From: Tridacna crocea
Lineage: Eukaryota > Mollusca > Bivalvia > Cardiida > Cardiidae
Direction: 5' to 3'
DNA: 64,000 bases
Assembly: GCA_943736015.1 (NCBI GenBank)
Contig: OX031058.1
Coordinates: forward strand, 3,549,001 to 3,613,000
Part shown: one piece after another, positions 1 through 64,000 of the stretch
Numbering within the stretch: position 1 is the first letter of the stretch
How the letters are laid out: every line of letters begins with the position of its first letter
Made by a program: the position numbers and the translations under genes
The notes under the pieces: generated by a model
What the model saw: the letters and a program-made list of their open reading frames with translations, nothing else
What the model was told of the DNA's origin: nothing
The model's database searches: none

Positions 1-1238
1 TGGCAGATATTACTGAGCAGATCTTTGAGAGAGCCAAAAACATTCCACAAGGTGCCGAGATACTTGTTGAAACAACAATAAATGAAATACAGACAGAAAA
101 TGACTCAGAAAATAACAGAATTACAGCGAAAGTTAAGCAGTTTGAAAACTTTATTGCCTTGATAAAATCTATGTTGATTGCGTGCGAAAACGTCTTCAAT
201 GAGTCTGACGACAGAAATTTCCTTGTGAAAGGTTACACGTTTTTACAATCAAGTGCTAATCATCGAAAGAGCCTGCCGATCAGCCCCCTTGAACGATGCA
301 TTTACACGCTATCACCTGTTGTCGAAAAGCCGGACGGTCAAATGTTGTTGCCAGAAGAACAACTCGGGGAATTCAGCAAATCCACGGTGCCTTGGAGGAT
401 AGAAGTAAAACGCACTGAGTCGCTTCGTCCAGAGGCGGTTGCAAGTTCGAGATTTGTAACAACAATGTGTCCATCCAAAGACGAGAATGTATGGGTTGTA
501 TGGCAGTGGGGGCCACGAATTCACCTCGTCGACAAGGACGGGAATGTGAAGCAGATTATTGATGCTGGAGTGAAGGTTGACGATATCTGTGTTGACTTTG
601 ATGGAAACTTGGTGATTTCCAGCCACGAAGCTAAATGTATTAAAATTTACGATCCCAATTATGAAGTCAGTAAGACCATAATGATGGACAAAGTACCTCG
701 TGGGGTAGACTACACATCTAAAAATGAACTTGTGGTGTGTTGTGTTCAAAACCTTCATCACAGAAATGGCGATGTTAGTCTGCTTAAACGTATCCGAACA
801 GACATCACGGACGACGGGCAAACGAACATTGGCAATGATGATAGTTTAATGCAACCTTGGAGGATTGCTGTCAACATTAATGGTGATATTTGTGTGTCAG
901 ATAGAAATGCTGGCAATGTGAAGGTCTTTAATAGTCAAGGTGTCCTCAAAGCAGTTTACAGTGGTCCAGACACCTCGACTCGTCACCCTTTTGCACCTCA
1001 TGGCATAGCCTGTGACAATCATGGACAGATATTTGTGGTAGATTATGCCAATCATACGGTTCATGTCTTGGACCCTTTGGGACGTTTTCGGGGATTTCTT
1101 ATCATGGACACCGAATTAGAGAAACGAGCAATTTTCATGGGAACTAGTTCGCCATTTTCTATCACAGTAGACAGTATTGGAGACCTTTGGGTGGGAAACA
1201 AATTTGGGTATTTGACTGTTTTAAAATACATGTTTTAA
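1..1238 (+). CDS. 3' part of a TRIM2/3-like protein with C-terminal NHL-type beta-propeller
   Basis: The frame is open from base 3 to the TAA at 1236-1238 (411 visible residues), so the N-terminus lies outside the window; the first in-frame ATG (171) is internal. Residues about 1-75 are charged and helical, fitting the end of a B-box coiled coil. From about residue 152 six propeller-like units follow (about 152-187, 192-230, 231-270, 285-322, 331-367, 384-411), with NHL signatures such as PWRIAVNINGDICVSDRNAG, then APHGIACDNHGQIFVVDYAN, and NGDICVSD / GDLWVGN strands. Known family role: TRIM-NHL proteins bind protein or RNA through the propeller and often carry an N-terminal RING E3 ligase; the RING, if any, is not visible. 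Bivalves carry large expansions of such genes, often in one exon. No frameshift or internal stop is seen. Family assignment is confident; orthology to a named TRIM is not. Confidence 0.85.
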   Translation, partial: ADITEQIFERAKNIPQGAEILVETTINEIQTENDSENNRITAKVKQFENFIALIKSMLIACENVFNESDDRNFLVKGYTFLQSSANHRKSLPISPLERCIYTLSPVVEKPDGQMLLPEEQLGEFSKSTVPWRIEVKRTESLRPEAVASSRFVTTMCPSKDENVWVVWQWGPRIHLVDKDGNVKQIIDAGVKVDDICVDFDGNLVISSHEAKCIKIYDPNYEVSKTIMMDKVPRGVDYTSKNELVVCCVQNLHHRNGDVSLLKRIRTDITDDGQTNIGNDDSLMQPWRIAVNINGDICVSDRNAGNVKVFNSQGVLKAVYSGPDTSTRHPFAPHGIACDNHGQIFVVDYANHTVHVLDPLGRFRGFLIMDTELEKRAIFMGTSSPFSITVDSIGDLWVGNKFGYLTVLKYMF

Positions 1239-1376
1239 GATATTACACAATGATATTAATTTACTATGGCCAGTGGGGTAGATGATACCAAAGTGCGACA
1301 TGAGTACTGGTTAACGTTTCCAGGAAGCAATCATACAATGCTTAATAGAAAAAGAACTTGTTTGCAGTCGATATGA

Positions 1377-1396
1377 AATAAATAGTTGTAAATAAA
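1377..1396 (+). other. Two polyadenylation signals of the TRIM-NHL gene
   Basis: AATAAA occurs at 1377-1382 and again at 1391-1396, about 140-160 bases after the stop codon, in AT-rich sequence. Position and hexamer fit the 3' end of the upstream gene. The actual cleavage site is not determinable from sequence. Confidence 0.6.
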
Positions 1397-1465
1397 ACTG
1401 AAACTATACTATAAAAATTCACATGTAGTAACGTGTAAATGATTTTCGTTGATTTTTTTTTTAAT

Positions 1466-1598
1466 AGACAGGGCAACTTATTTCAAAATGATATTAGAGA
1501 TGTACCATAATTCACTACAAATGTATTTAAACAGACAGGGCAATGTATTTCAAAACGAGATTCGAGACCATTCACTTCAGTGTACTTAAGTACAGTTT
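1466..1598 (+). repeat. Direct tandem duplication, period 67 bp
   Basis: Two adjacent copies begin AGACAGGGCAA at 1466 and 1533 and stay alignable through ATTTCAAAA...ATTCACT. They are diverged, so this is not a recent event. Confidence 0.6.
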
Positions 1599-1617
1599 GT
1601 TTCTGTGATGCAATACA

Positions 1618-1703
1618 CATGTCGTCGGTTTACTTAAAAAGCCTTGTAACTACAGCCTGTTTCAAGGTTTGTTACGAGGTTTTTGAAGTAAACCGACGAT
1701 ATG
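1618..1703. mobile_element. Family F foldback, copy 1
   Basis: Inverted arms GTCGTCGGTTTACTT and AAGTAAACCGACGAT enclose a short spacer. The same arms recur at 20195-20277 and 62130-62210. This copy has extra mismatches in the left arm. Confidence 0.7.
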
Positions 1704-1824
1704 TGACCTTCATGATGAAATGTTTCATATATTGCCAACAGAATGAATTGGTAGTTACATCACCTAATGAGATTAACCGGCTGCATTCTAGACTTTTGCG
1801 TCACTGTTTCATTCCTATCTTGTT

Positions 1825-1870
1825 GATACCCATTAGAATTGTCTGGAAGAGACAATACGATAGAGTACCC
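1825..1870. repeat. Degenerate copy of the family G palindrome
   Basis: GATACCCATTAGAATTGTCT faces AGACAATACGATAGAGTACC. This is a decayed version of the perfect palindrome at 4136-4182. Confidence 0.5.
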
Positions 1871-2075
1871 ACATTATAGGAAGACTAAAGCAGGCTGAAT
1901 TAAAGAGACAGTTAAGAACACACTCCCTAAAGCCTCCCTCTAAATATTCTTTTGATACGACCTTGTACAAGAAGTCTATTAAACATTTATTCTCATGCTT
2001 ATGGTTGAACTTGAATAAAGAAGTCTTAAAGACGTATCTTACCCTTGGACCACCTTTCACGACCATAATTGCTTT

Positions 2076-2247
2076 GGCGGACTGTAGATCAAGATCAGAC
2101 CGCACAAATTGTGCAGTCTGATCTTGATCGTCACTGTCCGCTTTGCTAAACAACAAAAACAAAAGCTGTTACTGAATTACACCTATTTATAGGTCTTACT
2201 TCTGAACTAAAAATGGCTTTTGGGTTTATTCTATGCTCTTAGGGTTA
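2076..2247. mobile_element. Family pB-C MITE, hairpin plus right end
   Basis: The hairpin at 2082-2140 pairs GATCAAGATCAGACC with CAGTCTGATCTTGATC. The sequence then runs to CTTAGGGTTAA at 2247, matching the family end. The left end is unclear. Confidence 0.55.
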
Positions 2248-2729
2248 ATATAAATTCTAATTGGTTGTCATAGTTACGAATTGTAAGTTATATTTGACCA
2301 CTTCTTGTACACAAACCGTATTTATAACTGGTTATGAACTGTGATATTTGATTTATGTTGTGTATACGTTAGTACTTAACGATTATCCATATTACCTTAA
2401 GGCTAATATTTGACCTAAATTTCCTACTAAATACAAACTACATTTCCAAATGGCAAATATATACGAAGAAATTTTTAAGAGAAAAGAAAGTATCTCACTT
2501 TAATTAATTTTGTCACAAGCAGTTGTTCATTTACCATCATATATCCAAAAACCATCAGCTGCATAAACATGAAAAAGGTCATATTTATGTTTACAATAGG
2601 TTTAGCTATGTAAAGGGTTAAATTTTGTGTTTTTTCTTTCACGCTGAATTGACCTTATATTTGAACATTAGCCAAAGATAAATATTCCTCATAATAGAAT
2701 AGCTTACCTGTAATAATAATTGATTAGCC

Positions 2730-2820
2730 TTAACTGCTAAGCGCTACTCCATTGATTTTTACAGACAGTGTAGATTAAGATCAGATTGCACTCTGATCTT
2801 TTATCTGCACTTTCTGTCTT
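2730..2820. mobile_element. Family pB-C MITE, partial
   Basis: TTAACTGCTAAGCGC starts at 2730, followed by a decayed hairpin around AGATCAGATTGCACTCTGATCT. It abuts the pB-A copy at 2863. Confidence 0.5.
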
Positions 2821-2862
2821 TTTACTGGGGGAAAAATACTTTTGGAATTCAAAATATGGGTT

Positions 2863-3091
2863 TTAACTCATTACCACAAAATCCCTACTTTCGACGACCC
2901 TGAGAAAGAAGCCTTTAGAAAACCTTGTAGTAAAAGGAGAAAATGCTGGTAACCAGCATTTTCTCCTTTTCCCACAATGTTTTCTACCCTTCACAAAGCA
3001 AATTTCAAATTTTAAGTCACTTTTTATTTTGTCGTTGCGAATACTTTAGATTTGGACAAGCCTAAAATATTGTCGTTTGGTAATGAGTTAA
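2863..3091 (-). mobile_element. Family pB-A MITE, full length
   Basis: It begins TTAACTCATTACCA and ends GGTAATGAGTTAA. The core palindrome is centred near 2951 (GCTGGTAACCAGC); the outer left stem is diverged (CCTTGTAGTAAAAGG). Confidence 0.8.
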
Positions 3092-3302
3092 ACATTTTTA
3101 TTGGCTTGAAAATTATACGTCAGATATTTAGTATAGGACACAGATCTAACAAAAAAAAGTTATATATTTTTTCTTAATTTGTGATGCACTGTTAAGATAG
3201 GGCAAAGACAGATTTTTTTGTTAATGTGATAAAGAGCAATTTTGTGATATTGTTAAAAAAAGAAAACCTTGTCAGCACTATGGGCTAAATCTTGGATGTT
3301 TG

Positions 3303-3479
3303 AAAACGACAGAGATCAAGATTAGACTGTACAAAACTTGCAATCTAATCTTTTGTCTATGACATCCACTTTTGTCGTCCAGCCAGTACGATAGAAATCT
3401 GAGTTTTGGTGGATTGAAAGTTAAGCCTGCCAAAGTAATTGAAAGAGTTTGTAATGTATGGTTAGCGCTGACAGGGTTA
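3303..3479. mobile_element. Degenerate family pB-C MITE
   Basis: A weakened hairpin (GATCAAGATTAGACTG facing CAATCTAATC) is followed by GCTGACAGGGTTAA, resembling the family end. Confidence 0.4.
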
Positions 3480-3522
3480 ACTGAGAGTTGATAGCAGAGA
3501 GTACGTTTTGCTTGTAGGATTG

Positions 3523-3769
3523 GAGTGTTGCTAGCACAGTGAGTGTGTTGCTAGCAGAGGGTGTTGCTAGCAGTGTGGAAGTGTTGCTAGCAGTATGGAA
3601 GTGTTGCTAGCAGTGAAGAAGTGTTGCTAGCAGGGGATGTTGCTAGCACTGTGGAAGAATTGCTAGCAGAATAAGGATCCTTCTTGTAGAGAGAGTGTTG
3701 CTAGCAGAGATGGAGTGTTGCTAGAAGAGTGAGAGTGTGCCTAGCAGGATGGGAGTATTGCTAGCAGTG
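3523..3769 (+). repeat. GCTAGC minisatellite, about 12 units of about 20 bp
   Basis: The unit approximates GTGTTGCTAGCAGTGTGGAA. GCTAGC is retained in nearly every unit while the following AGNGTGGAA part varies. One unit carries a longer insert (GGATCCTTCTTG). Degenerate units extend left to about 3485. Confidence 0.85.
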
Positions 3770-3936
3770 TAAAAATGTATCCGGCAGAATGAGACTGCCA
3801 TTAAACTATGTTAGCCCAGTAAAGTGCCAAGTTAACGATACACGGTGAAGTCAAAGATGGTTTGACTGAAAAAACGTCCACATGTAGATTGCAACATGAA
3901 GAAAATTTTGACCGTACTCACAAGCGAGCATTTCGG

Positions 3937-3985
3937 ATAATGTAGATCTAAGATTAGTGTAATCTTGATCTACACTGTCCTCATA
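3937..3985. mobile_element. Family pB-C hairpin fragment
   Basis: AATGTAGATCTAAGATTA faces AATCTTGATCTACACT. Only the core survives. Confidence 0.45.
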
Positions 3986-4059
3986 AACGAGTACACTGAT
4001 GTGTTGGTGCTCAAACGGCTAACGTTCATGTTACGTTATGTGTAATGTATTGTTATTAC

Positions 4060-4254
4060 AGAGCTCCAGATAGAGGGGGTGATTTTGATTTTAAAATTAA
4101 AAATATTGATTATTCTGCACCAAACACTATGTTATGGGTACTCATTAGAATCGTCTCGACGAGACGATTCTAATGAGTACCCACAACTTAGGGTTTGAAA
4201 GAGAAATAACGGATTTAGAATACCAACACTCCCCACCCCTTTATCTGAAGCTCT
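4060..4254. mobile_element. Family G MITE, full length
   Basis: Terminal inverted repeats AGAGCTCCAGATAGAGGGG and CCCCTTTATCTGAAGCTCT flank an AT-rich interior with a perfect central palindrome. I see no convincing target duplication. A hAT- or other DNA-transposon origin is possible but not shown. Confidence 0.65.
4136..4182. repeat. Perfect 23-bp palindrome with 1-nt centre
   Basis: Arms GGGTACTCATTAGAATCGTC... and the exact complement meet at A4159. Pairing continues imperfectly for about 5 more bases on each side (GTTAT / ACAAC). Confidence 0.9.
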
Positions 4255-4465
4255 ATAACGTTGTAAATATGTAATATGTACGCAGACTTGAGCTGTGTAC
4301 ACCAGGTTATTATTCTCTCTCAGGCTTATTGAAGATTAAAGAAGAGCCTTGTGTAATAAAAGATATAACATGTCTATTTTTAACTTTCTTTCGTCATGTC
4401 TCAGGCCATGGAATTTATCAATCCTCATTTGTTACCTTTTGAACTTATCAAAGCATAATTCATAA

Positions 4466-4713
4466 ATGAGCTATGCTCTGTGAAAAGGGCAGAGTATAGA
4501 CCCAGGTTAGCCTAGTCTGCGCAGGCTGACCTGGGTCTATACTTTTGGCTATTGGGGTTTTCAGTATGCCCAAGGACCAGTCTACCTGACGTTAAAGTTG
4601 GTTGTTTAAAGAATGGGCATTATGGATCTTAAAGAATGTGATGGCTTGCTTGGTATCCATGGATCAGGGAAACACATTAAGCTCCCTTTTGTCAGAGCAT
4701 GGCTTATTGTAGA
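4466..4713 (+). mobile_element. Family D MITE, near full length
   Basis: The left end is GAGCTATGCTCTGTGAAAAG and the right end AAGCTCCCTTTTGTCAGAGC. The hairpin at 4497-4545 pairs TATAGACCCAGGTTAGCC with GGCTGACCTGGGTCTATA. The TTAA in the right end (CACATTAAGC) is unoccupied here. Confidence 0.75.
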
Positions 4714-4730
4714 TATATACACACACCACT

Positions 4731-4868
4731 CAATATGGATCAGTTTTGCTTCTTTCGGAGTTTTACGCCTTCTAACAGCTGAGGTCATGACACGACAGTT
4801 AGTGTTGCTTTGCATATATTTCCTGGCTTTCTCACACCGGTATTGACAAACAACTTTCTTTCCAAGCC
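4731..4868 (-). mobile_element. SINE family S3, 3' portion
   Basis: The reverse strand reads TTGGAAAGAAAGTTG...CCGGTGTGAGAAAGCCAGGA and ends in a decayed version of the family tail GTTAAAGTGGCGTTAAACCC. The tRNA-like head is missing. Confidence 0.65.
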
Positions 4869-4873
4869 ACAAC

Positions 4874-5048
4874 ATACCATTCTGGTTTTCACGACCCTGA
4901 AAAAGAAGCCCTCTTTAAACATTGTGGGAAAAGGTGAAAATGCTGGTAACCAGCAATGTTTTCTACCCTGTTGGTACGTTTATTTTGTCGGCTGCAAGTG
5001 CTTTGAATTTGAACCAGTCTAGAATTTTGTCGTTTGGTAAAGAGTTAA
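4874..5048 (-). mobile_element. Family pB-A MITE with one core arm deleted
   Basis: The right side (TTTTGTCGTTTGGTAAAGAGTTAA) is intact, but the core jumps from GCTGGTAACCAGC straight to AATGTTTTC, losing most of the second arm. It abuts SINE S3 on the left. Confidence 0.7.
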
Positions 5049-5547
5049 GGTAGATTTTCAAGCGTATCGATATTCGTTAATGCTGACGATCGCAACCCAT
5101 TCCGACAAGTGTTGAATGATTTTTGAGCAGATGGTATGGAAATAGAACATAACAACATGAAAATGGCAGGCATAGTGATATAGTTTCATGCTCAGCGGGG
5201 TTTTAAAATGTTACTGAGATAGGAAATGGAAACTTTTTATGAATTTCTGGATATGTTGTCATGGTGTTTTGATATGACCAGCAACAGAGAATCCACGCAG
5301 AGACTCCGCACTGAAGAGGGATTGGATTTACTTAAATATGCGACACATTTTATTATCAGATTGACCTAGATCAATCCCACACAGAGACTATTTCCTTACA
5401 CATATCTCTTTTTCCTGATACGGTCGATTTCCCCCATTCAAGCGCTAGATACAATATTAACTGATCCTCTCTCGACGGCGGGAAAATGAAATATATTGAA
5501 AATAAGAATAAAGAATTGATTCAGGTTAACACGGCTGTCGGAAACAG

Positions 5548-5786
5548 TCTCTTTCTCTCTCTCTCCCCCTCTCTTTCTCTTTCTCTCTCTCTCTCTCTCT
5601 GACACTATTTCTCTTCGACTTTCTCTATGTTTCTCAGTCTGCCCTCTCTGTCACTGTCTTCTCTCTGTCTCTCACTACCTCTGTCTCTCACTTCCTCTGT
5701 CTCTCACTGCCTCTGTCAATCTGCCCCTGTCTCTCTCTCTCGAGAGAGAGAGAGAGGCAAAGAAAATAGAGACACAGAGAGAGGTC
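5548..5786. repeat. CT/GA microsatellite tract with internal dyad
   Basis: Long imperfect (CT)n runs end in CTCTCTCTCTCGAGAGAGAG at about 5731-5757, so the tract folds on itself. An open frame here is only this low-complexity tract. Confidence 0.9.
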
Positions 5787-6015
5787 GTTTCGACATAATA
5801 AGTAATTTAATTTTCTTTAGACAAGTAATTTCGTCAGTCCTTCTTTCAATGTAGCCCACAACGAATAAGAAATATCCTTAAAATATAGACGGCATAACAA
5901 ATAGGCCGGGGTCCTTAAATTAAACGTGTCTCCAATTTTGACCAATCACAAATTACTATTTATTCATTAGTTATCAATAACAGAAAATAGGTCAAAAGTC
6001 AGCTTCTCGAAAATA
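5787..6015. other. No supported feature
   Basis: AT-rich sequence between the CT tract and the MU element. I recognise nothing coding or repetitive within the window. Confidence 0.4.
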
Positions 6016-6024
6016 GATCTGCTG

Positions 6025-6427
6025 CATCTTCGCTAGCCAAGGTTACGATCACTACGTGGATCATACCTTGGCTGATTGAGCCCGATTTCGAGATTCCTGC
6101 GATGCGCCCTCTATTTGATGCTGGTTATTACCCCTCCCCCCCATTTTACATCATATTTCTAAAAGCCAATGAAATATCGTTTTACAAACCGCTTAAGTAT
6201 ACACATGAAGCGATTAGCAGACATCCACGTGGGTTTCCATGTTTACCTTCTATTCGAAAGGTAGCGACCTTTTTCTATTTTTATCAAAGATGATATGCTA
6301 CGAGCGATTTCATTCGTTGCAGTTAATGCAACCAATGAAGAAGCGTATCGGGGAAATGTAAAAATCAAGCTCGATCCGCTAAGGGTAGAGTAGCGTAGTG
6401 AATCGTCAGCCTTGGCTTGCGAAGATG
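6025..6427 (+). mobile_element. Mutator-like MITE (MU), copy 1
   Basis: The ends are CATCTTCGCTAGCCAAGG and CCTTGGCTTGCGAAGATG. Flanking 9-mers GATCTGCTG (6016-6024) and GGTCCGCTG (6428-6436) match at 7 of 9, as expected for an old 9-bp target duplication. The interior matches copies at 30078 and 40452. No transposase is present. Confidence 0.8.
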
Positions 6428-6769
6428 GGTCCGCTGCCGGTAATACGGTATTATTGTATTACTACTCATTGACGTAAAAATTTAACAGTTTGTTTACTTA
6501 ATGTATCAGTTCATGATAAAATACAGACTGGACCTCAATTTCATGAATGTTGCCTATCTTGTGATATACGTAAACTGATACGCTGTGTTGACCCATCATG
6601 ACCTGGGTCAAAGTTAACTGATAGCTCGCGTTTGATGTCACCCCGTAATTTATTTCCCTTCTATTTACACGTCGGTGCTTTATAATACGTAAAATACTGC
6701 TGTGGTTTTGTGTAATTGGCCGGAGGCCTAAACCGCAAATAATATTTGTACTTGTACTACATTAAGCAT

Positions 6770-6958
6770 TTAACCACTTATACCGACTTTTGAAGACCCG
6801 CGAAAAAAGTTTTTGAAAAAAAAAACATGTACCCAGCATTTTCTCCTTTTCCCACAATGTTTTCTACCCTGCTGGAAACAAATTTCAAATTTTTAGTTAT
6901 TTTTATTTTGTCGTCAATTTAAACCAGTCTAAAATTTTATCGTTAGGTAAAGAGTAAA
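6770..6958 (-). mobile_element. Family pB-A MITE, left core arm damaged
   Basis: It starts TTAACCACTTA and ends near AGAGTAA. Only the right core arm (CAGCATTTTCTCC) is intact. Confidence 0.65.
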
Positions 6959-7055
6959 CACATGTAAGTTTGCAGACGACTCTGTGTGTGCAACAAATCA
7001 GTTTTGCAAAAGATTTTGGCGAAAGAAGAAATTGCTTGTAAAAAGCAATATCTTG

Positions 7056-7406
7056 TTATCTCTCGCTAGATGGCATTCTACAAATACTCATCTATCTAAT
7101 TTGGGCACCCTGGGTACACAGGACCGGACTACATTTCTACGCGACAACCGTTACTTTGAATTTCAAACTGAAATAAACGTTTACTCAATAAAAAGCTACC
7201 TGGTACATTCACTCAGCTATGATCAGCAGTTTAGAGAAATTTGGAGCTAAAACAGGCCTGATTTGTCCTCAAACGTATTGATAAAAGCCATTCTCTCCAT
7301 TGCTACTTTATAGCGCATAATATTACAATCTCCCCGATATCGGGGAGAGTGATGCGTCATATAAGACAGGTCGAATCTTCGAAGATATGACAAGCGCTGA
7401 CAACGG
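7056..7406 (+). mobile_element. Family Q element, left end missing
   Basis: It aligns to 30695-31043 from CGCTAGATGGCATTCTA through ACCGTTACTTTGAATTTC to the right end ATATGACAAGCGCTGACAAC. The left inverted repeat is absent or diverged beyond recognition. Confidence 0.65.
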
Positions 7407-7489
7407 GTAATGTCCCTTCTGCAAATATTGTTTGAATTTAATCATGTATACAAGTTTACCAGACTAGTAAATTTCAGGACTGTACTAGA

Positions 7490-7597
7490 TCTAAATTGAA
7501 AGGAGAAAATGTTATTTCCCCTGTGCCCACAATGTTATCAAAAGCCGTCTTATTTTGGAGTCAGGATTGTGTGGTAAAGGGTTTAATTCATTTCTAC
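7490..7597 (+). mobile_element. Family pB-A fragment, right end
   Basis: A decayed core is followed by GGATTGTGTGGTAAAGGG and a TTTAA, matching the family right end. Confidence 0.45.
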
Positions 7598-7799
7598 AAT
7601 CCATATTTTACGAGAATGTTTTTTCCAAATTCGCCTGGTGCAAGTTTTGCTATTAGAGGGTAAAGATTTTTCTCTGGGCGCCAAATAAAACTGACGACAT
7701 TTTCCAAACAGAAAGATACCAAAACAATTGAAATTAATCATTTTCTTTGTTGTTTTTACTAAGCAGTAGATCTAGTGTTTCAATTAGGAAATAATACTA

Positions 7800-7872
7800 A
7801 TCAAAGATCAGACTGCACGTTTTGTGCAGTCTGATCTTTTGTACAGTCTGATCTTGATCTACACTGTCCGCA
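7800..7872. mobile_element. Family pB-C hairpin with duplicated right arm
   Basis: GATCAGACTGCACG faces GTGCAGTCTGATC, then a second CAGTCTGATCTTGATCTAC follows, so the right arm is partly repeated. Confidence 0.6.
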
Positions 7873-8228
7873 AATGTAACTATGTACAGCCGTAAAAGGG
7901 GCTTTAAAATAATGCGTTAAATTGGCCTGACCTTACAATGATACTATTATCGATTGTTATAAGCTATTTAAAGTAAACAGAGGTTGGGGTAAACATTTTT
8001 ACCGAAAAAAAGCAGGTCGAGGTCGTCTCCCAGAGTTGTTTACAAGTTGAACGATCGTCTGCTTTATTTTCCTACGGTGTGTTGCCATGAATATGACTAT
8101 TATTTTTTGCAATATTTTTTTTCCTTTTACCCTTCTTTCGGCTTAGCTAAGTATGCTTACTTTTGATGTGCATTTTTATACTGATAACTTATGAATAAAT
8201 AGCAGTTTGTGATTGGTCAGTACATAGC

Positions 8229-8996
8229 AATTTGTGATTAATCAAAAAAGTGCCCATGTCTATTCGGCGGGTCCCTGTCCAAATGCTTTGCAAATCTACG
8301 TCGTCTGTGTGTGTGGTTTTTTTTTTTTTCAAAATATTTCTTGATTCTCCCTTTTTTCTCCCTTTTTTTTTATTCTTTACCAAACAAAAAAATTAGACTA
8401 GTCCAAATTGGAAGCATTTGCAGACGACAAACTTCATGTGACTCAAAACTTGAAATTTGCAATGTGGGAAAAGGAGAAAATGCTGGCCACCAGCAATTTC
8501 TCCTTTTCCCATAATTTTTACAGAGGGCCTCTTTCTCAGGGTCGTAAAAAACAGATTGTTCGGGAAAGGGTTAATTTTACAATCCGAAGTTAGTTTTCAC
8601 TGGATAAATTTAATAAATGAGCCATTCCATTCTCTCGAAAAAAAAGGGGATCTGTTTAATGGATCTCAGGGATCCTGGAATACCGGCCAGTAATCACATA
8701 ATTATAGATCCATAAAGTCCTTTTTTTGTCTTACGATTGCCTGAATCATAGGGTACAATGATCCTTAGACACGCAATTTACCAAGGGCAAAAAGCTTTCA
8801 TAGCCTACTATTGGCGCAATGAAACAAAGTTTTTCTCACGATTTCTAGGTCCTGGGCTTTTTCGTTCCATAACCAGTTCGTCCCATGGCTTGTTTATCCC
8901 ATGATTGCGCGCTACTCCATTTGATTGGGCATGAACATTTACAGACCTTCAACCAAAGATGTATTCATTGCATATTTGGTTGATTTTCAAGCAAAT
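8229..8996 (+). repeat. Segmental duplication, unit 1 (parts A and B)
   Basis: Part A (8229-8797) matches 8994-9582 almost base for base; part B (8798-8996) matches 10247-10445. Unit 1 contains a pB-A MITE (8371-8574) and a truncated family D MITE (8619-8797) cut within its stem. Confidence 0.85.
8371..8574 (+). mobile_element. Family pB-A MITE inside duplication unit 1
   Basis: It runs from ATTCTTTACCAAAC to GGGAAAGGGTTAA. The core is GCTGGCCACCAGC, a variant that keeps pairing at the centre. Confidence 0.75.
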
Positions 8997-9134
8997 TTGT
9001 GATTAATCAAAAAAGTGCCCATGTCTATTCGCCGGGTCCCTGTCCAAATGCTTTGCAAATCTACGTCGTCTGTGTGTGTGGTTTTTTTTTTTTCAAAATA
9101 TTTCTTGATTCTCCCTTTTTTCTCCCTTTTTTTT

Positions 9135-9358
9135 TATTCTTTACCAAACAAAAAAATTAGACTAGTCCAAATTGGAAGCATTTGCAGACGACAAACTTCA
9201 TGTGACTCAAAACTTGAAATTTGTCTAGGAAAAAGGAAGAAAACAATGTGGGAAAAGGAGAAAATGCTGGCCACCAGCAATTTCTCCTTTTCCCATAATG
9301 TTTTCAGAGGGCCTCTTTCTCAGGGTCGTAAAAAACAGATTGTTCGGGAAAGGGTTAA
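9135..9358 (+). mobile_element. Family pB-A MITE inside duplication unit 2
   Basis: Same as the 8371 copy plus about 20 bases before the core (TCTAGGAAAAAGGAAGAAAA), so one copy gained or lost them after duplication. Confidence 0.75.
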
Positions 9359-9402
9359 TTTTACAATCCGAAGTTAGTTTTCACTGGATAAATTTAATAA
9401 AT

Positions 9403-9902
9403 GAGCCATTCCATTCTCTCGAAAAAAAAGGGGATCTGTTTAATGGATCTCAGGGATCCTGGAATACCGGCCAGTAATCACATAATTATAGATCCATAAA
9501 GTCCTTTTTTTTGTCTTACGATTGCCTGAATCATAGGGTACAATGATCCTTAGACACGCAATTTACCAAGGGCAAAAAGCTTCGACCCACGTCAGCCTGC
9601 ACGACTGCACAGGCTGACGCGAGTCAATACTTTTTATACAAATATTTACTCTTTACCAAACGACAAAATTTTAGATTGGTCCAAATTCAAAGCACTTGTA
9701 AACGACAAAAATAAACGTAACTAAAAAAAATGATTTTTTTTCCCCAGCAGGTTAGAAAACATTGTGGGAAAAGGAGAAAATGCTGGTTACCAGCATTTTC
9801 TCCTTTTCCCACAATGTTTTAAAAAGGCTTCTTTTCCAGGGTCGTAAAAAGCAGGGATAGTTCGGTATAGGGTTAAGTCCTTTTTGTTTTCCCAAAGGAT
9901 GG
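9403..9902 (+). mobile_element. Family D MITE interrupted by pB-A
   Basis: The left end GAGCCATTCCATTCTCTCG and the stem (GACCCACGTCAGCC facing GGCTGACGCGAGTC, 9584-9627) are followed by the nested pB-A. After it comes GTCCTTTTTGTTTTCCCAAA, which I read as a decayed D right end. Confidence 0.6.
9646..9876 (+). mobile_element. Family pB-A MITE nested in family D
   Basis: It starts TTACTCTTTACCAAACGAC and ends TATAGGGTTAA, with a perfect core GCTGGTTACCAGC and long matching arms. The insertion point corresponds to the TTAA of the D right end. Confidence 0.75.
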
Positions 9903-10445
9903 CTACAATATGATGAGCCATGCTCTGGCAAAAGGGGGCTTAATGCATCTCCAAGATTTATGAAACTAAGCAAAACATCACCTACTTAAGGCTCCATGAA
10001 ACACACTTTTTTGTGGTATTTGTCGAAGACAATACCACCATGAGTCCAGTATTGAATTTTGAAGACCATGTATCGTATTTTGTGCAGAACCGAAGGAAAT
10101 AAACCCAATTAAACTCAATTTTTCGCTAGCAAATGATTTTGTCGGTAGAACACAGATATATAATTGGAAATGGCATGTTAAAATACACTGGGTGAGGCCA
10201 TCGATCGAGGAAATGCTATTTTTTTATTGAGAGTAGCTTCACTCGCTCATAGCCTACTATTGGCGCAATGAAACAAAGTTTTTCTCGCGATTTCTAGGTC
10301 CTGGGCTTTTTCGTTCCATAACCAGTTCGTCCCATGGCTTGTTCATCCCATGATTGCGCGCTACTCCATTTGATTGGGCATGAACATTTACAGACCTTTA
10401 ACCAAAGATGTATTCATTGCATATTTGGTTGATTTTCAAGCAAAT

Positions 10446-11300
10446 ATTTGAATAATATTTCTCTTTTTGTTTCAAATTATTAACTAATTCCACACAACGG
10501 CTTCCTTGACAAATACCACTTCAGCGTTCTCAACGCTTTGATTTAATAAGGAACTTAACCATGAGACAGGCTGGTTCATTGACATACAGAAGATTGACTA
10601 ACAACAGAAAGTTTCGACACAGGTCAGCCTGCACTAGATCTAAATCTAGTAGCATTTATCAGTGTTTTGCAAGAAGTTTAGATTCGTGACAACGAATCTA
10701 AATAAACGCCTTTATAATGACTGTTTTAATCATAATCTGAAGAATACATCTATACCAGGTGTTTCCCTCTCTTCAGCACTAGGAAAAACCCAGAACAACC
10801 CTGATTCTTGTAAACCGACTAGCCGATTTAAACATAAACAGCTTGATGAAGTTTATTGCCTTTCTTTCTCACTGATGGTACCACAGCACTGTTACAGCCT
10901 ATCCGATTGTGCTACATGTTCTTCATTTCAAACACAATTACCAGGGAAAAGACGGGAAAACAGACCTCCCCGGCAGGTCAGTGATCCTTATGTAATCAAC
11001 GGCACCAAACACTACAGCAGAAGAGCTTGGTGTCAAATATTGAACTACTACTATGATGATAACCGTACAGACCCGGAAGCACATCAACTTCGTTCATGAT
11101 TGAACCAATTGGTATATTGGGAAAGTTTTGAATAGAACTGGTTTGCAACTTTAAAACACACACACAGATAGGTGCACTGGATTCCTTAAAATATATGAAA
11201 TATAAAAATGATTGTAAATCTTTTAGTGGTAAATATGTAAACTCGGCCTGAATTTTTAAACCCAGACACCTTTTACAATGTATATGTTCCAAACGATTCT
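10446..11300. other. Family D fragment (10565-10640) and unassigned sequence
   Basis: 10565-10640 carries family D pieces (GAAAGTTTCGACACAGGTCA). After it, 10662-11099 holds a 145-codon frame with no recognisable domain, overlapped on the other strand by 98 codons. I do not call a gene. Confidence 0.4.
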
Positions 11301-11397
11301 AGGACAATGGCCCCCCTGGACTGTTGCCCCCCGGTGACAATCCCCCCCCCCCCGACTATTGCCCCCGAGGACAATCCCCACGGACTATTGCCCCCTA
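11301..11397 (+). repeat. C-rich imperfect tandem repeat
   Basis: The unit is about 15-18 bp, of the type GGACTATTGCCCCC / GGACAATCCCC, with C runs up to about 12. The minus strand carries several runs of 4 or more G. Confidence 0.75.
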
Positions 11398-12289
11398 TTC
11401 TTTCTCTCTAATAGTCCATACCAAATATGCCTAGAGCACGGAGGGACCTTAACTCTACAAAGTCATCATCAAGGAATCAAAGTTGTGCTTGTTACTGATA
11501 TCTAACTTGTAACTGTCCCGCTGGAAGAACTCTGACCCCTGTGTTTTGTACAAAAAATATCCAAGACCTTCACATACGGACCAATGATTGACCTCGCTTA
11601 TGCCTCGGTGTACAAACGCCATACAATCGGCCAAATTTAGATCGGTTCGTGGCTCTAGGTAAGAAAAACATTGCAACAATAGGAGAAAAATAGATTAACT
11701 TTATCTCTGCATGCTTTAGCCCTTGAAATTAGGCGTGTTTGTCATGTTGGAACAAATGAACATGACCCCTAAATCTGGGTGCAAAGTATTTTCCTAAACC
11801 TTCACAAAGAAGACGGTTGACCTTCGTGACCTCTTAGGGTAAACCAGAGATACAATGTGAACAATTGCAATGACTCATTGGTTTGAGACAAACAAAAACA
11901 ATATGCCGGTAATGAAAATATTTAATAACAGAGCGCAAAATCGGTTTGGAAAAATCGATGAGAGATTAGGCCCAAAGATGTCTTGGTTTTCTTAATATCC
12001 ATGTCCCCTTTGAGCCAGATGTAGTTTATTTTCTGATTAGGCTCTCTTTCATCAATAGCCCTGATTACTTTGATAGTAGAGCTTCTTTTCCGACTATGGA
12101 AGAACGTTAAAGCGGAGAAGCAGCGCAGGCATGTCAATGCAAAGAATTTAGTCTGATAAGCAGAGGACGAATTGCTCCCTTTCCTTGTTCACCATCGAAA
12201 AATTAACGCTGTTCAACGAAATACAAAAAAGTCGTATACATTTATTTGTCAAAAGAAAAAAATATACACGAATAGCCTGCACGCCCGTA
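11398..12289. other. No supported feature
   Basis: Short open frames occur on the minus strand (11455-11679, 11922-12137), but none shows domain-like composition and I find no repeat family. Confidence 0.4.
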
Positions 12290-12420
12290 TTCACTAACCA
12301 TTCTTAAGAATACTCTCAGTCTTATTCTTATAGATTTTAACAATATGAAAGTAACAGAACTTCTGATTGGCTAAACCATTTGATTTAGCCAATCAGAAGT
12401 TCTGTAACTTTCACAGTCAG
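12290..12420. mobile_element. Family H hairpin element, copy 1
   Basis: GTATTCACTAACCATTCTTA precedes a long hairpin in which ACTTCTGATTGGCTAAA pairs with TTTAGCCAATCAGAAGT. A second copy is at 50965-51120. Confidence 0.65.
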
Positions 12421-12760
12421 AAAATCCTCAGTGTTACATCTCCACATGGATTGCTCTCTTTTTGGCTTAAATGATGATGCTATTATGAGCATTTTCATTT
12501 CTTTAAATATATTTCGAAAGTTAGGGGTACAGGAAAAGGACAAAATTTGCATACATCTGGCGCACGGGGTCACCTCTGTTTACATGTATGATTATATGGC
12601 CGGGCGACGATATATGTTTCAAGGCCGGGGCTCGTCAAGACGTAAACAAGATATCGAATATCCTTGGATCGAGCCGACCTATTACCCTAATAATTAAGCT
12701 GTTAATCTCCCATCGAATCCTTCGCAACTTGTAACCGCTTTTAGCGTCTTTCACTACTAT
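12421..12760. other. Unassigned sequence with an 88-codon frame
   Basis: A frame at 12431-12697 (+) starts inside the flank of the family H hairpin and shows no known motif. I do not support it as a gene. Confidence 0.3.
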
Positions 12761-12764
12761 AATT

Positions 12765-13023
12765 GCCTTTGCGGACAAAAACGTGCAGTCTGATCTTTTA
12801 TCTACGCTGACCTTATTGTTGAGACATTCTGGACATTGGTAACCTTGACATTGCTGTTATTATGCTCTTGGTTTCCTGGAATGGAAACGTCGGTTGGGTT
12901 CACTCGGCAATCTAAGGGCTTAACCTGAAGGCTACCAAGTGCAACTCATCGAACTTTTGCGGACAGTGTAGATCAAGATCAGACAGCACAGAACGTGCAG
13001 TCTGATCTTTGATCTGCACTGTC
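12765..13023. mobile_element. Two family pB-C hairpins (12765-12815 partial, 12957-13023)
   Basis: The second hairpin is well kept: GACAGTGTAGATCAAGATCA faces TGATCTTTGATCTGCACTGT around loop AGAAC. The first retains only the right arm. Confidence 0.65.
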
Positions 13024-13194
13024 CGATAATGGGATATTATTCACCATAACATAACTTTGAAATCGCAATATTTGGGTTTCTACTACCGAAATGAAAATTT
13101 CATTTTGAGTTACGTAGCAGGAAAAAGGTTATCTACCATAGTAACTATTGTTGAATGCATTAGCTACTGAATTTAATTTATAGTGTTTTTACTC

Positions 13195-13260
13195 GGACTG
13201 TGATCAGATTAAGATCAAACAGCACATAAAATGCAATCTGATCTTGGATTCTGTACCGTT
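13195..13260. mobile_element. Degenerate family pB-C hairpin
   Basis: AGATTAAGATCAAACAGCAC faces ATGCAATCTGATCTTGGATT, with several broken pairs. Confidence 0.5.
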
Positions 13261-13359
13261 CTATGCAGTAACGTTTTTTTTCCGAAAAAAAGAACGTTGA
13301 AATCGAACCGTTTGCCTTTTTACAAATAGTTTGACGTTCTAGTTTGGTTTCTTTTGTTA

Positions 13360-13589
13360 TTAAGCTCTATACCGAACAATCCCGACCTTTAACGACCCCT
13401 GAGAAAGAAAAGGAAGCCTTTGAAAACAATGTGGGAAAAGAAGAAAATGCTGGTAACCAGCATTTTCTCCTTTTCCCACAATGTTTTCTATCCTTTCCAA
13501 ATCAAGTGTCAATGTCTGATTTATTTTGTCGTCTGCAAATGCTTTCAATTTAGACAAGTCCAAAATTTTGTCGTTTGCTAATGAGCTAA
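13360..13589 (-). mobile_element. Family pB-A MITE, full length
   Basis: TTAAGCTCTATACCGAACAA to TGCTAATGAGCTAA, with a core palindrome centred near 13455 in which AATGTGGGAAAAG and CTTTTCCCACATT still pair. Confidence 0.8.
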
Positions 13590-13783
13590 GGTTTAAAACC
13601 CTGAAATGGAGGAAGAGAAATTTCTATGAGCGGTGAGAATGGCCTATTTTCGTCGATTTTGACTTCAGTCAGTAGGTAGAAAGAACCTTCAGACATTCAG
13701 AAAGTGAAGTTGGAACCGAATGAAAACCAATCAAGCGAGTTACCGCTCTGCTACCGGATCCAAAACTTGTTTCACAACACGAT

Positions 13784-14157
13784 AATACGATGATGATAGT
13801 GCAATATAATATCGCGTTTTCATCACCATCGTACTACCCTGAATCATCATCGCATTATCACGTTATCGTCATCGTACTATCGCGTTATCATCATCGTACT
13901 ATCGCGTTATCATCATCGTACTATCGCGTTATCATCATTATACTACCGCGTTATCACCATCGTGTTATCGTGTTATCACTATCGTGCTGTTGCGTTTTAA
14001 TCATGGTGGCATCGAATTATTGTCATCGTACTATCGCGTTATCATCATCATACTATCGTGTTATCGTGTTATCACCATCGTGCTGTTGTGTTTTAATCAT
14101 AGTGGCATCGAATTATTGTCATCGTACTATCGCGGTATCACCATCGTACTATCGAGC
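13784..14157 (+). repeat. ATCGTACTATCGCGTTATC minisatellite
   Basis: About 22-bp units of ATCATCGTACTATCGCGTT type are arranged in higher-order blocks. The same unit, inverted, forms the arms of the foldback at 27489-27942. The long frames here are translations of the repeat. Confidence 0.85.
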
Positions 14158-14544
14158 AGCGCGCTTAAAATTTATAGGCGATGGTCCTAATTGTAATCCG
14201 TAAATGGGCGAAGAGGATACTCAACTCTCTCTCAAAAAAAAAGGGGGGGGGGGAAATATGGTTTTGAGTAAAAATGTCTTCGGCGCTTTAAGGGTCTAAA
14301 TGAATATAATTATTTTGACTGTAATATTGGATGGTGTTGAATATACTTGACACAGATATCATATTTAGTCGGGAAAGGGGGGGGGGGGGGCGTCATTATT
14401 ATTGTGCAAAGTCAAGGCCGTCTAGATTAGAGTTCCTCATAGCCACGGAGAAACAAGATCAGACGGTACGTATCAGATGACAAAAATCCCCAATTTATCC
14501 TTTTGTTGCGCGATTTAAAACTTTAGTTCACAATCACGCTTTTT
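14158..14544. other. Sequence with two poly-G runs
   Basis: An A-run followed by a G-run lies at about 14235-14251, and a run of about 12 G at about 14379-14390. Otherwise no feature is seen. Confidence 0.5.
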
Positions 14545-14720
14545 GAATACACTGCCAGAGAATGCATAAAAAACATTGTGAGAAAAGGAGTAACTATTGA
14601 TTACCAGCATGTTTTCACTTTCCCAAACGTTTTCTACCTTGTCAAGGTAAATCCCATGCATTAAATGAGACATGTATAATTTGTCTGCTGCAAAATTTTA
14701 TGCTTTTAATGAATAGCAGT
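14545..14720 (-). mobile_element. Degenerate family pB-A MITE
   Basis: AACATTGTGAGAAAAGGAGT and TTTCCCAAACGTTTTCTACC mark the decayed core; the ends are not clear. Confidence 0.5.
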
Positions 14721-14865
14721 GTATCTTTATCCATCTGGCAACAAGAAACTTAACGCTGTTTTTACCAAGATCTGTATTCACAAACCGTTGTTTAGAACAT
14801 TTTTGGTCTTAAGAATTTACGAGATTATAAAGTAACACAAAATTCTTAGATGCTATATTGCCTAC

Positions 14866-15050
14866 AACACGCGAAAAAGGGGAATTCTGACATTTGCGTA
14901 AATTGTCGTCTCGGATTAGCCTGCGCAGTCCGCGCAGGCTAATCCGAGACAGCACTTTACGAGCACATTAGATTTTGTTCTTCAGTAGACTTGCGCAAAA
15001 CAGAAAATTACATAAAAACGGAAAGTGTCGTTTTGGATTACCCTGCGTGG
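14866..15050 (+). mobile_element. Family E MITE, right half truncated
   Basis: The left end ACAACACGCGAAAAAGGGG and first hairpin (GTCTCGGATTAGCCTGCGC facing GCGCAGGCTAATCCGAGAC) are intact. The second hairpin breaks off at 15050. Confidence 0.7.
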
Positions 15051-15063
15051 AATGGATAGGCTG

Positions 15064-15210
15064 ATTCTCTTGTTGTCGGATGGTTTTCGACTACTGGGGT
15101 TATATTAATGAAAATTAAAAGGCTTTAAGAGTATAAGGATGATTTTTTTTTTGTATTTTATCAATTTTTTGTCTCAGAATCTGAAGGCCATCTTTAAAGG
15201 TGACGTGAAA
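15064..15210 (+). repeat. Dispersed repeat R7, copy 1
   Basis: TTGTTGTCGGATGGTTTTCG...AGTATAAGGATGAT...ATCTGAAGG aligns to 46520-46655. No coding or terminal repeat is seen. Confidence 0.6.
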
Positions 15211-16203
15211 CAATCAATCAACATTCGATCCGTGTAAAAAGATCTCCTGAAGCGTTTATACTTTGAAATGTTGTTAAAGGCCAAGTTTATGGATGCATAC
15301 ATTTTATTTCATGACCAGGACGTGTACAACATACCCGGGTATTTTTGACGCCCCAAATACAAAACATGTTAATACAATCGATTTCTTTATTCATTCGAAC
15401 TTGGCAGTCGCCCATAAAAATTGTTTACAAAATACTGCAGCTAGTTTTTATGGTGGCATATTTCTGCCGCGAGAAACGAGTTAGATATTGTGATAATTAA
15501 ACAGAACTATCGTGATAAAACAAAGTTTCATCGAAATACTATATAGGTAGTAAACGTTTTTACGAAATAAATACTCGCCCAGCAATAATTTTACCTAATT
15601 TCTGACTGATCATGATTTCCTTTTTGATTTTGTGCGCAAAACTGATATTCGCGGTACCTATAATTAGATACGGTTTCGGAATATCTTCATAGACAACCTA
15701 ATAAATTCTCCTTTTCCCTGAATGATTCTAAAGTTGTTAGTGTTAGGCATTTCGTGTCATCTTTGTGTTTAACTGACTTCTGTTCATTTCGAGTTTTGTC
15801 AAAATTTACAAGCTCAGCTACAAATGTAATTATTCTATTTTTTATTTACTGCGATTTTGTGAAGTCAAAAATTGCGGAGTTAATCCAAATGGTGAATTTT
15901 CTATTTATAGGTATCGAGAAACGGATGGAACTGTCACGATAATTTTATCTCGAGTGTCAGCTTAGTGCACGATTGAGAAATTTTGCTTTAAATTAATGAA
16001 TATATCGTGATACTTTTTTCTGGAAACTTTTTACTTTGTCGATAAGATTTCCAGGAAAATTTATTTTATCGCAATAATTTTCAAAACTCATCATGATAGC
16101 ATCTGGTATCTCGTGGCAGAAATGTCCCACCATAAGTTTTAAACCGTTTGAGATTGTAATAAACAGGAAAGTTTTTTTTTTTCTGAAAATTCCCCATCGC
16201 CCG
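15211..16203. other. No supported feature
   Basis: AT-rich; short frames at 15293-15484 and 15754-15942 carry no recognisable motif. A small pB-A remnant may lie near 15700. Confidence 0.4.
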
Positions 16204-16417
16204 TTAACCTTTGTGCTGCTAGGCGCGACTCACTGACTTTTTGCAGACGCTGTAGATCAAGATCAGACTGCACAGAACGTTCAGTCTGATCTTGGATCTA
16301 CAGTGTCTGATGATGAAATATTTTTCACAATAAAAAGAGAGAAAAGAGTTTGAATTACTATTAATTCATTGGCTTGAAATTTGAATTTACCTTATTTAGC
16401 AGAATAGAAAGGATTAA
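16204..16417. mobile_element. Family pB-C MITE, full length
   Basis: It begins TTAACCTTTGTGCTGCTAGG and ends AGAATAGAAAGGATTAA. The hairpin pairs CTGTAGATCAAGATCAGACT with AGTCTGATCTTGGATCTACA around loop AGAAC. Confidence 0.75.
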
Positions 16418-16804
16418 TCTTAATCGAGAAATAAGAGCTAGGTTTGTTGAAGATAAAATCGTTTTTACTTGCAGAACCTCCTGTCTTTGGTAAAAGTTCA
16501 AAGGCTATATAGCGGCCAAATGTGAGCAGTTCAGTATATAAATTTCATTCATATTTAATGTTATTTTTCTGTCGGCGATTGGGTGGAATGTTTTACCAAC
16601 CATGTTTAACAGATCACCAGTCATATGACACAAGGCATACTTTTCGAAATTTATAAGCTGAAGCACAGGCGATTGTTCCCATGTATTTTGTGTTCTGATC
16701 TGGCATGTCTGCAAATAGTTTGAGTGGCAATGGGTAACTGATTGTATGGGGTATAATGCTGCTGTTATCAATAGTTAAGTCATTGCGACGACATTATTTT
16801 TTAC

Positions 16805-17031
16805 TTATCTCTTTACCAAACGACAGAATATTGGACTGGTCCGAATTGAAAGCATTTGCAGACAACAAAATAAAAATGTCTCTAAAATTGAAACTTTACT
16901 TTGGAAGAGTAGAAAACATTGTGGGAAAAGGAGAAAATGCTGGTTACCAGCATTTTCTCCTTTTCCCAGTGTTTTCAGAAGGCTCCATTCCCTGGGTCGT
17001 CAAAACCACGGATTGTTTGGTTCAGGGTTAA
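16805..17031 (+). mobile_element. Family pB-A MITE, full length
   Basis: It begins TTATCTCTTTACCAAACGAC and ends GGTTCAGGGTTAA. The core GCTGGTTACCAGC is perfect for about 20 bp on each side, then loses ACAA in the right arm. Confidence 0.8.
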
Positions 17032-17039
17032 TTTCTTCC

Positions 17040-17185
17040 GCAGAGTTTCAGCCGTACTTGTACCTTCGGGTTTGAGCGCTACAGTGCCTTGCCCAGGGAT
17101 ACTACTACACGATACCACCAACCAGTTAGACTCGAACCGGCACTCCTGGATTAAAAACACAAAAATCACACCACTGCACGGATAG
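17040..17185 (-). mobile_element. tRNA-derived SINE-like element, single copy
   Basis: The reverse strand reads CCGTGCAGTGGTGTGA, then GGTTCGAGTCTAACTGG (a B box), then CCCTGGGCAAGGCACTGTAG. The head does not fold into a good tRNA, so this is not a tRNA gene. Confidence 0.5.
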
Positions 17186-17289
17186 TAGGGCTTAACTGTA
17201 ACGTTAGTTCACCAATCGCTATAGGAAACCATTATCACCAATTTTCCCCATGTTTTGTCTGGTCCCGCGAGGTGAAAAGGGCATCGATT

Positions 17290-17420
17290 TAAACCCATTA
17301 CCACACAATCCATACTTTTGACGACCCTGAGAAAGAAGCCTTTAGTAAACATTGTGGGAAAAGGAGAAAATGCTGGTAACTAGCATTTTCTCCTTTTCCC
17401 ACAATGTTTACTAGCCGAAT
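17290..17420 (-). mobile_element. Family pB-A MITE, right half missing
   Basis: CCCATTACCACACAATCC to ACAATGTTTACTAGC, with core GCTGGTAACTAGC. The sequence beyond the second arm is unrelated. Confidence 0.65.
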
Positions 17421-17509
17421 AATAATATAGATCTAATTCATTTCGATTGACGTTGTTTTACATGAATCTTTCGAAAATCACCAATAATAAATTTTATTTC
17501 ATGGAGGTT

Positions 17510-17645
17510 AGTTATTACCTTTACCACACAATTTGGAATTTTGAAGAAATCAATGTGGGAAAAGGAGTAAATGCTGGTATCAGCCTTTTCCCATAGTGTT
17601 TTCTACCCTTACAAAGAAAATTCATTATTTGTGTATATATAAAAT
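17510..17645 (-). mobile_element. Family pB-A fragment with shortened core
   Basis: TTACCTTTACCACACAATTT then GGGAAAAGGAGTAAATGCTG and a truncated second arm AGCCTTTTCCC. Confidence 0.5.
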
Positions 17646-17658
17646 GTTGTTTCCATAT

Positions 17659-17909
17659 GGCATGCAACACGCAATAAAGGGGCATTCGGACATTTGCGTA
17701 AAGTGTCGTCTCGGATCAGTCTGCGCAATCCACGCAAGCTAATCCGAGACGACACTTTAGATTTTGTCCTGCAGTAGACTTGCGCAAAACAGAAAATTAC
17801 GTATAAACGGAAAGTGTCGTTTCGGATTAGCCTGCGCGGACAGCGCAGGCTAATCCGAGCCGACACTTTACGCAACTGTCAGAATGTCCCTTTTCACGTA
17901 TTGTAGGCC
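17659..17909 (+). mobile_element. Family E MITE, full length
   Basis: Ends GGCATGCAACACGC and GTATTGTAGGCC. There are two separate hairpins, each of the TAGCCTGCGC / GCGCAGGCTA type, joined by GACTTGCGCAAAACAGAAAA. It adjoins pB-A sequence on the left. Confidence 0.8.
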
Positions 17910-18245
17910 TTATGCTTTCAAATTTGCCCAGCCAAAAGTTTAATGTCTGGTAAAGAGCCACCCCAAAAGTACAACCATGGGTCACGTAAGTCGGTTGTTT
18001 ACTCTCGTAAAAGTACGATGTTAGGATGGCATAAGTAGCTGAGGTCAGCTTGTGATAGAGGGTTGTGTAACATTTTGTTTGACCATCGTAAAGTACGAAC
18101 TCTTAAATATTATACCTCTTACAAAAGACTTGACAACCTTTGAAAACATTTAGGCAAAAGGAAAAGATAAAAAGATTAGTTTTAAACAACGATATCATTC
18201 GTCAAAAGAACGATATCTTCACAGATAACTTCAATTATTTATCTG
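17910..18245. other. No supported feature
   Basis: No family is assigned. Possible pB-A remnants lie at 18120-18180 (TTTGAAAACATTTAGGCAAA). Confidence 0.3.
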
Positions 18246-18470
18246 CAACAATCGAAAAGGGGCATTCGGACATTTGCGTAAAGGGTCGTTTCGGATCAGC
18301 CTGCGCGGGCTAATCCGAAACGACACTTTCCGTTTTAATGTAACTTTCTTTTTTGCGCAAGTCTACTGTTGCACAAAATCTAAAGTAGTCGTAAAGTGCC
18401 ATCTCGGATCAGCCTGTGCGGACACTTTACTCAAATATCCGAATGCCGCCTTTCCCGTGTTGCAGGCCAT
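18246..18470 (-). mobile_element. Family E MITE with reduced hairpins
   Basis: Both ends are recognisable (CGAAAAGGGGCATTCGGACA and CGTGTTGCAGGCC). Each hairpin has lost part of an arm. Confidence 0.7.
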
Positions 18471-18489
18471 TTCATGATGTTGCAGCTTC

Positions 18490-19060
18490 TGAGGGCAGTT
18501 TGTCAGGTGGCATGGGACTTTGAAATTTGTTTACGACAGTAGGAATCATGTCGCCACGTCAGGTGGCAGGGGACTTGGAAACCACGTCGCCATGCCACGT
18601 GCCAGAGTACTTGTGAACTTGTTCACGACAGTTGCGAATCATGTCGCAACATCGGGGTTGCAGGGGAATCGGAAACTTTGTTCACGAAAGTTGCGAATCA
18701 TTTAGCCAAGTTACATGACAGGGGACTTGGAAACTTGTTCACGACATTTGTGAATCATGTCGCTACGTAAAGTGGCAAGGGACTTGGAAACTGTTCACGA
18801 CAGAGGCGAATCATGTCACTACGTCAGCTGGCAGGGAGCTTGAAAACTTTTTCACGTCTGTGGCGAATTATGTGGCCACGTCAGGTGGCAAGGACTTGGA
18901 AACTTGTTCACGGCTGTGGCGAATTATGTGGCCACGTCAGGTGGCAAGGACTTGGAAACCTGTTCACGGCTGTGACGAATTAAGTCGCAACCCTTGCCGC
19001 GGCATGATTCGCCACAGCCGAGAACAAATTTCCAAGTCTCTTGCTACCTGACCGTACCAC
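18490..19060 (+). repeat. Minisatellite derived from a foldback arm
   Basis: Units of about 60-75 bp run GTCAGGTGGCAGGGGACTTG, then GAAACTTGTTCACGAC, then GCGAATCATGTCGCCAC. The last unit (19005-19060) is inverted. The unit equals the arms of the hairpins at 19855 and 23133. Confidence 0.75.
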
Positions 19061-19194
19061 TAACATTATTATACTTCAAAGAAATTTCTCGTGATCTGAT
19101 TGGTTAACATGCCAGGAACATTATTAGTTGTACGGTCAGGTGGCAGGGGACTTGGAAACTTGTTCACGGCTGTGGTTAATCATGTCGCCCCGAT
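19061..19194. repeat. Foldback fragment plus one more arm unit
   Basis: TTATTATACTTCAAAGAAAT (19065-) matches the end of the 19195 foldback. 19131-19190 is one further GTACGGTCAGGTGGCAGGGG unit. Confidence 0.55.
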
Positions 19195-19848
19195 TTATTA
19201 TACTGCAAAGTTTTACCCTTTCAAAGCGCGTTAACCGAAATTTTCCTGTTTTATAATTTTACAATAGAGTATGCTGACGAAATAGAAATTCCCTTCTGTG
19301 TGCCCCAATGTAATGAAACTGACGTCACTTGAAATTGACGTCACTAAAACGTGCAGTTTGGTGTATAAATGTGCAGTCTGGTGATCGATCGACGCCGCCA
19401 TTTTGTATGATGTATTGCACGTGTAGTGATGTTTACGGGGCACTCAAAAGGGAAACTGGTTTTACGTGGTTTTTGCCAGGGAACATGATATTATGTTCCC
19501 GGCATGTTAACCAATCAGATCACGAGAAATTTCTTTGCAGTATAATAAAAGATCATGTACCCTGGCAAAAACAACGTAAAGCCACTTCCCTTTTGAATGC
19601 CCGTAAACAACACTACCCGTGCAACACAACATCCAGAATGGCGGCGTCGATCGATCACCAGACTGCACGTTTATGCACCAAGCTGCACGTTTTAGTGACG
19701 TCAGTTTCCAGTGACGTCAGTTTTCATTGAATTGGGGCACTCAGAAGGGAATTTCTATTTCGTCAGCGTACTCGATTCGTGAGATTATAAAACGGGAAAA
19801 ATTTTGCTTAAGGCGCTTTGAGAGGGTAAAACTTTGCAGTATGATAAA
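19195..19848. mobile_element. Large foldback, arms about 295 bp
   Basis: The left arm starts TTATTATACTGCAAAG; the right arm ends CTTTGCAGTATGATAAA. The halves are inverted copies separated by about 64 bp that itself ends CTTTGCAGTATAATAA. Each half carries GACGTCA sites and a GCCGCCATTTTG-like block. Confidence 0.8.
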
Positions 19849-19854
19849 TTCGTT

Positions 19855-19968
19855 GTACGGTCAGGTGGCAGGGGACTTGGAAACTTGTTCACGGCTGTGT
19901 TCGGCTCGGGGCGACATGATTCACCACAGCCTTGAACAAGTTTCCAAGTCCCTGCCACCTGACCGTAC
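19855..19968. repeat. Hairpin of two GTACGGTCAGGTGG arms
   Basis: GTACGGTCAGGTGGCAGGGG pairs with CCCTGCCACCTGACCGTAC, with GCGACATGATTCACCACAGC near the turn. Confidence 0.8.
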
Positions 19969-20194
19969 AAATCATCATGTAACAGCTCGAAGTAACTTCG
20001 TCCACGATTACACTGAATGTCCTTAGCATAACTCTAGCAAATCGATGGTTCTTGGCAGCCCCCTGTGCAAAAAGATATAAGACCAAAAACTTTTACTTTA
20101 CAGGCTGAACTTATTTAGCAAAGAAACGAGTAAAAGGGATGCTTTTTATCAGCATTTGCTCTTTTTCTTACAATGTTTTCATAAAGCTTCTATA

Positions 20195-20277
20195 TATCGT
20201 CGGTTTACTTCAAAAACCTCGAAACTACAGCTTGAAACAAGCTGTAGTTACGAGGTTTTTGAAGTAAACCGACGATA
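20195..20277. mobile_element. Family F foldback, copy 2
   Basis: TATCGTCGGTTTACTTCAAA pairs with TTTGAAGTAAACCGACGATA almost perfectly. It lies right of a pB-A remnant (about 20115-20190). Confidence 0.8.
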
Positions 20278-20324
20278 CATTTTTATGTCGTTCAGCAACT
20301 GGATGGTGCAATAAAGGAATAACC

Positions 20325-20540
20325 CTTAGCTTGTTACGCGCGATTTAAAGGCCTTATGTGGATAGTGTAGATTCAGATCAGGCTGCAGAGAACGTGAAGT
20401 ATGATAGTGAATCTACACTGTCCGATAAAGAAACATTTTTTCTCCACAAGAATATATTTAAAATCGGAATATTTTTTTTTTCTTTTTTTGTTTTCACTAT
20501 CGACTTGAAAGTTTATTATAGTTATTAAGCGGATTAAGGG
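20325..20540. mobile_element. Family pB-C MITE, near full length
   Basis: AACCCTTAGCTTGTTACGCG begins it and GCGGATTAAGGG ends it. The hairpin is decayed in the middle but its outer GATAGTGTAGATTCA pairing persists. Confidence 0.6.
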
Positions 20541-20619
20541 CTAAGTATTCAGATCTTTAATGCTTTCAACAGCGAAAAAGGTTTAAATCTTGGACTGTAT
20601 AGGAAACAGGTTAACTATA

Positions 20620-21030
20620 CGAGCCATGTTTTTGCTATCTTTAAATTTTCTGCATGTCAAAAGACCGGTTTACCTCACAATTCAGCCGAATGTTTGACAA
20701 AATGGATTTTGTAGATGTATAAGTTTGTAATACATTACTTTGTTCCACGCATCACTGAGATGCATTAACTCTTAACCAGACGACAAAATTTAGCCCTGTC
20801 CAAATTGAACGTATTTGCAGACCACAATTTCAGTGTTGCTCAAATGATACAATAGTTTATTGATAGGGTAGAAAACATTGTGGGAAAAGGAGAAAATGCT
20901 GGTTACCAGCATTTTCTCCTTTTCCCACAATGTTTTCAAAAGGCTTCTATCTCAGGGTCGTCAAAAGTCATTAATGTGTGTGGTAAAGGGTTTTTAAACC
21001 CCTTTTTTGCCAGAGAGACACTCATGTGTT
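20620..21030 (+). mobile_element. Family D MITE interrupted by pB-A
   Basis: Internal D sequence (TGCATGTCAAAAGACCGGTT) leads to GAGATGCATTAA, where pB-A is inserted. D then resumes with ACCCCTTTTTTGCCAGAGAG. The left half and hairpin are missing. Confidence 0.7.
20765..20997 (+). mobile_element. Family pB-A MITE nested in D
   Basis: TTAACTCTTAACCAGACGAC to GGTAAAGGGTTTTTAAA. The core palindrome is perfect: AACATTGTGGGAAAAGGAG pairs with CTCCTTTTCCCACAATGTT. Confidence 0.85.
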
Positions 21031-21164
21031 TTATACTGCACAGTTCGATTACCTAACCTAGTTGCGAGACAAGCCAAGAGATCGGTGAACAATAAAGCGG
21101 AAACAGCTTGCAAAATGCGGTCTTTCAGTAACTCGAAACTGTACTTGTTACAATATTTATAATA

Positions 21165-21748
21165 TGAGACATGCTCTGGCAAAAGGGGGCTTAATGGTTC
21201 TCCGTTACCCAGGATACCACGCTAGTTTTCTCATAAATATGGATCCATAAAATCAAGTTTGTTTAACAACAAATTTAATGATCGATTGTATGGTGTTTAA
21301 CGCCGTTTTCAACATTATTTCAGTTATATCGTGGCGGCCAGTGCACCTATCCATGCGTTCCTGGAGTTTCTTTCACCAATACTTCGCACAATTTTCTTTA
21401 CAAGCATCAGGCTACTTTCCCACATGATCATCGTGGAAGTAATGGTCAGCGGTGGGAGAGGAATGAATCCTGTCGCAGTGACTATCATCAATCCTCGGAA
21501 AGAAATTGGCTGAGCCAGGGGTCGTAGCCAGAGTTTGAACCCTTGACCCCGTGTTCTCAAGTCATGCACGCTACCGACTAAGCTACCAGGTCTCGGCAAC
21601 TTAATCATGAGGTAGACTAATCCCTTGACATGCAGAAATTTAAAGATAGCAAAAAGTTTCGACCCATGTCAGCCTGCGCAGTCCGCGCAGTCTGACATGG
21701 GTCGATACTTTTTACAAATGCATTAAGCCCCCTTTTCACAGAGCATGA
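21165..21748 (+). mobile_element. Family D MITE interrupted by a SINE
   Basis: The left end GAGACATGCTCTGGCAAAAG and right end GCCCCCTTTTCACAGAGCAT frame the element. Its hairpin is at 21658-21706. SINE S1 (21292-21598) is inserted in the left half. Confidence 0.8.
21292..21598 (-). mobile_element. SINE family S1, full length
   Basis: The reverse strand has a tRNA-like head with A box TAGCTTAGTCGG and B box GGTTCAAACTC, a body with CAGGATTCATTCCTC, and a tail GGCGTTAAACACCATACAAT. Flanks TTAATGAT and TTAATCAT suggest an 8-bp target duplication. Confidence 0.8.
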
Positions 21749-21965
21749 CTGATATGTAAGTTGTTTTAAGCTATTACTTTACAATGCTTGCGATCGAAAG
21801 CTTTTCGAAAGATTGTCGTAAAAAGAGCGATCGCTTGTAAGTAGCGATTTACTCAATTTCCCACAATGTATCCCAAACTGTAACAAAATAGTATTTTCGC
21901 CTCCCCCAATCCGCCATGTTTGCTCGTTGTGTACTTCTGTACTATATATAAAAGCTGAAATTTTG

Positions 21966-22052
21966 TTAGGCGTTTTACATCGTTTTCAACATTATTAAAG
22001 TTACATTTCGGCGGTCAAAGCATCTATCAATGCATTTACAGGTTTACCTTAT
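21966..22052 (-). mobile_element. SINE S1 tail fragment
   Basis: CGTTTTCAACATTATTAAAG and TCGGCGGTCAAAGCATCTAT match the 3' part of the 21292 SINE. An apparent signal-peptide frame that starts at 22030 begins in this fragment. Confidence 0.6.
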
Positions 22053-22487
22053 TCTAGTACTAAGCGCAACGCTCTTCCGTCCCAGTGGCTCCTTTTCCAC
22101 ACAAACAAAGTCGGAACAAGAAACATCTTTTAAAAAAAGAAAAGACAGACGGCAAAACTTTGCCAGAAAACAAGCAGGGGGCCTTAGCATCAATATGTCC
22201 ACATTTTCGGCCAATCAGAAACTTCTATTTATTCATTTGCTATCAGTGCCTAAAAGTAGCGATGATAAAGGAAATGTACCCTCTCGCGATTTTGCAGTTA
22301 ACATGTACAATAAATAGGTTAAAAGTGCCTTTTGTTCGTCTCAGCACGTGTTTCCCAAAACGGATGTCGCCTTTATCTATCTGATCCTTTGAATAAACTA
22401 AACCGACAAAATGGATATTTTTAGACAGCAGAAAAAAAGTTGCACTGTTGGCTGTTTTGGCATGGATGTATTATAGAGTACTGTACA
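22053..22487. other. No supported feature
   Basis: Two overlapping 95-99 codon frames start in or beside SINE sequence and have no domain. I do not call them. Confidence 0.35.
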
Positions 22488-22550
22488 TTGTGGATCCAAG
22501 ATCAGATTAAACGTTCCGTACCGTCTGATCTTGATCTACACTGTGCACAA
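22488..22550. mobile_element. Family pB-C hairpin fragment
   Basis: GTGGATCCAAGATCAGATTA faces CGTCTGATCTTGATCTACAC. Confidence 0.5.
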
Positions 22551-22779
22551 AAGTACCATTTATGATTAGTCTCAATAATGAGGTGATTTCTTTCATATTT
22601 GGACATATTTACTGTGCACCGTTCAATCGAAAAGTAACATCGCCTTTGGGGACAGTTATTTGTGTACATTTATGATTATCAGGATTCCAAGGACAAACCT
22701 ACTGTTTCACTCGGCATGTTTAATTTTAAGTTTACAGATTGAAAAGAAAAGAAAGATATGACCTAAGCTTTTTCAAAAA

Positions 22780-23000
22780 GTAGCTAAATGCATCTGCCAA
22801 AAGTATCGACCCATGCCAGCCTGCGCAGTCCGCGCAGGCTGACATGAGTCGAAACTTTTTGCTGGTGGTCTTTTTCTGCATGTCAGAGGACCAGTCTAAC
22901 TCATGCATCAGTCAACTGTTATTGAAAATGAATTTTTTGGATTCATAAATTTTATGTGATTACCTGCTTATAATTGATCACGGGGATACATTAGAAAGGC
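22780..23000 (+). mobile_element. Family D MITE, ends decayed
   Basis: The hairpin GACCCATGCCAGCCTGCGC faces GCGCAGGCTGACATGAGTC. D internal sequence (TGCATGTCAGAGGACCAGTC) follows. Confidence 0.7.
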
Positions 23001-23132
23001 TGAGGAAAGCAATATGCCAAGGAGACAAAAATGCTCGGGAAAGAAGCCTTTCTCCATTTGCAGCAATTATTTTGAAATACACATATGTAGAGTATGAAAT
23101 TATGTCATGCCTGGCTAAAGGGACTTTATTAG

Positions 23133-23482
23133 TTGTGCGGTCAGGTGGCAGGGGACTTGGAAACTTGTTCACGGCTGTGGTGAATTATGTCGCTCCAAGC
23201 CGAAGGCGAAGTAGCGACATGATTTGACACAGCCGTGAACAAGTTTCCAAGTCCCCTGCCACCTGACCGCACAACGAATTTATTATACTCCAAAGTTTTA
23301 CCCTTTTAAAGCACGTTAAGCGAAATTTTCCTGTATTTAAATCTCACGAATCGAGTATGCTGACGAAACAGAAATTCCCTTCTGAGTGCCCCAATTCAAT
23401 GAAAACTGACGTCACTTGAAACTGGCATGTTAACCAATCAGATCACGAGAAATTTCTTTGCAGTATAATAAAGATTCATCTC
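23133..23482. repeat. Arm hairpin plus short foldback half
   Basis: The hairpin 23133-23275 repeats the GTGCGGTCAGGTGGCAGGGG arms. 23278-23482 is a short version of the 19195 foldback half, from TTATTATACTCCAAAG to CTTTGCAGTATAATAA, with a single GACGTCA. Confidence 0.75.
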
Positions 23483-23705
23483 TCTGAAGCATAATATTAA
23501 CTAAGTCATGACATCATCATAGGTACACAAAATCCATTTGCATAACAACCGATTGAATCATGAGGTAAACCAGTCCTCTGACATGCTGAAAATTGACAAA
23601 TAGCAAAACGATTTTGACCCAGGTCAACCTGCGAGGGCTGAAAAGACTGACATGAATTTTTGCCTTTTGTCAATGCGTTAAGCTCCTTTTTCACAGAGTA
23701 TAACT
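23483..23705 (+). mobile_element. Degenerate family D MITE
   Basis: ATCATGAGGTAAACCAGTCC and a broken hairpin (GACCCAGGTCAACC) lead to GCGTTAAGCTCCTTTTTCAC, an unoccupied TTAA site. Confidence 0.6.
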
Positions 23706-23849
23706 CAATCGTAAGTTTATATTATCTTTGTATAAATAGGATATATGTCCTTGAGTTGTGTGAATTCGGAAAGTCGGTCGTTGATAACCTGTCCGAGATA
23801 TATGAGAAGACCTATTTTTACCCTTATTTAATCGGCGAAAGCATGGGAT

Positions 23850-23928
23850 TCTGCGGACAATATAGATCAAGATCAGACTGCGTGAAACGTGCAGTCTGAT
23901 CTGTAATAGATCCATACTGCCCGCTTGT
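23850..23928. mobile_element. Family pB-C hairpin
   Basis: GATCAAGATCAGACTGC faces GCAGTCTGATC, with an asymmetric extension on the right arm. Confidence 0.6.
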
Positions 23929-24233
23929 GAAGTCAAGCATATGAGTCGTTTGAACGAGATCTTTTTAAATTAAAAGCAAAAAGATTTTTTTTCGCCGTTG
24001 GATGAGTTTAAGTTAGTATATTTGTCGCGTAGTAAGAGTAAATGTCTAGTCTTACTCATGGCAATTTAAAAAAGGCCGTTCTCTGTAAAAAGGGGATCTT
24101 ATGCATTAACAACAAGTGTCAACCCATGTCAGCCTGCGCAGTCCGCGCATGGTGACATAGGTCGATACTTGTTGCTATTGATATTTTTTGTGCATGGACC
24201 ATACCATCTCCACATGAGGTCGATTGTTATAGA

Positions 24234-24462
24234 TTAACTCTTTACCAAACGACAAAATTTTGGACTGTTCCAAATTGAAAGCATTTGCAGACGACACAAT
24301 GAATGCGACTTAAATATTGAAAATTATTTTGGGAAGGGTAGAAAACACAGTGGGAAAAGGAGAAAATGCTGGTTTCCAGCATTTTCTCCTTTTCCTACAG
24401 TGTTTTCAAAAGGCCTCTTTCTCAGGGGCATCAAAAGTAGGGATTGTGTGGTAATGGATTAA
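24234..24462 (+). mobile_element. Family pB-A MITE, nested, first
   Basis: TTAACTCTTTACCAAACGAC to GGTAATGGATTAA. Core GCTGGTTTCCAGC has arms ACAGTGGGAAAAGG / CCTTTTCCTACAGT. Confidence 0.85.
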
Positions 24463-24525
24463 ATAGGTATTATAGATCCATTGTTTTGTATTAGCTTGTT
24501 TGGTATGATGGAGTGCGGGGATGCG

Positions 24526-24756
24526 TTAACTCTTTACCACACTATCCCGACTTTTAACAACCCTGTGAAAGAAGCCTTTTGAAAACATTGTGGGAAAAGA
24601 TGAAAATGCTGGTAACCAGCATTTTCTCCTTTTCCCACAATGTTTTCTATATCCCGCTGGAAACAAATTTCAATTTTGGGGTTAAGTTTATTTTGTCGTC
24701 TGCAGTTGCTTTTAAATTGGACAAGTCTGAAATTTTGTCGTTTGGTAAAGAGTTAA
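24526..24756 (-). mobile_element. Family pB-A MITE, nested, second
   Basis: TTAACTCTTTACCACACTAT to TTTGGTAAAGAGTTAA, in the opposite orientation to the first. It sits in the TTAA of the D right end (GGGATGCG before it, AACCCCTTTTTT after). Confidence 0.85.
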
Positions 24757-24783
24757 AACCCCTTTTTTCAGAACGTGGTTCAA

Positions 24784-25038
24784 ATAGATCATATTCAACT
24801 GTTTGTAGCTGAAAAATAGCTAAGTGGTTTCAAGAATATTGTAAATAGGGATCGGATTGCACTGAATATATACAGCCACTTAAAATTGCGACCTCGAAGT
24901 ATATGGCTGGTATTTATAAACAATATTTGCTGCCTCTGTTTAAGTAAATGAAGATGGTTTAGGTTACTGACCAGCAAGGAGTAAAGCGAAACACAAAATG
25001 AATATTATCTAACTATTTTATCTGAATGTCTTTACACC
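24784..25038. other. No supported feature
   Basis: AT-rich spacer between the nested MITE cluster and the long-inverted-repeat element. Confidence 0.4.
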
Positions 25039-25043
25039 CTTAC

Positions 25044-27398
25044 CACGGGTAGGAAACTTCATATTCAGAGCCAATGGCTCCGACGAGAAAATGTTGTGTT
25101 GGTCTTCCGTTTCTGAAGATGTCGGCCCAAAAACAATCCAAAAACAGGTAAGCTCGTCATTATTTGTAATTATGTGTTCTTATGTCTTTGAAATTCAAAA
25201 AAAGGAGAATGGCATTCGATTCTCTGGTCTTTCAACGTCTTTTCTGCACTGCAGAAAGTTTGAACAGCTGTACGATGTTGTCTGAATCATTTGTGGCGTG
25301 GGTTGACTGTAGCCAAAATAATACGTCTCGGAGATAAATGCAGGCTCTTTCTGCCCTTTAAATAAGCAAACTAAAGAAATTTTCCTGTTCTACAGGCTTA
25401 GATAATTGTCTTTGACGTTTCCATTCGCTCAATCAAAGAATCTACAGAAAACTGTCCAAAACGGGCGTAATTTAAGAAAGGCTCCGACTGTGTGGGTCGG
25501 TTACGAAAATATCGGTTGGCTCCGATGGAAGAGGAATTACGTTTTTTTTTCTCTCTCTCTAATTTTCGGGTATATAAATAGGTGCGTCGAGTTAAATGTG
25601 AAGCAACAGTTCATTTTAAGCCTATTTTCTCGTTTTGTTTATATATATAAATAGCAAAGAGAAGTATTTTACCAATTTTACATATTGTCAAATTGGCATT
25701 TTGCTAATATGAATGTACAATCAGAAAACGTAAAAGATGCCATTCATTCCATTGTTTAGCAACGTGCTCAAGGGGAGCTTTAAGATCAGATGTGTCCGTC
25801 GTGCGTCGTCTGTCATTCGTCGTCCGTCGTGCGTCGTCCATCGTCAGCTATTTCTTTAAACATCTTCACCTCCTTTACCACAGGGCCAATTTGGACCAAA
25901 CTTGGCTGGAATGCTCCTTGGGAGGTCCTCTTTAAAAAGTGTTCACAGAATTTTATTCTATCTAAAACCCAGGTTGCCATGGCAACCAAATGGAATTTTT
26001 AAGGAATTCTTTAAAAATCTTCTGCTTTGAAATCGTTCGTCAAATTCTGAAATAATTTCACAGAGATGTTCCTAAGGTGATCATTTTCGAAATTTGTTGG
26101 CAAAATCTTTATCCCTCAGGAAACATGGCTCTGGTGAATGGGGGCTACTTGACTGAATGAAGGAATTCTCAAACATTATTCTTCTCTGAATGTTCCTCGG
26201 ATAACCATTTTTAAAACTTATTAGCAAAATTTTGATCCGTCAATGGCTCTGGTGAATGGGGGGTACTCGCACTAAACGGAAATAAAAAGATTCTTAAAAA
26301 TTCTTCTTCTCTGAAACAGCTGGTCAGATTTTGAAATAATTTCACAGAAATGTTCCTTGTGTGATAATTTTCAAAAACTTTTCGTGAAATTTTGATCCGT
26401 CAATAACCATGGTTCTAGTGAGTGGGGGGCTACTTGCACTATACGGAAATGAAGAAATTCGCAAACATTATTCTTCTCTGAAACAGCTGATCAGAGTTTA
26501 AAACGATTTCACAAATTCCTTGGAAAACCATTTTTAAAACTTGTTCGTAAAATTTTGATCCATCAATTAACATGGCTTTGGTGAATGGGGGCTACTCGCA
26601 CTATATGGAAATGAAAAAATTCTTTCAAATTCTTCTTCGCTGAAATCGCTGGTCAGATTTTAAAATAATTTCACAGAGATGTTCCTTGGATGACCCTTTT
26701 CGAAAAGTATTCGCGAAATTTTGATCCGCCAATAAACATGGCTCTGGTGAGTGGGGGGCTACTTGCACTATGATAATTATGCCCATGAAGAAATTCATAA
26801 AAAAAATCTTGTTCTGTGAAAGGTCTCGTGAGATTTTGAAATTATTTCATAGAGATGTTCCTGTGGTGACCCTTTTCAATAAGTTTTTGCGCAATTTTGA
26901 TCAGTCAGTAAACATGGCTCTGGTGAATGGGGACTTTAAATTAGAGAGAAAAAAAAAATAAACGAAATTCCTCTTCCATCGGAGCCAACCGATATTTTCG
27001 TAACCGACCCACACAGTCGGAGCCTTTCTTGAAATACGCCCGTTTTTGGATAGTTTTCTGTAGATTCTTGGATTGAGCGAATGGAAACGCCAAAGACAAT
27101 TATCTAAGCCTGTAGAACAGGAAAATTTCTTTAGTTTGCTTATTTAAAGGGCAGAAAGAGACAACATCGTACAGCTGTTCCAACTTTCCGTAGTGCAGAA
27201 AACACGTTGAAAGATCAGAGGATCGAATGACATTCTCCTTTTTTTGAATTTCAAAGACATAAGAACACATAATTACAAATATTGACATGCCTACCTGTTT
27301 TGGAATTGTTTTTCAGCCGACATCTTCAGAAACGGAAGACCAACACAACATTTTCTCGTCGGAGCCATTGGCTCTGAATATGAAGTTTCCTACCCGTG
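25044..27398. mobile_element. Element with about 440-500 bp inverted repeats and 5-bp target duplication
   Basis: The left arm (25044-25542) starts CACGGGTAGGAAACTTC; the right arm (26959-27398) is its inverted copy ending GAAGTTTCCTACCCGTG. CTTAC flanks both sides (25039-25043, 27399-27403). Each arm carries an ATG frame (from 25074: MAPTRKCCVGLPFLKM) running to a splice-donor-like CAGGTAAG or CAGGTAGG. The interior is pearl-like repeat P1. Terminal CAC plus a 5-bp duplication recalls Transib, but superfamily is not established and no transposase is seen. Confidence 0.75.
25785..26950 (+). repeat. Pearl-like element P1, tandem units of about 165 bp
   Basis: It opens with a GTCCGTCGTGCGTCGTC tract and TTTGGACCAAACTTGGCTGG, then about six units marked by AACATGGCTCTGGTGAATGG at 26125, 26243, 26409, 26572, 26738 and 26913. 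Architecture (microsatellite plus tandem core units) fits the bivalve pearl family. It lies wholly between the long inverted arms. Confidence 0.7.
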
Positions 27399-27488
27399 CT
27401 TACAGTGGTCTGTGAAATGATTTCTACCATTTTAACCCCCGGTATTACGGAATACAGTTAGGGTCTTCGCCTACGAATTTATTGATTT

Positions 27489-27942
27489 TAAACGCGAGTA
27501 TCACCATCATACTATCGGGTTATAGTCATCGTACTATCGTGTTATCGTCATCATGCTATCGCCTCATCGCATTATCATCATCGTATGATCGCCTACCGGT
27601 GCGCATGCCCATGCTCAGACATGCGAGATCTTCAGTACATACCAAAAGACTATTTCTATACAGTAAAAGAAAATAAACAGTGAAAACCTCATATTTTTTC
27701 TTTAAAAAGTAATTAATTGCCTAAATAATCAAAATTTATAATGTTTATGCCTACCTTCGTTATCCGATTCTGAATCCATCTGCTCGCATGGAGGATAAAA
27801 TCCTCTATGAGCATGCGCACCGGAAAGCGATAGTGCGATGACGATAACGCGATAGTACGAGGACGATAACGCGATTGTGCGATGACAATAACACGAAAGT
27901 TCAATGACGATAACACGATAGTACGATAGTGATACTCGCGTT
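27489..27942. mobile_element. Foldback element whose arms are minisatellite
   Basis: Left arm 27489-27615 starts AACGCGAGTATCACCATCAT; right arm 27809-27942 ends GTGATACTCGCGTT. Both consist of ATCGTACTATCGCGTTATC-type units and both end inward with CCGGTGCGCATG. The middle is about 190 bp and AT-rich. Confidence 0.75.
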
Positions 27943-29869
27943 ATATCATGATACATGACTTTGGTTTCCGTTGGATGATAACATCGGATTTCATTTCCTG
28001 TGGACGACACTCTTGTTTTTTCACCGATTACAGTTTCCCTCGGGGTAAGACTTATCTGACCGGAAACCAAAATTTAGTCCAAGTGAAAAAAGATGACAGT
28101 ATAAAAATTTCAGAGGTACATGTACATGTACAGTTTATATTAATCATTTCGCCAAGTATGAAATGAATTATAGTCAATGCCGATTGCTAGTGCATATACA
28201 AAAAACAATAAATAATTGATATGTAGTAAAAGAACGTTTTCTTTTTCATTTTTTTTTTTCCAGTTTTTGTTGAGAAAGACAAATTTTAACAATGTATAGA
28301 GTCTAGTAGTATAAATTTCTGTGAAGATTTCTGACTGCGCAGACTGATATGAGACAACACCTACGCAAATGTCCGAATGCCGCTTGTTGCGTGTTGCAGG
28401 CAGTATTGATTGCTTTCAAAGCCTGAAAACGTAATCCACTAAAAACCAGAAACATTTTTATCTTACGCTAAATATTTAGACGGTTTAGGTCAAGATCTGA
28501 ATAGTTTTGTGTAACCTGATTTTACTCTATGTCCTCTGCGAAAGCTCATGTTGTCGTTAATGGTGCTGAATGGAAAGATTAGAATTTGAAATCAGAATAA
28601 TATCGTAAATTCTTGGTAAGTACAGTGCCTAGAATTCTAACGGCGAAAGAAGATACTAACTAAAACGTATCAATGTCGAAGCCAATACAACGTGATAATT
28701 GTTTTTCCCCTCTTTGACGCAAAGGAAACTTTTATAGAAGCTTTTGCAAGCAGTGAAGATCAACAGGAAACTGCAAAGAACATGTAGTTTAGTCTTTGAT
28801 CTTATCTGTCATGCTTTTTAAAATATTCTTATTTTTTTGTGGGGGGAAAATGGGTGCTTGAAAGTGCAATACACGGACTCTTTTCTTCTTACTAGAAATA
28901 TTGATGTCGTTAATTGAATAGTCTAAGGGTTACTTGATATCTGAGATTGTCTCACAATTGATACTCATGCGACGAGATATGACAGCAGTTCGTAAACACG
29001 TGGTGTCATTACTTCACGTGAATTAACATGTGGATCCATACATAAATTTGGAATGATAATTGCTTGAAAGGAAGAGTACAATTGTACTCTGATAGGTTTT
29101 ATGGTATATAGTAGCTTATAAGGTTATAGATTATTTGCTATGTATGAAAACAAATGCTTTGATCAAATTCACTCCAATGAAATCCAATGACTTCTTCGAT
29201 ATTGCTTTGTTTCCATGTTATTTATTTACAAGAAACACGCATATATTTTTTCCGCATTTCTTTTTTTTTATCTTCAAGCTTCATGCCTTTAATGTATACA
29301 TGATAAACAAACTATGCAAGCATGCTAACTTCCATGCTTCACAAAGCTTTTCCTGTAAGGCTGTAGAAATAGAATTCTATGAGTGTTACACGCCTTTGTA
29401 AATTGATGTCTGTAAAATAATTAGGGATAGGGTTATGGTTATGAGGGATGTTGTAGAATATCATGGCCTTTCTTTATATCTCAGTCACTTTTAATAAAAA
29501 AAAGTATGATATTTACATAAAATACGAATTTATTATTACAGTCTTCATAATTATTATATACCTTAATTGTGCAGGCATATCTCATAGCGTGGTTGATTGC
29601 AATACAGACGTGCATAATGCCAAGCGGCCTACATATGGCCATACAGTACACAGCGCCTGTTCTGTATAGAATTAGGTCATGTGATAGGGCCTCTCGTCTT
29701 ATCTTGGCCTATTCCGTAACTACGTTTAACTTCGTCTACATCAAGTCTATATCAAGGTTTTTTTTTCCTTTGTGAGAAACTGCAGGTCACACGATTTTAA
29801 ATATGGCAGAGCGCCACTAAATCGATTAGCAACGGCAACGACTGCCAAGGTAATTAGCAACGCTAAAAA
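27943..29869. other. Family E fragment (28325-28405), otherwise unassigned
   Basis: 28325-28405 is an E right end (CAAATGTCCGAATGCCGC then GTGTTGCAGG). The rest is AT-rich, with a frame at 29135-29401 of no recognisable type. Confidence 0.4.
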
Positions 29870-30070
29870 ATGCCCACGGAATTGATAAATGAATTTAGAA
29901 AACAAATGTACAAACTGTTTGTCAATGGATATGTATTTAGAAAGACTGTAATAGAAAATTATGACTGGCGTTCACTTATTTTAGGTGGTGAAACAAGATT
30001 TAAAAACAGTAATGCTGTGTATTTCCGGCGAAGAAATGTATCATGTAAATGCATATCAAGCTACGTTATA

Positions 30071-31043
30071 CCGTTGTCATCTTCGCGAGCCAAGTTTACG
30101 ATCACTACGTGGATCTTACCTTGGCTGATTGAGCCACAAGATTCCTGCGATGCGCCCTCTATTGGATGTTGGTTATTACCCCCTTTACATCATATTTCTA
30201 AAAGAAAATGAAATATCGTTTTACAAACCGCTTACGAATACACATGAAGCGATAAGCAGACATCCACGTGGGTTTCGTTGCAGCTAGAGCTGGCTGCATC
30301 CAATGAAAAAGCGTATCGGGGAAATGTAAAAATCAAGCTCGATCCGCCAAGGGTAGATTTACGTAGTGAATCGCCAGTCTTGGCTTGCGAAGATGTACCG
30401 TTGTCTGCGCTTGTCATATTCTTCGAAGAAACGACCTGTCTGCTATTACGCATCACCCATCGCCCCAATACCTGGGAAAAGTAGGGCTTATACCAAAGCT
30501 ATTAGCCTGCTGCCCAAGCATGTAGGGGCTGTTTTCATAAATGGCCAATGCATAAGTTACATTTATGGTAGCCGATCCTAGCTGAATGAATCGCATCAGG
30601 CAGGGTTTTAATGCTATCTAGGGGAGATAAATGCTTGTAAAGCCAGGTGATATAAAGGTATTGGTATAAGTAGACCCTGGGTACGAGGGCGTGGCATTAT
30701 CTCCCGCTAGATGGCATTCTATAAAATTTACTCATCTATCTAATTTGGGCGTCATGGGTACAGAACCGAACCACTTTCCTACGCGACAACCGTTACTTTG
30801 AATTTCAAACTAAAATAAACGTTTACTCAATAAAACGCTACCTCGTGCAATTCACTCTGCTATGATCAGCAGTTTAGAGAAATCTGGAGCTAAGCAGGTC
30901 TCATTTCTCCTCAAACGATAAAAGCTATTTTCTACATTGCTACTTTATAGAGCGTAATATTACAGTCAGCCCGCTTTCGGGGCTAGTGATGCGTCATATA
31001 AGACAGTCGAATCTTCGAAGAATATGACATGCGCAGACAACGG
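30071..31043 (+). mobile_element. Family Q element interrupted by MU
   Basis: The left end CCGTTGTCTGCGCTTGTCAT and right end ATGACATGCGCAGACAACGG are inverted repeats extending through TTCTTCGAAGA. The MU insertion lies within the left end, duplicating TACCGTTGT. The interior shares about 350 bp with 7056-7406. Confidence 0.75.
30078..30395 (+). mobile_element. Mutator-like MITE (MU), copy 2
   Basis: Ends CATCTTCGCGAGCCAAG and CTTGGCTTGCGAAGATG, with a perfect 9-bp target duplication TACCGTTGT at 30069-30077 and 30396-30404. It is shorter than copy 1 by internal loss. Confidence 0.9.
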
Positions 31044-31144
31044 AGGGCATGGTATATACATCGGTAGAACAGGAATTTGTAAAATCACCAATGCAGAATT
31101 CGAACTAATTTATACGAATTGAAATCAAAGAGCCAATCATTGTA

Positions 31145-31373
31145 TTAACCCTTTACCTCATAAGGCATTTCTATAGTATCTCTAATTGACCCTAAATAAC
31201 AGCAAGGATGAAGCAGTTTCTTATGTGTATATGACACCTTTTGATAGCATAGAAAACATCGTGGCAAAAGGTAAAATTGCTCTTCACGAGCAATTTCACC
31301 TTTTGCCACAATGTTTTCCAAAGACTCCTACAAGCGATGCGTTGAAATGAGTATCTATGGAGTAAAGGGTTAA
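31145..31373 (+). mobile_element. Family pB-B MITE, copy 1
   Basis: TTAACCCTTTACCTCATAAG to GGAGTAAAGGGTTAA. The core is ATTGCTCTTCACGAGCAAT, with arms TGGCAAAAGGTAAA / TTCACCTTTTGCCA. Confidence 0.85.
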
Positions 31374-31477
31374 ATCATCGTTTTCAAATGTTCCCTCCAT
31401 GATTTTAAAGGAAAAAGAAATTTTCCATGGATCTACGAAATTGCCGTCTGCAAAATCTCTCCAATTTAGTCGAGTCT

Positions 31478-31699
31478 TGACTCATTTTACCAAACGACAC
31501 TGAATATTTTAGGCTTGTCGAAATCGAAAGCATTTGCAGACGACAAAATAAAGTCTACTGGAAATTTTAAAATTTGTTTTGTGTTTTGTGAAGGGTAGAA
31601 AACATTGTGGTTACCAGCATTTTCTCCTTTTCCCCAATGTTTTCTAAAGGCTTTTTTTATCAGGGTCGTCAAAAGTAGGGATGTGTGGTAATGGGTTAA
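31478..31699 (+). mobile_element. Family pB-A MITE with one core arm deleted
   Basis: Flanking halves are intact (TTTTACCAAACGACACTG to GGTAATGGGTTAA), but AACATTGTGG runs directly into TTACCAGCATTTTCTCC. A further pB-A remnant lies at about 31830-31890. Confidence 0.75.
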
Positions 31700-31908
31700 A
31701 TTTTGTAGTAGAGTCAATAGTGTAACAGTTTCTGTCACGTGAATCTGATTTTCCGAAAATATTACGAGAAAGTAACTAATTCATATCTTTTGATTAAGAA
31801 TCAGCTCGAACAAAGAAGTCGTTTGAAATCATCGCGGAAAAAGGAGAAAGTTTCGGTTACTAGCAATTTCTCCTTGTCCCCTCAAGGTTTTCAACTCATT
31901 CAAGGAGA

Positions 31909-32145
31909 GATGAGCCGTGCTCTGTGAAAAGGGGGCTTATTGCATCTGCGAAAAGTATCGACCCAGGTCAGCCAACGCAGTCTGCGCAGGCAGACCTGGG
32001 CCGAAACATTTCGCTATTGGTCAATTTTCTGTATGTCAAAGGACCATTCTACCTCGTGATCAAGTTGGTTATGGAAATAAGTGGCTCCTACGGACCTATA
32101 ACTGGACCTATAACTATGTGATGACTTTGGCTAGTACCGTGTATA
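31909..32145 (+). mobile_element. Family D MITE, right end missing
   Basis: GAGCCGTGCTCTGTGAAAAG then the hairpin at 31970-32007 (GACCCAGGTCAGCC facing GGCAGACCTGGGCC), then D internal sequence. Confidence 0.75.
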
Positions 32146-32164
32146 ACGTCAAGCCTCTGAAATT

Positions 32165-32236
32165 CTATTAGTCTATCACGGGATAAAGAATTTTTCATTG
32201 GTCTATCACGGGATTAAAGAATTTTTTCATTATCGG
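32165..32236 (+). repeat. Tandem duplication of about 32 bp
   Basis: GTCTATCACGGGATAAAGAA is followed directly by GTCTATCACGGGATTAAAGA, each with TTTTTCATT. Confidence 0.8.
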
Positions 32237-33576
32237 ACACCCTTACTATAAACAGCACATTAGCGAATCCCTCTTTATTCTTAGGTAGCAGTACACGGTT
32301 GTCGGCTTAACTCGTCTCTGTCCGCCATACGCCGAACTGAACTTCCTCAAACAAAGGTCTATATAGTCAGCCTGAAATTATAAGGAGGACTGAAATGCAA
32401 CAGCACAATCCTAATTCTTTAGATTTTATCAATAAATCATGTTCAACTAGTGAAATAGTGATATCAATGATCAATATAAGCAAGTGACATGGTCGGGAAA
32501 AAAATGCCATTTTAGCCTATATTCCAAAATTCACAAAATCCAAACCCAGGAAGCTAGCCTGAAAATGCCAAGCTGAAGTGAAACTCCAAACAACACATAA
32601 TCTGAGAATAAAATCCAAAATAGCACATTACCATGCCGTTTTTTCGCAATCTTTCGTGCCCTGACCCTACCCTTGTTTTCTCCGCTAAAAACAGCCGCTT
32701 GTTCCATGACCCCTAACTTTCGCATTTTGGGTCAAAACTATAGAACAAAGAAAGAAAAAACATGACCCCCCGTTTCACATACAAAACAAATGCTTCTTTT
32801 CCTTAATCTAACACAATTCATGGATGTAATAACTACTCTTCTTATCAAAATTGCATTAAAAACCTACTTTACTCACTTATTTCTAATTTTGAACCCTGGC
32901 CAATTCGAAGCAAACTGTTTACTTGTGCCTTAATAAGTACAGCAAAGAGGTAGTTGCCACTGTGCTATTTAAAGTAACGGTGTTAAAAAATTCACTATTC
33001 CGTAATACATACCGGTCATGCACCAATATGCTTTTATGATTGTTCTATGATCGACCAAGGAAAATTTTATTATTCTGTGATGGATCAATGGAAATTCAAA
33101 GGCCTGTTGTTTAACGGAGATGCAGTAAGCCCCTTTTGCGAGAGCGCGGTTATATAATAATTAATTGTTCACATCTGATTTGCCATCTACAAATGCTTCC
33201 CTGTTTACAAGTACAACTCTGTCGTTGGGCAAAAGGGGTAAGGCTTAATATACACAAGTCACAAAATTATACGAATTTAGAACGTTTGGTAAATACAGCA
33301 CGTGATCAGAGAAAAATGTTGCAGACTACCTTCCTCCCCCATTTTCCCCCCCAAAAGAGACGGCAAACAGGCAAACGTGCATGCATGTCTTGTACGTAAT
33401 TGCCTTCTTGCGGCCGTAACCGATAACTGAGAAACACTTCAACGGGAATTTTCCAGGGGATAGTAAAGATCAAAGCAGTGCTTTTACCAGGAAAAAAGAT
33501 ACTTTCGTCGTATCTGCAATGTAGATCTGACAGAAGATTCCACCTTCCGTGCAGCGTGTTATTTCAATCAACATAT
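32237..33576. other. Mostly unassigned; family D right-end fragment near 33115
   Basis: GAGATGCAGTAAGCCCCTTT (33118-) is a D right end. The frames at 32531-32725 (-) and 33136-33399 (+) show no domain. Confidence 0.4.
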
Positions 33577-33785
33577 ATGTGTGGTGTCCGTGGCTGAGAG
33601 GTACAGCGTCGACCTCATGACCATAAGGTCCTGAGTTCGATACCCAGGAGCGGCTATCAACTTTGGGATTTTTCATTGGTCCACACATTCGGCGCGAGTA
33701 CCAGTGTAGTTCCCAGGAAGCAGAATCGAGAGAGATTAGTATAAGTTGTTAGAACTTGTTTCTCAATCGATGTAAAAATAAATAT
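33577..33785 (+). mobile_element. SINE family S2, copy 1
   Basis: tRNA-like head with A box TGGCTGAGAGGTACAGCG and B box GAGTTCGATACCC; body TTTGGGATTTTTCATTGGTC and CCCAGGAAGCAGAATCGAGA. Further copies at 38648 (-) and 58363 (+). Confidence 0.8.
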
Positions 33786-33847
33786 GTTTAAACTAATCAA
33801 CATAAATGGTTCTATAGTCGCCATTAGCAGCCAAAGGGTTTATCAAG

Positions 33848-34074
33848 TTAACTCTTTACCAAACGACAAAATTTTAGACTGGTCCAAATTGAAAGCACTT
33901 GCAGACGACAAAATAAAGGTAACTCTAAAATTGAAATTTGTATACAGCAGGTTAGAAAACATTGTGGGAAAAGGAGAAAATGCTGGTTACCAGCATTTTC
34001 TCCTTTTCCCTCAATGTTTTCAAAAGGCTTTTTTTTCTTTCAGGATCGTTAAAAGTCGGGATTGTGTGGTAAAG
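33848..34074 (+). mobile_element. Family pB-A MITE, near full length
   Basis: TTAACTCTTTACCAAACGAC to GGATTGTGTGGTAAAG, right TTAA lost. The core GCTGGTTACCAGC has one changed base in the outer right arm (CCCTCAATG). Confidence 0.85.
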
Positions 34075-34089
34075 ATCTATCATGCTGAA

Positions 34090-34275
34090 TAACTAAAATG
34101 AAAATTTTCATTTCGATAGTAAAAAAACCCAAATATTGCTATGTAAAAGTTATGGTTTTGGGGAATTACATCTTCCTATCAGACAGTGGAGATCCAAGAT
34201 CAGACTGCACGTTCTGTGCAGTCTGATCTTGATCTCCGCTGTCTGCAAAAGGTCAGTGAGTCGAGCATAGCAGTC
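34090..34275. mobile_element. Family pB-C MITE, reverse orientation
   Basis: The hairpin at 34179-34246 is nearly perfect (GCAGTCTGATCTTGATC facing GATCCAAGATCAGACTGC, loop GTTCT). GCAAAAGGTCAGTGAGTCGA follows, the family's left-end interior on the other strand. Confidence 0.7.
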
Positions 34276-34551
34276 TAAGGCTTGAAATAGAAGAATCTCT
34301 GCAAAAACAATTACCGGTGAACTGTTACAACTGCAAATTAAATTGCAGACAATGAGCGTCTTCTGAATACCGAAGACTTTTAGATAAAAACCCTTTGCGC
34401 GTTGTACACGAGTTTTGGGTCTACTTCGAGGCGAGGGTTGGCAAAGATCAGACAACACGTATATTACCAAGATGAATCTGCACGAGTATTCTGACCCTTG
34501 CATATAATATCCTCCTAAATGCCTATAAGAAGAAAAATAAACGAGCACTTG

Positions 34552-34800
34552 TTCTCTGCTCTGTGAAAAGGGGGCTTAATGCGTCTTCAAAATAAAAGTA
34601 TTAATCCAGGCTGACCTGGGCTGAAAACCTTTTTGCTATTCGTGAATTTCTGCAGCTTAGAAGGGTAGATCTAGTAAAAAAAAAATGCAGAAAATTGACC
34701 GATAGCAAAAAGTTTTCGACCCATGTCAGCCCGCGCGGACTCTACAGGCTGACGAAACTTTTTTGAGAAATGTATGAAGACCCCTTTTTACACAGCATGA
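34552..34800. mobile_element. Two family D fragments in opposite orientation
   Basis: 34552-34680 reads from the left end (CTCTGTGAAAAGGGGGCTTA). 34685-34800 reads ATGCAGAAAATTGACCGATA and ends CCCCTTTTTACACAGCATGA. They may be one rearranged element. Confidence 0.6.
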
Positions 34801-34801
34801 C

Positions 34802-35033
34802 TTAACCCTTAACCACACGATCCCGAGTTTTAACGACCCTGAGAAAGAGGCCTTTTGAAAACATTGTTGGAAAAGGAGAAAATGCTGGTAACTAGCATTT
34901 TTCTCCTTTTCACACTATGTTTTTTCGTCCCTAGCAAAGACAGAAATCATTATTTAAGCTTCATTTGGTTTGTCTGCTGCAAGAGCTTTCAAATTGGTAT
35001 GTTCCAAAATTTGGTTTTTTGGTAAAGGGTTAA
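34802..35033 (-). mobile_element. Family pB-A MITE, full length
   Basis: TTAACCCTTAACCACACGAT to TTTTTTGGTAAAGGGTTAA, with core GCTGGTAACTAGC and one extra T in the right arm. It starts just after the D fragment. Confidence 0.85.
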
Positions 35034-35248
35034 TTATATTGGAAGAAGAAAGGCAATAACATATATACGAAAGTTCACGCTCTGACGTCATTTCATCTGG
35101 GCTCGTTGTCATAAAAAATCTTGTATATTGATGAAATTTGTTGTGTGAAGAACAATTCATTTAGAACAGACCGTCGGCGCAGTCCTCCTTATTAAGTATT
35201 TATGGGATTTTTTCCCCCGCGGACTTTGCTGGGCCAATAGCCGTATAT

Positions 35249-35508
35249 TGCCAGCAATACACGAAAAGTGGCATTCGGACAATTGCGTAAAGTGTCGTTT
35301 CGGATCAGCCTGCGCTTTCCGCGCAGGCTGATCGGAGACAACACTTTCCGATTATGTGTGATTTTCAGTTTCACGCAAGTGTACTGTGTGACAAAATCTA
35401 ATGTTTAAGAAAAGTATCTTCGAGGATTAGACTGTGCGGACTGCACAGGCTGATCCGAGACGGCACTTTACGCATATTTTCGAACGACTCTTTTTGCATG
35501 TTGCAGGA
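35249..35508 (+). mobile_element. Family E MITE, full length
   Basis: Ends CCAGCAATACACGAAAAGTG and GCATGTTGCAGG; two hairpins, the first with loop TTTCC in place of AGTCC. Confidence 0.8.
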
Positions 35509-35821
35509 CAATTATATCATATAATATTTAAATGTCTGTACTTTTTTTACGCGGTAAGTACTATAGTTGTTTTCAACCGAAAGCCAATGGACAATTTATA
35601 ATCGTAATCTTTGATGTCTTTCACGAAATATTATGACAAAGAATGGCCTGCATTCACATTCATACTCAGTCTAAAATTAGTCTCAGTAATGAGACGTTTA
35701 CGGTTTACGATACGTCTTTTCATATTTAGACGTTTATTGCGCACCGTACCGTCTCAAGTCCAACGTGAGTTTTCCTGTAGAAAAGCCACAGCGCTATATA
35801 CTTATCTTCTGTTTCGTCGAT

Positions 35822-36033
35822 TTAACCCTTTACAACACGACACATTTTTAGACGGGTCTAAACTCAAAGCACTAGCGGACGACAAAATACATGTAACTCA
35901 AAAATTAAAATCTGTTTTCAGCAGGGTAGAAAACATTGTGGGAAAAGGAGAAAATGCATTTTCTCCTTTTCCCACATTGTTTTCAAAATGCTTCTCTCTC
36001 AGGGTCGTAAAAACCAGGGATTGTTTGGTAATC
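35822..36033 (+). mobile_element. Family pB-A MITE lacking the central 13 bp
   Basis: TTAACCCTTTACAACACGAC to TGTTTGGTAA. The core reads GAGAAAATGCATTTTCTC, so the GCTGGTAACCAGC centre is gone while the arms are intact and symmetric. Confidence 0.8.
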
Positions 36034-36035
36034 TT

Positions 36036-36214
36036 TATTGCCGCGGAGTATATTCGCCTCTCACCTCTGCTGAAGCATGTGAGAAAAGTAGTCGGTGGCT
36101 TTGGAAAGAAACTGGTGTTAGTACTGGTGTGGGAAAGCCAGGAAACACATGTGCGTCACCGACCGCCATGATATGACCTTAGCTGTTAAAGTGGCGGTAA
36201 ACCCCAATACAACC
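36036..36214 (+). mobile_element. SINE family S3, 5' truncated
   Basis: It joins at GCCGCGGAGTATATTCGCC and continues through GGCTTTGGAAAGAAACTG and GAAAGCCAGGAAACACATG to GTGGCGGTAAACCCCAATAC. Confidence 0.75.
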
Positions 36215-36739
36215 AATTTATTGCCGCAGAATGCCATTAATTTTTAGTGAAACGTTTGACCAAGGTCGAATTATTTTTTAATATTTCATCACCTAAACGG
36301 TTTTAGAAGTCATGTGTATTTATAATACGCAAATCTAAAAAAATATAACGATATTAATTGTGTTTATAGCCATTTTGTGTCTATATTTGGAAAGGTAAAC
36401 ATATTTATTGAGAGATGGATCAAACTATTTTCAGCCTCATTAGCCCAAGGCCAGCGTACTCATATCATGGTCTTATAATAATTGGCCCGCAACACATGAA
36501 AAGAGGCATTCGGACTTTTGCGTAAAGTGTCGTCTCGGATCAGCCTGCGCAGTATATGTACGATCCGGATGAAGGTAGGGTTTTGAAGCGGAAAAATGCT
36601 GGTAAACATTTTTTTTTTCCCAGGTGTACTCTGTCATCCCAAAGAAATAATCCCGTCATTCGGAACAGATTCACATCGTCCTCGGCAATTGATTTCAGTT
36701 TCAAAGGGTGAATTTTTGTCGTCTAGGTAAGAGCTGAAG
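36215..36739. mobile_element. Family E (36489-36556) and pB-A (36570-36736) fragments
   Basis: CAACACATGAAAAGAGGCAT is an E left end cut at the first hairpin. GCGGAAAAATGCTGGTAAAC and TTTTTGTCGTCTAGGTAAGA are pB-A pieces. 36215-36488 holds nothing recognised. Confidence 0.5.
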
Positions 36740-36907
36740 GGGTCCCTATAAAGTAAGAAACGGAACCGAAACGAAACGCAACGAAACGGAACGAAACGTT
36801 ACGAAACGGAACGAAACGCAACGAAACGCAACGAAACGGAACGAAACGAAACGAAATAGAACGAAACGGAATATAACGAGAACGAAACGAAACGGAACGA
36901 AACGAAA
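36740..36907 (+). repeat. ACGAAACGGA array with flank GGGTCCCTATAAAGT
   Basis: A 5- or 10-bp unit (ACGAA/ACGGA, ACGAA/ACGCA) is repeated for about 145 bp, preceded by GGGTCCCTATAAAGTAAGAA. The same flank plus array occurs inverted at 41085-41283. Confidence 0.85.
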
Positions 36908-37204
36908 TTAAATCTAGCAGCGTTTTTTTTTTTTTTTAAACTTATCTTTTTGTCTCAATTTATCGTTTTTCTGTTGTACTGTTTCCAATTGTTTTATCAC
37001 ACAGTGTATGCAAGACACATAAGGATTATGTCGCTGAATTTTTGCGATTATTTTGCATTGAAAATCTGGTCAAAGTCAAGATTAAGCACTTAAAACGATA
37101 ATCCTCTACAATGGGGGTGTGGTTTTAAGGTTGCACAAAAAACATATTAGGTGCACTTTCAAATATTTGACGTGTAGAGAAAATTTAAATCTGTTCTGTC
37201 ACTA

Positions 37205-37436
37205 TGGTATCAGAGTATTATCACAGGGCGCCGGGTTCGATACCCGGTTGTGGCGAACTTTCTTTCCGGCGTATTTTCGCCTCTCACCTCTGCTGAAGCA
37301 TGTGAGAAAAGTAGTTGGTGGCTTTGGAAAGAAAGTTGTGTTAGTACCGGTGTGAGAAAGCCAGGAAACACATGTGCGTCACCAACCGCCATGATATGAC
37401 CTTAGCTGTTAAAGTGGCGTTAAACCCCAATACAAC
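37205..37436 (+). mobile_element. SINE family S3, most complete copy
   Basis: B box GGGTTCGATACCC is followed by CTTTGGAAAGAAAGTTGTG, GTGAGAAAGCCAGGAAACAC and the tail GTGGCGTTAAACCCCAATAC. The A box region is poor. Confidence 0.8.
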
Positions 37437-37440
37437 AGGG

Positions 37441-37665
37441 CGCCGGAATATGGCGAGCCTGGGTAGCACAGTTGGTAGCGTACAGGACTTGAGAACAAGG
37501 GTCGCCAGTTCAAATATCCATTCGACAAATTTCTTTCCAAAGATTAATGATAGTCATTGCCACAGGATTCATTCCTCTCTCTCTCCAGTGATCACCGATA
37601 GTAAGCGATTAAAAGCAGCCAGTGGCTTGGGAAGATTATTACTCTCGAAGTACTTGTAAAAAGAA
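37441..37665 (+). mobile_element. SINE family S1, 3' part altered
   Basis: GGGTAGCACAGTTGGTAGCG (A box) and CCAGTTCAAATATCC (B box) are followed by CACAGGATTCATTCCTCTCT. The family tail is missing. It directly follows the S3 copy. Confidence 0.75.
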
Positions 37666-37735
37666 CTGCAGGAAAACACAGATAGGTTTAATGCAGCGAT
37701 TTTGTTTGGTTTGTATGAGAGTTTAATGCCTTTTT

Positions 37736-37862
37736 AACAGCGTAGGTCATATCATGGCGGTCAGTGTCGCACTAATGTGTTTCCTGGCTTTTTCACACCA
37801 GTACTGACCAGGTCCAGGTCACGAGTCTGATGCGCTAACCACTGAGCTATCCGGCCGGGCCC
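37736..37862 (-). mobile_element. SINE S3-type with short body
   Basis: The reverse strand reads GCCGGATAGCTCAGTGGTTA (A box), then passes directly to GTACTGGTGTGAAAAAGCCA and the S3 tail region, lacking most of the middle. Confidence 0.7.
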
Positions 37863-37904
37863 AATGTAGCGATGCATGCATGCAACGATACAACTCATGT
37901 TGTA

Positions 37905-38046
37905 AAGGGCGTTAAATCTTAAGACATTGTAGTAAAGAGAGAAAATGCTGGTAACAAACATTTTATCCTTTTCTTAAAACATTTTCAAAAGTAGAAGTAT
38001 TCTCCTTTAGGGGCGGTGAAACTCATGGTTTTGTAACAAAGGGTTT
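37905..38046 (+). mobile_element. Degenerate family pB-A MITE
   Basis: GAGAAAATGCTGGTAACAAA and TTTATCCTTTTC are a broken core; TTTTGTAACAAAGGG is the decayed right end. Confidence 0.5.
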
Positions 38047-38099
38047 GTTTCTTTCATGTTTAAATCGAAAACTGAGGTCATATCTGTTCTGCAATGAGA

Positions 38100-38250
38100 G
38101 CTGTGATCGTATGGTGGTTAGTGCTTTGCGAAGTAGCCGACATTTCCGGTTCGAATCCTGGTCACGGCAGGTCTGTGACCGTCGCTATCTCGGCACAGCT
38201 TAACAAATTTTAGCTGGCCTTTGGGTTGTAAGGCGTCTTACACCACTTTT
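38100..38250 (+). mobile_element. tRNA-derived SINE-like element (single copy)
   Basis: The head has a paired acceptor (GCTGTGA / TCACGGC), A box TATGGTGGTTAGTG and B box GGTTCGAATCC. The anticodon arm is badly mismatched and T33 is absent, so I read a SINE head, not a tRNA gene. The body ends GTTGTAAGGCGTCTTACACC. Confidence 0.55.
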
Positions 38251-38392
38251 CATACGATTTCAATTCTATGACTGCATCGGTTGACTCTGCTGACGTTTTT
38301 TATTGTTTTTACCACCCAAGCAATTTCATCTCTTTCCTCTTTGTTGTGCATGTTGTTGAAAATGTAACACTACGATTAGATACGAGCCTTGC

Positions 38393-38605
38393 TTTTGGCA
38401 AAAGGGGGTTTAATGCCTCGCAGTTATGCATGATACCAAGTAGGTCATCATATTATTATGGATACATAATTTCCCTCTTTGTTTAAAAGCCGACTAAATC
38501 ACGAGGTACACTGGTCCTTTGACAGGTAGAATATTGACTAGGTAGAATATTGACTAACTAGCAAACATTTTCAACTGAGATCAGCCTGCACAGATTGCGC
38601 CATGC
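38393..38605 (+). mobile_element. Family D MITE, right half lost
   Basis: GCCTTGCTTTTGGCAAAAGG then D interior, including a short local duplication of GGTAGAATATTGACTA, ending in a partial hairpin arm GATCAGCCTGCACAG. Confidence 0.65.
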
Positions 38606-38647
38606 AGCGATACAACTGATATAATGTTTAGTTGAAACATTTTTATC

Positions 38648-38862
38648 TTACATCGACTGAAAAACAAGTTCTTACAACTTGTACTTATCTCTAGCTATTC
38701 TGCTTCCTCGGAACTAAACCAGTACTCGCGCCAAATGTGTGGGCTAATGAAAAATCTCAAAGCTGACACCCGCTCCCGTATATCGAACTCGGGACCTGAT
38801 GATTATGAGGCCGGCGCTCAACCCTACGACCACGGACGCCACACAATAATGTTGAAAAGGGT
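38648..38862 (-). mobile_element. SINE family S2, copy 2
   Basis: The reverse strand gives GGCGTCCGTGGTCGTAGGGT, B box GAGTTCGATATACGG, body TTTGAGATTTTTCATTAGCC and the AAGCAGAATAGCTAGAG region. Confidence 0.8.
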
Positions 38863-38953
38863 GTTAGACACTATACAGTCAATAAAATCAAGCGTTGGAA
38901 TATTTCAAGTATGTTTTTTTTCCCAGGGTTTTAATTCTTAATTTGAACTATAT

Positions 38954-39214
38954 TCTGTAAAAGAGAGCTTAACGAATCCGTAAACAGTATCCATCCAGGT
39001 CAGCCTGCGCAGTCCCCGCAGGGTGACGTGAGCCGAAACCTTTCCCTATTGGTCACTTTTCTGCACGTCAAAGGACCAGAGTACTTCATGTTACAGTGCA
39101 AAGTTACACACAAAAAAAGACTTCATGGATCTAAAATTGTGTGAGGACCTACTTGGTATCGTGCATCACGGAGATATATTAAGCCCCCTTTTGCCGGAGC
39201 ATGGTTCATTGTAT
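38954..39214 (+). mobile_element. Family D MITE, full length, empty TTAA site
   Basis: Left end TATTCTGTAAAAGAGAGCTT, hairpin at 38995-39034, right end ATATTAAGCCCCCTTTTGCC. The TTAA targeted by pB-A elsewhere is intact here. Confidence 0.75.
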
Positions 39215-39487
39215 ATTTTGTGAACTGTAAGTTAGTATTAACTTATTTTAAAGTCGTCTTTTAGAGCTACTGTTAGTTAAAATTTCTTTATGTACTTTTT
39301 AAGAAACCTCTATTTCTATTTAAAATGAACTAGGACAGAGCAAACTGGAAGGTTTCAAACAGTGACTGAAAGGGGAAAATAGTGCATAAAACTTTTGATG
39401 TATCCAGAAACCTTAAAATGAATTGGTACATATGCCGCAGACATATTAATTTCTCTTAGAAAAATAATTTCAAACCTAACATTTTCC
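39215..39487. other. No supported feature
   Basis: AT-rich spacer; no repeat or coding signal recognised. Confidence 0.4.
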
Positions 39488-39712
39488 ACGGTCCTGAGTG
39501 GCTCAGTAGTAAAGCGTAGGACTTGTGACCTGGAGGCTTTGGGCTCAACCCTCACTGGATCCACTGGCTTTTTTGTGGCAAGATCATTCAGAACCCTAGC
39601 CAAGTACTGGTGGAACTCACAATACATGAATCTGTGAGCTGTTGTCGTGATATAACTGAAAAATTGTTGAAAGCGGCGTTCAATCTAAAATCAGTCAATC
39701 ACTCAAAATCGT
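39488..39712 (+). mobile_element. SINE family S4, copy 1
   Basis: A box region TGAGTGGCTCAGTAGTAAAG and B box GGGCTCAACCC, then the tail ATTGTTGAAAGCGGCGTTCA with short AATCA repeats. A reverse copy of the head lies at 49395-49525. Confidence 0.7.
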
Positions 39713-40009
39713 CTGTCCCTGTCTCGACGATTTTTTATGTATGTCTGTTTCATGCAAAAAAAAAGATGTTCAATATATTTAGCCATATTCTGTTACATAA
39801 GGTCTTCGAGGCTTCTTTTTTGGGATAGAAATCAAAGTGATTGAAAAACAGACAGTGCATGAAGAAAGGTGATATCTGCACAAATGTACAAAATTTAACT
39901 AAAGACTCAAAACCGGCATTCTAATTCGCCTGATATAAAATGGATTATTTTTCTAAAGCATCTTGTAAGAATCCAAACCGGTTTCATTAGCGGCAGTAGG
40001 TGTTATCAA
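39713..40009. other. No supported feature
   Basis: Spacer between SINE S4 and SINE S1; nothing recognised. Confidence 0.35.
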
Positions 40010-40325
40010 AAGGTCTCGGTAGCTCAGTCAGTACTGTACAGGACTTGAGAACAGATAGTCGCTGGTTCGATTCCCTACTCTGCCAATTTCTTTTCGAGGA
40101 CTGATGATACTCATTGCAGCAAGATTCATTCCTCTTTCATCGAAGGCCGTTGTGTCGGCGAGGGTTATGTAGAAAAGTAGAAAATGGCTTGTAAACAACG
40201 TTATGTTGAAAACTTTTGTAAGAAATTCCAGGAAAGCACCGATAGACCTGCACTGGCAGCCGCTTTATAATTGAAATTATGTTGAAATTGGCGTTTAACG
40301 CCATACAAAATCAATCATCCATAAT
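40010..40325 (+). mobile_element. SINE family S1, full length
   Basis: A box CGGTAGCTCAGTCAGTACTG, B box GGTTCGATTCC, body GCAAGATTCATTCCTCTTTC, tail GGCGTTTAACGCCATACAAA followed by ATCAATCATC. Confidence 0.8.
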
Positions 40326-40451
40326 CAGTTATCAGTGCATTCAACCTTGCTGTATTTGGACATGAATTTTTAATCACAGTATTTATGGAAACAATAAACA
40401 AAATATCAAGCGGACTGCGACGTATTTGCAGTACTGATGGCTGCCAAAAAC

Positions 40452-40832
40452 CACCTTTGCAAGCCAAGGCTGACGATTAACTACGCTACTCTACCCTTGG
40501 CGGGATTTTTACATTTCCCCCAATACGCTTTTTCATTGGATGCAGCCAGCCTTAACTGCAACGGATGAAATCGCTCGTAGCATTTCATCTTTGAAAAAAA
40601 TAGAATAAGATTGCTACCTTTCGAATAGAAGGTAAACATGGAAACCCACGTGGATGTCTGCTTATCGCTTTCATGTGTATTCGTAAGCGGTTCGTAAACC
40701 GATATTTCATTGGCTTTTAGAAATATGATGTAAAGGGTGTAATAGAGAGCGCATCGGAGAGAATCTCGAAATCGGGCTCAATCAGCCAAGGTAAGATCCA
40801 CGTAGTGATTGTAACCTTGGCTCCCGGAGATG
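40452..40832 (-). mobile_element. Mutator-like MITE (MU), copy 3
   Basis: Ends CACCTTTGCAAGCCAAGG and CCTTGGCTCCCGGAGATG. Flanks GCCAAAAAC (40443-40451) and GCAAGAAAC (40833-40841) match at 7 of 9. Confidence 0.8.
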
Positions 40833-41084
40833 GCAAGAAACATGAAGAACATTTTATTGGAGATTTACGTCATAACAAAGTAAACAATAGTCCAAGTTCA
40901 CTCAAACCAACAATAAAATAAAATGTCTTCATTTAAATTGTCAAAATTCACCAAAGTATCACGATCATAGTGCGCCGTCAAAATTTTTAGTCTTACTTCG
41001 TAACACTTTCGGCAATCAAAAGTAGGGTCATTTACAAAAACAAATTATGTTTTCCTTCTGCTTGATTTTGTACCAAAAATAGCA
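40833..41084. other. No supported feature
   Basis: AT-rich spacer before the pentamer array. Confidence 0.35.
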
Positions 41085-41283
41085 CTCCGTTTCGTTTCGT
41101 TCCGTTTCGTTCTCGTTCCATTCCGTTTCGTTCTATTTCGTTTCGTTTCGTTCCGTTTCGTTGCGTTTCGTTCCGTTTCGTTGCGTTTCGTTTCGTTTCG
41201 TAACGTTTCGTTCCGTTTCGTTGCGTTTCGTTTCGTTTCGTTGCGTTTCGTTTCGGTTCCGTTTCTCACTTTATAGGGACCCG
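41085..41283 (-). repeat. ACGAAACGGA array, inverted copy
   Basis: The same 5- or 10-bp unit as at 36740, read on the minus strand, with its flank (plus strand ACTTTATAGGGACCC) at 41267-41282. A 108-codon frame of KRNET repeats is a translation of the array, not a gene. Confidence 0.85.
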
Positions 41284-41467
41284 AGCTGAAGCCTGCACAT
41301 AGTAAGATAACTGTCCTCAAATGCGAGTTTGGTTTTTGGCAGGTCGCATTCGGGCACAGAAACGATAGCAAAAAAAATGGAGAAATCTCCGCACAGATTT
41401 TTGCACACGTTTAACCTAATATGGGACAAACTGACCACAAATCCTTTACGTCAAATACATTTTTTTT
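41284..41467. other. No supported feature
   Basis: Spacer between the array and P2; nothing recognised. Confidence 0.35.
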
Positions 41468-42958
41468 TATCCCCCGCCGTAGGCGGAGGGTTATAGTTTT
41501 AGCGTTGTCCGTCCGTCCGTCCTTCCGTCCGTCCGTCCGTCCGTGTGTCCGTCCCGGCAAATATCTCCAATACCATTGGACGGAATTTCATGAAACTTTA
41601 TACACATGTACAATGACCCATTCTCCCGAGACACTTTTTTTGTTTTTTTGATTCGATGCAAAATGGCCGACTGAGAGCGATTTTAAGTTTCACTTAAGTT
41701 ACACTTAAGTACACTTTTAATATTTGGAGTCTTCTCTTCAAAACTATACAAAGTTTTTACATGGAACTTGTCACATCTGCCAACCTCCATTAGGAAATGC
41801 AGGAAAAAAAGTTTCACGTACATTGACTGTGCAACACCACAGTTATTTGCCCTTGTTTTTGTAATAAGTTGCCATGGAAAAAGGGGGTTTCATGTTATAT
41901 TTCATTCCATTTCTTTTGAAGGGAACTCATTCCACATTTCTTAACAGAATTGAACAGAATTTTGACAGAATATTTCTTGTCATGTCACCTATTGAATATT
42001 GTCAACATTTTGCGATTTGTACCTGCGTCATGAAAAAAGGGGGCTTCATGTTTTATCTCATTTTATTTCTTGTGAATGCAACTAGTCCAATATTTCTTGA
42101 CAGAATTGAAATGAATTTCACAGAATGTTTCTCATCATTTGACCTATCGCATATTCTCAAGGTTTTACGATTTGAAGCTGCGTCATGAAAAAAGGGGACT
42201 TCATGTTTTATTTCATTTTATTTCTTGTGAATGCAACTCGTCCCATATTTCTTGACAGAATTCAATGGAATTTTCACAGATTGTTTATCATCTGAGCCAT
42301 CGCATATTCTCAACGTTTTGCAATTTGTGGCTGCGTCATGAAAAAAGGAGGCTTCATGTTTTATTTCATTCTATTTCTTGTGAAGGCAACTCCTCCCACA
42401 TTTCTTGGTAGATTTGAATGGAATTTTACATTATCATGTGACCTAACACAACACCTCCCACATTTCTTGGCAGATTTGGATGGAATTTTCACATGATCAT
42501 GTGACCTACGCCATATTGTCAAGATTTTGGGATTTGTAGCTGCATCATGGAATAAGGGGTCTTCATGTTATAATTTCATTTTTCACCTTTAATTACTGGA
42601 CATATCTCAACAGATTTGGACGAGATTTTCACAGATCATTCGACCTAGCACATGTTGTCAGGGTTTTGCAATTTATCACTGTATCATGGAAAAAGGAGAC
42701 TTTATGTCAAATTTAATTTTTTGTCAGTGTATCTCCAACTTTTATGAAATGCCAAGTTCTGCCAAAAGGATACTTAATGTATAATCCTGTTATGGACCTC
42801 TTTTATATTTTTTTATGTAATGAAATCCTGTGCCATGGAACAAGGGAGCTTAATGTATAATTTCATCATGGACCAATAACAAAAAGGCCACATGTATATG
42901 CAAAACAGAATACCTCCTATACGTTTGTATCAAAAAAGGTCTTTTTCGGCGGGGGATA
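41468..42958 (+). mobile_element. Pearl-like element P2, about 155-bp tandem units
   Basis: Short inverted ends TATCCCCCGCCG and CGGCGGGGGATA; a (GTCC)n microsatellite at about 41508-41553; then about six units marked by GTCATGAAAAAAGGGGGCTT at about 41873, 42029, 42184, 42338, 42546 and 42685. All parts of a pearl-type element are present. Confidence 0.75.
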
Positions 42959-43046
42959 TCATTTCAACGAAATTACTTGTTTCAAATAAAATGCTAAACA
43001 TAAGATACAAGAGGGCCATAATGGCGCTGTTTGGCTCCACTGACGT

Positions 43047-43180
43047 TTAACTCTTTACCAAACGACACAATTTTAGATTGTTCCAAATTGAAAGCACTTG
43101 CAGACGACTAATTAAACGTAACTCAAAAATTTATATTTTCTTCTTGTAGGATAGAAAACAGTCGCGGGTTGTTTTGCAAA
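43047..43180 (+). mobile_element. Family pB-A MITE with the whole core deleted
   Basis: TTAACTCTTTACCAAACGAC to AGGATAGAAAACAGTCGCGG, jumping directly to TTGTTTTGCAAAGG. The hairpin has been lost cleanly. Confidence 0.65.
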
Positions 43181-43984
43181 GGTGAAACATAGCGTTATAC
43201 TGTCTTTCGAATCAATAAATAGACCGTAAGCAATGGTTATCTGCATTGATTATTGAGATTCCTCAATAACTAGTACATTACAGATTCTACTAAGTTGTCC
43301 TGTCATTGCATGTGTGCCATTGTGTCATTTCGTCATTTTCGCAGGCCCTTCACTCGGTAATACCCACAGACTTTTGTGGCCACATTGTCCATTACCTGTG
43401 CTAACTTACCTTTGCTGTCGTTGAGCTGTAAAAGAATATTCATTCATTCATTCATTCATTCATTCACATCAGGAGCCCACTTGACCTGTCTAACCCCAAA
43501 CAAACACACCCATATTTAATAAATTCAAACGTGTTTACAGGATCTGGTGTTGATATACACCGCGCAGAATCAACACGGTGTCTCAAATAGCATGTTTCAG
43601 AGTATTTAGGCTATAAGACAGATGCATGTAGTTTTTCCAGACACTTCAAAGACAACAATTGTCAAGAACGAAGATAACAGAAGGATTAATCATTTAATTA
43701 TGAATGATAATTAGCAATAAGGCACAGTTACGTTCCCTGATTTGGTAAAAATTTTCACTGAAAAAAGCAACTATAGACGAGTAATGGCGCCATCGTGTGG
43801 TTGTTTTCTTTCATATCTCTCCATACGCTCTTCTAGACAGCCCCACCTTTCAGGTAAGTCAATGTATTGTTAGATAACAATAGTACTATTGGTGCACTTT
43901 GCCTAAATTATTACTAGACCTATCTTCTTACCACCTGAGACGAATTTGTTGCAGGTTTCATAACATGATTACAAGATATAAATG
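43181..43984. repeat. TTCA microsatellite (43438-43466), otherwise unassigned
   Basis: ATTCATTCATTCATTCATTC-type run of about 7 units. The rest shows no gene or repeat I recognise. Confidence 0.6.
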
Positions 43985-44239
43985 GTCTGCAACACTCTAA
44001 AAGGGGCATTCGGACGTGTGCGTAAATTGTCGTTTCGGATCAGCTTGTGCAGTCATCACAGACTAATCCGAGACGGTATATTTTGTTCGTATGCGATTTT
44101 CTGTTTCACACCATGCAGTGTACTGTAGCACAAAATCTAGTGTAGTCGTAAAGTGCCGTCTCGGATTAGCCTGCGCGGACTGCGCAGGCTGATCCGAGAC
44201 CACACTTTACGCAATGCTCCTCTTCGAGTGTTGTAGGAC
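43985..44239 (+). mobile_element. Family E MITE, full length
   Basis: Ends GGTCTGCAACACTC and CGAGTGTTGTAGGAC. The second hairpin is perfect (GTCTCGGATTAGCCTGCGC facing GCGCAGGCTGATCCGAGAC); the first is decayed. Confidence 0.8.
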
Positions 44240-45239
44240 ATCTAGAAATCAAGCAATAAGGAATTATGAGGGCTAATTGAAAAGTTCCGTGCGTTCAATT
44301 AAAGGAGCGAAGCATGAGCGTCCTTTTTCAGCCCTACCATTCCCTGACTATTTAGGACTATGTACCGGAAGTCTGGTGTCATTTGGTCAATCTATGTCAA
44401 AGAGGTAGCACCCTTTGGTAAACAAAGCAAGTGACATTTGCGAAATGAACAAACACGCCGAAAGAGCTTGCAAGCAAGTCTGTCATTGACAAGGCTTCGA
44501 CGAATGATTGTGGCTCTGAATGAACTGAGAAACAGCCCTATCCGCCTGATCTCTCTCCACCATCTATTTCCAAAATTGGAGAAAAAAAACACCATTAACG
44601 GTACCCAGTTTCGGTTACATGATGACGTCATTTGTGGAGGACCTTCTGAAGGCCTTCTCCAAAAGCGGTATTGAGGCCCTATAAAGTCGCTTTCTGTAGT
44701 GTATAGATACTGGATAGGCTGCTGTAAAATAATTCAATGTGTCAGCCAAAAGTCAAACCCTTACAAATGAGACTCACGACTTATCGATGAACCCTTATAA
44801 GTATTATACAAAAATACACATGAAAATATTGTGTAACAATCAAGAGCAATGTCTTCTTATGTCACAATGTTTTCAAAAAAAAAAAAAGTCTGCAGCAACA
44901 AAAAAAAATGCTTGTGCAAAACATGGTAAACCAATTAAGTTCTGTTTAGATCAATGAGACAAACAAACGAAAGGTAGGCTAATAATAGAAACAAGTGAGA
45001 CGAGGGGAGTGCTATTTTTATGTACGTCGGGGAAACAGGTTAAGGTGTCAGTTACATGAAATCTGCAATCAGGTGTCTTGCAAATAACGTTTCCAGCCAC
45101 TCACTTATTGTTTACGATGTTCTGTCTGAACCCATGTTGTAATATATAGTAGACAGGGATTGTTTTACATTCATTATCGTTTTAAGTTTCCGTTGGAAAA
45201 ATGCAAAGCTTGTATACAAAAGAAGCATTAGTGAAACTC
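44240..45239. other. No supported gene
   Basis: A 78-codon frame at 44438-44674 is overlapped by a 79-codon frame on the other strand; neither shows a domain. GCTAATTGAAAAGTTCCGTG at 44272 resembles a transposon end, but I find no partner. Confidence 0.3.
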
Positions 45240-45720
45240 CACAACGAAACGAAACTTTTGAGCTTGTTTTCCAGCTTTTTTTCTCCCTTTTCCAGAATGT
45301 TTTAAACAGCCTTTGTTCCTAGAGTCAAATAATTTATTCGTCAAAGGGATTGTCAGGTAAAGCGACTATTGGCAACCCTGGGAAAGAAGCATTTTTAATC
45401 CTTTCCGAAAAAATCCCTGGTGTTCACAACCCAGAGAAAGAAGCCCTCAAAATATTGTGGGAAAAGGAGAAAATGCTGGTGACCAGCATTTTCTCCTTTT
45501 CCTACAATATTTTCTACCCTGTCAAAAGAAAAATCGAACAAAGTGAGCCACTTTGATATTGCCGTTGTAATGCAGAGAAATGACCCCCATTACAAAATGA
45601 CCTACGGTCATTTCTCGACGTCGGGTCATTTTGTAATGGGGGTCATTTTTCTGCATTACACCGTCTGCAAATGCCTTCAGTTTAGAAAAGGCGAACATTT
45701 TGTCGTCAGGTAACGGGTAA
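45240..45720 (-). mobile_element. pB-A fragment (45240-45362) and pB-A MITE (45395-45720)
   Basis: The complete copy starts TTAATCCTTTCCGAAAAAAT and ends TCGTCAGGTAACGGGTAA, with core GCTGGTGACCAGC. It contains the 95-bp palindrome at 45566-45660. Confidence 0.75.
45566..45660. mobile_element. 95-bp palindromic insertion nested in pB-A
   Basis: Arms start TGTAATGCAGAGAAATGACC and continue for 37 bp, with a spacer of about 20 bp. CCGT flanks both sides (45562-45565, 45661-45664) as a 4-bp target duplication. Removing it restores the pB-A sequence TTGCCGTCTGCAAATGC. Confidence 0.9.
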
Positions 45721-45835
45721 AAGGTAAATGGTCAGCGTACTCTGTAAGTACACTGTTATTCCCCGTTCCAAGAAAACTACCATTTTTGAGTGGGCTAATT
45801 GATTATCTACCTGAGTCTGTTTACAGCGAGTTTAT

Positions 45836-46044
45836 TTAACCCTTATCTTGCTGTATAAAAGAAATGAAACTTTCACGGCGATTGCACATGAAAATATTGC
45901 TGTTTGAAACTTATTTCCGGCAGAAATGTTTCTCCTAATCGGACAGTGTAGATGCAAGATCAGACTGCACGTTCTGTGCAGTCTGATCTTGCATCTACGC
46001 TGTCTGCAAAAGGTCAGCAAGTCGCTTAGCAGCGAAAGGATTAA
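45836..46044. mobile_element. Family pB-C MITE, full length
   Basis: TTAACCCTTATCTTGCTG to AGCAGCGAAAGGATTAA. The hairpin pairs GTAGATGCAAGATCAGACTG with CAGTCTGATCTTGCATCTAC; TGCA replaces the usual TCA in both arms. Confidence 0.85.
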
Positions 46045-46519
46045 CTCTTTAACTTATCTAACTTATAAGCATATGCTGATGACGATTTCACCTTTAGCCT
46101 GCTAAATGTTTTAAAGGTGGTTATTTAGAATTTTCACATCACACCAAATTAAAAAAATATATATATCATAAAAATTTACATGAAAAAACAATACAAATCA
46201 TCAATGATTAAGAATCATAAAATTACAAAAAAAAAAAAATTGATAGTATTCCCTTAAAAGGCTACGTAGCTATTTTTTAGATTTCGCGCCAAAAATTAGA
46301 AAAGCATTGTGGGAATTTCAAGTGACTGGCAGGTGACTAATAACGCTTAAATTCCATTACATAACAAGCATGTAATAATTATTTTCCATAATGAGTTCTT
46401 CAGACAGATGTTTGAAACTTCGTCTGTGTTTTACTGTATTTAAATGAGAGAATTGATAATCTAAAAATAGAGCGTGTTTCCCATTGGTGTCAACCTGGTC
46501 CGTAATAAATCTCTAGGTT
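46045..46519. other. No supported feature
   Basis: AT-rich, with A runs near 46150-46240. Nothing recognised. Confidence 0.35.
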
Positions 46520-46655
46520 CTCGTGTTGTCGGATGGTTTTTCGACTACTGGGGTTTTATGGACGCAAATAAAAAGGCTTTGGGAGTATAAGGATGATATT
46601 TTTGCATTTTTGTAACATTTTCATCCCAAAATCTGAAGGGCCACCTTTAAAACAC
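46520..46655 (+). repeat. Dispersed repeat R7, copy 2
   Basis: GTTGTCGGATGGTTTTTCGA to ATCTGAAGGGCCACC, matching 15064-15210. Confidence 0.6.
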
Positions 46656-46706
46656 ACTTTCAAGTCGATAATAAAAGCCTAAATATTGCAAATTCAAACT
46701 TATCTA

Positions 46707-46935
46707 TTAACCCTTTACCACACAATGAAATTTTAGACCAATCCGATAGGAAAGCATTTGCAGATGACAGTTTCAATGTTGCTCGTATCAAATGAGTTTT
46801 CATTGATAAGGTAGAAAACATTGTGGAAAAAGGAGAAAATGCTGATTACCAGTATTTTCTCCTTTTCCCACAATGTTTTCAAAAGCTTTCTCTTTCAGGG
46901 GCGCTAAAAGTCGTCATTGTTTGGTAAAGGGTTAA
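46707..46935 (+). mobile_element. Family pB-A MITE, full length
   Basis: TTAACCCTTTACCACACAAT to TTTGGTAAAGGGTTAA, with core GCTGATTACCAGT. One pair is broken at each side of the centre. Confidence 0.85.
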
Positions 46936-46954
46936 GAACATCATCTCCTTATCG

Positions 46955-47220
46955 AACAATATAGGTTCAAGATCTGATGACCCAATCTGTGCTTTCTGAT
47001 CTTAATCCATGCTGTCCCCAGACGGTCATTTAGTCGCGCTTACCTATCTATGAAGGGTCTCAGATGGATTAAGTGATGATATTTGACTTGGATAGGAAAG
47101 AAAACATACTAGGTAAAAAGAAAATGCATTTACCAGCATGTTTCCCATTTCCTACAATGTTTTACAGAAGGCTTCTTTTTCAAGGTCGTTAAAATTCGGA
47201 ATCGTGTGGGTAAGGGTTAA
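46955..47220. mobile_element. pB-C fragment (46955-47020) and pB-A fragment (47085-47220)
   Basis: TTCAAGATCTGATGACCC faces TTTCTGATCTTAATCC. The pB-A piece has core ATGCATTTACCAGCAT and ends TAAGGGTTAA. Confidence 0.55.
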
Positions 47221-48624
47221 ACTGACCTATAAATAAATCACGTTTCTATTCCCGTCGCAAGGTCTTCCTACACAAATCGTGCTTCCAAAGCACCCATAAT
47301 CGTTAAAGTACTTTTCTAATCCTGTGAATGTTATCAAAACAAGTTGGCTTCTTCACAAAAGAAGCTGGGAAAGGTTAGCATCAATGTATTCAAATAGTTT
47401 ATTGGCTTTTAATTTCAATATATTTTGGAACCTGTAAATAAAAAAGTAAATAGCCGCCGTGTAGAAACCTCATGCTTTACATGACGGTCCTTTGACCTTC
47501 TTGTCGCGTTTTCAAGTCGCATGATCTTGTCAAGCGGTCTTCTCTCCCTTTTTTAACGACATTCTCTTTATTTATTCAATTATCAATTACTTGAAAGGTC
47601 ATTTGCAGCTTTGGCAAATTAATGGAACAAATCTTTCTGAAATTCGTCATATAAAAATAAACCATGTTTATTTCCTGTTTCGGCTTTTTGATTTCGGTTT
47701 ATTTACAAAACCATGACGAAACAGACTGTGTATCAAAACAATTTCCCAAGAAAAATAGATTTAAAGACGTTTTCTACAGTTTTGTGAAAATTTAATCCTT
47801 TCATAGAATTTTCTAATTCTTTCATATGTCGGTTAAAATTCAATGGCAAACTCAAAAATAAAAAGAAAAAGGTATGTTGACGTGTTGGATTTCTGGAAAA
47901 TGGCTGTTTCTATTGTAATTGTTTGTACCAAAATACTCTAATGACTATACCTTCATAAAAGACAATAATACAGTGCTAGAAAGTTTATTATACAATGCAA
48001 ACATTATTTTGGATATTTAATACATTATTTCTTTATTCTGTATGGATGAAATAATAATCTGAATTAATTTTCTGTTTAAAAAATTAATTTTCCCATTTCT
48101 TGACTTGCCAAAATACAACCAAAATCAATTGTAGTCTTCAATTAATTGAAAATTTTGAAAAAATTCCTTTCATAGAATTTTCTAATATAGAGTAAAATTT
48201 AATGGTAAGTACAAAAGTGAGACGAAAAAGCTATGTTGACGTGTTAGATTTTTTGTTTTTTTTTGAAATGGCCTTTTCCATAGTAACCCTTTAGGCCAAA
48301 GCGATTTCGGCACTGTCATATTCAGTAGACTCTAGTCTCTGAGAAAGTCGATACCGCCGAAAACTTTCCTGTATTCTGATGATCGTTTCCCTTTTAGATC
48401 TTTTGGCAAAATGTCCGTTAAGTCGATATTGTAGACTCATTCTTCGTTTCGAACGGTACCGTATCGAAATTCAAGGTATTCGTCCGAACAATATACAAGT
48501 ACCTTCTTTGAGAAGAGTTACTGTCTGCTATTGTCTCCCTTGAAATCGCAAAAATGATGCGCAGAAATTATTACTGAAAACGTCATTCAACAGCAAATTC
48601 TGTGGCTGTCTGCCTTTTAAATTC
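47221..48624. repeat. Direct duplication (47796-47925, 48165-48290); otherwise unassigned
   Basis: CCTTTCATAGAATTTTCTAA ... TATGTTGACGTGTT ... AAATGGC appears twice, 369 bp apart. No gene is recognised in the region. Confidence 0.5.
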
Positions 48625-48752
48625 ACCCCCGTTGGAGAGGTCTGATGACCTCTGTACCAACCAGTTTTGCAATAAAACCGAGAATTGCAATAAGTAAGTG
48701 ATTGTAAATCTCGTTTTTATTGCAAAACTGATTGCTACAGTCCTCTCCAATT
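48625..48752. mobile_element. Foldback with GTTGGAGAGG arms
   Basis: GTTGGAGAGGTCTG...CCAGTTTTGCAATAAAA pairs with TTTTATTGCAAAACTG...AGTCCTCTCCAAT. Single copy in the window. Confidence 0.65.
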
Positions 48753-48920
48753 AACATCAAATGGACCTATTCCTTTGTAAAAGAAGGGGGAAAATGTTTT
48801 AGAACATTAGGAGTATTTTACCAAGATTTCTGAAGACATTGCTGGAATTCTGTATACCTTTGAGCATCTGTTCTTTGTTGGAATTTTGATGTTGATCCCT
48901 ACTGTCTGACAAAGTATCTT

Positions 48921-49131
48921 TTAACACTTATACTCCTAAGCGCGACTAACTGACCTTTTCCGGACAGTGTAGATCAAGATCAGACTGCACAGAACGTGCA
49001 GTCTGATCTTGGATCTACACTGTCCGGAAAGGAGATATTATACCCCAAAACATAACTTTGGAATAAAAATATTTTGGTTTTTACAATGGAATTAAGAAAT
49101 AATTTTAGTAAATTAGCAGGATAAGGGTTAA
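48921..49131. mobile_element. Family pB-C MITE, full length
   Basis: TTAACACTTATACTCCTAAG to AGCAGGATAAGGGTTAA. The hairpin is nearly perfect from CCGGACAGTGTAGATCAAGA to its complement, loop AGAAC. Confidence 0.9.
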
Positions 49132-49145
49132 GGGGCATTCAGCCA

Positions 49146-49369
49146 GTTTTACCACACAATCCCTACTTTTGACGCCCCTGAGAAAGAAACCTTTAGAATA
49201 CATTGTGGGAAAAGGAGAAAATGCTGGTAACCAGCATTTTCTCCTTTTCCCACAATGTTTTCTACCCTTCACAAAACAAATTTTAAATTTTCAGTCACTT
49301 TAATTTTGTCGTCTACAAATGCTTTCGATTTGTACAAACCTAAAATTTTGTCGTTTGGTAATGAGTTAA
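49146..49369 (-). mobile_element. Family pB-A MITE, left TTAA lost
   Basis: GTTTTACCACACAATCCC to GTTTGGTAATGAGTTAA, with a perfect core (ACATTGTGGGAAAAGGAG / CTCCTTTTCCCACAATGT). Confidence 0.85.
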
Positions 49370-49394
49370 AGAAAATCTAAACAAAGACGGCTAG

Positions 49395-49525
49395 CCTTCA
49401 TTCGGGTGATAAACGAGTGCCCCCCGCGAAAGACCCAGTAGATCTGATGCGGTTCGAGCCCAGAGCCTCTAGGCTACAAGTCCCAGACTTTAACATCGAG
49501 CCACGCAGGACCCCTTAAGCAAAGA
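49395..49525 (-). mobile_element. SINE family S4, head portion
   Basis: The reverse strand reads GGTCCTGCGTGGCTCGATGT, GGGACTTGTAGCCTAGAGGC and the B box GGGCTCGAACCGC. Confidence 0.6.
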
Positions 49526-50645
49526 TAGGAATAGAATTTAATGTAGAAAACGCTAGGAAATACCGAGCTTTTTGTATTTCACTGTAAATATTCTTTTACC
49601 GTTACTTATGGTGTAATGAACCAGTAGTGATACCCAATACCAGTCTGGTTAAGGTTGGATTATATTCGAAGACAAGTATTGTAGAACCTCTGCAAATGTC
49701 GAGCAGTTATGCATGTTAGGTTTATGAAGTAAGATTTCGATTGAAATTGAGCAGCCTTACAATTTTTAGATCGGTAAACCGGCGTATTTCCGGCTATGAA
49801 CTGTACTGTGTAGGTGTATACGAGCTACCAGATACTGCCCAGGGACTTTTGGTGGCTCCCGTCTTCGGGGTTTAAGTTATGAAAGAAGGAAAAGCCTCAG
49901 TAAGTTAAGGGAATAAGGACTTCGATTAGGTCAGTGATTCTTTCATATTCCGTTTGGCAACTGAAGAAAGAGACATGGCGAAGAATTGCGCAATTTACAA
50001 AGATGTGAGTTTATTGTATAGATCTAACAAACTTGTAAATGACTTAATCATGAACTGCAGTAAAACATAAATAGGAAAACAGCAAAAAGCCGATACATAA
50101 ACAAGGAGCTCCCGATATTAGCCAATAAAAATTCCTTTTGTAATCAAAGTATTTCAGTAATGCCAAAACTAATTGAAACTGACAATGTTGATGGTGCATT
50201 TTGTGACATTAATATCTTCTTTGAGCTTTTAAAACTGTTTTAACTGAAGGATTTGGCGTGGCGCAGAATAGTTTAAAAAAATACTTTAGCACCGTATTTA
50301 ACAACCATTCTATATTCAAACCAAATGATACAGCCTACGAGGAATTGCGTTAGTTTCTGAATCTACAATAAAACTTGTACTCGTTTTTTAGGCTATCAAC
50401 TTGGAGAAGAACATCATAAGCACAGCTTTCGTTGTTATCCATTTTGCAGAAAATTTTGAACTGTATTTATAAATTATCATGTACATTTTAGTTGAATTTG
50501 CTAATAAAATATGTTTAAACTACTAAAACTGAGAATATAATATAGAATGTTAATAGATATGGGCTTTATTGTATGATTCAAGAAGACATTAGGCCAACCA
50601 TGAAAAGTATCAGCTCTTATCCCGCTATATACATGTACATGTAAG
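49526..50645. other. No supported feature
   Basis: AT-rich, no frame of interest and no repeat family recognised. Confidence 0.4.
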
Positions 50646-50834
50646 TTAAAATAAAACTTTCAAAACGATAGTTAGAAGCATGAATAATGTTATTTCAAAC
50701 TTACGTAATGGAGAAAAATATCTCCTTATTGGACAGTGTAGATCAAGATCAGACTGCACGTTCTGTGCAGTCTGATCTTGATCTACACTGTCCGCAAAAG
50801 GTCAGTGAGTCGCGCAGAGCAGCTTAAGAGTTAA
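50646..50834. mobile_element. Family pB-C MITE, reverse orientation
   Basis: TTAAAATAAAACTTTCAAAA to CAGCTTAAGAGTTAA, with a perfect hairpin GACAGTGTAGATCAAGATCA / TGATCTTGATCTACACTGTC. Confidence 0.85.
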
Positions 50835-50964
50835 AGAATGCTCATCCGAAAACATCAGTCTTGTGCCAATATATTGGACTATATCATTTTTCCGTTAATG
50901 AAATAATCTCGGACAGTATACTATTTAACAATCAGTCTTGCGAACATTATTTGGTCTAATTCTC

Positions 50965-51120
50965 AAGATTTCTTTTAAGTCGAAGGTAACACATCTTCTG
51001 ATTGTCTAAACCAAATGCATAATGCATGGTTTAGCCAATCAGAAATTGTGTTACTTTTATATGTAAAAAAAATCTGGAGAATAAGCCTTAGAATGGTTCT
51101 TAAGAATGGTTGGTGAATGC
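50965..51120. mobile_element. Family H hairpin element, copy 2
   Basis: GGTAACACATCTTCTGATTG faces CAATCAGAAATTGTGTTAC. TTCTTAAGAATGGTTGGTGA follows, matching the inverted end at 12290. Confidence 0.65.
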
Positions 51121-51399
51121 TGGACCTGGTCAGCGTCTTTAGCTAACTAGGGTCTCAGGTAGATGACTGATTGCCAACCTGACTCCTTACGGAGCAATAT
51201 GGAAAACTAACTGTAAAAGAGGTGTGAGAAGTCCTTCGAATTTCCTATGATTCAAAATTAATAAAAAAAAAAAACTTCACTGAATTGATACCCCTTTTCT
51301 AAGGGGTTTTAATGTTGTTAACATCAGATGCTAAAATTACAATGTAATATCATGTCAGTAGAGGCTACAAAGTTATTGACGTGTGAAAAAGTTTTGTGA

Positions 51400-51520
51400 T
51401 GCAAAATTATGTCACTTTTATGTTGCCGTCTTCAAATGCTTTCAATTTGGACCAACCTAAAATTTTGTCCTTTGGTAATGAGTTATGCCCTCTTTTTCCA
51501 GTGCATGGTTCAAGTGTACT
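51400..51520 (-). mobile_element. pB-A right half joined to a family D right end
   Basis: TTTTGTCCTTTGGTAATGAGTTAT passes directly into GCCCTCTTTTTCCAGTGCATGG, the same junction seen where pB-A sits in the D end. Confidence 0.6.
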
Positions 51521-53785
51521 AGTATTTACAGCAGCAGGACTATTACTATGCATTAGCGTTTCCTCATAAATACCAATTACTTTCTATTCACGTCGCAAGC
51601 TGTTTAATTAGCAGTTACGTTTAATACAACGTTTATAGCTTTTTCTTGGGGAAAATGTGCCGTACATAGAGAGTCTGTCTTCGAGACAGAACGATCGGGG
51701 ATATTCTGATTTGTGTCGTCTATTACCAGTTTATACATACTTTCAGTTTGGTTGAGAGGGAAGAAGAACAGTGTTGGTGAAGATGGGAAAAAAAGATAAA
51801 AGAAAATTAGAAGCTCTCTGTGTGGGTGCTTGGACGACAGGTAAAATTGACACTGTCGTAATAGGTGTAAATTGACTTCAAAAGCTTTAAATCTCTTTTC
51901 TTACAAAAGTAAACAATTTCTACCTAAGTTTAAGTCAGCACTGCCAAACAATAATTTGTCAATATTTTAGAGGTGAAATTCCAGTGTTGTAAGAAAGAGT
52001 GAGATTCGTATATCTGATTAGCATCTGAAGAAATAATGTTTAGCATTTTCAGTATCAATATCAAAGTCACACATAGGAATAGGATCTAATCTTAAATCAT
52101 TGTGTAAAGGTTTTTATCTTTTAATGACTGCAATTGTTTCTTAATCATGCATTAATAGCGAAGATATATCTATCTCCAATACAATAAACATTTGAAATTT
52201 TGACATGCCTCTTTATTATTTAGTTTGGATTCTTTGTACTCTTGTTTCTTCCAACATGACATGATAGGATGTCTGTACCTCTCAATATTTCAGTAGATTC
52301 CAAAAGTAACGGTAGGCCATATTATTTCCAGTATGGCCGCCAGTGTTGCTGCACATACAGTAGTCACATCCGATATTGACTTGGATTCCATACTTGTTAT
52401 ATATTTTGGTGAAATGAAAAATATCATGAAGATGAAATCCAAGTGTTGTCTAATTTTTTATTCGACATATAAATAACCTAATATAATAATCATATTTTTT
52501 GAAATGTTTAAAGGCTACCTCAGTGTCAAGATTAAAGTTTCTAAAATCACTATTGCCTGCTGTTTTGGAGCTATTAAAAGTACCAATCAAATGTATCTCA
52601 GAATTAACAACAATTTTTACCCGAATCGATTGTTTAAGAAAAAAGCCCAGGGTCGATAACTCTTGAATGTATAAGGTCCTTAACCAGATATACAAAATTG
52701 CAGTACGGCGCGTCAAAAGTGTCAGGAAGACGCAAAATCTTCTGTATTACGTAATTAAAGATTGTTTCAGTAAAAGATTATGTACAAAACCTAGAATTTT
52801 TTCTCTTACAAAATTTCTTATTTCTTATTCTTCTCATACTGCAGTACAGTATTGATAACAAACAGGTACTGTCGAGTGACACAGGACCAGGGTAAAGTTC
52901 AGGATACCCGGCTAGTGAGTACCAAAATGCAATCACTGTTTGAAAAGATGAGTGTATGTATAAGGTTTATGAAATATGGTTCTGTTTTAATTAACCGAAA
53001 TATATGAAAAATATATTAATAGACACTCTACAATAACGCATTGTTGTCTGCCTGCACTGTATGTTAGGGGTATGGACGTTGTTGATTGGATCTAATCTTA
53101 CTATATATCGGTTTAGACTAAACAAAAGTAGGTGTGCTTTCAATGTAGAGAAAACACGTGGTTTAAAGAGTTTCATGTTGCTTGCATCGCTGAACTTGAC
53201 CTCTCTGCTAACCAGCCTGTACATGTTTGGAATGCGAGCAGCTGGGATTGGCACGTAGATATTTTTGGTGCTTCACCCTTAGCGTCTATTATTTATAGAT
53301 GACACGAAGACTATGTTATTTATACTGACTAGGACGCTGAGAATGAGTTCGTGGTCATTGCTGGACAAGAGCACTTGATTTAAGGCAACCCCACCTCTAA
53401 CTAAATGTCACTGAACACGTGTGGAAAAAGTAGATTGCTTCACTTCGGATTACCTTGTGTAACAGAGTTAATGCCATGTTTGTTTATAAACGGGTTACCA
53501 TTTTTAAATGAGGGCATCAGACAAGATTTTGACATCAGGGCTTTTTTGTGTGGAGAAAATTGGTATTTTAGAAAATTACGTAAGAAAGAGATTGTTTACC
53601 TAAAGTAGATGTAGGAAGGTGAAACAAAAAGCTTTGGTTGGACACAAAGCCACGAGCTTTTAAAACCGTAATCCACTAAGCTGTAGAACCAAGGTTAACA
53701 AAGTACTCGTATTTATCCCTTCTTTTGTGAAAATGGATATACATTAAATCGTTTCTATAGAAAGCGAGATTTGTCAAAAACCAAA
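51521..53785. pseudogene. Mostly unassigned; possible coding remnant at 52991-53258
   Basis: Opposed frames at 52991-53254 (-) and 53061-53258 (+) both look protein-like in composition (minus MPIPAARIPNMYRLVSREVK). This suggests a fragment of transposon-derived or other protein sequence read on one strand, but I cannot name it. No splice or start context supports a host gene. The rest is AT-rich, with nothing recognised. Confidence 0.25.
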
Positions 53786-53789
53786 TGCT

Positions 53790-55080
53790 GTTTTAGTTCA
53801 CCTTACCACGAAAAGCTCACGATCAGCTTTTGTGATCGTGCTGTGTCCTTCGTACGTCGTCAGCTTTTACATTGCATACGCCCCTAGAGGTCACATTTTC
53901 CGTCCGATACACAGGAATTTTGGTCAGATTGTCTGTTTTCATTCGAACACGCACAAGTTCTAAAATGAGTCATGTCGGATTAAAAACAAGATCATTAGGT
54001 TAAAATTTACAAAACCTCGCATATACTCTTCAGGCTACCTTTCCTTTAAACATGGTCAGAGTATTTGTCGTGATAAAATCTTGGATAAATTTGAAAATGG
54101 GTCAAGTCAAGTCGGGTCAGAAACTAGGTCAATAATTCAAATCTTTGAAAAGCCTTTTGCACGCTCTAGAGGCCATATATTAAGTACAATAATTATGAAA
54201 CTAGGTCAGAATCTTTGTGTTGATGATATATCATACGTGTTCGGGAATGGGTCACGTCAGGTGAAAAAACAAGGTCACTAGATCAAGCTTTAGAAGAAAA
54301 AAAACTTTTGTCAACACTGGATATCACATTTTTGTCATAATACTCTTGAAAGTTGGTAAGAGTATTTGTTCTGCTTCTGATTATATCTCGGACGAGTTCG
54401 AAAAAAGGGTCATGTTGGGTCAAAAATTAGGTCAATGGGTCAAATCTTTGAAAACATTATGTGCATCCAAGAGGTCACATTTTTTTGTACAACACTCTTG
54501 AAAATTGGTCATGAATTTTGTCTTGACGGTATATTGAATGAAAATGGGTTATGTGGGGTGAATACGTAGGTCACTTGGTCAAATCTTAGATAAACCTTAT
54601 GCACACTTTAGTTGCCATATATTCATTACAATACCTTTGAAATTTGGTCAGGATGGTTTCGTGTTGATATCTTGGAATAGTGTGAAGATTCGTCAAATCG
54701 GGTAAAAAACTAGGTTACTAATTCAAATCTTTGATGCGCCTTGTGTACGTTCTAGTGGCCACATTTTCAAACCGAAAATCTTGGAACTTGGTGAGAATAT
54801 TTTCTTGATCATAGACTAATAGAAAATAAGTCCTGTTGGATCAAAAACTAGGTCTCTAAGTCTCTGAATAACCTTCTGTACACACTACAGGCCACATATC
54901 TCTCAAATGCTCATGCAAGATGGCCAGATTCTTTGTCTGGATGATTTCTACAATTCTGAAAATAGGCAATATTGGGCTTAAAGTAGGTTACTGAGACTAA
55001 TTCTAGAAAAAGCTTGCATACACTCTAGATGCCTCATTTAAAGTCCAATTACTATGAAAATGACAATACTTTGAAATGGA
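53790..55080 (+). repeat. Pearl-like element P3, about 145-bp tandem units
   Basis: Units carry AACTAGGTCACTAGGTCAAA, CTTTGAAAAACCTTGTGCAC and CTCTAGAGGCCACAT-type blocks, marked by AGGTC at 54126, 54272, 54429, 54568, 54712 and about 54850. A GTACGTCGTCAGC tract precedes them. No clear terminal repeats are seen. Confidence 0.65.
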
Positions 55081-56561
55081 AAATGATTCAATGCATTATG
55101 AATGTGTGATTTTTATCACTTTATGATATCTTGCAACTGTATGGTTCCTTAGCGATTCTTTGGCCTACTTTTACAAATTTGTACTTATGTCAAGAATATT
55201 CAATAAGCACTGTATGAGAAGACAATTTTACTTTATTAGCTGATAGCCAAGGTAAAGATCAGATGCACAGAACGTGAATTCTGGGCCAACTCCACCCACT
55301 TGTGTAGTCATAGAATACATACCACGAGTCCCCGCACTGCGGTTATGATATTTGGCCCCCATTCTATCATGTACATACCAAACAAATCTAGCAAGACTAT
55401 GTAATGGTTATTTTATGAACACAGACATATCTCTAATAATGAGTTCCATATGGAATAAAACGACGAACCGAGTTCGTGAGGATGTTCGGTTTAAGTCTCG
55501 TGCAGCATATATCTACTTCATCTTACACACTTTGCAGGCGATATTTCTACAACCCATTGTATTCTTTGGCCCCCATAAATAGATCAACTGCACATTGGTT
55601 GTAATATAGCTATGTCAAATGAGAAAAATACAATATATCCTCTACAATGATATATCAAAGTCAACTAGATCAATACAATATTGTCGAGATAGAAATCGTG
55701 AATGTTCAGTTACATAACGTATTAAATAAGATGGACAGGTGCGTCACCAACCCTTTCTGAGCCATGGGCCAAATTAGGAGCTTTTGGACGGCTTAGATTC
55801 AAGATCAGACTGCACGGACGGTGCAGTCTGATCTTGAAGCTATACCGGCCATAGTTCATTCAATCCATTAAGATATAAATCTCTCAAGTTTTAGTGGATA
55901 AGAGTGTACACTGTGCTGTCAAGTCAGTTCGATGCAATGTATTTGACGCTAAAGGAGCGTCAGGGTGCCAGGTCACTCTCTTGCACTCCGGATCATTACA
56001 TTTACCTCTGTAGTGGGCTCAGAAAGTAGCCCGTCATTACGTCATATTTTTGTCACATGACCATAACTCAAAATGGCTACACAAACGCCGGTAAAAGAAA
56101 GACCAATATCGATTGTTTCGTGTGCTGTTCAAACAGCATGGGACCAATCAGACTTAGTGATGGGAAACGAACAAAAGAGGGATTCTCTGAAAAGCCTAAG
56201 TATCTTTAAAGGACGATAACTTGATTTTTAATCGTACAAACTTAGATCCAGCGGTGTGTCAAATCAGCTGTCATCATTCATGGGCGCAGCCATTTTTGTT
56301 AAAATCGGCGTAAGATTCTGAAAAGTGAAGAGGCTCGAGAAAATTAGTTCTATTTTATACAGGTAAATTCATCAGTTTGAACGCACCTATAATGTATCCA
56401 GAATCATATGTCCTTTGTCTAACTTACAATTTTACATACGAAACAGCTAAACAGTAACAAAACATCTTTTCCTCGGTTTGACAAGATTCTTGTCATTTAG
56501 CCCATCGCAGAGATGTATGTGAGGTAACGAACGACAACTCTGCTCGGAGATTGGTGCCAGG
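55081..56561. mobile_element. Family pB-C hairpin (55785-55852), otherwise unassigned
   Basis: GATTCAAGATCAGACTGCAC faces GTGCAGTCTGATCTTGAAGC around loop GGACG. A weak pB-C remnant lies near 55250. No gene is recognised elsewhere. Confidence 0.5.
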
Positions 56562-57649
56562 TATTTGAGTCAAAATCAAATTTTGCCACATTTTGGATCT
56601 TCAAAATCAGAATTTTTGAACCTAGTAAATGGTCCTAATTTTTCTTTTCTCATATGATTTAAACCTTCTAATTGCTGAATCAATACAAATTGACCCTTAA
56701 TTCCCCTTAAAATCAGATAAAATATCCTGGCTAAGAAGAGTATCAATGGCAAGTTCCATGATGTAACATTTTGTACTTATGTTTTATATACGTAACTTTT
56801 TGAAAGAAAGCGAAAAAGAACCCTTTGTCTGCTAGGGACATTTTCCATCTTTTCAATGAAAAGAATTAAAATTAAAAGTTTAAACTTGAAATCCATTTAA
56901 CAGGAATGTACCCAACCGTTGCCAAAAAACAGGATTCTATTGACTTAAAATTTTCTGTTTTGTACATTTGGGGATAAATTCACTTGCTACAATGTGTTCT
57001 AAACTTGGGGCTGAATTTTAAGTTTTCTTTTGATATTTTAATATGTTAAAAAATGTCTTGCTCATCAAAATATTTCATGTTGAGTGGCATGTTACATGAA
57101 GGATTTTGTGTTACATAATTGATACATTTTGTTACGGGACAGAAAAGTAAACAATATATTCCATAGTTTTGAACTTATTTACTGTGGAAACAAATATAAG
57201 AATCTTGACAGCTACAATACAATATCAAAGGGAATATGAACAATGGATATAAGAATCACTACAGTCCCTAATTTTGAATATTTGTTCTTTAATGTAGATG
57301 TTTGTTACACGAAGGACTGGTCTTGTTACATGACAGAAAGTAAAGCAGCAAATTAGAGGCCAAATTTACAATAAACATTAAAATACCTGAAGATGGAACT
57401 ATTTCAAACTTTTACCATTTGGGACTTGACACTATATTCAAAATGGAAATTTTTATACGTTTTTGAAGTAGGAAATTGCAGTTGTTACAGCTAGGATTAA
57501 AAGTTGTTACATCAAAGAAATAAAGTTGCAATCAAAAGTGACAGCAATTATTTTTTTTTCCCTCAAAAAGCACTCACTTTTTCAAATCTACATGTGAAAT
57601 AGCTTTTTGAACACACCCAGTGTTGATTCATAAAACCTGTTTTGGGAGA

Positions 57650-57895
57650 TAAGCAAAGGGGCGTTCCTACAATTCCAGAAAGTGCTGTCTCGAATCAGCC
57701 TGCACAGTTCGTGAGAGCTAATCTGAAACAACACTTTCCGTTTTACGTAATTTTCTGTTTTGCGCACGTCTACTGTTGCGCAAAATCTAATGTAAAACAC
57801 TGTCTCGGATTAGCCTGCGCAGACTGCGCAGGCTGATCCGAGATGACAATTTTTCCAAATGTCCGAATGTCCATTTTTGCGTGTGCTATATGTTT
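57650..57895 (+). mobile_element. Family E MITE inside the 4.7-kb element
   Basis: Two hairpins, the second perfect (CTCGGATTAGCCTGCGCAG facing CTGCGCAGGCTGATCCGAG). Ends are decayed (GATAAGCAAAGGGGCGTTC; GCGTGTGCTAT). Confidence 0.75.
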
Positions 57896-58362
57896 GTTTT
57901 GTCTCTTAACTTTGATAATGTAAAAAAGTGACAATTTCCATGTCATACTTTCACTTATAGTATGAAAATCTTCACCTTTGTTGGAAGTTAAGGTACAAAA
58001 TGAGCATGTTGACCCCCTTTGAGATATAGTATAATATCATCAAATTAGTTGGCCACTAATGAGTATCATTTGAAAAACATGTGAAGAAGTGAAATTGAAG
58101 TTAGGGTAACTGCTCCTTTCCCACTTTGTTTCTGAAACAAAAGTAATTTTAAACTTTTCTGAATTGGTAGAAAACGACAAAATTTTAAAGAATGAAATTA
58201 TAAGTGAAGCAAATGTTTCTCATGGAGAAAACAAAACATTGAGCGCTGGAAGAACAGGAAAATGGCTCGATACCAGTATTTCTCCTTTTCATAATAATGT
58301 GTTCAAACATCTTGTTTCAGCAATAACAAATGTGGTCTGTACTGGGAAAAATGAGTTCTTAG

Positions 58363-58545
58363 CTGTGTGGTGTCCGTGGTTGTAAGGTAGAGCGTCTGCC
58401 TCATAACCATAAGGTCCTGAGTTGGAGCAGGTGTCAACTTTGGGATTTTTCATTAGCCCACACCTTCGGCACGAGTGTACTAGACAGTGTAGATCGCAGG
58501 AAGCAGAATAGAGAGAACTTGTTTTTCAATTATTCAAAATGAATT
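58363..58545 (+). mobile_element. SINE family S2, copy 3
   Basis: GTGTCCGTGGTTGTAAGGTA head, TTTGGGATTTTTCATTAGCC body, GGAAGCAGAATAGAGAGAAC end; most of the B box is deleted (GAGTTGGAGCAGG). Confidence 0.75.
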
Positions 58546-58548
58546 TGT

Positions 58549-58646
58549 TTAACCCTTTACCACACAATCCCGACTTTTAACACCCCGTGAAAGAAGCCAT
58601 TTCAAAACATTGTGGGAAAAGGAGAAAATGCTGCCAATAGCATTAA
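58549..58646 (-). mobile_element. Family pB-A MITE, left half only
   Basis: TTAACCCTTTACCACACAAT to GGAGAAAATGCTGCCAATAG; the second arm and right half are absent. It abuts the SINE tail. Confidence 0.7.
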
Positions 58647-59099
58647 CAGTTCGGAATAGAAACTGATACTAATTTTCTATACTTCTTCCAAGACACCATC
58701 AATCATTAATTTGGCTTATTCTCTGTCCACTTCACATTGTTTTTTACTACAATATGTTCTGGGTTGTTCCACATTTTTTCTATTCTTTTCTTCAACCAGT
58801 AAAGAAATCATTTTGCCAATTAATCTCATTTAACTTCATCTGCAAATCAAATTTCCATTTTTTTGTTTTCCTTTGCAACTGCTACCACGTGACTTTATCA
58901 TTTTCATAACTTGGGACCTTTATGAATTTATTGCCATTGCAAGACATTATCAATACAAAAAGTTTCTACGTGCAGAGTTGTAAACCCTATTCTTAATTAT
59001 TTCTCCTTCTGAGTATTCTAGACCAGTCTACCTTAAGGAACAGTTCTGTGTTTTGATATAATTCTCAAAGACAGGTATCTTTTTGCCACTTTCTGCCAT

Positions 59100-59540
59100 C
59101 ACACAATCTAAAATGGCCTTAATCTGACGAAGGAAGAGTTATTTGTCATTTCTTTATTCAAGAAATTGAAAAAAAACAATCTTGCTTTATTTCTCGCCTG
59201 GCCTCTATATATTTCATTCTGATTTGTTTGATTACTAAATTTGTCACGAAAACAAGCTCTGTTAGTGCTGGTCTTGAAAAAATGTATCACATCCTTCTTT
59301 CCTTTGATCTGATGATTATTCTTCTGTAACAAGTTTTCTCTTTTTCCTATACATCTCTGCCTTTTTTATTTAAATTTCATCGGTTTCAGGTCACAGTAGC
59401 ATTTCGCTCTTAAACTGACTTATCTTTTCATCTATTGCTGCTTTTGTTGGCTTTCCTTTTTTTCCTTTTGGTAAGTCTGGTTTTGTTGGCATGGTGCGGT
59501 CCTCGTTTGCTTCTTCTTGACTTTGCTTTCTAACCTGTTG
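59100..59540 (-). pseudogene. Eroded coding remnant, possibly transposon-derived
   Basis: On the minus strand, lysine-rich stretches are open: one of about 74 codons (59108-59332) with IYRGQARNKARLFFFN, and one upstream with KGKPTKAAIDEKISQF, separated by stops. Composition recalls basic N-terminal regions of some invertebrate transposon proteins, but I recognise no domain. Within the 4.7-kb candidate element this would fit a dead autonomous copy. Low certainty. Confidence 0.25.
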
Positions 59541-61648
59541 TTTCCTTTATATGTCTCTTTTCCCTTTTAATCATAAATTGATACTTTTCCTTTTCCATTC
59601 AATATTGCCCCCTCTCATATTTTTCTTTACCTACAGGCATTTATGTCACCTTGCATCACTTGCATCTGACCTCTTGCAAAAATGTTCGCTGTCTCTCAGC
59701 ATTTGCCATAGGCATTCCTGAAAGCAAAGAACTGTATTTCACAAAGGGGTTTCACACTTTTTTTCTAACTTTCTCTAAATGTTTATTCTGTGACTGACTA
59801 TAATTTGATTTTGAATCTAGGGCGTATGGGAACCTTGTTTGCTAGATATAAGAGAAAGTGACTCATTACTCATGAAAAAACAGCTACTCCTTTTTTCACA
59901 ATGTTATCATCTTTTTAGAATCAGTGCACTCATTCCGTTTTGCAGCAGGCCTTTATATTCTCTTTCCTTGCCTCGGAAATCATTATCTCGTGAAGTTGGA
60001 AGGATGGAAAACATTGTGGAAATAAGAGAAAATACTGAGGGCAATACCAAACAGGGCTTATCTTATAAAGAGTTTCTTTGTGGGGTAAATCTGAAAAACC
60101 TTATCAATCTAACAGTTTCCTGTCATGTAACAAAGATCATCCATTATGCAACTGTTACATTTCATTTGTAACTGAAGACACACTTAAAGCAATGTTTTGG
60201 CTGACGAGCCTACGATAACTGATGTTATATTGTGGTTTAACAATACTAACACTAAGCTTTTTGGTTTCTTTTTGGACTTTCCCTGTACATATTCAATGAT
60301 TTTAATTTGTATACTCCTTCGTGTAACAGCACATCCTTAGAAATACACAATTACCATATAAACCATTACACTGCACTTATCATGTGATCTGTGTTAAGAA
60401 CTAGTTTTTCTGTAATAAAGACATACATATGAAGGTTAAATTTCCCTTTTGTTTTAGAAATGAAAAGCTTCAACGAGCTGTTTTTCCTTGATGTAACAAA
60501 ATCATTCCATTCTGTAACATAAAAACGTGTTACAGTACTGAGTGTTACATCATGGATGTATTTGATCTCTTTTGGTATTTATGACACCATCATGCCATAA
60601 ACCTTTCAAGAAAGACTATTTTCGCCTTGATCATTCATTTACACAGCAGCTCAATGATTTGCATCAACCTGTAAATGCAGCTTAATGGTATACATAATGT
60701 TACATCAAAGAATATTAAAAAATATACGGGCTTACCTTGATTTTTGTCAATTCAATATCTGTATTTAAAATTAATGCGGCTAAGAGTAACTGTCCGTCAT
60801 GTTGCTCCCTGAATGCTGTGCTTCCAAGGGTAAGTCACTCTAAAATGATTTGATTCCTGTAAAAGCTTGAATTATCTAATTCTGCATTTTTGTTACATAA
60901 AGGAGTTGAGTGTTAGGTACAGAATGTAAACAGATTTATTTGTATTTCAAGATAAATGTAACCATTGTCTGATATGTGGTATGTTATGTATAAAGGTGGA
61001 ATAATTTAAAGATACAGTTATTATAGCTATACATACAGAGAAAAACTTTAAAAAATCCCACATAACGTTTAATTTTCAAAATTGGGACATGACAAAAAGG
61101 TACTTTTGGACAATTAATCGGTTCATTTGTCATAGTTAACGGACTAGTAGGCATTTGATATTTCCCACATACATAGAACCAATCCTGAAGTTTCATACCA
61201 AAGATACTTTAAACTGGAGTAATCACTAGCAATTGAGAAATTGTGCACGGACAGAAAATGTGGCAAAATTTGATTCTGACTCATTTACATGCGATAAATA
61301 ATTTATTCGATTTGACACTTCCGCACCATGACGTCATTTTGGTGTGGCTCTTTAACTGACGAAAATAATCATAATAACAGTAGTCTAATTTGAAATATAG
61401 ATTTGTTCACATTTTAAACGTAGAAGATTATTAATTAACTTTTACGTAAGCACAATTTCACACCTGAAACAATTTGTACTATTAATAGTAAAACTTGGCA
61501 TGGTAGAATAGGTGGGCCTATTTTTGTTTACAAAGTGGCGATCTGCGGTTATAAATGGAATGTAGCCAGGATCGGTTTGTGCGTGTGAAAGAGAGTGACA
61601 ATTAACAGTAAAAACTATAAAAGAAAGATAGGGGTGAGCAATGCTGTC

Positions 61649-61875
61649 TTAACCCTTTACCCCATAAGAAATTTCTATGGTATCTCTAATTGACCCTAAA
61701 AACAGCAAGGGTGACGCTATTTCTTATGTGTATATGACACCTTTTGATAGCATAGAAAACATTGTGGCAAAAGGTGAAATTGCTCGTCACGAGCAATTTC
61801 ACCTTTTGCCACAATGTTTCCAAAGGCTCCTACAAGCAATGCGTAAAAATGAGTATCTATGGAGTAAAGGGTTAA
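61649..61875 (+). mobile_element. Family pB-B MITE, copy 2
   Basis: TTAACCCTTTACCCCATAAG to GGAGTAAAGGGTTAA, with a perfect core: ACATTGTGGCAAAAGGTGAA pairs with TTCACCTTTTGCCACAATGT around GCTCGTCACGAGC. Confidence 0.9.
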
Positions 61876-62090
61876 AAAAGGGCCTCTGCAAGTCATCCAC
61901 ATATGTCAGCCTGCTTATTCCACATAGGCTGAACTTGGTCGACATTAACTGCTATTGTTCAATTAACTGCATGCCAGTCTTCATGATACCAAATTGTATT
62001 TTATGAATTCATAATTGTATGATGACTCGAAAGGTATGAAGCATCACCGAGATGCAATAACCAGCTATTGGCAGAGCATACGTTAAATAG
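61876..62090 (+). mobile_element. Family D MITE, left end interrupted by pB-B
   Basis: AAGGGCCTCTGCAAGTC, a decayed hairpin (ATATGTCAGCCTGC facing AGGCTGAACTTGG) and D interior run to CGAGATGCAATAACCAGC. The piece left of pB-B (GAGCAATGCTGTC) may be the missing D end. Confidence 0.6.
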
Positions 62091-62129
62091 GTTTTGTTTT
62101 ATGCTATATTTTATTGATTTCGCAACGCA

Positions 62130-62210
62130 TATCGTCGGTTTACTTCAAAAACCTCGTAACTACAGCTTGACAAGGTGTAGTTACGAGATTTTTGAAATAA
62201 ACCGACGATA
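62130..62210. mobile_element. Family F foldback, copy 3
   Basis: TATCGTCGGTTTACTTCAAA pairs with TTTGAAATAAACCGACGATA, with an inner stem GTAACTACAGCTTG / CAAGGTGTAGTTAC. Confidence 0.8.
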
Positions 62211-62919
62211 AAATTATGTGTCTTTGTTACAAATATCGTTTGTTTGCAAATGACCCAAGACTGTGCTATGTGGCCAAGGCCACTAATTCAAATGAAATGT
62301 TTATTCCACTGTTGACACAGGGCTTTTTACTCACATCCTGGTGTGATTCTTTGTATGGTTTCCTAGAGGTAATCATCGAGGGAGAGGGGGTGAAAAACAC
62401 AAGTTTAAAATTGTTCATTATTAAAATTTGTGCAGATGCATGTACTTATATTCTATTGTCGCCTTGGCATTTGAAAACAAAGAACCATGCACCTGTGTAC
62501 TTTAACTACTTCAAACGTTATTGCGTCTGCACTATTTTTTGTTACAGCAATGCTACAAAAAAAAACCAGACATTCCTAGAAATACGCGTGTACCAAATGA
62601 TATTTTTGTGTGTTATTTCATTTGTTTGAAGCGGCAATGAGATAGTTTAGAGTACCGTTACATTATCGTAGATGTCAGGGTAAACAAGTTTTACATAGGT
62701 TTTTCGCAGCCGTTGCACTTGCCACACATTAATCATGGCAATGATAGTGTCGACACATCTAAAGGTAAATTCCCTTCACTAGATGAAAAAAGATCAGGGT
62801 AATATCGCAAATAAAACAAGTAGCTACGCACTTTCATCGATATTTTCCATCTGTAGACCAGCTAACCCTACAGAAAAACAAAATCGACAATTCAGCGAAA
62901 ACAGAAAATGTTTTCCTTT
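62211..62919. other. No supported gene
   Basis: A 137-codon frame (62216-62629) starts at the edge of the family F foldback. It is rich in F, Y, C and I as AT-rich noncoding frames are, and has no domain I recognise. Confidence 0.4.
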
Positions 62920-63154
62920 CATGCTGTCCCAAATGACAAAATCTTAGACTTGTCCAAATTGAAAGCATTTGTAGACGTCAATTTAAATGAGGTTCAAATA
63001 ATGGAATTTGTCTATAAATAGAAAACATTGCGGGAAAAGGAGAAAATGCTGGTTACCAGCATTTTCTCCTTGTCCCACAATGTTTTTTTTTTTTTTTTTT
63101 TAAGACTCCTTCCTCGTGGTCGTTAAACTTTGAGAGTATGTAGTAAAGGGTTAA
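62920..63154 (+). mobile_element. Family pB-A MITE, left end decayed
   Basis: CCCAAATGACAAAATCTTAG to GTAGTAAAGGGTTAA, with core GCTGGTTACCAGC and a T run of about 18 after the second arm. Confidence 0.8.
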
Positions 63155-63359
63155 GTGGTTTAGAAATATGGAGATGTTTTGTAAACATGTAGATGACGTC
63201 AATGCAGTGAGTAAGGAGTTAACCGTTTTTGGTCATATCGATACAAATTGAATTTACCGGTTTATAACATTAAACGACGAATATTAATTCATGCTTTACA
63301 TGGAAATTACTAACCAACCAAATTGCACTTTAACGTTGTAACGGGAAATCATTCCTTCC
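63155..63359. other. No supported feature
   Basis: AT-rich spacer; nothing recognised. Confidence 0.35.
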
Positions 63360-63460
63360 CTCTCTGTAGCTCAGTGGTTATTGTGTTGGTTTTTTGAACC
63401 CCAAAAACGAGGATATTTGTCGGCACGGATTCGAATCCCGCCAGATGCGGTTTGTCTTTC
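63360..63460 (+). mobile_element. tRNA-like SINE head, single copy
   Basis: CTGTAGCTCAGTGGTTATTG (A box) and CGGATTCGAATCCCGCC (B box). The stretch between them is too long and unstructured for a tRNA. Confidence 0.5.
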
Positions 63461-63872
63461 AGCCATGCGTTTGATTCGAACTTTCATGTTCGTAAGATGG
63501 GGGCTCATCAGCCATTGAGCCATTTGTTATCTAATCAATAGACAAACTACCTAATAAGGCTTTCTGTCATCAAGTTGATGAGTTGTAAGAGGGGATGTGT
63601 TACGGGAGATCTCTCCTTCCTTACTGCATAGCTTTCCCGTACCTAACAACTGCGATGGAATCTCTAAAAACGAGAATGCATTTGTTGCGAACTTTCATGT
63701 CCTAAAGAACGTGATGTCTGGTTTTTTTTTTTTTTTGTCTAAATTTTCTAAAAATTAATGAGGTACTCTTAAAAAACACCGTTGAAAGCCCGGTTGAAAG
63801 TTGAAAGTGCGGATATTGAGATTCTTTTCTATAAACCATACATCTGTACACGTTTCCAGTATATCTAACCAT
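63461..63872. other. No supported feature
   Basis: Includes a T run at about 63722-63736. 63600-63690 loosely echoes the tRNA-like head region (CTAAAAACGAGAATGCATTT). Nothing else recognised. Confidence 0.35.
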
Positions 63873-64000
63873 TTAACCCTTTCCAAAACAACAAATTTTG
63901 GACCCTTCCAAACCGAAAGAGTTTGCAGACGGCAATTTTAGATTTGGAAAAAATTGCAGAAAGTTCTCAAAAATTGTGGAAAACACTGTGGGAAAAGGAG
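63873..64000 (+). mobile_element. Family pB-A MITE, cut by the window edge
   Basis: TTAACCCTTTCCAAAACAAC to CACTGTGGGAAAAGGAG; the first core arm ends exactly at the window boundary. Confidence 0.8.

What the first reader, a model, noticed from the sequence alone, without database searches (positions are those of the whole stretch)
16204..57895. Three unrelated MITE families share one hairpin core with paired (compensatory) stem changes
pB-C has stem TCAGACTGCAC with loop AGAAC; D has TCAGCCTGCGC with loop AGTCC; E has TTAGCCTGCGC with loop AGTCC. All are 11-bp stems with a 5-nt AG..C loop (27 nt in all). Between pB-C and D the stem differences at positions 5/23 and 10/18 are paired; between D and E the difference at 2/26 is paired. 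The families have different terminal repeats. Either they captured one ancestral hairpin that evolved under pairing constraint, or arms are homogenised by hairpin repair. Examples: 48921-49131 (C), 22780-23000 (D), 14866-15050 and 43985-44239 (E).
Basis: seen in the sequence. Interest (0 to 1): 0.75.

Follow-up and report, generated by a model that had tools for sequence, protein, structure and literature searches.

The report
Hairpin shared by mobile DNA families
Several families of short non-coding jumping DNA in this animal-like genome carry versions of one long DNA hairpin whose two arms tend to change together, which suggests that the hairpin shape matters for their spread or is repaired by copying one arm from the other.

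Summary
The hairpins are real and their similarity is not chance, but the finding needs correction. The 27-nt core is the tip of a ~71-nt hairpin (about 33-bp stem, 5-nt loop). C, D and E arms match in register at 22/33 (C-D), 23/33 (C-E) and 25/33 (D-E) bases, 0 of 20,000 shuffles as good. The genome holds 33,277 matches to the core pattern (reversed control 0). Of three claimed paired changes, 5/23 holds (276 of 33,277 cores mixed A/C) and 10/18 mostly holds. 2/26 fails: E usually has C in the outer and T in the inner arm (5,236 mixed against 3,841 T/T cores). D and E are probably related; C has TTAA-type ends. Paired changes exceed a copy- and column-matched null about twofold (58 against 27.9 in 82 copies), but one-sided changes are seven times commoner (412). 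Unrelated hairpin family X shows the same excess (83 against 28.2), so it is not special to this core. Best reading: a conserved subterminal palindrome of MITEs, kept palindromic in spreading lineages, perhaps helped by arm-templated correction. Function is inferred, not shown.

The parts
48921..49131 (+). C element (piggyBac-like MITE), TTAA at both ends, 211 bp
   Evidence: alignment
48957..49029 (+). C hairpin, ~33-bp stem, loop AGAAC
   Evidence: DNA fold -38.7 kcal/mol, z -17.4
45835..46044 (-). C element, TTAA at both ends; hairpin 45937-46009 with G in both arms at a length-variable position
50726..50798 (-). C hairpin
34177..34249 (-). C hairpin with a paired T>G change not seen in the other window copies
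16204..16417 (+). C element, TTAA at both ends; hairpin 16240-16312
12956..13028 (+). C hairpin
22759..23020 (+). D element (right end inferred by eye from a weak match to the D terminal repeat)
   Evidence: D terminal repeat
22794..22864 (+). D hairpin
21647..21717 (-). D hairpin with loop inverted relative to its flanks (GGACT)
31946..32016 (+). D hairpin
4467..4706 (+). D element with both ends
43979..44244 (+). E element with two hairpins, one at each end
44015..44085 (+). E left hairpin
44144..44214 (-).
14894..14964 (+). E hairpin, a T/T copy at pair 2/26
17654..17914 (+). E element; hairpins 17694-17764 and 17805-17875
35244..35516 (+). E element; hairpins 35283-35353 and 35405-35475
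57674..57858 (-). E hairpin pair 57674-57744 and 57788-57858

Best explanation
C, D and E are high-copy, non-coding DNA-transposon derivatives (MITEs) that carry homologous ~71-nt palindromes just inside one end (C, D) or both ends (E). The palindrome most likely acts as a cis-element for mobilisation or amplification, either as a two-fold symmetric protein-binding site or as an extruded hairpin. Spreading lineages therefore stay nearly palindromic while the sequence drifts, and inserted copies then decay mostly by one-sided changes. Arm-templated correction (replication template switching or hairpin repair) may supply some of the paired steps. Shown: homology, anatomy, near-palindromy at family level, hairpin better conserved than flanks in C and X, about twofold excess of paired co-changes. 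Inferred: function, mobilising enzyme, and the share of selection against correction.
For: Arm similarity in register, none of 20,000 shuffles as good for each C/D/E pair. Joint covariation 0.351 against shuffled 0.185 and slid at most 0.117; 104 both-side-changed cells against 44 (26 better-kept window copies chosen by me). Within-family co-changes 58 against 27.9, simulated maximum 46 of 3,000, in 82 two-armed copies; 31 of the 58 share their paired state with another copy, which points to lineage level. Sliding the inner arm lowers co-changed cells from 38 to 17-26 (C) and from 38 to 11-19 (D). Hairpin 0.87 identical against flanks 0.68/0.62 in 7 C copies and 0.91 against 0.74/0.65 in 13 X copies. 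Among 20 C elements found by left flank the hairpin is better kept than the right flank in 19, or 17 of 18 without the two whose hairpin had been picked by the core pattern. Flank type predicts hairpin type: E 22 of 22, C 17 of 18 (includes elements in L001-L008).
Against: One-sided changes outnumber paired ones 412 to 58. E alone is not significant (7 against 4.2, P 0.10) and hardly responds to sliding (8 against 2-7). The number of pairs with a change on both sides is not above shuffles for D+E (139 of 500 reach it), nor are further pair types for C+D+E, C or D+E (56, 192, 333 of 500). In 5 D copies the hairpin is only a little better kept than flanks (0.74 against 0.65/0.69). Positions unpaired in most or many copies exist: E 10 and 28, D 22, C 17. 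No transposase was tied to any family. The nulls do not model shared ancestry.
Confidence: 0.55

Rival explanations
1. Mutational homogenisation only: template switching or hairpin repair copies one arm onto the other; the palindrome has no selected role.
For: Paired changes private to one copy in the 264-kb sample: C 16, D 7, E 4. One clear inverted loop, D 21682, and one partial, L017:1288, among 19 D loops read. Unrelated family X shows the same co-change excess. The mechanism is proposed in print (PMC8794818: abstract and Discussion read; PMC8604942: start of abstract seen in a listing).
Against: The 27 private paired changes are no more than the null total of 27.9, so copy-level correction is not demonstrated (the null was not split into private and shared). 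E and D keep fixed differences between arms. It does not predict that hairpin sequence is better conserved than flanks across copies. No inverted loop among 19 C and 16 E loops read; 38 C copies could not be oriented. Confidence lowered from 0.22 to 0.20 on checking, because of the private count.
Confidence: 0.2
2. The hairpin is an independent palindromic module captured separately by different MITE families.
For: C flanks are unlike D and E flanks while hairpins match. One D-type end is followed by a C-type hairpin (L015:425) and one by an E-like hairpin cut off by the locus end (L008:2957). Coral CMITE families with different TIRs share an internal region and transduplication is suggested there (PMC2872659, sections 10 and 15 read).
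Against: No solo mobile unit with its own target duplication was searched for. Hairpin position and loop orientation relative to the outer end agree in the three families. Flank and hairpin types are strongly tied, and one exact D-flank/E-hairpin hybrid pattern has 0 matches in the genome.
Confidence: 0.13
3. The hairpin acts as RNA: a precursor of small RNAs or a dsRNA signal.
For: Long stems; sub-threshold matches to miRNA families.
Against: None of the 39 Rfam matches reached its gathering score. If the host is a mollusc, a dedicated siRNA pathway is reported missing (PMC12479628, passages read). No expression data here.
Confidence: 0.06
4. Chance or convergence among GC-rich hairpins.
For: Three of 33 comparisons that involve control arms reach P below 0.05 (C-X 0.020, D-X 0.008, X-H4121 0.024).
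Against: C-D, C-E and D-E reach 22-25 of 33 with 0 of 20,000 shuffles as good.
Confidence: 0.03

Closest known systems
CMITEs of Acropora corals (PMC2872659, sections 10 and 15 and other passages read)
   Same: MITE families with different terminal repeats share a conserved internal region; TTAA families with CC[C/T]T ends, as in C; authors speculate that the region aids transposition
   Different: All CMITEs have TTAA ends, and the parts read do not describe the shared region as a hairpin with paired changes; here D and E have other ends
Angel MITEs of zebrafish (Izsvak et al. 1999, J Mol Evol; recalled, paper not seen; a search on words of its title found 9 papers holding them)
   Same: As recalled: palindromic MITEs whose inverted-repeat structure is kept despite high divergence, with a hairpin-based amplification model
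   Different: As recalled the whole element is the palindrome; here it is a subterminal module shared between families
Template-switch maintenance of hairpins (PMC8794818; PMC8604942)
   Same: Would explain paired changes and inverted loops
   Different: Described for RNA genes and for yeast coding sequences with inverted repeats; here MITEs, and arms of E and D keep differences
piggyBac superfamily MITEs
   Same: C: TTAA, CCCTT...AAGGG ends, 182-217 bp
   Different: No autonomous partner with C ends in the two transposase loci read of 118 matches

Membership tests
piggyBac-like MITE (C only) | TTAA target duplication | tested here: met
   3 of 7 two-ended C elements carry TTAA at both ends, the other 4 do not, which I read as erosion; 7 of 17 left ends begin exactly with TTAA
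piggyBac-like MITE (C only) | CC[C/T]T terminal motif | tested here: met
   left-end consensus TTAACCCTTA, right end TAAGGGTTAA, eroded in many copies; motif definition from PMC2872659
piggyBac-like MITE (C only) | autonomous piggyBac element with the same ends | tested here: inconclusive
   118 DDE_Tnp_1_7 matches (a lower bound), the best 22 without internal stops; only 2 loci read, neither with C ends
MITE (all three) | short, high copy, terminal inverted repeats, non-coding | tested here: met
   two-ended elements: C 182-217 bp (7), E 218-273 bp (8), D 240-271 bp (4); 58 hairpin copies in 200 kb elsewhere in the genome; too short for a transposase
D and E: transposon superfamily | target-site duplication | tested here: inconclusive
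   E ends are TATA-rich, no clear duplication; D not resolved
CMITE-like MITE group | different terminal repeats with one conserved internal region | tested here: met
CMITE-like MITE group | all families with TTAA ends | tested here: not met
   D and E ends are not TTAA
Template-switch substrate | matched multi-base patches or spacer inversion | tested here: inconclusive
   one clear and one partial inverted loop, both in D; multi-base patches not tested separately
RNA gene or miRNA | match to a curated RNA family | tested here: not met
   no match reaches its gathering score

The most novel reading that the evidence does not exclude
One palindromic module serves MITEs with different kinds of ends (TTAA-type and others) as a shared, structure-dependent amplification signal recognised by a host factor or by hairpin-dependent replication, so that sequence may drift as long as both arms drift together; unrelated family X would be a second, independent instance.
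Probability: 0.15. Interest if true: 0.75.

Novelty: new variant of a known kind. Interest (0 to 1): 0.42.

Why it matters
How MITEs reach very high copy numbers is an open question, and maintained hairpins have been suspected to help (recalled). A genome with of the order of 300,000 copies (extrapolated from 58 in 200 kb) of related hairpins, plus an unrelated hairpin family as an internal replicate, makes it possible to separate selection for a palindrome from arm-to-arm correction by sequence analysis and a simple excision assay.

Tried and rejected
Bacterial, archaeal and viral collections: patterns for the core had no matches in viral contigs or genome contigs. Rfam: only sub-threshold matches. 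tRNA-like origin: no tRNA found (bacterial settings). Covariance models as a homology test: rejected, they score unrelated hairpins highly. First null for co-changes (shuffling inner arms between copies) was replaced by one that keeps each copy's number of changes, which is less generous to the finding; on the window alone it gave C 13 against 5.6 (P 0.0015), D 6 against 3.6 (P 0.13), E 5 against 2.5 (P 0.08), X 13 against 5.7 (P 0.0018). One exact D-flank/E-hairpin hybrid pattern: 0 in the genome. Autonomous partner of C: not found in 2 of 118 loci; one of the two (L030) holds a complete D element with both ends at about 2719-2991, past the transposase match, which I take for a separate insertion. 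Literature: core strings occur in 7 papers, none of which, by title and start of abstract, is about such repeats; other searches. Rows dropped: and the pair counts leave out copies with fewer than 15 letters in an arm (one search used 82 of 106 copies). Searches also leave out L001-L008, which had been picked by the core pattern (21 of 127 copies); keep them (75, 81, 84, 86 and 100 without L003).
Full report
What is there. The window lies in a genome of 1,048,827,098 bases in 31 contigs, holds a frame with NHL repeats at its start, no tRNA (bacterial settings) and many repeats, so I take it for an animal. I suspect a heterodont bivalve from recall only; no call names the organism. A scan of the window found 43 strong short-loop hairpins of all kinds. 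Similarity searches with C, D and E seeds gave 46 places, two of which (7821, 7839) are one hairpin.

Anatomy. Majority outer arms are C TTGCGGACAGTGTAGATCAAGATCAGACTGCAC, D TAGCAAAAAGTATCGACCCAGGTCAGCCTGCGC and E TTGCGTAAAGTGTCGTCTCGGATCAGCCTGCGC. Four examples folded as DNA give -27 to -39 kcal/mol, z -9.6 to -17.4. Two-ended elements: C 182-217 bp (7 read) with TTAACCCTTA...TAAGGGTTAA ends and one hairpin; E 218-273 bp (8 read) with a hairpin inside each end; D 240-271 bp (4 read) with a hairpin at one end. Of 38 D-end matches 14 lead into a D hairpin, 22 into none, which I read as mostly the other end, 1 into an E-like and 1 into a C-type hairpin.

Is the similarity real? Loop-anchored arm identity is C-D 22/33, C-E 23/33 and D-E 25/33, each with 0 of 20,000 shuffles as good. 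Of 33 comparisons that involve control arms three reach P below 0.05, the best 0.008. Outside the hairpin D and E share GAAAAGGGG (P 0.02); C shares nothing clear with either (P 0.99, 0.11). So D and E are probably related families and C joins them only through the hairpin.

Are the changes paired? Any two palindromes can only differ in a paired way, so the claim rests on homology plus within-family data. Between window majority arms, C and D differ by 10 clean paired positions, none one-sided, 1 unclear; C and E by 9 paired and 5 one-sided; D and E by 5 paired, 3 one-sided, 3 unclear (three outermost positions of E's inner arm were not read and count as one-sided or unclear). Genome-wide, 276 of 33,277 cores are A/C mixed at 5/23, while at 2/26 strict D/E cores are T/C mixed in 5,236 places and T/T in 3,841.

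Copy-level test. In the window and 20 other 10-kb stretches (264 kb, 106 copies, 82 with both arms), paired co-changes number 58 against 27.9 under a null that keeps each copy's number of changes and each column's spectrum, with a simulated maximum of 46 in 3,000: C 22 against 11.6 (P 0.0013), D 29 against 12.0 (0 of 3,000), E 7 against 4.2 (P 0.10). One-sided changes total 412. Of the 58, 31 share their paired state with another copy (C 6, D 22, E 3) and 27 are private to one copy (C 16, D 7, E 4). The private ones alone are no more than the null total, so the excess lies largely in shared, lineage-level states, most clearly in D. Co-changed cells fall by about 30 to 70 per cent when the inner arm is slid in C and D; in E they hardly do (8 against 2-7). 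Family X, with unrelated arms, gives 83 paired against 28.2 in 192 copies, with 703 one-sided, so the effect is not special to this core. On chosen alignments the covariation score exceeds 500 of 500 shuffles and the slid controls for C+D+E, C, and D+E, but further pair types do not stand out (56, 192 and 333 of 500 shuffles reach them), nor does the number of pairs with a change on both sides in D+E (139 of 500).

Selection or correction? For constraint: the hairpin is better conserved than the rest of the same elements in C and X and slightly in D, and in 19 of 20 C elements found by their left flank (17 of 18 without two whose hairpin the core pattern had picked). For correction: private paired changes, and an inverted loop at 21682, as template switching predicts (PMC8794818, PMC8604942). 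At the length-variable position 17 of C the two arms read -/C in 15, C/C in 12, T/T in 2 and G/G in 1 of 39 copies, so matched extra bases occur but are not the rule. Against frequent correction: E and D keep fixed arm differences. I favour constraint on spreading lineages with occasional correction; the split is not settled.

Abundance and mobiliser. 58 copies in 200 kb at regular places on contigs C1-C10 extrapolate to about 300,000 hairpins. The genome has at least 118 piggyBac transposase matches, the best 22 without internal stops, so TTAA-type machinery exists; its link to C is unproven.

Known relatives. CMITEs of corals already show MITE families with different ends and a common internal region (PMC2872659). 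Bivalve genomes are reported to hold many MITEs, left unclassified in that study (PMC10294476, passages read). Maintained hairpins in MITEs are recalled from the Angel work. What is added here is a subterminal hairpin shared between TTAA-type and other MITEs with measured co-change; I found no paper on it in the searches listed under Tried and rejected, which cover only the open library.

Noticed in passing
window 49194-49264 and about 30 places in the window: Family X: a 71-nt hairpin with ~34-bp arms and 3-nt loop; in 13 aligned copies the hairpin is 91% and the flanks 65-74% identical. A subfamily at 31285 and 61787 differs from the main type by four paired changes.
   Followed up: partly
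window 48919-49350 and 33867-34287: A C element and an X element lie side by side at the same spacing in both places, as if a composite had been copied.
   Followed up: no
window 20195-20277 and 62130-62210: Two copies of another hairpin with about 40-bp arms and a 3-nt loop.
   Followed up: no
window 26189-26932 and 41873-42427: Tandem arrays with units of about 176 and 155 bp.
   Followed up: no
window 3-1235: Open frame with NHL repeats, probably an exon of a TRIM-like protein (the TRIM label is recalled).
   Followed up: partly
genome, e.g. G000:C1:4324618-4324770: Among the 100 rows ten opposed pairs of E hairpins have starts exactly 122 bp apart, suggesting many recent intact E copies.
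   Followed up: no
L030 about 2719-2991: A complete D element with both ends lies shortly after a piggyBac transposase match.
   Followed up: partly
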